A DNA stretch of 64,000 bases, from contig CM060198.1 in the NCBI GenBank assembly GCA_030549335.1, positions 38,077,853 through 38,141,852 of the forward strand. The letters are read 5' to 3'. The position numbers and the translations under genes are program-made. Below are positions 1 to 64,000 of this stretch, one piece after another; the first letter of the stretch is position 1, and the number at the start of each line of letters is the position of its first letter. This DNA comes from Pontederia crassipes. Taxonomy: Eukaryota > Streptophyta > Magnoliopsida > Commelinales > Pontederiaceae. Below the pieces are notes generated by a model. It did no database searches. It saw only the letters and a program-made list of their open reading frames with translations, and had not been told where the DNA came from.

Positions 1-22
1 ATCTTTAGAACTTTAACTCTAT

Positions 23-39
23 TTCAAACCGAAGTTGAA
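23..39. repeat. Short hairpin potential, 5-bp stem
   Basis: TTCAA (23-27) pairs with TTGAA (35-39) around a seven-base loop, ACCGAAG or ACCTAAG depending on monomer type. The stem bases are unchanged in nearly all copies. The right arm lies inside TTGAACC (35-41), which is also the exact complement of GGTTCAA at 88-94, so two alternative pairings compete. Such short stems can occur by chance. Confidence 0.5.
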
Positions 40-94
40 CCGTTACAATCAAAGATAACGCTCTTGGGGATTAGAGTCTTAGAGTTAGGTTCAA
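35..94. repeat. 7-bp inverted pair within the monomer
   Basis: TTGAACC at 35-41 and GGTTCAA at 88-94 are exact reverse complements separated by 46 bases. Both arms are kept in most copies. They are lost in the M41 type, where the right arm reads agattcaa, and in the M1 type, where it reads ggttgaa. Between the arms lies a small direct repeat, TTAGAG at 71-76 and 79-84 followed by TTAGG at 85-89. Confidence 0.5.
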
Positions 95-96
95 AG

Positions 97-109
97 CTAT
101 AAGTTATAG
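97..109. repeat. 13-bp perfect dyad in the monomer
   Basis: CTATAA-G-TTATAG is a perfect inverted repeat with six-base arms and one central base. It occurs at bases 97-109 of every monomer that carries gctataag together with agttatag. The common variants caataag (base 98), gttataag (base 97), agtgatag (base 105) and ttatgg (base 108) each break one arm pair, so dyad-intact and dyad-broken monomers alternate in set patterns along the array. Short dyads are a reported feature of several centromeric satellites; any role here is inference. Confidence 0.85.
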
Positions 110-146
110 ATACTTATTACAACCTTTGGGTGTCCTAAGAGGTGAT

Positions 147-152
147 AGATCT
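147..152. other. AGATCT site at monomer junctions (BglII)
   Basis: The junction between a monomer ending TAG and one opening ATCT makes AGATCT, first seen here. Monomers that open AGCT or GGCT lack it at that junction. The site is therefore present at most but not all junctions, and cutting would give a 148-bp ladder with double and longer steps that reflect monomer order. This is a physical landmark, not a proposed function. Confidence 0.9.
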
Positions 153-1332
153 TTAGAACTTTAACTCTATTTCAAACCGAAGTTGAACCGTTACAATCAA
201 AGATAACGCTCTTGGGGATTAGAGTCTTAGAGTTAGGTTCAAAGCTATAAGTTATAGATACTTATTACAACCTTTGGGTGTCCTAAGAGGTGATAGAGCT
301 ACAGAACTTTAACTCTATTTCAAACCGAAGTTGAACCGTTACAATCAAAGATAACGCTCTTGGGGATTAGAGTCTTAGAGTTAGGTTCAAAGCAATAAGT
401 GATAGATACTTATGACATCCTTTGGGTGTCCTAAGAGGTGATAGAGTTTCAGAACTTTAACTCTATTTCAAACCGAAGTTGAACCGTTACAATCAAATAT
501 AACGCTCTTTGGGATTAGAGTCTTAGAGATAGATTCAAAGCAATAAGTTATATATACTTATTACAACCTTTGGGTGTCCTAAGAGGTGATAGATCTTTAG
601 AACTTTAACTCTATTTCAAACCTAAGTTGAACCGTTACAATCAAAGATAACGCTCTTGGGGATTAGAGTCTTAGAGTTAGGTTCAAAGCTATAAGTTATG
701 GATACTTATTACAACCCTTGGGTGTCCTAAGAGGTGATAGATCTTTAAAACTTTAACTCTATTTCAAACCGAAGTTGAACCGTTACAATCAAAGATAACG
801 CTCTTGGGGATTAGAGTCTTAGAGTTAGGTTCAAAGCAATAAGTTATAGATACTTATTACAACTTTTGGGTGTCCTAAGAGGTGATAGATCTTTAGAACT
901 TTAACTCTATTTCAAACCGAAGTTGAACCGTTACAATCAAAGATAACGCTCTTGGGGATTAGAGTCTTAGAGTTAGGTTCAAAGCTATAAGTTATAGATA
1001 CTTATTACAACCTTTGGGTGTCCTAAGAGGTGATAGAGCTTCAGAACTTTAACTCTATTTCAAACCGAAGTTGAACCGTTACAATCAAAGATAACGCTCT
1101 TGGGGATTAGAGTCTTAGAGTTAGGTTCAAAGCTATAAGTTATAGATACTTATGACATCCTTTGGGTGTCCTAAGAGGTGATAGATCTTTAGAACTTTAA
1201 CTCTATTTCAAACCGAAGTTGAACCGTTACAATCAAAGATAACGCTCTTTGGGATTAGAGTCTTAGAGATAGATTCAAAGCAATAAGTTATAGATACTTA
1301 TGACATTCTTTGGGTGTCCTAAGAGGTGATAG

Positions 1333-2220
1333 ATCTTTAGAACTTTAACTCTATTTCAAACCTAAGTTGAACCGTTACAATCAAAGATAACGCTCTTGGG
1401 GATTAGAGTCTTAGAGTTAGGTTCAAAGCTATAAGTTATAGATACTTATGACATCCTTTGGGTGTCATAAGAGGTGATAGATCTTTAGAACTTTAACTCT
1501 ATTTCAAACCGAAGTTGAACCGTTACAATAAAAGATAACGCTCTTGGGGATTAGAGTCTTAGAGTTAGGTTCAAAGCAATAAGTTATAGATACTTATTAC
1601 AACTTTTGGGTGTCCTAAGAGGTGATAGATCTTTAGAACTTTAACTCTATTTCAAACCAAAGTTGAACCGTTACAATCAAAGATAACGCTCTTGGGGATT
1701 AGAGTCTTAGAGTTAGGTTCAAAGCTATAAGTTATAGATTCTTATGACATCCTTTGGGTGTCCTAAGAGGTGATAGATCTTTAGAACTTTAACTCTATTT
1801 CAAACCGAAGTTGAACCGTTACAATCAAAGATAACGCTCTTGGGGATTAGAGTCTTAGAGTTAGGTTCAAAGCAATAAGTTATAGATACTTATTACAACC
1901 TTTGGGTGTTCTAAGAGGTGATAGATCTTTAGAACTTTAACTCTATTTCAAACCGAAGTTGAACCGTTACAATCAAAGATAACGCTCTTGGGGATTAGAG
2001 TCTTAGAGTTAGGTTCAAAGTTATAAGTTATAGATACTTATGACATCCTTTGGGTGTCCTAAGAGGTGATAGATCTTTAGAACTTTAACTCTTTTTCAAA
2101 CCTAAGTTGAACTGTGACAATCAAAGATAACGCTCTTGGGGATTAGAGTCTTAGAGTTAGGTTCAGAGCAATAAGTTATAGATACTTATTACAACCTTTG
2201 GGTGTCCTAAGAGGTGATAG
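1333..2220. repeat. Six monomers present only in the left block copy
   Basis: Up to this point the left block aligns to the block at 24419 with a constant offset of 24,418 bp. From 2221 on the offset is 23,530 bp. The difference, 888 bp, is exactly six monomers, so this stretch is either inserted here or deleted between 25750 and 25751. The monomer before it, starting at 1185, is mixed: its left part is M41 type, but it ends atgacattcttt where its partner at 25603 ends attacaacc. That suggests the junction lies inside it. Confidence 0.85.
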
Positions 2221-3552
2221 ATCTTTAGAACTTTAACTCTATTTCAAACCGAAGTTGAACCGTTACAATCAAAGATAACGCTCTTGGGGATTAGAGTCTT
2301 AGAGTTAGGTTCAAAGCTATAAGTGATAGATACTTATTACAACCTTTGGGTGTCCTAAGAGGTGATAGAGCTTCAGAACTTTAACTCTATTTCAAACCGA
2401 AGTTGAACCGTTACAATCAAAGATAGCGCTCTTGGGGATTAGAGACTTAGAGTTAGGTTGAAAGCTATAAGTTATAGATACTTATGACATCCTTTGGGTG
2501 TCCTAAGAGGTGATAGATCTTTAGAACTTTAACTCTATTTCAAACCTAAGTTGAACCGTTACAATCAAAGATAACGCTCTTGGTGATTAGAGTCTTAGAG
2601 TTAGGTTCAAAGCAATAAGTTATAGATACTTATTACAACCTTTGGGTGTTCTAAGAGGTGATAGATCTTTAGAACTTTAACTCTATTTCAAACCGAAGTT
2701 GAACCGTTACAATCAAAGATAACGCTCTTGGGGATTAGAGTCTTAGAGTTAGGTTCAAAGCAATAAGTTATAGATACTTATTACAACCTTTGGGTGTCCT
2801 AAGAGGTGATAGATCTTTAGAACTTTAACTCTATTTCAAACCGAAGTTGAACCGTTACAATCAAAGATAACGCTCTTGGGGATTAGAGTCTTAGAGTTAG
2901 GTTCAAAGCTATAAGTTATAGATACTTATTACAACCTTTGGGTGTCCTAAGAGGTGATAGGGCTTCAGAACTTTAACTCTATTTCAAACCGAAGTTGAAC
3001 CGTTACAATCAAAGATAACGCTCTTGGGGATTAGAGTCTTAGAGTTAGGTTCAAAGCTATAAGTTATAGATACTTATTACAACCTTTGGGTGTCCTAAGA
3101 GGTGATAGAGCTTCAGAACTTTAACTCTATTTCAAACCGAAGTTGAACCGTTACAATCAAAGATAACGCTCTTGGGGATTAGAGTCTTAGAGTTAGGTTC
3201 AAAGCAATAAGTGATAGATACTTATGACATCCTTTGGGTGTCCTAAGAGGTGATAGAGCTTCAGAACTTTAACTCTATTTCAAACCGAAGTTGAACCGTT
3301 ACAATCAAAGATAACGCTCTTTGGGATTAGAGTCTTAGAGATAGATTCAAAGCAATAAGTTATATATACTTATTACAACCTTTGGGTGTCCTAAGAGGTG
3401 ATAGATCTTTAGAACTTTAACTCTATTTCAAACCGAAGTTGAACCGTTACAATCAAAGATAACGCTCTTGGGGATTAGAGTCTTAGAGTTAGGTTCAAAG
3501 CTATAAGTTATAGATACTTATTACAACCTTTGGGGGTCCTAAGAGGTGATAG

Positions 3553-6500
3553 AGCTTCAGAACTTTAACTCTATTTCAAACCGAAGTTGAACCGTTACAA
3601 TCAAAGATAACGCTCTTGGGGATTAGAGTCTTAGAGTTAGGTTGAAAGCTATAAGTTATAGATACTTATGACATCCTTTGGGTGTCCTAAGAGGTGATAG
3701 ATCTTTAGAACTTTAACTCTATTTCAAACCTAAGTTGAACCGTTACAATCAAAGATAACGCTCTTGGGGATTAGAGTCTTAGAGTTAGGTTCAAAGCAAT
3801 AAGTTATAGATACTTATTACAACCTTTGGGTGTTCTAAGAGGTGATAGATCTTTAGAACTTTAACTCTATTTCAAACCGAAGTTGAACCGTTACAATCAA
3901 CGATAACGCTCTTGGGGATTAGAGTCTTAGAGTTAGGTTCAAAGCAATAAGTTATAGATACTTATTACAACCTTTGGGTGTCCTAAGAGGTGATAGATCT
4001 TTAGAACTTTAACTCTATTTCAAACTGAAGTTGAACCGTTACAATCAAAGATAACGCTCTTGGGGATTAGAGTCTTAGAGTTAGGTTCAAAGCTATAAGT
4101 TATAGATACTTATTACAACCTTTGGGTGTCCTAAGAGGTGATAGGGCTTTAGAACTTTAACTCTATTTCAAACCGAAGTTGAACCGTTACAATCAAAGAT
4201 AACGCTCTTGGGGATTAGAGTCTTAGAGTTAGGTTCAAAGCTATAAGTTATAGATACTTATGACATCCTTTGGGTGTCCTAAGAGGTGATAGATCTTTAG
4301 AACTTTAACTCTATTTCAAACCTAAGTTGAACCGTTACAATCAAAGATAACGCTCTTGGGGATTAGAGTCTTAGAGTTAGGTTCAAAGCAATAAGTTATA
4401 GATACTTATTACAACCTTTGGGTGTTCTAAGAGGTGATAGATCTTTAGAACTTTAACTCTATTTCAAACCGAAGTTGAACCGTTACAATCAAAGATAACG
4501 CTCTTGGGGATTAGAGTCTTAGAGTTAGGTTCAAAGTTATAAGTTATAGATACTTATGACATCCTTTGGGTATCCTAAGAGGTGATAGATCTTTAGAACT
4601 TTAACTCTTTTTCAAACCTAAGTTGAACCGTTACAATCAAAGATAACGCTCTTGGGGATTAGAGTCTTAGAGTTAGGTTCAAAGCTATAAGTTATAGATA
4701 CTTATTACAACCTTTGGGTGTCCTAAGAGGTGATAGATCTTTAGAACTTTAACTCTATTTCAAACCGAAGTTGAACCGTTACAATCAAAGATAACGCTCT
4801 TGGGGATTAGAGTCTTAGAGTTAGGTTCAAAGCAATGAGTGATAGATACTTATGACATCCTTTGGGTGTCCTAAGAGGTGATAGATCTTTAGAACTTTAA
4901 CTCTATTTCAAACCGAAATTAAACCGTTACAATCAAAGATAACGCTCTTGGGGATTAGAGTCTTAGAGTTAGGTTCAAAGCTATAAGTTATAGATACTTA
5001 TTACAACCTTTGGGTGTCCTAAGAGGTGATAGAGCTTCAGAACTTCAAATCTATTTCAAACCGAAGTTGAACCGTTACAATCAAAGATAACGCTCTTGGG
5101 GATTAGAGTCTTAGAGTTAGGTTCAAAGCTATAAGTTATAGATACTTATGACATCCTTTGGGTGTCCTAAGAGGTGATAGATCTTTAGAACTTTAACTCT
5201 ATTTCAAACCTAAGTTGAACCGTTACAATCAAAGATAACGCTCTTGGGGATTAGAGTCTTAGAGTTAGGTTCAAAGCAATAAGTTATAGATACTTATTAC
5301 AACCTTTGGGTGTCCTAAGAGGTGATAGAGCTTTAGAACTTTAACTCTATTTCAAACCGAAGTTGAACCGTTACAATCAAAGATAACGCTCTTGGGGATT
5401 AGAGTCTTAGAGTTAGGTTCAAAGCTATAAGTTATAGATTCTTATGACATCCTTTGGGTGTCCTAAGAGGTGATAGATCTTTAGAACTTTAACTCTTTTT
5501 CAAACCTAAGTTGAACCGTTACAATCAAAGATAACGCTCTTGGGGATTAGAGTCTTAGAGTTAGGTTCAAAGCAATAAGTTATAGATACTTCTTACAACC
5601 TTTGGGTGTCCTAAGAGGTGATAGATCTTTAGAACTTTAACTCTATTTCAAACCGAAGTTGAACCGTTACAATCAAAGATAACGCTCTTGGGGATTAGGG
5701 TCTTAGAGTTAGGTTCAAAGCAATAAGTGATAGATACTTATGACATCCTTTGGGTGTCGTAAGAGGTGATAGAGCTTCAGAACTTTAACTCTATTACAAC
5801 CGAAGTTGAACCGTTACAATCAAAGATAACGCTCTTGGAGATTAGAGTCTTACAGTTAGGTTCAAAGCTATAAGTTATGGATACTTATTACAACCCTTGG
5901 GTGTCCTAAGAGGTGATAGATCTTTAGAACTTTAACTCTATTTCAAACCGAAGTTGAACCGTTACAATCAAAGATAACGCTCTTGGGGATTAGAGTCTTA
6001 GAGTTAGGTTCAAAGCTATAAGTTATGGATACTTATTACAACCCTTGGGTGTCCTAAGAGGTGATAGAGCTTCAGAACTTTAACTCTATTTCGAACCGAA
6101 GTTGAACCGTTACAATCAAAGATAACGCTCTTGGGGATTAGAGTCTTAGAGTTAGGTTCAAAGCTATAAGTTATAGATACTTATTACAACCTTTGGGTGT
6201 CCTAAGAGGTGATAGGGCTTCAGAACTTTAACTCTATTTCAAACCGAAGTTGAACCGTTACAATCAAAGATAACGCTCTTGGGGATTAGAGTCTTAGAGT
6301 TAGGTTCAAAGCTATAAGTTATAGATACTTATGACATCCTTTGGGTGTCCTAAGAGGTGATAGATCTTTAGAACTTTAACTCTATTTCAAACCTAAGTTG
6401 AACCGTTACAATCAAAGATAACGCTCTTGGGGATTAGAGTCTTAGAGTTAGGTTCAAAGCAATAAGTTATAGATACTTATTACAACCTTTGGGTGTCCTA

Positions 6501-9500
6501 AGAGGTGATAGATCTTTAGAACTTTAACTCTATTTCAAACCGAAGTTGAACCGTTACAATCAAAGATAACGCTCTTGGGGATTAGAGTCTTAGAGTTAGG
6601 TTCAAAGCTATAAGTTATAGATACTTATTACAACCTTTGGGTGTCCTAAGAGGTGATAGGGCTTCAGAACTTTAACTCTATTTCAAACCGAAGTTGAACC
6701 GTTACAATCAAAGATAACGCTCTTGGGGATTAGAGTCTTAGAGTTAGGTTCAAAGCTATAAGTTATAGATACTTATGACATCCTTTGGGTGTCCTAAGAG
6801 GTGATAGATCTTTAGAACTTTAACTCTATTTCAAACCTAAGTTGAACCGTTACAATCAAAGATAACGCTCTTGGGGATTAGAGTCTTAGAGTTAGGTTCA
6901 AAGCAATAAGTTATAGATACTTATTACAACCTTTGGGTGTTCTAAGAGGTGATAGATCTTTAGAACTTTAACTCTATTTCAAACCGAAGTTGAACCGTTA
7001 CAATCAAAGATAACGCTCTTGGGGATTAGAGTCTTAGAGTTAGGTTCAAAGTTATAAGTTATAGATACTTATGACATCCTTTGGGTGTCCTAAGAGGTGA
7101 TAGATCTTTAGAACTTTAACTCTTTTTCAAACCTAAGTTGAACCGTTACAATCAAAGATAACGCTCTTGGGGATTAGAGTCTTAGAGTTAGGTTCAAAGC
7201 TATAAGTTATAGATACTTATTACAACCTTTGGGTGTCCTAAGAGGTGATAGATCATTAGAACTTTAACTCTATTTCAAACCGAAGTTGAACCGTTACAAT
7301 CAAAGATAAACGCTCTTGGGGATTAGAGTCTTAGAGTTAGGTTCAAAGCAATAAGTGATAGATACTTATGACATCCTTTGGGTGTCCTAAGAGGTGATAG
7401 ATCTTTAGAACTTTAACTCTATTTCAAACCGAAGTTGAACCGTTACAATCAAAGATAACGCTCTTGGGGATTAGAGTCTTAGAGTTAGGTTCAAAGTTAT
7501 AAGTTATAGATACTTATGACATCCTTTGGGTGTCCTAAGAGGTGATAGATCTTTAGAACTTTAACTCTTTTTCAAACCTAAGTTGAACCGTTACAATCAA
7601 AGATAACGCTCTTGGGGATTAGAGTCTTAGAGTTAGGTTCAAAGCAATAAGTTATAGATACTTCTTACAACCTTTGGGTGTCCTAAGAGGTGATAGATCT
7701 TTAGAACTTTAACTCTATTTCAAACCGAAGTTGAACCGTTACAATCAAAGATAACGCTCTTGGGGATTAGAGTCTTAGAGTTAGGTTCAAAGCAATAAGT
7801 GATAGATACTTATGACATCCTTTGGGTGTCCTAAGAGGTGATAGAGCTTCAGAACTTTAACTCTATTTCAAACTGAAGTTGAACCGTTACAATCAAAGAT
7901 AACGCTCTTGGAGATTAGAGTCTTACAGTTAGGTTCAAAGCTATAAGTTATGGATACTTATTACAACCCTTGGGTGTCCTAAGAGGTGATAGATCTTTAG
8001 AACTTTAACTCTATTTCAAACCGAAGTTGAACCGTTACAATCAAAGATAACGCTCTTGGGGATTAGAGTCTTAGAGTTAGGTTCAAAGCTATAAGTTATG
8101 GATACTTATTACAACCCTTGGGTGTCCTAAGAGGTGATAGAGCTTCAGAACTTTAACTCTATTTCGAACCGAAGTTGAACCGTTACAATCAAAGATAACG
8201 CTCTTGGGGATTAGAGTCTTAGAGTTAGGTTCAAAGCAATAAGTTATAGATACTTATTACAACCTTTGGGTGTCCTAAGAGGTGATAGATCTTTAGAACT
8301 TTAACTCTATTTCAAACCGAAGTTGAACCGTTACAATCAAAGATAACGCTCTTGGGGATTAGAGTCTTAGAGTTAGGTTCAAAGCTATAAGTTATAGATA
8401 CTTATTACAACATTTGGGTGTCCTAAGAGGTGATAGAGCTTCAGAACTTTAACTCTATTTCAAACCGAAGTTGAACCGTTACAATCAAAGATAACGCTCT
8501 TGGGGATTAGAGTCTTAGAGTTAGGTTCAAAGCAATAAGTTATAGATACTTATTACAACCTTTGGGTGTCCTAAGAGGTGATAGATCTTTAGAACTTTAA
8601 CTCTTTTTCAAACCTAAGTTGAACCGTTACAATCAAAGATAACGCTCTTGGGGATTAGAGTCTTAGAGTTAGGTTCAAAGCAATAAGTTATAGATACTTC
8701 TTACAACCTTTGGGTGTCCTAAGAGGTGATAGATCTTTTGAACTTTAACTCTATTTCAAACCGAAGTTGAACCATTACAATCAAAGATAACGCTCTTGGG
8801 GATTAGAGTCTTAGAGTTAGGTTCAAAGCTATAAGTTATAGATACTTATTACAAGCTTTGGGTGTCCTAAGAGGTGACAGAGCTTCAGAACTTTAACTCT
8901 ATTTCAAACCGAAGTTGAACCGTTACAATCAAAGATAACGCTCTTGGGGATTAGAGTCTTAGAGTTAGGTTTAAAGCTAGAAGTTATAGATACTTATTAC
9001 AACCTTTGGGTGTCCTAAGAGGTGATAGATCTTTAGAACTTTAACTCTATTTCAAACCTAAGTTGAACCGTTACAATCAAAGATAACGCTCTTGGGGATT
9101 AGAGTCTTAGAGTTAGGTTCAAAGCTATAAGTTATGGATACTTATTACAACCCTTGGGTGTCCTAAGAGGTGATAGAGCTTCAGAACTTTAACTCTATTT
9201 CAAACCGAAGTTGAAACGTTACAATCAAAGATAACGCTCTTGGGGATTAGAGTCTTAGAGTTAGGTTCAAAGCAATAAGTTATAGATACTTATTACAACC
9301 TTTGGGTGTCCTAAGAGGTGATAGAGCTTCAGAACTTTAACTCTATTTCAAACCGAAGTTGAACCGTTACAATCAAAGATAACGCTCTTGGGGATTAGAG
9401 TCTTAGAGTTAGGTTCAAAGCTATAAGTTATAGATACTTATTACAACCTTTGGGTGTCCTAAGAGGTGATAGATCTTTAGAACTTTAACTCTATTTCAAA

Positions 9501-10508
9501 CCGAAGTTGAACCGTTACAATCAAAGATAACGCTCTTGGGGATTAGAGTCTTAGAGTTAGGTTCAAAGCTATAAGTTATAGATACTTATGACATCCTTTG
9601 GGTGTCCTAAGAGGTGATAGATCTTTAGAACTTTAACTCTATTTCAAACCGAAGTTGAACCGTTACAATCAAAGATAACGCTCTTGGGGATTAGAGTCTT
9701 AGAGTTAGGTTCAAAGCTATAAGTTATAGATATTTATGACATCCTTTGGGTGTCCTAAGAGGTGATAGATCTTTAGAACTTTAACTCTATTTCAAACCTA
9801 AGTTGAACCGTTACAATCAAAGATAACGCTCTTGGGGATTAGAGTCTTAGAGTTAGGTTCAAAGCTATAAGTTATAGATACTTATTACAACCTTTGGGTG
9901 TCCTAAGAGGTGATAGGGCTTCAGAACTTTAACTCTATTTCAAATCGAAGTTGAACCGTTACAATCAAAGATAACGCTCTTGGGGATTAGAGTCTTAGAG
10001 TTAGGTTCAAAGCTATAAGTTATAGATACTTATGACATCCTTTGGGTGTCCTAAGAGGTGATAGATCTTTAGAACTTTAACTCTATTTCAAACCGAAGTT
10101 GAACCGTTACAATCAAAGATAACGCTCTTGGGGATTAGAGTCTTAGAGTTAGGTTCAAAGCAATAAGTGATAGATACTTATGACATCCTTTGGGTGTCCT
10201 AAGAGGTGATAGAGCTTCAGAACTTTAACTCTATTTCAAACCGAAGTTGAACCGTTACAATCAAAGATAACGCTCTTTGGGATTAGAGTCTTAGAGATAG
10301 ATTCAAAGCAATAAGTTATATATACTTATTACAACCTTTGGGTGTCCTAAGAGGTGATAGATCTTTAGAACTTTAACTCTATTTCAAACCGAAGTTGAAC
10401 CGTTACAATCAAAGATAACGCTCTTGGGGATTAGAGTCTTAGAGTTAGGTTCAAAGCTATAAGTTATAGATACTTATTACAACCTTTGGGGGTCCTAAGA
10501 GGTGATAG
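3553..10508. repeat. U1: HOR unit, 47 monomers, 6,956 bp
   Basis: From marker to marker this is exactly 47 x 148 bp, because one 147-bp monomer (5773, with ctattacaacc) and one 149-bp monomer (7252, with agataaacg) cancel. Order: M1-M16; an extra M26-like monomer (5920); M17-M20; an M21 form ending gacatcc (6660); four monomers like M6-M9 (6808, 6956, 7104, 7252); then M22-M42. It is the fullest simple version of the unit. The other units can be derived from it by losses and block duplications, so it may be close to the ancestral order. Private marks shared only with U4 include ggctttag in M5, gggtatcc in M7, gcaatgag in M9 and ccgaaattaaacc in M10. Confidence 0.92.
8853..8858. other. AAGCTT (HindIII) landmark in M31-type monomers
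   Basis: The acaagctttg ending creates AAGCTT, which I found only ten times: 8853, 15512, 16844, 23503, 29866, 32381, 34898, 41113, 47328 and 53987. All are in M31-type monomers except 29866 and 32381, which lie in the 17-monomer duplication. The spacings (6,659; 1,332; 6,659; 6,363; 2,515; 2,517; 6,215; 6,215; 6,659 bp) read out the unit structure directly. This is a physical landmark only. Confidence 0.85.
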
Positions 10509-13500
10509 AGCTTCAGAACTTTAACTCTATTTCAAACCGAAGTTGAACCGTTACAATCAAAGATAACGCTCTTGGGGATTAGAGTCTTAGAGTTAGGTTG
10601 AAAGCTATAAGTTATAGATACTTATGACATCCTTTGGGTGTCCTAAGAGGTGATAGATCTTTAGAACTTTAACTCTATTTCAAACCTAAGTTGAACCGTT
10701 ACAATCAAAGATAACGCTCTTGGGATTAGAGTCTTAGAGTTAGGTTCAAAGCAATAAGTTATAGATACTTATTACAACCTTTGGGTGTTCTAAGAGGTGA
10801 TAGATCTTTAGAACTTTAACTCTATTTCAAACCGAAGTTGAACCGTTACAATCAACGATAACGCTCTTGGGGATTAGAGTCTTAGAGTTAGGTTCAAAGC
10901 AATAAGTTATAGATACTTATTACAACCTTTGGGTGTCCTAAGAGGTGATAGATCTTTAGAACTTTAACTCTATTTCAAACCGAAGTTGAACCGTTACAAT
11001 CAAAGATAACGCTCTTGGGGATTAGAGTCTTAGAGTTAGGTTCAAAGCTATAAGTTATAGATACTTATTACAACCTTTGGGTGTCCTAAGAGGTGATAGG
11101 GCTTCAGAACTTTAACTCTATTTCAAACCGAAGTTGAACCGTTACAATCAAAGATAACGCTCTTGGGGATTAGAGTCTTAGAGTTAGGTTCAAAGCTATA
11201 AGTTATAGATACTTATGACATCCTTTGGGTGTCCTAAGAGGTGATAGATCTTTAGAACTTTAACTCTATTTCAAACCTAAGTTGAACCGTTACAATCAAA
11301 GATAACGCTCTTGGGGATTAGAGTCTTAGAGTTAGGTTCAAAGCAATAAGTTATAGATACTTATTACAACCTTTGGGTGTTCTAAGAGGTGATAGATCTT
11401 TAGAACTTTAACTCTATTTCAAACCGAAGTTGAACCGTTACAATCAACGATAACGCTCTTGGGGATTAGAGTCTTAGAGTTAGGTTCAAAGTTATAAGTT
11501 ATAGATACTTATGACATCCTTTGGGTGTCCTAAGAGGTGATAGATCTTTAGAACTTTAACTCTTTTTCAAACCTAAGTTGAACCGTTACAATCAAAGATA
11601 ACGCTCTTGGGGATTAGAGTCTTAGAGTTAGGTTCAAAGCTATAAGTTATAGATACTTATTACAACCTTTGGGTGTCCTAAGAGGTGATAGATCTTTAGA
11701 ACTTTAACTCTATTTCAAACCGAAGTTGAACCGTTACAATCAAAGATAACGCTCTTGGGGATTAGAGTCTTAGAGTTAGGTTCAAAGCAATAAGTGATAG
11801 ATACTTATGACATCCTTTGGGTGTCCTAAGAGGTGATAGATCTTTAGAACTTTAACTCTATTTCAAACCGAAGTTAAACCGTTACAATCAAAGATAACGC
11901 TCTTGGGGATTAGAGTCTTAGAGTTAGGTTCAAAGCTATAAGTTATAGATACTTATTACAACCTTTGGGTGTCCTAAGAGGTGATAGAGCTTCAGAACTT
12001 TAAATCTATTTCAAACCGAAGTTGAACCGTTACAATCAAAGATAACGCTCTTGGGGATTAGAGTCTTAGAGTTAGGTTCAAAGCTATAAGTTATAGATAC
12101 TTATGACATCCTTTGGGTGTCCTAAGAGGTGATAGATCTTTAGAACTTTAACTCTATTTCAAACCTAAGTTGAACCGTTACAATCAAAGATAACGCTCTT
12201 GGGGATTAGAGTCTTAGAGTTAGGTTCAAAGCAATAAGTTATAGATACTTATTACAACCTTTGGGTGTCCTAAGAGGTGATAGAGCTTTAGAACTTTAAC
12301 TCTATTTCAAACCGAAGTTGAACCGTTACAATCAAAGATAACGCTCTTGGGGATTAGAGTCTTAGAGTTAGGTTCAAAGCTATAAGTTATAGATTCTTAT
12401 GACATCCTTTGGGTGTCCTAAGAGGTGATAGATCTTTAGAACTTTAACTCTTTTTCAAACCTAAGTTGAACCGTTACAATCAAAGATAACGCTCTTGGGG
12501 ATTAGAGTCTTAGAGTTAGGTTCAAAGCAATAAGTTATAGATACTTCTTACAACCTTTGGGTGTCCTAAGAGGTGATAGATCTTTAGAACTTTAACTCTA
12601 TTTCAAACCGAAGTTGAACCGTTACAATCAAAGATAACGCTCTTGGGGATTAGAGTCTTAGAGTTAGGTTCAAAGCAATAAGTGATAGATACTTATGACA
12701 TCCTTTGGGTGTCCTAAGAGGTGATAGAGCTTCAGAACTTTAACTCTATTTCAAACTGAAGTTGAACCGTTACAATCAAAGATAACGCTCTTGGAGATTA
12801 GAGTCTTACAGTTAGGTTCAAAGCTATAAGTTATGGATACTTATTACAACCCTTGGGTGTCCTAAGAGGTGATAGAGCTTCAGAACTTTAACTCTATTTC
12901 GAACCGAAGTTGAACCGTTACAATCAAAGATAACGCTCTTGGGGATTAGAGTCTTAGAGTTAGGTTCAAAGCTATAAGTTATAGATACTTATTACAACCT
13001 TTGGGTGTCCTAAGAGGTGATAGGGCTTCAGAACTTTAACTCTATTTCAAACCGAAGTTGAACCGTTACAATCAAAGATAACGCTCTTGGGGATTAGAGT
13101 CTTAGAGTTAGGTTCAAAGCTACAAGTTATAGATACTTATGACATCCTTTGGGTGTCCTAAGAGGTGATAGATCTTTAGAACTTTAACTCTATTTCAAAC
13201 CTAAGTTGAACCGTTACAATCAAAGATAACGCTCTTGGGGATTAGAGTTTTAGAGTTAGGTTCAAAGCAATAAGTTATAGATACTTATTACAACCTTTGG
13301 GTGTCCTAAGAGGTGATAGATCTTTAGAACTTTAACTCTATTTCAAACCGAAGTTGAACCGTTACAATCAAAGATAACGCTCTTGGGGATTAGAGTCTTA
13401 GAGTTAGGTTCAAAGCTATAAGTTATAGATACTTATTACAACCTTTGGGTGTCCTAAGAGGTGATAGGGCTTCAGAACTTTAACTCTATTTCAAACCGAA

Positions 13501-14355
13501 GTTGAACCGTTACAATCAAAGATAACGCTCTTGGGGATTAGAGTCTTAGAGTTAGGTTCAAAGCTATAAGTTATAGATACTTATGACATCCTTTGGGTGT
13601 CCTAAGAGGTGATAGATCTTTAGAACTTTAACTCTATTTCAAACCTAAGTTGAACCGTTACAATCAAAGATAACGCTCTTGGGGATTAGAGTCTTAGAGT
13701 TAGGTTCAAAGCAATAAGTTATAGATACTTATTACAACCTTTGGGTGTTCTAAGAGGTGATAGATCTTTAGAACTTTAACTCTATTTCAAACCGAAGTTG
13801 AACCGTTACAATCAAAGATAACGCTCTTGGGGATTAGAGTCTTAGAGTTAGGTTCAAAGTTATAAGTTATAGATACTTATGACATCCTTTGGGTGTCCTA
13901 AGAGGTGATAGATCTTTAGAACTTTAACTCTTTTTCAAACCTAAGTTGAACCGTTACAATCAAAGATAACGCTCTTGGGGATTAGAGTCTTAGAGTTAGG
14001 TTCAAAGCTATAAGTTATAGATACTTATTACAACCTTTGGGTGTCCTAAGAGGTGATAGATCTTTAGAACTTTAACTCTATTTCAAACCGAAGTTGAACC
14101 GTTACAATCAAAGATAACGCTCTTGGGGATTAGAGTCTTAGAGTTAGGTTCAAAGCAATAAGTGATAGATACTTATGACATCCTTTGGGTGTCCTAAGAG
14201 GTGATAGATCTTTAGAACTTTAACTCTATTTCAAACCGAAGTTGAACCGTTACAATCAAAGATAACGCTCTTGGGGATTAGAGTCTTAGAGTTAGGTTCA
14301 AAGTTATAAGTTATAGATACTTATGACATCCTTTGGGTGTCCTAAGAGGTGATAG

Positions 14356-14503
14356 ATCTTTAGAACTTTAACTCTTTTTCAAACCTAAGTTGAACCGTTA
14401 CAATCAAAGATAACGCTCTTGGGGATTAGAGTCTTAGAGTTAGGTTCAAAGCAATAAGTGATAGATACTTATGACATCCTTTGGGTGTCCTAAGAGGTGA
14501 TAG
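14356..14503. repeat. M23/M24 fusion monomer in U2
   Basis: The left half has ctttttc and cctaag as in M23. The right half has gcaataagtgatag and gacatcc as in M24. U1, U4, U5 and U6 have separate M23 and M24 monomers at this place. The simplest reading is a one-monomer deletion by exchange within the pair. Identical fusions stand at 22347 in U3 and 52831 in U7, so these three units share this event. Confidence 0.82.
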
Positions 14504-15095
14504 AGCTTCAGAACTTTAACTCTATTTCAAACTGAAGTTGAACCGTTACAATCAAAGATAACGCTCTTGGAGATTAGAGTCTTACAGTTAGGTTGAAAGC
14601 TATAAGTTATGGATACTTATTACAACCCTTGGGTGTCCTAAGAGGTGATAGATCTTTAGAACTTTAACTCTATTTCAAACCGAAGTTGAACCGTTACAAT
14701 CAAAGATAACGCTCTTGGGGATTAGAGTCTTAGAGTTAGGTTCAAAGCTATAAGTTATGGATACTTATTACAACCCTTCGGTGTCCTAAGAGGTGATAGA
14801 GCTTCAAAACTTTAACTCTATTTCGAACCGAAGTTGAACCGTTACAATCAAAGATAACGCTCTTGGGGATTAGAGTCTTAGAGTTAGGTTCAAAGCAATA
14901 AGTTATAGATACTTATTACAACCTTTGGGTGTCCTAAGAGGTGATAGATCTTTAGAACTTTAACTCTATTTCAAACCGAAGTTGAACCGTTACAATCAAA
15001 GATAACGCTCTTGGGGATTAGAGTCTTAGAGTTAGGTTCAAAGCTATAAGTTATAGATACTTATTACAACATTTGGGTGTCCTAAGAGGTGATAG

Positions 15096-17611
15096 AGCTT
15101 CAGAACTTTAACTCTATTTCAAACCGAAGTTGAACCGTTACAATCAAAGATAACGCTCTTGGGGATTAGAGTCTTAGAGTTAGGTTCAAAGCAATAAGTT
15201 ATAGATACTTATTACAACCTTTGGGTGTCCTAAGAGGTGATAGATCTTTAGAACTTTAACTCTTTTTCAAACCTAAGTTGAACCGTTACAATCAAAGATA
15301 ACGCTCTTGGGGATTAGAGTCTTAGAGTTAGGTTCAAAGCAATAAGTTATAGATACTTCTTACAACCTTTGGGTGTCCTAAGAGGTGATAGATCTTTTGA
15401 ACTTTAACTCTATTTCAAACCGAAGTTGAACCATTACAATCAAAGATAACGCTCTTGGGGATTAGAGTCTTAGAGTTAGGTTCAAAGCTATAAGTTATAG
15501 ATACTTATTACAAGCTTTGGGTGTCCTAAGAGGTGATAGAGCTTCAGAACTTTAACTCTATTTCAAACCGAAGTTGAACCGTTACAATCAAAGATAACGC
15601 TCTTGGGGATTAGAGTCTTAGAGTTAGGTTTAAAGCTAGAAGTTATAGATACTTATTACAACCTTTGGGTGTCCTAAGAGGTGATAGATCTTTAGAACTT
15701 TAACTCTATTTCAAACCTAAGTTGAACCGTTACAATCAAAGATAACGCTCTTGGGGATTAGAGTCTTAGAGTTAGGTTCAAAGCTATAAGTTATGGATAC
15801 TTATTACAACCCTTGGGTGTCCTAAGAGGTGATAGAGCTTCAGAACTTTAACTCTATTTCAAACCGAAGTTGAAACGTTACAATCAAAGATAACGCTCTT
15901 GGGGATTAGAGTCTTAGAGTTAGGTTCAAAGCAATAAGTTATAGATACTTATTACAACCTTTGGGTGTCCTAAGAGGTGATAGAGCTTCAGAACTTTAAC
16001 TCTATTTCAAACCGAAGTTGAACCGTTACAATCAAAGATAACGCTCTTGGGGATTAGAGTCTTAGAGTTAGGTTCAAAGCTATAAGTTATAGATACTTAT
16101 TACAACCTTTGGGTGTCCTAAGAGGTGATAGATCTTTAGAACTTTAACTCTATTTCAAACCGAAGTTGAACCGTTACAATCAAAGATAACGCTCTTGGGG
16201 ATTAGAGTCTTAGAGTTAGGTTCAAAGCTATAAGTTATAGATACTTATGACATCCTTTGGGTGTCCTAAGAGGTGATAGATCTTTAGAACTTTAACTCTT
16301 TTTCAAACCTAAGTTGAACCGTTACAATCAAAGATAACGCTCTTGGGGATTAGAGTCTTAGAGTTAGGTTCAAAGCTATAAGTTATAGATACTTATTACA
16401 ACATTTGGGTGTCCTAAGAGGTGATAGAGCTTCAGAACTTTAACTCTATTTCAAACCGAAGTTGAACCGTTACAATCAAAGATAACGCTCTTGGGGATTA
16501 GAGTCTTAGAGTTAGGTTCAAAGCAATAAGTTATAGATACTTATTACAACCTTTGGGTGTCCTAAGAGGTGATAGATCTTTAGAACTTTAACTCTTTTTC
16601 AAACCTAAGTTGAACCGTTACAATCAAAGATAACGCTCTTGGGGATTAGAGTCTTAGAGTTAGGTTCAAAGCAATAAGTTATAGATACTTCTTACAACCT
16701 TTGGGTGTCCTAAGAGGTGATAGATCTTTTGAACTTTAACTCTATTTCAAACCGAAGTTGAACCATTACAATCAAAGATAACGCTCTTGGGGATTAGAGT
16801 CTTAGAGTTAGGTTCAAAGCTATAAGTTATAGATACTTATTACAAGCTTTGGGTGTCCTAAGAGGTGATAGAGCTTCAGAACTTTAACTCTATTTCAAAC
16901 CGAAGTTGAACCGTTACAATCAAAGATAACGCTCTTGGGGATTAGAGTCTTAGAGTTAGGTTTAAAGCTAGAAGTTATAGATACTTATTACAACCTTTGG
17001 GTGTCCTAAGAGGTGATAGATCTTTAGAACTTTAACTCTATTTCAAACCTAAGTTGAACCGTTACAATCAAAGATAACGCTCTTGGGGATTAGAGTCTTA
17101 GAGTTAGGTTCAAAGCTATAAGTTATGGATACTTATTACAACCCTTGGGTGTCCTAAGAGGTGATAGAGCTTCAGAACTTTAACTCTATTTCAAACCGAA
17201 GTTGAAACGTTACAATCAAAGATAACGCTCTTGGGGATTAGAGTCTTAGAGTTAGGTTCAAAGCAATAAGTTATAGATACTTATTACAACCTTTGGGTGT
17301 CCTAAGAGGTGATAGAGCTTCAGAACTTTAACTCTATTTCAAACCGAAGTTGAACCGTTACAATCAAAGATAACGCTCTTGGGGATTAGAGTCTTAGAGT
17401 TAGGTTCAAAGCTATAAGTTATAGATACTTATTACAACCTTTGGGTGTCCTAAGAGGTGATAGATCTTTAGAACTTTAACTCTATTTCAAACCGAAGTTG
17501 AACCGTTACAATCAAAGATAACGCTCTTGGGGATTAGAGTCTTAGAGTTAGGTTCAAAGCTATAAGTTATAGATACTTATGACATCCTTTGGGTGTCCTA
17601 AGAGGTGATAG
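15096..17611. repeat. 9-monomer (1,332-bp) duplication inside U2
   Basis: Monomers M29-M36 occur at 15096-16279 and again at 16428-17611, joined by one chimeric monomer at 16280-16427. Marker pairs confirm the 1,332-bp step: acatttgggt at 15069 and 16401, gatctttt at 15391 and 16723, AAGCTT at 15512 and 16844. The two copies look identical by eye apart from the joining monomer. U3, the nearest relative of U2, has only one copy, so the event is younger than their split or was reversed in U3. Confidence 0.9.
16280..16427. repeat. Chimeric junction monomer of the U2 duplication
   Basis: The left half reads ctctttttc and acctaag, as in the M8, M14, M23 and M30 types. The right half reads gctataag and ends attacaacattt, the private ending of M28. 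It follows M36 and leads into a second M29. The switch lies between base 31 and base 98 of the monomer. U3 also has a ctttttc monomer directly after its M36 (24271), but there the right half differs, so both units seem to descend from one earlier M36-to-ctttttc join. Confidence 0.8.
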
Positions 17612-20600
17612 ATCTTTAGAACTTTAACTCTATTTCAAACCGAAGTTGAACCGTTACAATCAAAGATAACGCTCTTGGGGATTAGAGTCTTAGAGTTAGG
17701 TTCAAAGCTATAAGTTATAGATATTTATGACATCCTTTGGGTGTCCTAAGAGGTGATAGATCTTTAGAACTTTAACTCTATTTCAAACCTAAGTTGAACC
17801 GTTACAATCAAAGATAACGCTCTTGGGGATTAGAGTCTTAGAGTTAGGTTCAAAGCTATAAGTTATAGATACTTATTACAACCTTTGGGTGTCCTAAGAG
17901 GTGATAGGGCTTCAGAACTTTAACTCTATTTCAAATCGAAGTTGAACCGTTACAATCAAAGATAACGCTCTTGGGGATTAGAGTCTTAGAGTTAGGTTCA
18001 AAGCTATAAGTTATAGATACTTATGACATCCTTTGGGTGTCCTAAGAGGTGATAGATCTTTAGAACTTTAACTCTATTTCAAACCGAAGTTGAACCGTTA
18101 CAATCAAAGATAACGCTCTTGGGGATTAGAGTCTTAGAGTTAGGTTCAAAGCAATAAGTGATAGATACTTATGACATCCTTTGGGTGTCCTAAGAGGTGA
18201 TAGAGCTTCAGAACTTTAACTCTATTTCAAACCGAAGTTGAACCGTTACAATCAAAGATAACGCTCTTTGGGATTAGAGTCTTAGAGATAGATTCAAAGC
18301 AATAAGTTATATATACTTATTACAACCTTTGGGTGTCCTAAGAGGTGATAGATCTTTAGAACTTTAACTCTATTTCAAACCGAAGTTGAACCGTTACAAT
18401 CAAAGATAACGCTCTTGGGGATTAGAGTCTTAGAGTTAGGTTCAAAGCTATAAGTTATAGATACTTATTACAACCTTTGGGGGTCCTAAGAGGTGATAGA
18501 GCTTCAGAACTTTAACTCTATTTCAAACCGAAGTTGAACCGTTACAATCAAAGATAACGCTCTTGGGGATTAGGGTCTTAGAGTTAGGTTGAAAGCTATA
18601 AGTTATAGATACTTATGACATCCTTTGGGTGTCCTAAGAGGTGATAGATCTTTAGAACTTTAACTCTATTTCAAACCTAAGTTGAACCGTTACAATCAAA
18701 GATAACGCTCTTGGGATTAGAGTCTTAGAGTTAGGTTCAAAGCAATAAGTTATAGATACTTATTACAACCTTTGGGTGTTCTAAGAGGTGATAGATCTTT
18801 AGAACTTTAACTCTATTTCAAACCGAAGTTGAACCGTTACAATCAACGATAACGCTCTTGGGGATTAGAGTCTTAGAGTTAGGTTCAAAGCAATAAGTTA
18901 TAGATACTTATTACAACCTTTGGGTGTCCTAAGAGGTGATAGATCTTTAGAACTTTAACTCTATTTCAAACCGAAGTTGAACCGTTACAATCAAAGATAA
19001 CGCTCTTGGGGATTAGAGTCTTAGAGTTAGGTTCAAAGCTATAAGTTATAGATACTTATTACAACCTTTGGGTGTCCTAAGAGGTGATAGGGCTTCAGAA
19101 CTTTAACTCTATTTCAAACCGAAGTTGAACCGTTACAATCAAAGATAACGCTCTTGGGGATTAGAGTCTTAGAGTTAGGTTCAAAGCTATAAGTTATAGA
19201 TACTTATGACATCCTTTGGGTGTCCTAAGAGGTGATAGATCTTTAGAACTTTAACTCTATTTCAAACCTAAGTTGAACCGTTACAATCAAAGATAACGCT
19301 CTTGGGGATTAGAGTCTTAGAGTTAGGTTCAAAGCAATAAGTTATAGATACTTATTACAACCTTTGGGTGTTCTAAGAGGTGATAGATCTTTAGAACTTT
19401 AACTCTATTTCAAACCGAAGTTGAACCGTTACAATCAAAGATAACGCTCTTGGGGATTAGAGTCTTAGAGTTAGGTTCAAAGTTATAAGTTATAGATACT
19501 TATGACATCCTTTGGGTGTCCTAAGAGGTGATAGATCTTTAGAACTTTAACTCTTTTTCAAACCTAAGTTGAACCGTTACAATCAAAGATAACGCTCTTG
19601 GGGATTAGAGTCTTAGAGTTAGGTTCAAAGCTATAAGTTATAGATACTTATTACAACCTTTGGGTGTCCTAAGAGGTGATAGATCTTTAGAACTTTAACT
19701 CTATTTCAAACCGAAGTTGAACCGTTACAATCAAAGATAACGCTCTTGGGGATTAGAGTCTTAGAGTTAGGTTCAAAGCAATAAGTGATAGATACTTATG
19801 ACATCCTTTGGGTGTCCTAAGAGGTGATAGATCTTTAGAACTTTAACTCTATTTCAAACCGAAGTTAAACCGTTACAATCAAAGATAACGCTCTTGGGGA
19901 TTAGAGTCTTAGAGTTAGGTTCAAAGCTATAAGTTATAGATACTTATTACAACCTTTGGGTGTCCTAAGAGGTGATAGAGCTTCAGAACTTTAAATCTAT
20001 TTCAAACCGAAGTTGAACCGTTACAATCAAAGATAACGCTCTTGGGGATTAGAGTCTTAGAGTTAGGTTCAAAGCTATAAGTTATAGATACTTATGACAT
20101 CCTTTGGGTGTCCTAAGAGGTGATAGATCTTTAGAACTTTAACTCTATTTCAAACCTAAGTTGAACCGTTACAATCAAAGATAACGCTCTTGGGGATTAG
20201 AGTCTTAGAGTTAGGTTCAAAGCAATAAGTTATAGATACTTATTACAACCTTTGGGTGTCCTAAGAGGTGATAGAGCTTTAGAACTTTAACTCTATTTCA
20301 AACCGAAGTTGAACCGTTACAATCAAAGATAACGCTCTTGGGGATTAGAGTCTTAGAGTTAGGTTCAAAGCTATAAGTTATAGATTCTTATGACATCCTT
20401 TGGGTGTCCTAAGAGGTGATAGATCTTTAGAACTTTAACTCTTTTTCAAACCTAAGTTGAACCGTTACAATCAAAGATAACGCTCTTGGGGATTAGAGTC
20501 TTAGAGTTAGGTTCAAAGCAATAAGTTATAGATACTTCTTACAACCTTTGGGTGTCCTAAGAGGTGATAGATCTTTAGAACTTTAACTCTATTTCAAACC

Positions 20601-22346
20601 GAAGTTGAACCGTTACAATCAAAGATAACGCTCTTGGGGATTAGAGTCTTAGAGTTAGGTTCAAAGCAATAAGTGATAGATACTTATGACATCCTTTGGG
20701 TGTCCTAAGAGGTGATAGAGCTTCAGAACTTTAACTCTATTTCAAACTGAAGTTGAACCGTTACAATCAAAGATAACGCTCTTGGAGATTAGAGTCTTAC
20801 AGTTAGGTTCAAAGCTATAAGTTATGGATACTTATTACAACCCTTGGGTGTCCTAAGAGGTGATAGAGCTTCAGAACTTTAACTCTATTTCGAACCGAAG
20901 TTGAACCGTTACAATCAAAGATAACGCTCTTGGGGATTAGAGTCTTAGAGTTAGGTTCAAAGCTATAAGTTATAGATACTTATTACAACCTTTGGGTGTC
21001 CTAAGAGGTGATAGGGCTTCAGAACTTTAACTCTATTTCAAACCGAAGTTGAACCGTTACAATCAAAGATAACGCTCTTGGGGATTAGAGTCTTAGAGTT
21101 AGGTTCAAAGCTACAAGTTATAGATACTTATGACATCCTTTGGGTGTCCTAAGAGGTGATAGATCTTTAGAACTTTAACTCTATTTCAAACCTAAGTTGA
21201 ACCGTTACAATCAAAGATAACGCTCTTGGGGATTAGAGTCTTAGAGTTAGGTTCAAAGCAATAAGTTATAGATACTTATTACAACCTTTGGGTGTCCTAA
21301 GAGGTGATAGATCTTTAGAACTTTAACTCTATTTCAAACCGAAGTTGAACCGTTACAATCAAAGATAACGCTCTTGGGGATTAGAGTCTTAGAGTTAGGT
21401 TCAAAGCTATAAGTTATAGATACTTATTACAACCTTTGGGTGTCCTAAGAGGTGATAGGGCTTCAGAACTTTAACTCTATTTCAAACCGAAGTTGAACCG
21501 TTACAATCAAAGATAACGCTCTTGGGGATTAGAGTCTTAGAGTTAGGTTCAAAGCTATAAGTTATAGATACTTATGACATCCTTTGGGTGTCCTAAGAGG
21601 TGATAGATCTTTAGAACTTTAACTCTATTTCAAACCTAAGTTGAACCGTTACAATCAAAGATAACGCTCTTGGGGATTAGAGTCTTAGAGTTAGGTTCAA
21701 AGCAATAAGTTATAGATACTTATTACAACCTTTGGGTGTTCTAAGAGGTGATAGATCTTTAGAACTTTAACTCTATTTCAAACCGAAGTTGAACCGTTAC
21801 AATCAAAGATAACGCTCTTGGGGATTAGAGTCTTAGAGTTAGGTTCAAAGTTATAAGTTATAGATACTTATGACATCCTTTGGGTGTCCTAAGAGGTGAT
21901 AGATCTTTAGAACTTTAACTCTTTTTCAAACCTAAGTTGAACCGTTACAATCAAAGATAACGCTCTTGGGGATTAGAGTCTTAGAGTTAGGTTCAAAGCT
22001 ATAAGTTATAGATACTTATTACAACCTTTGGGTGTCCTAAGAGGTGATAGATCTTTAGAACTTTAACTCTATTTCAAACCGAAGTTGAACCGTTACAATC
22101 AAAGATAACGCTCTTGGGGATTAGAGTCTTAGAGTTAGGTTCAAAGCAATAAGTGATAGATACTTATGACATCCTTTGGGTGTCCTAAGAGGTGATAGAT
22201 CTTTAGAACTTTAACTCTATTTCAAACCGAAGTTGAACCGTTACAATCAAAGATAACGCTCTTGGGGATTAGAGTCTTAGAGTTAGGTTCAAAGTTATAA
22301 GTTATAGATACTTATGACATCCTTTGGGTGTCCTAAGAGGTGATAG

Positions 22347-22494
22347 ATCTTTAGAACTTTAACTCTTTTTCAAACCTAAGTTGAACCGTTACAATCAAAG
22401 ATAACGCTCTTGGGGATTAGAGTCTTAGAGTTAGGTTCAAAGCAATAAGTGATAGATACTTATGACATCCTTTGGGTGTCCTAAGAGGTGATAG
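22347..22494. repeat. M23/M24 fusion monomer in U3
   Basis: It has the same join as at 14356, with ctttttc and cctaag on the left and gcaataagtgatag and gacatcc on the right. It lies exactly 7,991 bp from the U2 copy and is followed by the M25 type with ggagatt and cttacag. Confidence 0.82.
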
Positions 22495-24270
22495 AGCTTC
22501 AGAACTTTAACTCTATTTCAAACTGAAGTTGAACCGTTACAATCAAAGATAACGCTCTTGGAGATTAGAGTCTTACAGTTAGGTTCAAAGCTATAAGTTA
22601 TGGATACTTATTACAACCCTTGGGTGTCCTAAGAGGTGATAGATCTTTAGAACTTTAACTCTATTTCAAACCGAAGTTGAACCGTTACAATCAAAGATAA
22701 CGCTCTTGGGGATTAGAGTCTTAGAGTTAGGTTCAAAGCTATAAGTTATGGATACTTATTACAACCCTTCGGTGTCCTAAGAGGTGATAGAGCTTCAAAA
22801 CTTTAACTCTATTTCGAACCGAAGTTGAACCGTTACAATCAAAGATAACGCTCTTGGGGATTAGAGTCTTAGAGTTAGGTTCAAAGCAATAAGTTATAGA
22901 TACTTATTACAACCTTTGGGTGTCCTAAGAGGTGATAGATCTTTAGAACTTTAACTCTATTTCAAACCGAAGTTGAACCGTTACAATCAAAGATAACGCT
23001 CTTGGGGATTAGAGTCTTAGAGTTAGGTTCAAAGCTATAAGTTATAGATACTTATTACAACATTTGGGTGTCCTAAGAGGTGATAGAGCTTCAGAACTTT
23101 AACTCTATTTCAAACCGAAGTTGAACCGTTACAATCAAAGATAACGCTCTTGGGGATTAGAGTCTTAGAGTTAGGTTCAAAGCAATAAGTTATAGATACT
23201 TATTACAACCTTTGGGTGTCCTAAGAGGTGATAGATCTTTAGAACTTTAACTCTTTTTCAAACCTAAGTTGAACCGTTACAATCAAAGATAACGCTCTTG
23301 GGGATTAGAGTCTTAGAGTTAGGTTCAAAGCAATAAGTTATAGATACTTCTTACAACCTTTGGGTGTCCTAAGAGGTGATAGATCTTTTGAACTTTAACT
23401 CTATTTCAAACCGAAGTTGAACCCTTACAATCAAAGATAACGCTCTTGGGGATTAGAGTCTTAGAGTTAGGTTCAAAGCTATAAGTTATAGATACTTATT
23501 ACAAGCTTTGGGTGTCCTAAGAGGTGATAGAGCTTCAGAACTTTAACTCTATTTCAAACCGAAGTTGAACCGTTACAATCAAAGATAACGCTCTTGGGGA
23601 TTAGAGTCTTAGAGTTAGGTTTAAAGCTAGAAGTTATAGATACTTATTACAACCTTTGGGTGTCCTAAGAGGTGATAGATCTTTAGAACTTTAACTCTAT
23701 TTCAAACCTAAGTTGAACCGTTACAATCAAAGATAACGCTCTTGGGGATTAGAGTCTTAGAGTTAGGTTCAAAGCTATAAGTTATGGATACTTATTACAA
23801 CCCTTGGGTGTCCTAAGAGGTGATAGAGCTTCAGAACTTTAACTCTATTTCAAACCGAAGTTGAAACGTTACAATCAAAGATAACGCTCTTGGGGATTAG
23901 AGTCTTAGAGTTAGGTTCAAAGCAATAAGTTATAGATACTTATTACAACCTTTGGGTGTCCTAAGAGGTGATAGAGCTTCAGAACTTTAACTCTATTTCA
24001 AACCGAAGTTGAACCGTTACAATCAAAGATAACGCTCTTGGGGATTAGAGTCTTAGAGTTAGGTTCAAAGCTATAAGTTATAGATACTTATTACAACCTT
24101 TGGGTGTCCTAAGAGGTGATAGATCTTTAGAACTTTAACTCTATTTCAAACCGAAGTTGAACCGTTACAATCAAAGATAACGCTCTTGGGGATTAGAGTC
24201 TTAGAGTTAGGTTCAAAGCTATAAGTTATAGATACTTATGACATCCTTTGGGTGTCCTAAGAGGTGATAG

Positions 24271-24418
24271 ATCTTTAGAACTTTAACTCTTTTTCAAACC
24301 TAAGTTGAACCGTTACAATCAAAGATAACGCTCTTGGGGATTAGAGTCTTAGAGTTAGGTTCAAAGCAATAAGTTATAAATACTTATTACAACCTTTGGG
24401 TGTTCTAAGAGGTGATAG
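24271..24418. repeat. Junction monomer between U2-like and U0-like blocks
   Basis: This monomer links M36 to the block that repeats the window's left end. Its left half is the ctttttc/cctaag type. Its right half has gcaataag, a private ttataaatac and the tgttctaag ending of M2 or M6. It therefore looks like a hybrid of a ctttttc monomer and an M2/M6-type monomer, and it marks the left edge of the large duplication as far as this window shows. Confidence 0.72.
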
Positions 24419-27082
24419 ATCTTTAGAACTTTAACTCTATTTCAAACCGAAGTTGAACCGTTACAATCAAAGATAACGCTCTTGGGGATTAGAGTCTTAG
24501 AGTTAGGTTCAAAGCTATAAGTTATAGATACTTATTACAACCTTTGGGTGTCCTAAGAGGTGATAGATCTTTAGAACTTTAACTCTATTTCAAACCGAAG
24601 TTGAACCGTTACAATCAAAGATAACGCTCTTGGGGATTAGAGTCTTAGAGTTAGGTTCAAAGCTATAAGTTATAGATACTTATTACAACCTTTGGGTGTC
24701 CTAAGAGGTGATAGAGCTACAGAACTTTAACTCTATTTCAAACCGAAGTTGAACCGTTACAATCAAAGATAACGCTCTTGGGGATTAGAGTCTTAGAGTT
24801 AGGTTCAAAGCAATAAGTGATAGATACTTATGACATCCTTTGGGTGTCCTAAGAGGTGATAGAGTTTCAGAACTTTAACTCTATTTCAAACCGAAGTTGA
24901 ACCGTTACAATCAAATATAACGCTCTTTGGGATTAGAGTCTTAGAGATAGATTCAAAGCAATAAGTTATATATACTTATTACAACCTTTGGGTGTCCTAA
25001 GAGGTGATAGATCTTTAGAACTTTAACTCTATTTCAAACCTAAGTTGAACCGTTACAATCAAAGATAACGCTCTTGGGGATTAGAGTCTTAGAGTTAGGT
25101 TCAAAGCTATAAGTTATGGATACTTATTACAACCCTTGGGTGTCCTAAGAGGTGATAGATCTTTAGAACTTTAACTCTATTTCAAACCGAAGTTGAACCG
25201 TTACAATCAAAGATAACGCTCTTGGGGATTAGAGTCTTAGAGTTAGGTTCAAAGCAATAAGTTATAGATACTTATTACAACTTTTGGGTGTCCTAAGAGG
25301 TGATAGATCTTTAGAACTTTAACTCTATTTCAAACCGAAGTTGAACCGTTACAATCAAAGATAACGCTCTTGGGGATTAGAGTCTTAGAGTTAGGTTCAA
25401 AGCTATAAGTTATAGATACTTATTACAACCTTTGGGTGTCCTAAGAGGTGATAGAGCTTCAGAACTTTAACTCTATTTCAAACCGAAGTTGAACCGTTAC
25501 AATCAAAGATAACGCTCTTGGGGATTAGAGTCTTAGAGTTAGGTTCAAAGCTATAAGTTATAGATACTTATGACATCCTTTGGGTGTCCTAAGAGGTGAT
25601 AGATCTTTAGAACTTTAACTCTATTTCAAACCGAAGTTGAACCGTTACAATCAAAGATAACGCTCTTTGGGATTAGAGTCTTAGAGATAGATTCAAAGCA
25701 ATAAGTTATATATACTTATTACAACCTTTGGGTGTCCTAAGAGGTGATAGATCTTCAGAACTTTAACTCTATTTCAAACCGAAGTTGAACCGTTACAATC
25801 AAAGATAACGCTCTTGGGGATTAGAGTCTTAGAGTTAGGTTCAAAGCTATAAGTGATAGATACTTATTACAACCTTTGGGTGTCCTAAGAGGTGATAGAG
25901 CTTCAGAACTTTAACTCTATTTCAAACCGAAGTTGAACCGTTACAATCAAAGATAGCGCTCTTGGGGATTAGAGACTTAGAGTTAGGTTGAAAGCTATAA
26001 GTTATAGATACTTATGACATCCTTTGGGTGTCCTAAGAGGTGATAGATCTTTAGAACTTTAACTCTATTTCAAACCTAAGTTGAACCGTTACAATCAAAG
26101 ATAACGCTCTTGGTGATTAGAGTCTTAGAGTTAGGTTCAAAGCAATAAGTTATAGATACTTATTACAACCTTTGGGTGTTCTAAGAGGTGATAGATCTTT
26201 AGAACTTTAACTCTATTTCAAACCGAAGTTGAACCGTTACAATCAAAGATAACGCTCTTGGGGATTAGAGTCTTAGAGTTAGGTTCAAAGCAATAAGTTA
26301 TAGATACTTATTACAACCTTTGGGTGTCCTAAGAGGTGATAGATCTTTAGAACTTTAACTCTATTTCAAACCGAAGTTGAACCGTTACAATCAAAGATAA
26401 CGCTCTTGGGGATTAGAGTCTTAGAGTTAGGTTCAAAGCTATAAGTTATAGATACTTATTACAACCTTTGGGTGTCCTAAGAGGTGATAGGGCTTCAGAA
26501 CTTTAACTCTATTTCAAACCGAAGTTGAACCGTTACAATCAAAGATAACGCTCTTGGGGATTAGAGTCTTAGAGTTAGGTTCAAAGCTATAAGTTATAGA
26601 TACTTATTACAACCTTTGGGTGTCCTAAGAGGTGATAGAGCTTCAGAACTTTAACTCTATTTCAAACCGAAGTTGAACCGTTACAATCAAAGATAACGCT
26701 CTTGGGGATTAGAGTCTTAGAGTTAGGTTCAAAGCAATAAGTGATAGATACTTATGACATCCTTTGGGTGTCCTAAGAGGTGATAGAGCTTCAGAACTTT
26801 AACTCTATTTCAAACCGAAGTTGAACCGTTACAATCAAAGATAACGCTCTTTGGGATTAGAGTCTTAGAGATAGATTCAAAGCAATAAGTTATATATACT
26901 TATTACAACCTTTGGGTGTCCTAAGAGGTGATAGATCTTTAGAACTTTAACTCTATTTCAAACCGAAGTTGAACCGTTACAATCAAAGATAACGCTCTTG
27001 GGGATTAGAGTCTTAGAGTTAGGTTCAAAGCTATAAGTTATAGATACTTATTACAACCTTTGGGGGTCCTAAGAGGTGATAG
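24419..27082. repeat. Second copy of the U0 block, 18 monomers
   Basis: Base 24419 aligns to base 1 and the match runs on through U4 against U1. Private markers pair up: agctacagaac at 297 and 24715, the M41-type monomers at 445/24863, 1185/25603 and 3257/26787, agatagcgct at 2421 and 25951, and tgggggtcct at 3531 and 27061. The copy is six monomers shorter than the left one. One visible difference is atcttcagaac at 25751, where the left copy reads atctttagaac. Confidence 0.9.
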
Positions 27083-27822
27083 AGCTTCAGAACTTTAACT
27101 CTATTTCAAACCGAAGTTGAACCGTTACAATCAAAGATAACGCTCTTGGGGATTAGAGTCTTAGAGTTAGGTTGAAAGCTATAAGTTATAGATACTTATG
27201 ACATCCTTTGGGTGTCCTAAGAGGTGATAGATCTTTAGAACTTTAACTCTATTTCAAACCTAAGTTGAACCGTTACAATCAAAGATAACGCTCTTGGGGA
27301 TTAGAGTCTTAGAGTTAGGTTCAAAGCAATAAGTTATAGATACTTATTACAACCTTTGGGTGTTCTAAGAGGTGATAGATCTTTAGAACTTTAACTCTAT
27401 TTCAAACCGAAGTTGAACCGTTACAATCAACGATAACGCTCTTGGGGATTAGAGTCTTAGAGTTAGGTTCAAAGCAATAAGTTATAGATACTTATTACAA
27501 CCTTTGGGTGTCCTAAGAGGTGATAGATCTTTAGAACTTTAACTCTATTTCAAACTGAAGTTGAACCGTTACAATCAAAGATAACGCTCTTGGGGATTAG
27601 AGTCTTAGAGTTAGGTTCAAAGCTATAAGTTATAGATACTTATTACAACCTTTGGGTGTCCTAAGAGGTGATAGGGCTTTAGAACTTTAACTCTATTTCA
27701 AACCGAAGTTGAACCGTTACAATCAAAGATAACGCTCTTGGGGATTAGAGTCTTAGAGTTAGGTTCAAAGCTATAAGTTATAGATACTTATGACATCCTT
27801 TGGGTGTCCTAAGAGGTGATAG

Positions 27823-30337
27823 ATCTTTAGAACTTTAACTCTATTTCAAACCTAAGTTGAACCGTTACAATCAAAGATAACGCTCTTGGGGATTAGAGTC
27901 TTAGAGTTAGGTTCAAAGCAATAAGTTATAGATACTTATTACAACCTTTGGGTGTTCTAAGAGGTGATAGATCTTTAGAACTTTAACTCTATTTCAAACC
28001 GAAGTTGAACCGTTACAATCAAAGATAACGCTCTTGGGGATTAGAGTCTTAGAGTTAGGTTCAAAGTTATAAGTTATAGATACTTATGACATCCTTTGGG
28101 TATCCTAAGAGGTGATAGATCTTTAGAACTTTAACTCTTTTTCAAACCTAAGTTGAACCGTTACAATCAAAGATAACGCTCTTGGGGATTAGAGTCTTAG
28201 AGTTAGGTTCAAAGCTATAAGTTATAGATACTTATTACAACCTTTGGGTGTCCTAAGAGGTGATAGATCTTTAGAACTTTAACTCTATTTCAAACCGAAG
28301 TTGAACCGTTACAATCAAAGATAACGCTCTTGGGGATTAGAGTCTTAGAGTTAGGTTCAAAGCAATGAGTGATAGATACTTATGACATCCTTTGGGTGTC
28401 CTAAGAGGTGATAGATCTTTAAAACTTTAACTCTATTTCAAACCGAAATTAAACCGTTACAATCAAAGATAACGCTCTTGGGGATTAGAGTCTTAGAGTT
28501 AGGTTCAAAGCTATAAGTTATAGATACTTATTACAACCTTTGGGTGTCCTAAGAGGTGATAGAGCTTCAGAACTTTAAATCTATTTCAAACCGAAGTTGA
28601 ACCGTTACAATCAAAGATAACGCTCTTGGGGATTAGAGTCTTAGAGTTAGGTTCAAAGCTATAAGTTATAGATACTTATGACATCCTTTGGGTGTCCTAA
28701 GAGGTGATAGATCTTTAGAACTTTAACTCTATTTCAAACCTAAGTTGAACCGTTACAATCAAAGATAACGCTCTTGGGGATTAGAGTCTTAGAGTTAGGT
28801 TCAAAGCAATAAGTTATAGATACTTATTACAACCTTTGGGTGTCCTAAGAGGTGATAGAGCTTTAGAATTTTAACTCTATTTCAAACCGAAGTTGAACCG
28901 TTACAATCAAAGATAACGCTCTTGGGGATTAGAGTCTTAGAGTTAGGTTCAAAGCTATAAGTTATAGATTCTTATGACATCCTTTGGGTGTCCTAAGAGG
29001 TGATAGATCTTTAGAACTTTAACTCTTTTTCAAACCTAAGTTGAACCGTTACAATCAAAGATAACGCTCTTGGGGATTAGAGTCTTAGAGTTAGGTTCAA
29101 AGCAATAAGTTATAGATACTTCTTACAACCTTTGGGTGTCCTAAGAGGTGATAGATCTTTAGAACTTTAACTCTATTTCAAACCGAAGTTGAACCGTTAC
29201 AATCAAAGATAACGCTCTTGGGGATTAGGGTCTTAGAGTTAGGTTCAAAGCAATAAGTGATAGATACTTATGACATCCTTTGGGTGTCGTAAGAGGTGAT
29301 AGAGCTTCAGAACTTTAACTCTATTACAACCGAAGTTGAACCGTTACAATCAAAGATAACGCTCTTGGAGATTAGAGTCTTACAGTTAGGTTCAAAGCTA
29401 TAAGTTATGGATACTTATTACAACCCTTGGGTGTCCTAAGAGGTGATAGATCTTTAGAACTTTAACTCTATTTCAAACCGAAGTTGAACCGTTACAATCA
29501 AAGATAACGCTCTTGGGGATTAGAGTCTTAGAGTTAGGTTCAAAGCTATAAGTTATGGATACTTATTACAACCCTTGGGTGTCCTAAGAGGTGATAGAGC
29601 TTCAGAACATTAACTCTATTTCGAACCGAAGTTGAACCGTTACAATCAAAGATAACGCTCTTGGGGATTAGAGTCTTAGAGTTAGGTTCAAAGCTATAAG
29701 TTATAGATACTTATTACAACCTTTGGGTGTCCTAAGAGGTGATAGGGCTTCAGAACTTTAACTCTATTTCAAACCGAAGTTGAACCGTTACAATCAAAGA
29801 TAACGCTCTTGGGGATTAGAGTCTTAGAGTTAGGTTCAAAGCTATAAGTTATAGATACTTATTACAAGCTTTGGGTGTCCTAAGAGGTGATAGATCTTTA
29901 GAACTTTAACTCTATTTCAAACCTAAGTTGAACCGTTACAATCAAAGATAACGCTCTTGGGGATTAGAGTCTTAGAGTTAGGTTCAAAGCAATAAGTTAT
30001 AGATACTTATTACAACCTTTGGGTGTCCTAAGAGGTGATAGATCTTTAGAACTTTAACTCTATTTCAAACCGAAGTTGAACCGTTACAATCAAAGATAAC
30101 GCTCTTGGGGATTAGAGTCTTAGAGTTAGGTTCAAAGCAATAAGTTATAGATACTTATTACAACCTTTGGGTGTCCTAAGAGGTGATAGATCTTTAGAAC
30201 TTTAACTCTATTTCAAACCGAAGTTGAACCGTTACAATCAAAGATAACGCTCTTGGGGATTAGAGTCTTAGAGTTAGGTTCAAAGCAATAAGTTATAGAT
30301 ACTTATTACAACCTTTGGGTGTCCTAAGAGGTGATAG
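27823..30337. repeat. 17-monomer block, first copy (2,515 bp)
   Basis: It runs from an M6 monomer through M16, the extra M26-like monomer and M17, then four altered monomers (29746, 29894, 30042, 30190). The monomer at 29746 opens like M18 but ends attacaagcttt, an ending otherwise private to M31, where U1 has gacatcc. The last two monomers are both gcaataag/attacaacc types and look alike, a local dimer. Paired markers with the second copy at a 2,515-bp step are gggtatcc (28101/30616), gcaatgag, gaacattaac (29605/32120) and AAGCTT (29866/32381). Confidence 0.9.
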
Positions 30338-32852
30338 ATCTTTAGAACTTTAACTCTATTTCAAACCTAAGTTGAACCGTTACAATCAAAGATAACGCTC
30401 TTGGGGATTAGAGTCTTAGAGTTAGGTTCAAAGCAATAAGTTATAGATACTTATTACAACCTTTGGGTGTTCTAAGAGGTGATAGATCTTTAGAACTTTA
30501 ACTCTATTTCAAACCGAAGTTGAACCGTTACAATCAAAGATAACGCTCTTGGGGATTAGAGTCTTAGAGTTAGGTTCAAAGTTATAAGTTATAGATACTT
30601 ATGACATCCTTTGGGTATCCTAAGAGGTGATAGATCTTTAGAACTTTAACTCTTTTTCAAACCTAAGTTGAACCGTTACAATCAAAGATAACGCTCTTGG
30701 GGATTAGAGTCTTAGAGTTAGGTTCAAAGCTATAAGTTATAGATACTTATTACAACCTTTGGGTGTCCTAAGAGGTGATAGATCTTTAGAACTTTAACTC
30801 TATTTCAAACCGAAGTTGAACCGTTACAATCAAAGATAACGCTCTTGGGGATTAGAGTCTTAGAGTTAGGTTCAAAGCAATGAGTGATAGATACTTATGA
30901 CATCCTTTGGGTGTCCTAAGAGGTGATAGATCTTTAAAACTTTAACTCTATTTCAAACCGAAATTAAACCGTTACAATCAAAGATAACGCTCTTGGGGAT
31001 TAGAGTCTTAGAGTTAGGTTCAAAGCTATAAGTTATAGATACTTATTACAACCTTTGGGTGTCCTAAGAGGTGATAGAGCTTCAGAACTTTAAATCTATT
31101 TCAAACCGAAGTTGAACCGTTACAATCAAAGATAACGCTCTTGGGGATTAGAGTCTTAGAGTTAGGTTCAAAGCTATAAGTTATAGATACTTATGACATC
31201 CTTTGGGTGTCCTAAGAGGTGATAGATCTTTAGAACTTTAACTCTATTTCAAACCTAAGTTGAACCGTTACAATCAAAGATAACGCTCTTGGGGATTAGA
31301 GTCTTAGAGTTAGGTTCAAAGCAATAAGTTATAGATACTTATTACAACCTTTGGGTGTCCTAAGAGGTGATAGAGCTTTAGAATTTTAACTCTATTTCAA
31401 ACCGAAGTTGAACCGTTACAATCAAAGATAACGCTCTTGGGGATTAGAGTCTTAGAGTTAGGTTCAAAGCTATAAGTTATAGATTCTTATGACATCCTTT
31501 GGGTGTCCTAAGAGGTGATAGATCTTTAGAACTTTAACTCTTTTTCAAACCTAAGTTGAACCGTTACAATCAAAGATAACGCTCTTGGGGATTAGAGTCT
31601 TAGAGTTAGGTTCAAAGCAATAAGTTATAGATACTTCTTACAACCTTTGGGTGTCCTAAGAGGTGATAGATCTTTAGAACTTTAACTCTATTTCAAACCG
31701 AAGTTGAACCGTTACAATCAAAGATAACGCTCTTGGGGATTAGGGTCTTAGAGTTAGGTTCAAAGCAATAAGTGATAGATACTTATGACATCCTTTGGGT
31801 GTCGTAAGAGGTGATAGAGCTTCAGAACTTTAACTCTATTACAACCGAAGTTGAACCGTTACAATCAAAGATAACGCTCTTGGAGATTAGAGTCTTACAG
31901 TTAGGTTCAAAGCTATAAGTTATGGATACTTATTACAACCCTTGGGTGTCCTAAGAGGTGATAGATCTTTAGAACTTTAACTCTATTTCAAACCGAAGTT
32001 GAACCGTTACAATCAAAGATAACGCTCTTGGGGATTAGAGTCTTAGAGTTAGGTTCAAAGCTATAAGTTATGGATACTTATTACAACCCTTGGGTGTCCT
32101 AAGAGGTGATAGAGCTTCAGAACATTAACTCTATTTCGAACCGAAGTTGAACCGTTACAATCAAAGATAACGCTCTTGGGGATTAGAGTCTTAGAGTTAG
32201 GTTCAAAGCTATAAGTTATAGATACTTATTACAACCTTTGGGTGTCCTAAGAGGTGATAGGGCTTCAGAACTTTAACTCTATTTCAAACCGAAGTTGAAC
32301 CGTTACAATCAAAGATAACGCTCTTGGGGATTAGAGTCTTAGAGTTAGGTTCAAAGCTATAAGTTATAGATACTTATTACAAGCTTTGGGTGTCCTAAGA
32401 GGTGATAGATCTTTAGAACTTTAACTCTATTTCAAACCTAAGTTGAACCGTTACAATCAAAGATAACGCTCTTGGGGATTAGAGTCTTAGAGTTAGGTTC
32501 AAAGCAATAAGTTATAGATACTTATTACAACCTTTGGGAGTCCTAAGAGGTGATAGATCTTTAGAACTTTAACTCTATTTCAAACCGAAGTTGAATCGTT
32601 ACAATCAAAGATAACGCTCTTGGGGATTAGAGTCTTAGAGTTAGGTTCAAAGCTATAAGTTATAGATACTTATTACAACCTTTGGGTGTCCTAAGAGGTG
32701 ATAGGGCTTCAGAACTTTAACTCTATTTCAAACCGAAGTTGAACCGTTACAATCAAAGATAACGCTCTTGGGGATTAGAGTCTTAGAGTTAGGTTCAAAG
32801 CTATAAGTTATAGATACTTATGACATCCTTTGGGTGTCCTAAGAGGTGATAG
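30338..32852. repeat. 17-monomer block, second copy (2,515 bp)
   Basis: This copy repeats the first almost base for base from M6 to the monomer at 32261, then differs in its last three monomers. 32409 has gggagtcc. 32557 has gaatcgtt and is gctataag type. 32705 is an M21-like ggcttcag/gacatcc monomer. The right edge then continues in normal U1 order (32853 on). The exchange that made the duplication thus joined an M21-like position back to M6, both of which neighbour similar gttataag monomers. Confidence 0.9.
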
Positions 32853-35800
32853 ATCTTTAGAACTTTAACTCTATTTCAAACCTAAGTTGAACCGTTACAA
32901 TCAAAGATAACGCTCTTGGGGATTAGAGTCTTAGAGTTAGGTTCAAAGCAATAAGTTATAGATACTTATTACAACCTTTGGGTGTTCTAAGAGGTGATAG
33001 ATCTTTAGAACTTTAACTCTATTTCAAACCGAAGTTGAACCGTTACAATCAAAGATAACGCTCTTGGGGATTAGAGTCTTAGAGTTAGGTTCAAAGTTAT
33101 AAGTTATAGATACTTATGACATCCTTTGGGTGTCCTAAGAGGTGATAGATCTTTAGAACTTTAACTCTTTTTCAAACCTAAGTTGAACCGTTACAATCAA
33201 AGATAACGCTCTTGGGGATTAGAGTCTTAGAGTTAGGTTCAAAGCTATAAGTTATAGATACTTATTACAACCTTTGGGTGTCCTAAGAGGTGATAGATCA
33301 TTAGAACTTTAACTCTATTTCAAACCGAAGTTGAACCGTTACAATCAAAGATAAACGCTCTTGGGGATTAGAGTCTTAGAGTTAGGTTCAAAGCAATAAG
33401 TGATAGATACTTATGACATCCTTTGGGTGTCCTAAGAGGTGATAGATCTTTAGAACTTTAACTCTATTTCAAACCGAAGTTGAACCGTTACAATCAAAGA
33501 TAACGCTCTTGGGGATTAGAGTCTTAGAGTTAGGTTCAAAGTTATAAGTTATAGATACTTATGACATCCTTTGGGTGTCCTAAGAGGTGATAGATCTTTA
33601 GAACTTTAACTCTTTTTCAAACCTAAGTTGAACCGTTACAATCAAAGATAACGCTCTTGGGGATTAGAGTCTTAGAGTTAGGTTCAAAGCAATAAGTTAT
33701 AGATACTTCTTACAACCTTTGGGTGTCCTAAGAGGTGATAGATCTTTAGAACTTTAACTCTATTTCAAACCGAAGTTGAACCGTTACAATCAAAGATAAC
33801 GCTCTTGGGGATTAGAGTCTTAGAGTTAGGTTCAAAGCAATAAGTGATAGATACTTATGACATCCTTTGGGTGTCCTAAGAGGTGATAGAGCTTCAGAAC
33901 TTTAACTCTATTTCAAACTGAAGTTGAACCGTTACAATCAAAGATAACGCTCTTGGAGATTAGAGTCTTACAGTTAGGTTCAAAGCTATAAGTTATGGAT
34001 ACTTATTACAACCCTTGGGTGTCCTAAGAGGTGATAGATCTTTAGAACTTTAACTCTATTTCAAACCGAAGTTGAACCGTTACAATCAAAGATAACGCTC
34101 TTGGGGATTAGAGTCTTAGAGTTAGGTTCAAAGCTATAAGTTATGGATACTTATTACAACCCTTGGGTGTCCTAAGAGGTGATAGAGCTTCAGAACTTTA
34201 ACTCTATTTCGAACCGAAGTTGAACCGTTACAATCAAAGATAACGCTCTTGGGGATTAGAGTCTTAGAGTTAGGTTCAAAGCAATAAGTTATAGATACTT
34301 ATTACAACCTTTGGGTGTCCTAAGAGGTGATAGATCTTTAGAACTTTAACTCTATTTCAAACCGAAGTTGAACCGTTACAATCAAAGATAACGCTCTTGG
34401 GGATTAGAGTTTTAGAGTTAGGTTCAAAGCTATAAGTTATAGATACTTATTACAACATTTGGGTGTCCTAAGAGGTGATAGAGCTTCAGAACTTTAACTC
34501 TATTTCAAACCGAAGTTGAACCGTTACAATCAAAGATAACGCTCTTGGGGATTAGAGTCTTAGAGTTAGGTTCAAAGCAATAAGTTATAGATACTTATTA
34601 CAACCTTTGGGTGTCCTAAGAGGTGATAGATCTTTAGAACTTTAACTCTTTTTCAAACCTAAGTTGAACCGTTACAATCAAAGATAACGCTCTTGGGGAT
34701 TAGAGTCTTAGAGTTAGGTTCAAAGCAATAAGTTATAGATACTTCTTACAACCTTTGGGTGTCCTAAGAGGTGATAGATCTTTTGAACTTTAACTCTATT
34801 TCAAACCGAAGTTGAACCATTACAATCAAAGATAACGCTCTTGGGGATTAGAGTCTTAGAGTTAGGTTCAAAGCTATAAGTTATAGATACTTATTACAAG
34901 CTTTGGGTGTCCTAAGAGGTGATAGAGCTTCAGAACTTTAACTCTATTTCAAACCGAAGTTGAACCGTTACAATCAAAGATAACGCTCTTGGGGATTAGA
35001 GTCTTAGAGTTAGGTTTAAAGCTAGAAGTTATAGATACTTATTACAACCTTTGGGTGTCCTAAGAGGTGATAGATCTTTAGAACTTTAACTCTATTTCAA
35101 ACCTAAGTTGAACCGTTACAATCAAAGATAACGCTCTTGGGGATTAGAGTCTTAGAGTTAGGTTCAAAGCTATAAGTTATGGATACTTATTACAACCCTT
35201 GGGTGTCCTAAGAGGTGATAGAGCTTCAGAACTTTAACTCTATTTCAAACCGAAGTTGAAACGTTACAATCAAAGATAACGCTCTTGGGGATTAGAGTCT
35301 TAGAGTTAGGTTCAAAGCAATAAGTTATAGATACTTATTACAACCTTTGGGTGTCCTAAGAGGTGATAGAGCTTCAGAACTTTAACTCTATTTCAAACCG
35401 AAGTTGAACCGTTACAATCAAAGATAACGCTCTTGGGGATTAGAGTCTTAGAGTTAGGTTCAAAGCTATAAGTTATAGATACTTATTACAACCTTTGGGT
35501 GTCCTAAGAGGTGATAGATCTTTAGAACTTTAACTCTATTTCAAACCGAAGTTGAACCGTTACAATCAAAGATAACGCTCTTGGGGATTAGAGTCTTAGA
35601 GTTAGGTTCAAAGCTATAAGTTATAGATACTTATGACATCCTTTGGGTGTCCTAAGAGGTGATAGATCTTTAGAACTTTAACTCTATTTCAAACCGAAGT
35701 TGAACCGTTACAATCAAAGATAACGCTCTTGGGGATTAGAGTCTTAGAGTTAGGTTCAAAGCTATAAGTTATAGATATTTATGACATCCTTTGGGTGTCC

Positions 35801-36553
35801 TAAGAGGTGATAGATCTTTAGAACTTTAACTCTATTTCAAACCTAAGTTGAACCGTTACAATCAAAGATAACGCTCTTGGGGATTAGAGTCTTAGAGTTA
35901 GGTTCAAAGCTATAAGTTATAGATACTTATTACAACCTTTGGGTGTCCTAAGAGGTGATAGGGCTTCAGAACTTTAACTCTATTTCAAATCGAAGTTGAA
36001 CCGTTACAATCAAAGATAACGCTCTTGGGGATTAGAGTCTTAGAGTTAGGTTCAAAGCTATAAGTTATAGATACTTATGACATCCTTTGGGTGTCCTAAG
36101 AGGTGATAGATCTTTAGAACTTTAACTCTATTTCAAACCGAAGTTGAACCGTTACAATCAAAGATAACGCTCTTGGGGATTAGAGTCTTAGAGTTAGGTT
36201 CAAAGCAATAAGTGATAGATACTTATGACATCCTTTGGGTGTCCTAAGAGGTGATAGAGCTTCAGAACTTTAACTCTATTTCAAACCGAAGTTGAACCGT
36301 TACAATCAAAGATAACGCTCTTTGGGATTAGAGTCTTAGAGATAGATTCAAAGCAATAAGTTATATATACTTATTACAACCTTTGGGTGTCCTAAGAGGT
36401 GATAGATCTTTAGAACTTTAACTCTATTTCAAACCGAAGTTGAACCGTTACAATCAAAGATAACGCTCTTGGGGATTAGAGTCTTAGAGTTAGGTTCAAA
36501 GCTATAAGTTATAGATACTTATTACAACCTTTGGGGGTCCTAAGAGGTGATAG

Positions 36554-39500
36554 AGCTTCAGAACTTTAACTCTATTTCAAACCGAAGTTGAACCGTTACA
36601 ATCAAAGATAACGCTCTTGGGGATTAGAGTCTTAGAGTTAGGTTGAAAGCTATAAGTTATAGATACTTATGACATCCTTTGGGTGTCCTAAGAGGTGATA
36701 GATCTTTAGAACTTTAACTCTATTTCAAACCTAAGTTGAACCGTTACAATCAAAGATAACGCTCTTGGGATTAGAGTCTTAGAGTTAGGTTCAAAGCAAT
36801 AAGTTATAGATACTTATTACAACCTTTGGGTGTTCTAAGAGGTGATAGATCTTTAGAACTTTAACTCTATTTCAAACCGAAGTTGAACCGTTACAATCAA
36901 CGATAACGCTCTTGGGGATTAGAGTCTTAGAGTTAGGTTCAAAGCAATAAGTTATAGATACTTATTACAACCTTTGGGTGTCCTAAGAGGTGATAGATCT
37001 TTAGAACTTTAACTCTATTTCAAACCGAAGTTGAACCGTTACAATCAAAGATAACGCTCTTGGGGATTAGAGTCTTAGAGTTAGGTTCAAAGCTATAAGT
37101 TATAGATACTTATTACAACCTTTGGGTGTCCTAAGAGGTGATAGGGCTTCAGAACTTTAACTCTATTTCAAACCGAAGTTGAACCGTTACAATCAAAGAT
37201 AACGCTCTTGGGGATTAGAGTCTTAGAGTTAGGTTCAAAGCTATAAGTTATAGATACTTATGACATCCTTTGGGTGTCCTAAGAGGTGATAGATCTTTAG
37301 AACTTTAACTCTATTTCAAACCTAAGTTGAACCGTTACAATCAAAGATAACGCTCTTGGGGATTAGAGTCTTAGAGTTAGGTTCAAAGCAATAAGTTATA
37401 GATACTTATTACAACCTTTGGGTGTTCTAAGAGGTGATAGATCTTTAGAACTTTAACTCTATTTCAAACCGAAGTTGAACCGTTACAATCAAAGATAACG
37501 CTCTTGGGGATTAGAGTCTTAGAGTTAGGTTCAAAGTTATAAGTTATAGATACTTATGACATCCTTTGGGTGTCCTAAGAGGTGATAGATCTTTAGAACT
37601 TTAACTCTTTTTCAAACCTAAGTTGAACCGTTACAATCAAAGATAACGCTCTTGGGGATTAGAGTCTTAGAGTTAGGTTCAAAGCTATAAGTTATAGATA
37701 CTTATTACAACCTTTGGGTGTCCTAAGAGGTGATAGATCTTTAGAACTTTAACTCTATTTCAAACCGAAGTTGAACCGTTACAATCAAAGATAACGCTCT
37801 TGGGGATTAGAGTCTTAGAGTTAGGTTCAAAGCAATAAGTGATAGATACTTATGACATCCTTTGGGTGTCCTAAGAGGTGATAGATCTTTAGAACTTTAA
37901 CTCTATTTCAAACTGAAGTTAAACCGTTACAATCAAAGATAACGCTCTTGGGGATTAGAGTCTTAGAGTTAGGTTCAAAGCTATAAGTTATAGATACTTA
38001 TTACAACCTTTGGGTGTCCTAAGAGGTGATAGAGCTTCAGAACTTTAAATCTATTTCAAACCGAAGTTGAACCGTTACAATCAAAGATAACGCTCTTGGG
38101 GATTAGAGTCTTAGAGTTAGGTTCAAAGCTATAAGTTATAGATACTTATGACATCCTTTGGGTGTCCTAAGAGGTGATAGATCTTTAGAACTTTAACTCT
38201 ATTTCAAACCTAAGTTGAACCGTTACAATCAAAGATAACGCTCTTGGGGATTAGAGTCTTAGAGTTAGGTTCAAAGCAATAAGTTATAGATACTTATTAC
38301 AACCTTTGGGTGTCCTAAGAGGTGATAGAGCTTTAGAACTTTAACTCTATTTCAAACCGAAGTTGAACCGTTACAATCAAAGATAACGCTCTTGGGGATT
38401 AGAGTCTTAGAGTTAGGTTCAAAGCTATAAGTTATAGATTCTTATGACATCCTTTGGGTGTCCTAAGAGGTGATAGATCTTTAGAACTTTAACTCTTTTT
38501 CAAACCTAAGTTGAACCGTTACAATCAAAGATAACGCTCTTGGGGATTAGAGTCTTAGAGTTAGGTTCAAAGCAATAAGTTATAGATACTTCTTACAACC
38601 TTTGGGTGTCCTAAGAGGTGATAGATCTTTAGAACTTTAACTCTATTTCAAACCGAAGTTGAACCGTTACAATCAAAGATAACGCTCTTGGGGATTAGAG
38701 TCTTAGAGTTAGGTTCAAAGCAATAAGTGATAGATACTTATGACATCCTTTGGGTGTCCTAAGAGGTGATAGAGCTTCAGAACTTTAACTCTATTTCAAA
38801 CTGAAGTTGAACCGTTACAATCAAAGATAACGCTCTTGGAGATTAGAGTCTTACAGTTAGGTTCAAAGCTATAAGTTATGGATACTTATTACAACCCTTG
38901 GGTGTCCTAAGAGGTGATAGAGCTTCAGAACTTTAACTCTATTTCGAACCGAAGTTGAACCGTTACAATCAAAGATAACGCTCTTGGGGATTAGAGTCTT
39001 AGAGTTAGGTTCAAAGCTATAAGTTATAGATACTTATTACAACCTTTGGGTGTCCTAAGAGGTGATAGGGCTTCAGAACTTTAACTCTATTTCAAACCGA
39101 AGTTGAACCGTTACAATCAAAGATAACGCTCTTGGGGATTAGAGTCTTAGAGTTAGGTTCAAAGCTACAAGTTATAGATACTTATGACATCCTTTGGGTG
39201 TCCTAAGAGGTGATAGATCTTTAGAACTTTAACTCTATTTCAAACCTAAGTTGAACCGTTACAATCAAAGATAACGCTCTTGGGGATTAGAGTCTTAGAG
39301 TTAGGTTCAAAGCAATAAGTTATAGATACTTATTACAACCTTTGGGTGTCCTAAGAGGTGATAGATCTTTAGAACTTTAACTCTATTTCAAATCGAAGTT
39401 GAACCGTTACAATCAAAGATAACGCTCTTGGGGATTAGAGTCTTAGAGTTAGGTTCAAAGCTATAAGTTATAGATACTTATTACAACCTTTGGGTGTCCT

Positions 39501-42500
39501 AAGAGGTGATAGGGCTTCAGAACTTTAACTCTATTTCAAACCGAAGTTGAACCGTTACAATCAAAGATAACGCTCTTGGGGATTAGAGTCTTAGAGTTAG
39601 GTTCAAAGCTATAAGTTATAGATACTTATTACATCCTTTGGGTGTCCTAAGAGGTGATAGATCTTTAGAACTTTAACTCTATTTCAAACCGAAGTTGAAC
39701 CGTTACAATCAAAGATAACGCTCTTGGGGATTAGAGTCTTAGAGTTAGGTTCAAAGTTATAAGTTATAGATACTTATGACATCCTTTGGGTGTCCTAAGA
39801 GGTGATAGATCTTTAGAACTTTAACTCTTTTTCAAACCTAAGTTGAACCGTTACAATCAAAGATAACGCTCTTGGGGATTAGAGTCTTAGAGTTAGGTTC
39901 AAAGCAATAAGTTATAGATACTTCTTACAACCTTTGGGTGTCCTAAGAGGTGATAGATCTTTAGAACTTTAACTCTATTTCAAACCGAAGTTGAACCGTT
40001 ACAATCAAAGATAACGCTCTTGGGGATTAGAGTCTTAGAGTTAGGTTCAAAGCAATAAGTGATAGATACTTATGACATCCTTTGGGTGTCCTAAGAGGTG
40101 ATAGAGCTTCAGAACTTTAACTCTATTTCAAACTGAAGTTGAACCGTTACAATCAAAGATAACGCTCTTGGAGATTAGAGTCTTACAGTTAGGTTCAAAG
40201 CTATAAGTTATGGATACTTATTACAACCCTTGGGTGTCCTAAGAGGTGATAGATCTTTAGAACTTTAACTCTATTTCAAACCGAAGTTGAACCGTTACAA
40301 TCAAAGATAACGCTCTTGGGGATTAGAGTCTTAGAGTTAGGTTCAAAGCTATAAGTTATGGATACTTATTACAACCCTTGGGTGTCCTAAGAGGTGATAG
40401 AGCTTCAGAACTTTAACTCTATTTCGAACCGAAGTTGAACCGTTACAATCAAAGATAACGCTCTTGGGGATTAGAGTCTTAGAGTTAGGTTCAAAGCAAT
40501 AAGTTATAGATACTTATTACAACCTTTGGGTGTCCTAAGAGGTGATAGATCTTTAGAACTTTAACTCTATTTCAAACCGAAGTTGAACCGTTACAATCAA
40601 AGATAACGCTCTTGGGGATTAGAGTCTTAGAGTTAGGTTCAAAGCTATAAGTTATAGATACTTATTACAACATTTGGGTGTCCTAAGAGGTGATAGAGCT
40701 TCAGAACTTTAACTCTATTTCAAACCGAAGTTGAACCGTTACAATCAAAGATAACGCTCTTGGGGATTAGAGTCTTAGAGTTAGGTTCAAAGCAATAAGT
40801 TATAGATACTTATTACAACCTTTGGGTGTCCTAAGAGGTGATAGATCTTTAGAACTTTAACTCTTTTTCAAACCTAAGTTGAACCGTTACAATCAAAGAT
40901 AACGCTCTTGGGGATTAGAGTCTTAGAGTTAGGTTCAAAGCAATAAGTTATAGATACTTCTTACAACCTTTGGGTGTCCTAAGAGGTGATAGATCTTTTG
41001 AACTTTAACTCTATTTCAAACCGAAGTTGAACCATTACAATCAAAGATAACGCTCTTGGGGATTAGAGTCTTAGAGTTAGGTTCAAAGCTATAAGTTATA
41101 GATACTTATTACAAGCTTTGGGTGTCCTAAGAGGTGATAGAGCTTCAGAACTTTAACTCTATTTCAAACCGAAGTTGAACCGTTACAATCAAAGATAACG
41201 CTCTTGGGGATTAGAGTCTTAGAGTTAGGTTTAAAGCTAGAAGTTATAGATACTTATTACAACCTTTGGGTGTCCTAAGAGGTGATAGATCTTTAGAACT
41301 TTAACTCTATTTCAAACCTAAGTTGAACCGTTACAATCAAAGATAACGCTCTTGGGGATTAGAGTCTTAGAGTTAGGTTCAAAGCTATAAGTTATGGATA
41401 CTTATTACAACCCTTGGGTGTCCTAAGAGGTGATAGAGCTTCAGAACTTTAACTCTATTTCAAACCGAAGTTGAAACGTTACAATCAAAGATAACGCTCT
41501 TGGGGATTAGAGTCTTAGAGTTAGGTTCAAAGCAATAAGTTATAGATACTTATTACAACCTTTGGGTGTCCTAAGAGGTGATAGAGCTTCAGAACTTTAA
41601 CTCTATTTCAAACCGAAGTTGAACCGTTACAATCAAAGATAACGCTCTTGGGGATTAGAGTCTTAGAGTTAGGTTCAAAGCTATAAGTTATAGATACTTA
41701 TTACAACCTTTGGGTGTCCTAAGAGGTGATAGATCTTTAGAACTTTAACTCTATTTCAAACCGAAGTTGAACCGTTACAATCAAAGATAACGCTCTTGGG
41801 GATTAGAGTCTTAGAGTTAGGTTCAAAGCTATAAGTTATAGATACTTATGACATCCTTTGGGTGTCCTAAGAGGTGATAGATCTTTAGAACTTTAACTCT
41901 ATTTCAAACCGAAGTTGAACCGTTACAATCAAAGATAACGCTCTTGGGGATTAGAGTCTTAGAGTTAGGTTCAAAGCTATAAGTTATAGATATTTATGAC
42001 ATCCTTTGGGTGTCCTAAGAGGTGATAGATCTTTAGAACTTTAACTCTATTTCAAACCTAAGTTGAACCGTTACAATCAAAGATAACGCTCTTGGGGATT
42101 AGAGTCTTAGAGTTAGGTTCAAAGCTATAAGTTATAGATACTTATTACAACCTTTGGGTGTCCTAAGAGGTGATAGGGCTTCAGAACTTTAACTCTATTT
42201 CAAATCGAAGTTGAACCGTTACAATCAAAGATAACGCTCTTGGGGATTAGAGTCTTAGAGTTAGGTTCAAAGCTATAAGTTATAGATACTTATGACATCC
42301 TTTGGGTGTCCTAAGAGGTGATAGATCTTTAGAACTTTAACTCTATTTCAAACCGAAGTTGAACCGTTACAATCAAAGATAACGCTCTTGGGGATTAGAG
42401 TCTTAGAGTTAGGTTCAAAGCAATAAGTGATAGATACTTATGACATCCTTTGGGTGTCCTAAGAGGTGATAGAGCTTCAGAACTTTAACTCTATTTCAAA

Positions 42501-42768
42501 CCGAAGTTGAACCGTTACAATCAAAGATAACGCTCTTTGGGATTAGAGTCTTAGAGATAGATTCAAAGCAATAAGTTATATATACTTATTACAACCTTTG
42601 GGTGTCCTAAGAGGTGATAGATCTTTAGAACTTTAACTCTATTTCAAACCGAAGTTGAACCGTTACAATCAAAGATAACGCTCTTGGGGATTAGAGTCTT
42701 AGAGTTAGGTTCAAAGCTATAAGTTATAGATACTTATTACAACCTTTGGGGGTCCTAAGAGGTGATAG
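36554..42768. repeat. U5: reference HOR unit, 42 monomers, 6,215 bp
   Basis: This is the shortest clean unit and defines M1-M42. Diagnostic types: M1 gttgaaag; M2 147 bp; M3 caacgataac; M5, M18, M21 and M39 open GGCT; M7 and M22 gttataag; M8, M14, M23 and M30 ctttttc; M9, M15, M24 and M40 gcaataagtgatag; M10 aactgaagttaaacc; M11 ctttaaatct; M13 gattcttatg; M14, M23 and M30 cttcttac; M16 and M25 ggagatt with cttacag; M17 and M27 tcgaacc; M18 gctacaag; M28 acattt; M31 cttttgaac, gaaccatt and acaagctttg; M32 tttaaagctagaag; M34 gaaacgtt; M37 gatatttatg; M41 agatagattc with atatatac; M42 the five-G marker. Compared with U1 it lacks the extra M26-like monomer and four monomers between M21 and M22. 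Confidence 0.95.
39513..39660. repeat. M21 at the four-monomer deletion point
   Basis: This monomer opens ggcttcag and ends attacatcc, a combination of the usually linked bases 118 (T) and 122 (T) seen only here and in its U6 twin. In U1, U2, U3, U4 and U7 the M21 position ends atgacatcc and is followed by four M6-M9-like monomers before the M22 position; here M22 follows at once. The odd ending may mark the exchange point or may be a later single change. Confidence 0.7.
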
Positions 42769-45700
42769 AGCTTCAGAACTTTAACTCTATTTCAAACCGA
42801 AGTTGAACCGTTACAATCAAAGATAACGCTCTTGGGGATTAGAGTCTTAGAGTTAGGTTGAAAGCTATAAGTTATAGATACTTATGACATCCTTTGGGTG
42901 TCCTAAGAGGTGATAGATCTTTAGAACTTTAACTCTATTTCAAACCTAAGTTGAACCGTTACAATCAAAGATAACGCTCTTGGGATTAGAGTCTTAGAGT
43001 TAGGTTCAAAGCAATAAGTTATAGATACTTATTACAACCTTTGGGTGTTCTAAGAGGTGATAGATCTTTAGAACTTTAACTCTATTTCAAACCGAAGTTG
43101 AACCGTTACAATCAACGATAACGCTCTTGGGGATTAGAGTCTTAGAGTTAGGTTCAAAGCAATAAGTTATAGATACTTATTACAACCTTTGGGTGTCCTA
43201 AGAGGTGATAGATCTTTAGAACTTTAACTCTATTTCAAACCGAAGTTGAACCGTTACAATCAAAGATAACGCTCTTGGGGATTAGAGTCTTAGAGTTAGG
43301 TTCAAAGCTATAAGTTATAGATACTTATTACAACCTTTGGGTGTCCTAAGAGGTGATAGGGCTTCAGAACTTTAACTCTATTTCAAACCGAAGTTGAACC
43401 GTTACAATCAAAGATAACGCTCTTGGGGATTAGAGTCTTAGAGTTAGGTTCAAAGCTATAAGTTATAGATACTTATGACATCCTTTGGGTGTCCTAAGAG
43501 GTGATAGATCTTTAGAACTTTAACTCTATTTCAAACCTAAGTTGAACCGTTACAATCAAAGATAACGCTCTTGGGGATTAGAGTCTTAGAGTTAGGTTCA
43601 AAGCAATAAGTTATAGATACTTATTACAACCTTTGGGCGTTCTAAGAGGTGATAGATCTTTAGAACTTTAACTCTATTTCAAACCGAAGTTGAACCGTTA
43701 CAATCAAAGATAACGCTCTTGGGGATTAGAGTCTTAGAGTTAGGTTCAAAGTTATAAGTTATAGATACTTATGACATCCTTTGGGTGTCCTAAGAGGTGA
43801 TAGATCTTTAGAACTTTAACTCTTTTTCAAACCTAAGTTGAACCGTTACAATCAAAGATAACGCTCTTGGGGATTAGAGTCTTAGAGTTAGGTTCAAAGC
43901 TATAAGTTATAGATACTTATTACAACCTTTGGGTGTCCTAAGAGGTGATAGATCTTTAGAACTTTAACTCTATTTCAAACCGAAGTTGAACCGTTACAAT
44001 CAAAGATAACGCTCTTGGGGATTAGAGTCTTAGAGTTAGGTTCAAAGCAATAAGTGATAGATACTTATGACATCCTTTGGGTGTCCTAAGAGGTGATAGA
44101 TCTTTAGAACTTTAACTCTATTTCAAACTGAAGTTAAACCGTTACAATCAAAGATAACGCTCTTGGGGATTAGAGTCTTAGAGTTAGGTTCAAAGCTATA
44201 AGTTATAGATACTTATTACAACCTTTGGGTGTCCTAAGAGGTGATAGAGCTTCAGAACTTTAAATCTATTTCAAACCGAAGTTGAACCGTTACAATCAAA
44301 GATAACGCTCTTGGGGATTAGAGTCTTAGAGTTAGGTTCAAAGCTATAAGTTATAGATACTTATGACATCCTTTGGGTGTCCTAAGAGGTGATAGATCTT
44401 TAGAACTTTAACTCTATTTCAAACCTAAGTTGAACCGTTACAATCAAAGATAACGCTCTTGGGGATTAGAGTCTTAGAGTTAGGTTCAAAGCAATAAGTT
44501 ATAGATACTTATTACAACCTTTGGGTGTCCTAAGAGGTGATAGAGCTTTAGAACTTTAACTCTATTTCAAACCGAAGTTGAACCGTTACAATCAAAGATA
44601 ACGCTCTTGGGGATTAGAGTCTTAGAGTTAGGTTCAAAGCTATAAGTTATAGATTCTTATGACATCCTTTGGGTGTCCTAAGAGGTGATAGATCTTTAGA
44701 ACTTTAACTCTTTTTCAAACCTAAGTTGAACCGTTACAATCAAAGATAACGCTCTTGGGGATTAGAGTCTTAGAGTTAGGTTCAAAGCAATAAGTTATAG
44801 ATACTTCTTACAACCTTTGGGTGTCCTAAGAGGTGATAGATCTTTAGAACTTTAACTCTATTTCAAACCGAAGTTGAACCGTTACAATCAAAGATAACGC
44901 TCTTGGGGATTAGAGTCTTAGAGTTAGGTTCAAAGCAATAAGTGATAGATACTTATGACATCCTTTGGGTGTCCTAAGAGGTGATAGAGCTTCAGAACTT
45001 TAACTCTATTTCAAACTGAAGTTGAACCGTTACAATCAAAGATAACGCTCTTGGAGATTAGAGTCTTACAGTTAGGTTCAAAGCTATAAGTTATGGATAC
45101 TTATTACAACCCTTGGGTGTCCTAAGAGGTGATAGAGCTTCAGAACTTTAACTCTATTTCGAACCGAAGTTGAACCGTTACAATCAAAGATAACGCTCTT
45201 GGGGATTAGAGTCTTAGAGTTAGGTTCAAAGCTATAAGTTATAGATACTTATTACAACCTTTGGGTGTCCTAAGAGGTGATAGGGCTTCAGAACTTTAAC
45301 TCTATTTCAAACCGAAGTTGAACCGTTACAATCAAAGATAACGCTCTTGGGGATTAGAGTCTTAGAGTTAGGTTCAAAGCTACAAGTTATAGATACTTAT
45401 GACATCCTTTGGGTGTCCTAAGAGGTGATAGATCTTTAGAACTTTAACTCTATTTCAAACCTAAGTTGAACCGTTACAATCAAAGATAACGCTCTTGGGG
45501 ATTAGAGTCTTAGAGTTAGGTTCAAAGCAATAAGTTATAGATACTTATTACAACCTTTGGGTGTCCTAAGAGGTGATAGATCTTTAGAACTTTAACTCTA
45601 TTTCAAACCGAAGTTGAACCGTTACAATCAAAGATAACGCTCTTGGGGATTAGAGTCTTAGAGTTAGGTTCAAAGCTATAAGTTATAGATACTTATTACA

Positions 45701-48700
45701 ACCTTTGGGTGTCCTAAGAGGTGATAGGGCTTCAGAACTTTAACTCTATTTCAAACCGAAGTTGAACCGTTACAATCAAAGATAACGCTCTTGGGGATTA
45801 GAGTCTTAGAGTTAGGTTCAAAGCTATAAGTTATAGATACTTATTACATCCTTTGGGTGTCCTAAGAGGTGATAGATCTTTAGAACTTTAACTCTATTTC
45901 AAACCGAAGTTGAACCGTTACAATCAAAGATAACGCTCTTGGGGATTAGAGTCTTAGAGTTAGGTTCAAAGTTATAAGTTATAGATACTTATGACATCCT
46001 TTGGGTGTCCTAAGAGGTGATAGATCTTTAGAACTTTAACTCTTTTTCAAACCTAAGTTGAACCGTTACAATCAAAGATAACGCTCTTGGGGATTAGAGT
46101 CTTAGAGTTAGGTTCAAAGCAATAAGTTATAGATACTTCTTACAACCTTTGGGTGTCCTAAGAGGTGATAGATCTTTAGAACTTTAACTCTATTTCAAAC
46201 CGAAGTTGAACCGTTACAATCAAAGATAACGCTCTTGGGGATTAGAGTCTTAGAGTTAGGTTCAAAGCAATAAGTGATAGATACTTATGACATCCTTTGG
46301 GTGTCCTAAGAGGTGATAGAGCTTCAGAACTTTAACTCTATTTCAAACTGAAGTTGAACCGTTACAATCAAAGATAACGCTCTTGGAGATTAGAGTCTTA
46401 CAGTTAGGTTCAAAGCTATAAGTTATGGATACTTATTACAACCCTTGGGTGTCCTAAGAGGTGATAGATCTTTAGAACTTTAACTCTATTTCAAACCGAA
46501 GTTGAACCGTTACAATCAAAGATAACGCTCTTGGGGATTAGAGTCTTAGAGTTAGGTTCAAAGCTATAAGTTATGGATACTTATTACAACCCTTGGGTGT
46601 CCTAAGAGGTGATAGAGCTTCAGAACTTTAACTCTATTTCGAACCGAAGTTGAACCGTTACAATCAAAGATAACGCTCTTGGGGATTAGAGTCTTAGAGT
46701 TAGGTTCAAAGCAATAAGTTATAGATACTTATTACAACCTTTGGGTGTCCTAAGAGGTGATAGATCTTTAGAACTTTAACTCTATTTCAAACCGAAGTTG
46801 AACCGTTACAATCAAAGATAACGCTCTTGGGGATTAGAGTCTTAGAGTTAGGTTCAAAGCTATAAGTTATAGATACTTATTACAACATTTGGGTGTCCTA
46901 AGAGGTGATAGAGCTTCAGAACTTTAACTCTATTTCAAACCGAAGTTGAACCGTTACAATCAAAGATAACGCTCTTGGGGATTAGAGTCTTAGAGTTAGG
47001 TTCAAAGCAATAAGTTATAGATACTTATTACAACCTTTGGGTGTCCTAAGAGGTGATAGATCTTTAGAACTTTAACTCTTTTTCAAACCTAAGTTGAACT
47101 GTTACAATCAAAGATAACGCTCTTGGGGATTAGAGTCTTAGAGTTAGGTTCAAAGCAATAAGTTATAGATACTTCTTACAACCTTTGGGTGTCCTAAGAG
47201 GTGATAGATCTTTTGAACTTTAACTCTATTTCAAACCGAAGTTGAACCATTACAATCAAAGATAACGCTCTTGGGGATTAGAGTCTTAGAGTTAGGTTCA
47301 AAGCTATAAGTTATAGATACTTATTACAAGCTTTGGGTGTCCTAAGAGGTGATAGAGCTTCAGAACTTTAACTCTATTTCAAACCGAAGTTGAACCGTTA
47401 CAATCAAAGATAACGCTCTTGGGGATTAGAGTCTTAGAGTTAGGTTTAAAGCTAGAAGTTATAGATACTTATTACAACCTTTGGGTGTCCTAAGAGGTGA
47501 TAGATCTTTAGAACTTTAACTCTATTTCAAACCTAAGTTGAACCGTTACAATCAAAGATAACGCTCTTGGGGATTAGAGTCTTAGAGTTAGGTTCAAAGC
47601 TATAAGTTATGGATACTTATTACAACCCTTGGGTGTCCTAAGAGGTGATAGAGCTTCAGAACTTTAACTCTATTTCAAACCGAAGTTGAAACGTTACAAT
47701 CAAAGATAACGCTCTTGGGGATTAGAGTCTTAGAGTTAGGTTCAAAGCAATAAGTTATAGATACTTATTACAACCTTTGGGTGTCCTAAGAGGTGATAGA
47801 GCTTCAGAACTTTAACTCTATTTCAAACCGAAGTTGAACCGTTACAATCAAAGATAACGCTCTTGGGGATTAGAGTCTTAGAGTTAGGTTCAAAGCTATA
47901 AGTTATAGATACTTATTACAACCTTTGGGTGTCCTAAGAGGTGATAGATCTTTAGAACTTTAACTCTATTTCAAACCGAAGTTGAACCGTTACAATCAAA
48001 GATAACGCTCTTGGGGATTAGAGTCTTAGAGTTAGGTTCAAAGCTATAAGTTATAGATACTTATGACATCCTTTGGGTGTCCTAAGAGGTGATAGATCTT
48101 TAGAACTTTAACTCTATTTCAAACCGAAGTTGAACCGTTACAATCAAAGATAACGCTCTTGGGGATTAGAGTCTTAGAGTTAGGTTCAAAGCTATAAGTT
48201 ATAGATATTTATGACATCCTTTGGGTGTCCTAAGAGGTGATAGATCTTTAGAACTTTAACTCTATTTCAAACCTAAGTTGAACCGTTACAATCAAAGATA
48301 ACGCTCTTGGGGATTAGAGTCTTAGAGTTAGGTTCAAAGCTATAAGTTATAGATACTTATTACAACCTTTGGGTGTCCTAAGAGGTGATAGGGCTTCAGA
48401 ACTTTAACTCTATTTCAAATCGAAGTTGAACCGTTACAATCAAAGATAACGCTCTTGGGGATTAGAGTCTTAGAGTTAGGTTCAAAGCTATAAGTTATAG
48501 ATACTTATGACATCCTTTGGGTGTCCTAAGAGGTGATAGATCTTTAGAACTTTAACTCTATTTCAAACCGAAGTTGAACCGTTACAATCAAAGATAACGC
48601 TCTTGGGGATTAGAGTCTTAGAGTTAGGTTCAAAGCAATAAGTGATAGATACTTATGACATCCTTTGGGTGTCCTAAGAGGTGATAGAGCTTCAGAACTT

Positions 48701-48983
48701 TAACTCTATTTCAAACCGAAGTTGAACCGTTACAATCAAAGATAACGCTCTTTGGGATTAGAGTCTTAGAGATAGATTCAAAGCAATAAGTTATATATAC
48801 TTATTACAACCTTTGGGTGTCCTAAGAGGTGATAGATCTTTAGAACTTTAACTCTATTTCAAACCGAAGTTGAACCGTTACAATCAAAGATAACGCTCTT
48901 GGGGATTAGAGTCTTAGAGTTAGGTTCAAAGCTATAAGTTATAGATACTTATTACAACCTTTGGGGGTCCTAAGAGGTGATAG
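42769..48983. repeat. U6: 42-monomer HOR unit, near-identical to U5
   Basis: Marker monomers repeat at a step of exactly 6,215 bp throughout (tgggggtcct 36532/42747/48962; 147-bp M2 36702/42917; AAGCTT 41113/47328). By eye I found only about three single-base differences from U5: gggcgttc near 43636 where U5 has gggtgttc, aaaccgaag in M20 where U5 has aaatcgaag, and gaactgtt near 47098 where U5 has gaaccgtt. It shares the M21-M22 deletion and attacatcc with U5. This is the youngest-looking whole-unit duplication in the window. Confidence 0.94.
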
Positions 48984-51900
48984 AGCTTCAGAACTTTAAC
49001 TCTATTTCAAACCGAAGTTGAACCGTTACAATCAAAGATAACGCTCTTGGGGATTAGAGTCTTAGAGTTAGGTTGAAAGCTATAAGTTATAGATACTTAT
49101 GACATCCTTTGGGTGTCCTAAGAGGTGATAGATCTTTAGAACTTTAACTCTATTTCAAACCTAAGTTGAACCGTTACAATCAAAGATAACGCTCTTGGGA
49201 TTAGAGTCTTAGAGTTAGGTTCAAAGCAATAAGTTATAGATACTTATTACAACCTTTGGGTGTTCTAAGAGGTGATAGATCTTTAGAACTTTAACTCTAT
49301 TTCAAACCGAAGTTGAACCGTTACAATCAACGATAACGCTCTTGGGGATTAGAGTCTTAGAGTTAGGTTCAAAGCAATAAGTTATAGATACTTATTACAA
49401 CCTTTGGGTGTCCTAAGAGGTGATAGATCTTTAGAACTTTAACTCTATTTCAAACCGAAGTTGAACCGTTACAATCAAAGATAACGCTCTTGGGGATTAG
49501 AGTCTTAGAGTTAGGTTCAAAGCTATAAGTTATAGATACTTATTACAACCTTTGGGTGTCCTAAGAGGTGATAGGGCTTCAGAACTTTAACTCTATTTCA
49601 AACCGAAGTTGAACCGTTACAATCAAAGATAACGCTCTTGGGGATTAGAGTCTTAGAGTTAGGTTCAAAGCTATAAGTTATAGATACTTATGACATCCTT
49701 TGGGTGTCCTAAGAGGTGATAGATCTTTAGAACTTTAACTCTATTTCAAACCTAAGTTGAACCGTTACAATCAAAGATAACGCTCTTGGGGATTAGAGTC
49801 TTAGAGTTAGGTTCAAAGCAATAAGTTATAGATACTTATTACAACCTTTGGGTGTTCTAAGAGGTGATAGATCTTTAGAACTTTAACTCTATTTCAAACC
49901 GAAGTTGAACCGTTACAATCAAAGATAACGCTCTTGGGGATTAGAGTCTTAGAGTTAGGTTCAAAGTTATAAGTTATAGATACTTATGACATCCTTTGGG
50001 TGTCCTAAGAGGTGATAGATCTTTAGAACTTTAACTCTTTTTCAAACCTAAGTTGAACCGTTACAATCAAAGATAACGCTCTTGGGGATTAGAGTCTTAG
50101 AGTTAGGTTCAAAGCTATAAGTTATAGATACTTATTACAACCTTTGGGTGTCCTAAGAGGTGATAGATCTTTAGAACTTTAACTCTATTTCAAACCGAAG
50201 TTGAACCGTTACAATCAAAGATAACGCTCTTGGGGATTAGAGTCTTAGAGTTAGGTTCAAAGCAATAAGTGATAGATACTTATGACATCCTTTGGGTGTC
50301 CTAAGAGGTGATAGATCTTTAGAACTTTAACTCTATTTCAAACTGAAGTTAAACCGTTACAATCAAAGATAACGCTCTTGGGGATTAGAGTCTTAGAGTT
50401 AGGTTCAAAGCTATAAGTTATAGATACTTATTACAACCTTTGGGTGTCCTAAGAGGTGATAGAGCTTCAGAACTTTAAATCTATTTCAAACCGAAGTTGA
50501 ACCGTTACAATCAAAGATAACGCTCTTGGGGATTAGAGTCTTAGAGTTAGGTTCAAAGCTATAAGTTATAGATACTTATGACATCCTTTGGGTGTCCTAA
50601 GAGGTGATAGATCTTTAGAACTTTAACTCTATTTCAAACCTAAGTTGAACCGTTACAATCAAAGATAACGCTCTTGGGGATTAGAGTCTTAGAGTTAGGT
50701 TCAAAGCAATAAGTTATAGATACTTATTACAACCTTTGGGTGTCCTAAGAGGTGATAGAGCTTTAGAACTTTAACTCTATTTCAAACCGAAGTTGAACCG
50801 TTACAATCAAAGATAACGCTCTTGGGGATTAGAGTCTTAGAGTTAGGTTCAAAGCTATAAGTTATAGATTCTTATGACATCCTTTGGGTGTCCTAAGAGG
50901 TGATAGATCTTTAGAACTTTAACTCTTTTTCAAACCTAAGTTGAACCGTTACAATCAAAGATAACGCTCTTGGGGATTAGAGTCTTAGAGTTAGGTTCAA
51001 AGCAATAAGTTATAGATACTTCTTACAACCTTTGGGTGTCCTAAGAGGTGATAGATCTTTAGAACTTTAACTCTATTTCAAACCGAAGTTGAACCGTTAC
51101 AATCAAAGATAACGCTCTTGGGGATTAGAGTCTTAGAGTTAGGTTCAAAGCAATAAGTGATAGATACTTATGACATCCTTTGGGTGTCCTAAGAGGTGAT
51201 AGAGCTTCAGAACTTTAACTCTATTTCAAACTGAAGTTGAACCGTTACAATCAAAGATAACGCTCTTGGAGATTAGAGTCTTACAGTTAGGTTCAAAGCT
51301 ATAAGTTATGGATACTTATTACAACCCTTGGGTGTCCTAAGAGGTGATAGAGCTTCAGAACTTTAACTCTATTTCGAACCGAAGTTGAACCGTTACAATC
51401 AAAGATAACGCTCTTGGGGATTAGAGTCTTAGAGTTAGGTTCAAAGCTATAAGTTATAGATACTTATTACAACCTTTGGGTGTCCTAAGAGGTGATAGGG
51501 CTTCAGAACTTTAACTCTATTTCAAACCGAAGTTGAACCGTTACAATCAAAGATAACGCTCTTGGGGATTAGAGTCTTAGAGTTAGGTTCAAAGCTACAA
51601 GTTATAGATACTTATGACATCCTTTGGGTGTCCTAAGAGGTGATAGATCTTTAGAACTTTAACTCTATTTCAAACCTAAGTTGAACCGTTACAATCAAAG
51701 ATAACGCTCTTGGGGATTAGAGTCTTAGAGTTAGGTTCAAAGCAATAAGTTATAGATACTTATTACAACCTTTGGGTGTCCTAAGAGGTGATAGATCTTT
51801 AGAACTTTAACTCTATTTCAAACCGAAGTTGAACCGTTACAATCAAAGATAACGCTCTTGGGGATTAGAGTCTTAGAGTTAGGTTCAAAGCTATAAGTTA

Positions 51901-52830
51901 TAGATACTTATTACAACCTTTGGGTGTCCTAAGAGGTGATAGGGCTTCAGAACTTTAACTCTATTTCAAACCGAAGTTGAACCGTTACAATCAAAGATAA
52001 CGCTCTTGGGGATTAGAGTCTTAGAGTTAGGTTCAAAGCTATAAGTTATAGATACTTATGACATCCTTTGGGTGTCCTAAGAGGTGATAGATCTTTAGAA
52101 CTTTAACTCTATTTCAAACCTAAGTTGAACCGTTACAATCAAAGATAACGCTCTTGGGGATTAGAGTCTTAGAGTTAGGTTCAAAGCAATAAGTTATAGA
52201 TACTTATTACAACCTTTGGGTGTTCTAAGAGGTGATAGATCTTTAGAACTTTAACTCTATTTCAAACCGAAGTTGAACCGTTACAATCAAAGATAACGCT
52301 CTTGGGGATTAGAGTCTTAGAGTTAGGTTCAAAGTTATAAGTTATAGATACTTATGACATCCTTTGGGTGTCCTAAGAGGTGATAGATCTTTAGAACTTT
52401 AACTCTTTTTCAAACCTAAGTTGAACCGTTACAATCAAAGATAACGCTCTTGGGGATTAGAGTCTTAGAGTTAGGTTCAAAGCTATAAGTTATAGATACT
52501 TATTACAACCTTTGGGTGTCCTAAGAGGTGATAGATCTTTAGAACTTTAACTCTATTTCAAACCGAAGTTGAACCGTTACAATCAAAGATAACGCTCTTG
52601 GGGATTAGAGTCTTAGAGTTAGGTTCAAAGCAATAAGTGATAGATACTTATGACATCCTTTGGGTGTCCTAAGAGGTGATAGATCTTTAGAACTTTAACT
52701 CTATTTCAAACCGAAGTTGAACCGTTACAATCAAAGATAACGCTCTTGGGGATTAGAGTCTTAGAGTTAGGTTCAAAGTTATAAGTTATAGATACTTATG
52801 ACATCCTTTGGGTGTCCTAAGAGGTGATAG

Positions 52831-52978
52831 ATCTTTAGAACTTTAACTCTTTTTCAAACCTAAGTTGAACCGTTACAATCAAAGATAACGCTCTTGGGGA
52901 TTAGAGTCTTAGAGTTAGGTTCAAAGCAATAAGTGATAGATACTTATGACATCCTTTGGGTGTCCTAAGAGGTGATAG
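52831..52978. repeat. M23/M24 fusion monomer in U7
   Basis: It has the same left (ctttttc, cctaag) and right (gcaataagtgatag, gacatcc) parts as the fusions at 14356 and 22347. This ties the middle of U7 to U2/U3 and not to its neighbours U5/U6. Confidence 0.82.
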
Positions 52979-53422
52979 AGCTTCAGAACTTTAACTCTAT
53001 TTCAAACTGAAGTTGAACCGTTACAATCAAAGATAACGCTCTTGGAGATTAGAGTCTTACAGTTAGGTTCAAAGCTATAAGTTATGGATACTTATTACAA
53101 CCCTTGGGTGTCCTAAGAGGTGATAGATCTTTAGAACTTTAACTCTATTTCAAACCGAAGTTGAACCGTTACAATCAAAGATAACGCTCTTGGGGATTAG
53201 AGTCTTAGAGTTAGGTTCAAAGCTATAAGTTATGGATACTTATTACAACCCTTCGGTGTCCTAAGAGGTGATAGAGCTTCAGAACTTTAACTCTATTTCG
53301 AACCGAAGTTGAACCGTTACAATCAAAGATAACGCTCTTGGGGATTAGAGTCTTAGAGTTAGGTTCAAAGCAATAAGTTATAGATACTTATTACAACCTT
53401 TGGGTGTCCTAAGAGGTGATAG

Positions 53423-53866
53423 ATCTTTAGAACTTTAACTCTATTTCAAACCGAAGTTGAACCGTTACAATCAAAGATAACGCTCTTGGGGATTAGAGTC
53501 TTAGAGTTAGGTTCAAAGCAATAAGTGATAGATACTTATGACATCCTTTGGGTGTCCTAAGAGGTGATAGAGCTTCAGAACTTTAACTCTATTTCAAACT
53601 GAAGTTGAACCGTTACAATCAAAGATAACGCTCTTGGAGATTAGAGTCTTACAGTTAGGTTCAAAGCTATAAGTTATGGATACTTATTACAACCCTTGGG
53701 TGTCCTAAGAGGTGATAGATCTTTAGAACTTTAACTCTATTTCAAACCGAAGTTGAACCGTTACAATCAAAGATAACGCTCTTGGGGATTAGAGTCTTAG
53801 AGTTAGGTTCAAAGCTATAAGTTATGGATACTTATTACAACCCTTGGGTGTCCTAAGAGGTGATAG
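53423..53866. repeat. Three-monomer block replacement in U7
   Basis: M24, M25 and M26 types stand where M28, M29 and M30 are expected, between M27 and M31. The unit keeps its 45-monomer length. The second M26 here reads cccttgggtg, the U1/U5 form, whereas the first one in the same unit (53127) reads cccttcggtg. The inserted three therefore probably came from another unit and not from the neighbouring triplet. Confidence 0.78.
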
Positions 53867-56382
53867 ATCTTTTGAACTTTAACTCTATTTCAAACCGAAG
53901 TTGAACCATTACAATCAAAGATAACGCTCTTGGGGATTAGAGTCTTAGAGTTAGGTTCAAAGCTATAAGTTATAGATACTTATTACAAGCTTTGGGTGTC
54001 CTAAGAGGTGATAGAGCTTCAGAACTTTAACTCTATTTAAAACCGAAGTTGAACCGTTACAATCAAAGATAACGCTCTTGGGGATTAGAGTCTTAGAGTT
54101 AGGTTTAAAGCTAGAAGTTATAGATACTTATTACAACCTTTGGGTGTCCTAAGAGGTGATAGATCTTTAGAACTTTAACTCTATTTCAAACCTAAGTTGA
54201 ACCGTTACAATCAAAGATAACGCTCTTGGGGATTAGAGTCTTAGAGTTAGGTTCAAAGCTATAAGTTATGGATACTTATTACAACCCTTGGGTGTCCTAA
54301 GAGGTGATAGAGCTTCAGAACTTTAACTCTATTTCAAACCGAAGTTGAAACGTTACAATCAAAGATAACGCTCTTGGGGATTAGAGTCTTAGAGTTAGGT
54401 TCAAAGCAATAAGTTATAGATACTTATTACAACCTTTGGGTGTCCTAAGAGGTGATAGAGCTTCAGAACTTTAACTCTATTTCAAACCGAAGTTGAACCG
54501 TTACAATCAAAGATAACGCTCTTGGGGATTAGAGTCTTAGAGTTAGGTTCAAAGCTATAAGTTATAGATACTTATTACAACCTTTGGGTGTCCTAAGAGG
54601 TGATAGATCTTTAGAACTTTAACTCTATTTCAAACCGAAGTTGAACCGTTACAATCAAAGATAACGCTCTTGGGGATTAGAGTCTTAGAGTTAGGTTCAA
54701 AGCTATAAGTTATAGATACTTATGACATCCTTTGGGTGTCCTAAGAGGTGATAGATCTTTAGAACTTTAACTCTATTTCAAACCGAAGTTGAACCGTTAC
54801 AATCAAAGATAACGCTCTTGGGGATTAGAGTCTTAGAGTTAGGTTCAAAGCTATAAGTTATAGATATTTATGACATCCTTTGGGTGTCCTAAGAGGTGAT
54901 AGATCTTTAGAACTTTAACTCTATTTCAAACCTAAGTTGAACCGTTACAATCAAAGATAACGCTCTTGGGGATTAGAGTCTTAGAGTTAGGTTCAAAGCT
55001 ATAAGTTATAGATACTTATTACAACCTTTGGGTGTCCTAAGAGGTGATAGGGCTTCAGAACTTTAACTCTATTTCAAACCGAAGTTGAACCGTTACAATC
55101 AAAGATAACGCTCTTGGGGATTAGAGTCTTAGAGTTAGGTTCAAAGCTATAAGTTATAGATACTTATGACATCCTTTGGGTGTCCTAAGAGGTGATAGAT
55201 CTTTAGAACTTTAACTCTATTTCAAACCGAAGTTGAACCGTTACAATCAAAGATAACGCTCTTGGGGATTAGAGTCTTAGAGTTAGGTTCAAAGCAATAA
55301 GTGATAGATACTTATGACATCCTTTGGGTGTCCTAAGAGGTGATAGAGCTTCAGAACTTTAACTCTATTTCAAACCGAAGTTGAACCGTTACAATCAAAG
55401 ATAACGCTCTTTGGGATTAGAGTCTTAGAGATAGATTCAAAGCAATAAGTTATATATACTTATTACAACCTTTGGGTGTCCTATGAGGTGATAGATCTTT
55501 AGAACTTTAACTGTATTTCAAACCGAAGTTGAACCGTTACAATCAAAGATAACGCTCTTGGGGATTAGAGTCTTAGAGTTAGGTTCAAAGCTATAAGTTA
55601 TAGATACTTATTACAACCTTTGGGGGTCCTAAGAGGTGATAGAGCTTCAGAACTTTAACTCTATTTCAAACCGAAGTTGAACCGTTACAATCAAAGATAA
55701 CGCTCTTGGGGATTAGAGTCTTAGAGTTAGGTTGAAAGCTATAAGTTATAGATACTTATGACATCCTTTGGGTGTCCTAAGAGGTGATAGATCTTTAGAA
55801 CTTTAACTCTATTTCAAACCTAAGTTGAACCGTTACAATCAAAGATAACGCTCTTGGGGATTAGAGTCTTAGAGTTAGGTTCAAAGCAATAAGTTATAGA
55901 TACTTATTACAACCTTTGGGTGTTCTAAGAGGTGATAGATCTTTAGAACTTTAACTCTATTTCAAACCGAAGTTGAACCGTTACAATCAACGATAACGCT
56001 CTTGGGGATTAGAGTCTTAGAGTTAGGTTCAAAGCAATAAGTTATAGATACTTATTACAACCTTTGGGTGTCCTAAGAGGTGATAGATCTTTAGAACTTT
56101 AACTCTATTTCAAACCGAAGTTGAACCGTTACAATCAAAGATAACGCTCTTGGGGATTAGAGTCTTAGAGTTAGGTTCAAAGCTATAAGTTATAGATACT
56201 TATTACAACCTTTGGGTGTCCTAAGAGGTGATAGGGCTTCAGAACTTTAACTCTATTTCAAACCGAAGTTGAACCGTTACAATCAAAGATAACGCTCTTG
56301 GGGATTAGAGTCTTAGAGTTAGGTTCAAAGCTATAAGTTATAGATACTTATGACATCCTTTGGGTGTCCTAAGAGGTGATAG

Positions 56383-58601
56383 ATCTTTAGAACTTTAACT
56401 CTATATCAAACCTAAGTTGAACCGTTACAATCAAAGATAACGCTCTTGGGGATTAGAGTCTTAGAGTTAGGTTCAAAGCAATAAGTTATAGATACTTATT
56501 ACAACCTTTGGGTGTTCTAAGAGGTGATAGATCTTTAGAACTTTAACTCTATTTCAAACCGAAGTTGAACCGTTACAATCAAAGATAACGCTCTTGGGGA
56601 TTAGAGTCTTAGAGTTAGGTTCAAAGTTATAAGTTATAGATACTTATGACATCCTTTGGGTGTCCTAAGAGGTGATAGATCTTTAGAACTTTAACTCTTT
56701 TTCAAACCTAAGTTGAACCGTTACAATCAAAGATAACGCTCTTGGGGATTAGAGTCTTAGAGTTAGGTTCAAAGCTATAAGTTATAGATACTTATTACAA
56801 CCTTTGGGTGTCCTAAGAGGTGATAGATCTTTAGAACTTTAACTCTATTTCAAACCGAAGTTGAACCGTTACAATCAAAGATAACGCTCTTGGGGATTAG
56901 AGTCTTAGAGTTAGGTTCAAAGCAATAAGTGATAGATACTTATGACATCCTTTGGGTGTCCTAAGAGGTGATAGATCTTTAGAACTTTAACTCTATTTCA
57001 AACCGAAGTTAAACCGTTACAATCAAAGATAACGCTCTTGGGGATTAGAGTCTTAGAGTTAGGTTCAAAGCTATAAGTTATAGATACTTATTACAACCTT
57101 TGGGTGTCCTAAGAGGTGATAGAGCTTCAGAACTTTAAATCTATTTCAAACCGAAGTTGAACCGTTACAATCAAAGATAACGCTCTTGGGGATTAGAGTC
57201 TTAGAGTTAGGTTCAAAGCTATAAGTTATAGATACTTATGACATCCTTTGGGTGTCCTAAGAGGTGATAGATCTTTAGAACTTTAACTCTATTTCAAACC
57301 TAAGTTGAACCGTTACAATCAAAGATAACGCTCTTGGGGATTAGAGTCTTAGAGTTAGGTTCAAAGCAATAAGTTATAGATACTTATTACAACCTTTGGG
57401 TGTCCTAAGAGGTGATAGAGCTTTCGAACTTTAACTCTATTTCAAACCGAAGTTGAACCGTTACAATCAAAGATAACGCTCTTGGGGATTAGAGTCTTAG
57501 AGTTAGGTTCAAAGCTATAAGTTATAGATTCTTATGACATCCTTTGGGTGTCCTAAGAGGTGATAGATCTTTAGAACTTTAACTCTATTTCAAACCGAAG
57601 TTGAACCGTTACAATCGAAGATAACGCTCTTGGGGATTAGAGTCTTAGAGTTAGGTTCAAAGCAATAAGTTATAGATACTTCTTACAACCTTTGGGTGTC
57701 CTAAGAGGTGATAGATCTTTAGAACTTTAACTCTATTTCAAACCGAAGTTGAACCGTTACAATCAAAGATAACGCTCTTGGGGATTAGAGTCTTAGAGTT
57801 AGGTTCAAAGCAATAAGTGATAGATACTTATGACATCCTTTGGGTGTCCTAAGAGGTGATAGAGCTTCAGAACTTTAACTCTATTTCAAACTGAAGTTGA
57901 ACCGTTACAATCAAAGATAACGCTCTTGGAGATTAGAGTCTTACAGTTAGGTTCAAAGCTATAAGTTATGGATACTTATTACAACCCTTGGGTGTCCTAA
58001 GAGGTGATAGATCTTTAGAACTTTAACTCTATTTCAAACCGAAGTTGAACCGTTACAATCAAAGATAACGCTCTTGGGGATTAGAGTCTTAGAGTTAGGT
58101 TCAAAGCTATAAGTTATGGATACTTATTACAACCCTTGGGTGTCCTAAGAGGTGATAGAGCTTCAGAACTTTAACTCTATTTCGAACCGAAGTTGAACCG
58201 TTACAATCAAAGATAACGCTCTTGGGGATTAGAGTCTTAGAGTTAGGTTCAAAGCAATAAGTGATAGATACTTATGACATCCTTTGGGTGTCCTAAGAGG
58301 TGATAGATCTTTAGAACTTTAACTCTATTTCAAACCGAAGTTAAACCGTTACAATCAAAGATAACGCTCTTGGGGATTAGAGTCTTAGAGTTAGGTTCAA
58401 AGCTATAAGTTATAGATACTTATTACAACCTTTGGGTGTCCTAAGAGGTGATAGAGCTTCAGAACTTCACTCTATTTCAAACCGAAGTTGAACCGTTACA
58501 ATCAAAGATAACGCTCTTGGGGATTAGAGTCTTAGAGTTAGGTTCAAAGCTATAAGTTATAGATACTTATGACATCCTTTGGGTGTCCTAAGAGGTGATA
58601 G
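56383..58601. repeat. 15-monomer block, copy 1 (2,219 bp)
   Basis: Order: M6-M16, an M26-like monomer (58011), a tcgaacc monomer with gcaataagtgatag (58159), an M10-like monomer with gttaaacc (58307) and a 147-bp monomer with gaacttcactc (58455). Marker pairs give a 2,219-bp step: ctttcgaac 57421/59640, acaatcgaag 57611/59830/62049, agaacttcac 58461/60680. The first monomer has a private ctatatc. Confidence 0.9.
58159..58306. repeat. M27/M9-type chimeric monomer in the 15-mer block
   Basis: The left half has agcttcag and tcgaacc (M17/M27 type). The right half has gcaataagtgatag and gacatcc (M9/M24 type). An M10-like monomer (gttaaacc) follows, as M10 follows M9 elsewhere. It marks the jump from M27 back to M9-M10 that closes the 15-monomer block. 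Copies recur in the second and third blocks (60378 and 62597). Confidence 0.78.
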
Positions 58602-60820
58602 ATCTTTAGAACTTTAACTCTATTTCAAACCTAAGTTGAACCGTTACAATCAAAGATAACGCTCTTGGGGATTAGAGTCTTAGAGTTAGGTTCAAAGCAA
58701 TAAGTTATAGATACTTATTACAACCTTTGGGTGTTCTAAGAGGTGATAGATCTTTAGAACTTTAACTCTATTTCAAACCGAAGTTGAACCGTTACAATCA
58801 AAGATAACGCTCTTGGGGATTAGAGTCTTAGAGTTAGGTTCAAAGTTATAAGTTATAGATACTTATGACATCCTTTGGGTGTCCTAAGAGGTGATAGATC
58901 TTTAGAACTTTAACTCTTTTTCAAACCTAAGTTGAACCGTTACAATCAAAGATAACGCTCTTGGGGATTAGAGTCTTAGAGTTAGGTTCAAAGCTATAAG
59001 TTATAGATACTTATTACAACCTTTGGGTGTCCTAAGAGGTGATAGATCTTTAGAACTTTAACTCTATTTCAAACCGAAGTTGAACCGTTACAATCAAAGA
59101 TAACGCTCTTGGGGATTAGAGTCTTAGAGTTAGGTTCAAAGCAATAAGTGATAGATACTTATGACATCCTTTGGGTGTCCTAAGAGGTGATAGATCTTTA
59201 GAACTTTAACTCTATTTCAAACCGAAGTTAAACCGTTACAATCAAAGATAACGCTCTTGGGGATTAGAGTCTTAGAGTTAGGTTCAAAGCTATAAGTTAT
59301 AGATACTTATTACAACCTTTGGGTGTCCTAAGAGGTGATAGAGCTTCAGAACTTTAAATCTATTTCAAACCGAAGTTGAACCGTTACAATCAAAGATAAC
59401 GCTCTTGGGGATTAGAGTCTTAGAGTTAGGTTCAAAGCTATAAGTTATAGATACTTATGACATCCTTTGGGTGTCCTAAGAGGTGATAGATCTTTAGAAC
59501 TTTAACTCTATTTCAAACCTAAGTTGAACCGTTACAATCAAAGATAACGCTCTTGGGGATTAGAGTCTTAGAGTTAGGTTCAAAGCAATAAGTTATAGAT
59601 ACTTATTACAACCTTTGGGTGTCCTAAGAGGTGATAGAGCTTTCGAACTTTAACTCTATTTCAAACCGAAGTTGAACCGTTACAATCAAAGATAACGCTC
59701 TTGGGGATTAGAGTCTTAGAGTTAGGTTCAAAGCTATAAGTTATAGATTCTTATGACATCCTTTGGGTGTCCTAAGAGGTGATAGATCTTTAGAACTTTA
59801 ACTCTATTTCAAACCGAAGTTGAACCGTTACAATCGAAGATAACGCTCTTGGGGATTAGAGTCTTAGAGTTAGGTTCAAAGCAATAAGTTATAGATACTT
59901 CTTACAACCTTTGGGTGTCCTAAGAGGTGATAGATCTTTAGAACTTTAACTCTATTTCAAACCGAAGTTGAACCGTTACAATCAAAGATAACGCTCTTGG
60001 GGATTAGAGTCTTAGAGTTAGGTTCAAAGCAATAAGTGATAGATACTTATGACATCCTTTGGGTGTCCTAAGAGGTGATAGAGCTTCAGAACTTTAACTC
60101 TATTTCAAACTGAAGTTGAACCGTTACAATCAAAGATAACGCTCTTGGAGATTAGAGTCTTACAGTTAGGTTCAAAGCTATAAGTTATGGATACTTATTA
60201 CAACCCTTGGGTGTCCTAAGAGGTGATAGATCTTTAGAACTTTAACTCTATTTCAAACCGAAGTTGAACCGTTACAATCAAAGATAACGCTCTTGGGGAT
60301 TAGAGTCTTAGAGTTAGGTTCAAAGCTATAAGTTATGGATACTTATTACAACCCTTGGGTGTCCTAAGAGGTGATAGAGCTTCAGAACTTTAACTCTATT
60401 TCGAACCGAAGTTGAACCGTTACAATCAAAGATAACGCTCTTGGGGATTAGAGTCTTAGAGTTAGGTTCAAAGCAATAAGTGATAGATACTTATGACATC
60501 CTTTGGGTGTCCTAAGAGGTGATAGATCTTTAGAACTTTAACTCTATTTCAAACCGAAGTTAAACCGTTACAATCAAAGATAACGCTCTTGGGGATTAGA
60601 GTCTTAGAGTTAGGTTCAAAGCTATAAGTTATAGATACTTATTACAACCTTTGGGTGTCCTAAGAGGTGATAGAGCTTCAGAACTTCACTCTATTTCAAA
60701 CCGAAGTTGAACCGTTACAATCAAAGATAACGCTCTTGGGGATTAGAGTCTTAGAGTTAGGTTCAAAGCTATAAGTTATAGATACTTATGACATCCTTTG
60801 GGTGTCCTAAGAGGTGATAG
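58602..60820. repeat. 15-monomer block, copy 2 (2,219 bp)
   Basis: It is nearly identical to copy 1, sharing ctttcgaac in M13 (59640) and the 147-bp closing monomer with gaacttcactc (60674). It opens with ctatttc and not the ctatatc of copy 1. No other difference was noticed by eye. Confidence 0.9.
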
Positions 60821-63040
60821 ATCTTTAGAACTTTAACTCTATTTCAAACCTAAGTTGAACCGTTACAATCAAAGATAACGCTCTTGGGGATTAGAGTCTT
60901 AGAGTTAGGTTCAAAGCAATAAGTTATAGATACTTATTACAACCTTTGGGTGTTCTAAGAGGTGATAGATCTTTAGAACTTTAACTCTATTTCAAACCGA
61001 AGTTGAACCGTTGCAATCAAAGATAACGCTCTTGGGGATTAGAGTCTTAGAGTTAGGTTCAAAGTTATAAGTTATAGATACTTATGACATCCTTTGGGTG
61101 TCCTAAGAGGTGATAGATCTTTAGAACTTTAACTCTTTTTCAAACCTAAGTTGAACCGTTACAATCAAAGATAACGCTCTTGGGGATTAGAGTCTTAGAG
61201 TTAGGTTCAAAGCTATAAGTTATAGATACTTATTACAACCTTTGGGTGTCCTAAGAGGTGATAGATCTTTAGAACTTTAACTCCATTTCAAACCGAAGTT
61301 GAACCGTTACAATCAAAGATAACGCTCTTGGGGATTAGAGTCTTAGAGTTAGGTTCAAAGCAATAAGTGATAGATACTTATGACATCCTTTGGGTGTCCT
61401 AAGAGGTGATAGATCTTTAGAACTTTAACTCTATTTCAAACCGAAGTTAAACCGTTACAATCAAAGATAACGCTCTTGGGGATTAGAGTCTTAGAGTTAG
61501 GTTCAAAGCTATAAGTTATAGATACTTATTACAACCTTTGGGTGTCCTAAGAGGTGATAGAGCTTCAGAACTTTAAATCTATTTCAAACCGAAGTTGAAC
61601 CGTTACAATCAAAGATAACGCTCTTGGGGATTAGAGTCTTAGAGTTAGGTTCAAAGCTATAAGTTATAGATACTTATGACATCCTTTGGGTGTCCTAAGA
61701 GGTGATAGATCTTTAGAACTTTAACTCTATTTCAAACCTAAGTTGAACCGTTACAATCAAAGATAACGCTCTTGGGGATTAGAGTCTTAGAGTTAGGTTC
61801 AAAGCAATAAGTTATAGATACTTATTACAACCTTTGGGTGTCCTAAGAGGTGATAGAGCTTTAGAACTTTAACTCTATTTCAAACCGAAGTTGAACCGTT
61901 ACAATCAAAGATAACGCTCTTGGGGATTAGAGTCTTAGAGTTAGGTTCAAAGCTATAAGTTATAGATTCTTATGACATCCTTTGGGTGTCCTAAGAGGTG
62001 ATAGATCTTTAGAACTTTAACTCTATTTCAAACCGAAGTTGAACCGTTACAATCGAAGATAACGCTCTTGGGGATTAGAGTCTTAGAGTTAGGTTCAAAG
62101 CAATAAGTTATAGATACTTCTTACAACCTTTGGGTGTCCTAAGAGGTGATAGATCTTTAGAACTTTAACTCTATTTCAAACCGAAGTTGAACCGTTACAA
62201 TCAAAGATAACGCTCTTGGGGATTAGAGTCTTAGAGTTAGGTTCAAAGCAATAAGTGATAGATACTTATGACATCCTTTGGGTGTCCTAAGAGGTGATAG
62301 AGCTTCAGAACTTTAACTCTATTTCAAACTGAAGTTGAACCGTTACAATCAAAGATAACGCTCTTGGAGATTAGAGTCTTACAGTTAGGTTCAAAGCTAA
62401 AAGTTATGGATACTTATTACAACCCTTGGGTGTCCTAAGAGGTGATAGATCTTTAGAACTTTAACTCTATTTCAAACCGAAGTTGAACCGTTACAATCAA
62501 AGATAACGCTCTTGGGGATTAGAGTCTTAGAGTTAGGTTCAAAGCTATAAGTTATGGATACTTATTACAACCCTTGGGTGTCCTAAGAGGTGATAGAGCT
62601 TCAGAACTTTAACTCTATTTCGAACCGAAGTTGAACCGTTACAATCAAAGATAACGCTCTTGGGGATTAGAGTCTTAGAGTTAGGTTCAAAGCAATAAGT
62701 GATAGATACTTATGACATCCTTTGGGTGTCCTAAGAGGTGATAGATCTTTAGAACTTTAACTCTATTTCAAACCGAAGTTAAACCGTTACAATCAAAGAT
62801 AACGCTCTTGGGGATTAGAGTCTTAGAGTTAGGTTCAAAGCTATAAGTTATAGATACTTATTACAACCTTTGGGTGTCCTAAGAGGTGATAGAGCTTCAG
62901 AACTTTAACTCTATTTCAAACCGAAGTTGAACCGTTACAATCAAAGATAACGCTCTTGGGGATTAGAGTCTTAGAGTTAGGTTCAAAGCTATAAGTTATA
63001 GATACTTATGACATCCTTTGGGTGTCCTAAGAGGTGATAG
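60821..63040. repeat. 15-monomer block, copy 3 (2,220 bp)
   Basis: The order is that of copies 1 and 2, but with more differences: ttgcaatc near 61012, ctccattt near 61282, M13 with ctttagaac (61857), gctaaaag near 62397, and a full-length closing monomer (62893) with actttaactct. It keeps atcgaag in M14 (62049). The closing monomer leads into M2 (63041), unlike the earlier copies, whose closing monomer leads back to M6. Confidence 0.9.
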
Positions 63041-64000
63041 ATCTTTAGAACTTTAACTCTATTTCAAACCTAAGTTGAACCGTTACAATCAAAGATAACG
63101 CTCTTGGGGATTAGAGTCTTAGAGTTAGGTTCAAAGCAATAAGTTATAGATACTTATTACAACCTTTGGGTGTTCTAAGAGGTGATAGATCTTTAGAACT
63201 TTAACTCTATTTCAAACCGAAGTTGAACCGTTACAATCAACGATAACGCTCTTGGGGATTAGAGTCTTAGAGTTAGGTTCAAAGCAATAAGTTATAGATA
63301 CTTATTACAACCTTTGGGTGTCCTAAGAGGTGATAGATCTTTAGAACTTTAACTCTATTTCAAACCGAAGTTGAACCGTTACAATCAAAGATAACGCTCT
63401 TGGGGATTAGAGTCTTAGAGTTAGGTTCAAAGCTATAAGTTATAGATACTTATTACAACCTTTGGGTGTCCTAAGAGGTGATAGGGCTTCAGAACTTTAA
63501 CTCTATTTCAAACCGAAGTTGAACCGTTACAATCAAAGATAACGCTCTTGGGGATTAGAGTCTTAGAGTTAGGTTCAAAGCTATAAGTTATAGATACTTA
63601 TGACATCCTTTGGGTGTCCTAAGAGGTGATAGATCTTTAGAACTTTAACTCTATTTCAAACCTAAGTTGAACCGTTACAATCAAAGATAACGCTCTTGGG
63701 GATTAGAGTCTTAGAGTTAGGTTCAAAGCAATAAGTTATAGATACTTATTACAACCTTTGGGTGTTCTAAGAGGTGATAGATCTTTAGAACTTTAACTCT
63801 ATTTCAAACCGAAGTTGAACCGTTACAATCAAAGATAACGCTCTTGGGGATTAGAGTCTTAGAGTTAGGTTCAAAGTTATAAGTTATAGATACTTATGAC
63901 ATCCTTTGGGTGTCCTAAGAGGTGATAGATCTTTAGAACTTTAACTCTTTTTCAAACCTAAGTTGAACCGTTACAATCAAAGATAACGCTCTTGGGGATT
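63041..64000. repeat. U9: partial HOR unit, M2 to part of M8
   Basis: M2 (148 bp, tgttctaag), M3 (caacgataac), M4, M5 (ggcttcag), M6, M7 (gttataag) and 72 bp of M8 (ctttttc) follow in normal order to the window end. The expected M1 with gttgaaag is missing; the monomer before (62893) reads gttcaaag and looks like a join between the M11-like closing monomer of the 15-mer block and M1. Confidence 0.88.

Follow-up and report, generated by a model that had tools for sequence, protein, structure and literature searches.

How does a satellite whose monomers are so alike come to carry an order that returns only every few dozen monomers, and what kind of exchange would preserve that order while letting the repeat length vary? 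The window considered here (the whole stretch analysed, positions 1-64,000) raises both questions. It is one head-to-tail satellite array, 432 full 148-bp monomers and a 72-bp tail on one strand. An earlier note on this DNA described it as a very long nested higher-order repeat (HOR). In our reading the array is very probably a eukaryotic satellite stretch, a cascading superHOR that grew by in-register homologous copying between array segments.

The array and its monomers

Monomers were obtained by cutting at GGTGATAG, one 296-bp piece being divided in two. Tandem Repeats Finder reports a single array over 1-64,000 with a period of 148 and 432.5 copies, and additionally two short overlapping rows of period 74. 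Is the monomer then built from two 74-bp halves? This is unsupported: the best internal lag is 74, and its 38% identity is matched by 119 of 1000 shuffles. Monomer length stays within 147-149 bp, with no partial copies and only 12 of 432 departing from 148 bp (ten of 147, two of 149). The 432 full monomers comprise 94 distinct sequences and differ on average at 5.5 positions in 148 (3.7%, i.e. 96.3% identity); 20.3% of pairs exceed 5% divergence and the maximum is 15 differences in alignment, about 10%. The consensus has 35% GC.

Searches for other features or for relatives were negative within their scope. The 64-kb window holds no tRNA genes, no Rfam family reached the gathering threshold in 10,000 of its 64,000 bases, and bases 1-1500 had no match among the phage and plasmid sequences searched. 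A 26-base monomer piece has no exact match in the viral and genomic contig collections searched, and six pieces of 13 to 16 bases are absent from the literature text searched. Literature on 148-bp satellites yielded names, with no matching sequence among the matches listed.

Units of 42 to 64 monomers

GGGGG occurs eight times in the window (3532, 10488, 18479, 27062, 36533, 42748, 48963 and 55622), and the monomers carrying it are spaced 47, 54, 58, 64, 42, 42 and 45 monomers apart, which gives units of 6.2-9.5 kb (Table 1) and agrees exactly with the spacings of the earlier note. The five-G marker is a variant form of a single monomer and marks phase; any role for it would be putative. Seven units are complete, while the window opens with 3,552 bp and ends with 8.4 kb that are partial or otherwise constructed. 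Because the seven complete units show six lengths (only two are equal), no canonical unit is visible in the window.

Table 1. Features of the window; U, unit; p, partial or open unit
Feature	Position	Strand	Basis
Satellite array, 148-bp monomer, 432 full + 72 bp	1-64000	+	period scan, monomer cutting
U0p, partial unit, 24 monomers, resembles U3 tail	1-3552	+	18/24 aligned to U3, 15 identical
U1, 47 monomers, alpha-lineage head	3553-10508	+	marker spacing, unit alignment
U2, 54 monomers, beta-lineage head, internal 9-mer duplication	10509-18499	+	marker spacing, unit alignment
9-monomer tandem duplication in U2, monomers 102-110 / 111-119	15096-17759	+	8/9 identical
U3, 58 monomers, beta head, tail in common with U0p	18500-27082	+	marker spacing, unit alignment
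U4, 64 monomers, alpha head, internal 17-mer duplication	27083-36553	+	marker spacing, unit alignment
17-monomer tandem duplication in U4, monomers 188-204 / 205-221	27823-32852	+	14/17 identical
U5, 42 monomers, beta head	36554-42768	+	marker spacing, unit alignment
U6, 42 monomers	42769-48983	+	3 differences from U5 over 6.2 kb
U7, 45 monomers, beta head	48984-55642	+	marker spacing, unit alignment
U8p, last open unit, 56 full monomers, without closing five-G monomer	55643-63928	+	monomer cutting
15-monomer block, three tandem copies in U8p, monomers 382-396 / 397-411 / 412-426	56531-63188	+	
Large duplication copy 1, firm part, U0p + U1, monomers 0-70	1-10508	+	lag scan, alignments
Large duplication copy 2, firm part, U3 tail + U4, monomers 165-246	24419-36553	+	lag scan, alignments
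Proposed 24.4-kb super-unit copy 1, monomers 0-164	1-24418	+	alignment; unproven past 10,508
Proposed super-unit copy 2, monomers 165-375	24419-55642	+	153/165 copy-1 monomers aligned

Is the order of the monomers also repeated? Stretches of identical monomers in matching order reach 31, whereas none of 200 shuffles gave more than 4; 33 maximal runs hold at least eight, where a block-match definition of HORs takes at least three in order. Identical pairs make up 2.3% of all monomer pairs; at lags 42, 54 and 260 the share rises to 20.5%, 13.8% and 29.7%. All four diagonals that the earlier note had predicted are present, with longest exact runs of 3,011 bp at 6,215 bp, 1,039 at 6,659, 1,800 at 7,991 and 2,665 at 23,530; neither an absence of such lines nor a random order of monomer types, which that note had named as evidence against itself, was found. 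Over all scanned lags, 741 near-multiples of 148, the longest exact run is 4,722 bp at 12,430. Multiples of 148 lose phase at 1-bp indels, so the scan's median of 5.0 makes no fair background, and the lags 26046, 30487, 32262 and 38476-38478, which were out of phase, are left out.

Pairwise alignments of U1-U7 span 38-48 monomers at 99.41-99.95% identity, so that unit copies are more alike over their aligned parts than monomers are (96.3%). Controls with a shuffled unit also reach a mean of 99.2% over few aligned monomers; identity figures are inflated by free gap placement, and the weight therefore lies on aligned length and score. Here the separation is clear: U1/U4, U3/U4 and U5/U6 align over 47, 45 and 42 monomers, against at most 18, 21 and 16, with negative scores, when the second unit is shuffled (20 shuffles per pair). 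Monomer types recur within units: all units were written as type strings with clusters cut at 4.5 differences, which departs from the published type rule. The nested 9-, 15- and 17-monomer blocks proposed earlier are also there, in U2, U8p and U4 respectively. Copies 1 and 2 of the 15-monomer block are identical in 15 of 15 monomers; between copies 2 and 3 there are 6 base differences.

Two head classes and a larger duplication

Comparing the first 15 monomers of eight units separates two classes of unit head. Seven substitutions are common to U1 and U4 alone, a 1-bp deletion is common to U2, U3, U5, U6 and U7, and one substitution is common to U5, U6 and U7; these patterns are mutually compatible. 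From U1 to U7 the classes read alpha, beta, beta, alpha, beta, beta, beta. The split is confined to the heads: none of the columns in the closing 17 monomers of six units unites U1 and U4 alone.

Is there a tier above the unit? The claimed duplication of more than 10 kb exists, at an offset of 159-165 monomers (about 24 kb), and is firm over the first 10.5 kb. Beyond that point the aligned order is compatible with a 24-kb super-unit, an extension that is unproven because the units are interchangeable. U1U2, taken as a pair, gives its best alignments with the four pairs starting with U4 (358-370, against 259-330 for the other 16). Among 120 orders of the copy-2 pieces the natural order ties for third (588.5, against 590.0 for the best), and the six best all start with the U3 tail and U4. 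The large duplication may be a regular third tier rather than a single event.

How did the array grow?

Two junctions map within monomers. For the one-monomer loss of U2 relative to U1 the junction falls in monomer 97, at columns 31-105 and with 5 mismatches; for the 9-monomer duplication in U2, taking U4 as the parent, it falls in monomer 110, at columns 79-113 and with 2 mismatches. Other junctions are less clear: that of the 17-monomer duplication with U1 as parent is not clean (22 mismatches), two ranges tie for the loss of a monomer at monomer 86, and self comparison of the 15-monomer block gives 0 mismatches over a 2,361-column range and so is uninformative on its junction. All monomers being 147-149 bp and two junctions lying within hybrid monomers, rearrangement was in register and driven by homology.

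A copying model describes U1-U7 as 3, 2, 5, 7, 1, 1 and 4 segments from other units, with 6, 5, 7, 13, 3, 3 and 5 mismatches, where shuffling the panel order (20 shuffles each) gives means of 25-42 segments; U8p takes 14 segments and U0p 7, where the null means are 33.8 and 18.0. The costs of the model were our own choice, at a single setting. Growth would have proceeded in whole monomers, gained or lost at each event, by repeated in-register copying through unequal exchange, gene conversion or break-induced replication. The exact repair route may be any of these, as crossover, conversion and break-induced replication are indistinguishable here.

Could the units instead derive from rolling-circle amplification of extrachromosomal circles, each holding at least one unit, that homologous recombination put back into the array? 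The adjacent, near-identical U5 and U6 and the three tandem copies of the 15-monomer block would fit a circle template, but a single circle should leave runs of identical units, not six lengths in seven complete units and two head classes, and we consider this origin unlikely. Somewhat less likely still is an assembly artefact, in which the assembler duplicated, dropped or stitched units in register, making the unit number and the large duplication partly false. Errors in tandem arrays are likewise in register, only 3 positions separate U5 from U6 over 6.2 kb, and beta units are almost interchangeable; however, the units bear distinguishing marks in a compatible nested pattern (the seven alpha-specific substitutions, 1-bp indels and block indels), and shared derived changes would not arise from an error.

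At the smallest scale, neighbours are more unlike than expected. In each of the eight units no more than 23 of 2000 permutations attain the difference observed between adjacent monomers, although the units are copies of one another, so this is nearer one or two observations; only 3 of 431 adjacent pairs are identical, where shuffles average 9.9. In-order runs of up to 26 monomers (mean 13.8 over 200 simulations) also come from a first-order Markov chain fitted to the array's own monomer string, but this chain learned the repeat order itself and is therefore not treated as a no-structure null. A rival in which single monomers slipped in the ordinary way, no higher order existed and the unit spacing was a by-product of one rare marker is most improbable: the similarity of the monomers and the runs of the Markov chain would suit it, but unit-scale order far above shuffles and the unlikeness of neighbours contradict it.

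Comparison with known higher-order repeats

This array has company in ape centromeres, where its kind has already been described; the closest cases in the parts of the literature covered here are the orangutan 45-84mers and a human 52mer. The unit size is, as the earlier note held, extreme beside most human alpha satellite, but it has a precedent in these orangutan repeats (PMC12428378). Orangutan cascading alpha-satellite superHORs include a 58mer and a 45mer on the Y and 84-, 54-, 53-, 51- and 45mers on other chromosomes (PMC12428378). They share with our array tens of monomers per unit, types recurring in the unit and copies less than 1% apart. The orangutan 58mer has a dominant canonical copy (46 of 67 copies, 0.25% divergence; PMC12428378), as expected of a cascading HOR, whereas no such copy appears among the lengths of 47, 54, 58, 64, 42, 42 and 45 within the 64-kb window, where two of seven complete units are equal in length.

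Very long units also occur in the orangutan chromosome 13 59mer (PMC11276891), which likewise repeats monomer types, and the human chromosome 21 52mer (PMC12385485), with copies 0.1-0.2% apart. Their monomers diverge within the unit by 22.4% and 17.7%, respectively, in contrast to 3.7% on average here. In alpha-satellite HORs, monomers within a unit are 20-40% different and those below 5% count as one type (PMC11276891). Our satellite falls outside that divergence, and its monomer is 148 bp rather than about 171 bp, a distinction judged by length.

HOR blocks outside alpha satellite, as here, are reported for switchgrass (PMC4053949), where HORs are multimers more alike than monomers, Arabidopsis CEN178 (PMC10199239), where they are matching block pairs, and Brachypodium (PMC10910784). 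In switchgrass, the named units contain between four and six monomers, and in some of them one monomer is truncated (PMC4053949), against 42-64 here. Monomer length is shared with the coast redwood centromeric repeat (148 bp, PMC8728005), whose sequence is no more similar than shuffled controls (239 of 500 shuffles score as high), with EulaSat2 of larch, also 148 bp but with 44% GC against 35% (PMC8312256), and, going by its name alone, with water hyacinth 'CEN148' (PMC10938897). VaccSat1 of Vaccinium (138-148 bp) and a 148-bp rice chromosome 10 repeat are of similar length.

A putative centromeric role

Is this a centromere? The satellite is probably centromeric or pericentromeric and able to carry CENH3 chromatin. 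The CENP-B box has the motif NTTCGNNNNANNCGGGN. It has no match on either strand of the 64-kb window, and its best match in the consensus, with 3 mismatches, is reached by 785 of 1000 shuffles.

What the array may tell us

In the published sources covered, comparable unit lengths were found only in apes; here they occur in a low-divergence 148-bp satellite. With the 5% rule, HOR finders would probably have difficulty in resolving an array of this kind (79.7% of its monomer pairs lie below 5%). Thanks to marker indels and to junctions that can be placed within monomers, the size and position of exchanges would become readable from sequence. It is conceivable, although we doubt it, that in this non-alpha satellite exchange works mainly on the 6-9 kb units and the 24-kb super-unit and hardly on single monomers, with unit length drifting freely (42-64), unit order kept and neighbours staying unlike. 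If this were true, recombination here would require long homology, and would filter out one-monomer slippage.

Organization of the array

A single satellite array fills the window on one strand, with a period of 148 and 432.5 copies according to Tandem Repeats Finder. Cutting at GGTGATAG yields 432 full monomers, with 72 bp left over as a tail. The full monomers comprise 94 distinct sequences, with a mean pairwise difference of 5.47 in 148 (3.7%) and a mean identity to the consensus of 97.6%. How are they arranged? GGGGG occurs at eight sites whose host monomers are spaced 47, 54, 58, 64, 42, 42 and 45 apart, values which the earlier note had read from the sequence and which came out the same after cutting. 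With a five-G monomer closing each unit, there are seven complete higher-order repeat (HOR) units, U1–U7, between a partial first unit (U0p) and a last open unit (U8p).

Is this order more than chance? Identical monomers make up 2.3% of pairs overall, and 29.7% at a lag of 260 monomers, 23.9% at 206, 21.1% at 176, 20.5% at 42 and 13.8% at 54. In order, identical monomers extend over as many as 31 positions (235–265 against 319–349, counted from 0), compared with at most 4 in 200 shuffles of monomer order; a first-order Markov chain trained on the monomer string, a control which has itself learned the repeat order, gives runs of up to 26 (mean 13.8). The four diagonals of the earlier reading, at 6,215, 6,659, 7,991 and 23,530 bp, are present, with exact runs of 3,011, 1,039, 1,800 and 2,665 bp, respectively. 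Adjacent monomers are more different than permuted ones in all eight units tested (observed value reached by 0 to 23 of 2000 permutations), which, being copies of each other, count as scarcely more than a single observation. Of 431 adjacent pairs, 3 are identical, where shuffles average 9.9 and 10 of 2000 shuffles go as low. This excess difference argues against slippage of one monomer at a time as the chief process.

Complete units (21 pairs) are 99.41% (U3/U4) to 99.95% (U5/U6, 39 of 42 monomers identical) identical where aligned, and the lowest value among pairs involving partial units is 99.10% (U4/U8p), percentages which by themselves would mislead, as poorly matching monomers can be skipped in the alignment. 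Shuffled-order controls aligned by the same method reach about 99.2%, but with a mean of 9–12 monomers aligned and negative scores, against 42–47 monomers and scores of 108–204 for the three unit pairs tested. Units differ by whole-monomer blocks: the 9-, 17- and 15-monomer blocks noted earlier are found as additions in U2 and U4 and as a threefold block in U8p, respectively. The tail of U3 is unlike the ends of the other complete units and is common to U0p.

Coordinates of units and distinguishing features (window positions)
Feature	Positions	Remark
U0p	1–3552	shares U3 tail
U1	3553–10508	
U2	10509–18499	
U3	18500–27082	
U3 tail	24419–27082	
U4	27083–36553	
U5	36554–42768	
U6	42769–48983	
U7	48984–55642	
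U8p	55643–63928	
1-bp deletion	10657, 18648, 36702, 42917, 49132	in G run; second monomer of U2, U3, U5, U6, U7
147-bp monomers	5773, 29303, 31818	matching places in U1 and U4 only; also U4's internal duplicate
149-bp monomers	7252, 33297	matching places in U1 and U4 only
Identical last 14 monomers	16428–18499, 34482–36553	U2 and U4

A larger duplication

When monomers 0–164 are aligned in order with 165–375, 153 of 165 find a partner, 125 of them an identical one, at 99.84% identity; the gaps are 6, 17, 1, 2, 33, 2 and 2 monomers long, and 6 and 1 at the end. Ten shuffles of the second block align at most 46. As a stricter control, the second block was divided into U3 tail, U4, U5, U6 and U7, and these five pieces were aligned in each of their 120 possible arrangements. 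The natural one scores 588.5, tied third below a top score of 590.0, and all six top-scoring arrangements begin with U3 tail, U4. When U1U2 is aligned with all 20 ordered pairs from U3–U7, the four starting with U4 score 358.5–370.0 and the other 16 259.5–329.5, the second partner being left undecided (U4U3 370.0, U4U7 368.5, U4U5 360.5, U4U6 358.5). Therefore, of the duplication of more than 10 kb placed above the units by the earlier note, the copying of U0p–U1 to U3 tail–U4 (10.5 kb, offset 159–165 monomers) is firm, while the data agree with, but do not prove, its extension to a complete 24.4-kb super-unit. A regular third tier, from two copies, is a proposal.

Heads and tails

Over their first 15 monomers, eight units (U1–U7, U8p) vary at 20 columns, which form nine mutually compatible patterns. 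Seven substitutions are common to U1 and U4 only, one to U5, U6 and U7, and U8p has five private differences; five units share the G-run deletion, for which recurrence or sequencing error may be an alternative source. The two classes of head run alpha, beta, beta, alpha, beta, beta, beta along the array. This split does not reach the ends of the units: over the final 17 monomers of six of them (U1, U2, U4–U7), no column is common to U1 and U4 alone. In the same ungapped comparison U7 has 22 private columns and U2 has 12, which we read as mostly due to block shifts. U2 and U4 end identically despite their different head classes, and therefore exchange mixed heads and tails between classes.

Origin and comparison with known arrays

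All 432 monomers are 147–149 bp long, and random breakpoints would nearly always leave partial monomers; duplications and losses thus appear to have taken place in monomer register. Two junctions are placed inside hybrid monomers (monomer 97, columns 31–105; monomer 110, columns 79–113). Assembling each unit from in-register pieces of the others takes 1–7 pieces with 3–13 mismatches for U1–U7, 14 with 14 for U8p and seven with nine for U0p, against means of 25–42, 33.8 and 18.0 pieces with shuffled panel order; this copying model permits in-register jumps only, and register is tested by the monomer lengths. An assembly error, though unlikely, could account for part of the unit number and of the larger duplication.

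Units of 42–64 monomers fall within the range of long HORs in orangutan and human. In the literature examined, the longest human unit reported is a 52mer (PMC12385485), though its authors elsewhere name a 34mer; that second paper reports a 58mer on the orangutan Y, and 84-, 54-, 53-, 51- and 45mers (PMC12428378), and another an orangutan 59mer (PMC11276891). Unlike these, the present array has a 148-bp monomer, low divergence between monomers (3.7%, where the published rule wants 20–40%; PMC11276891), no canonical unit length in the window, and a larger duplication. Neither this satellite nor a superHOR this long outside apes is among the literature matches listed (titles and abstract starts, subscription journals sparsely covered), which is weak evidence of absence. 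For human arrays, RAD52- and PIF1-dependent break-induced replication has been implicated in array change (PMC11034957), and break-induced replication could be a route here too. Judging from the type of array, its location would be centromeric.
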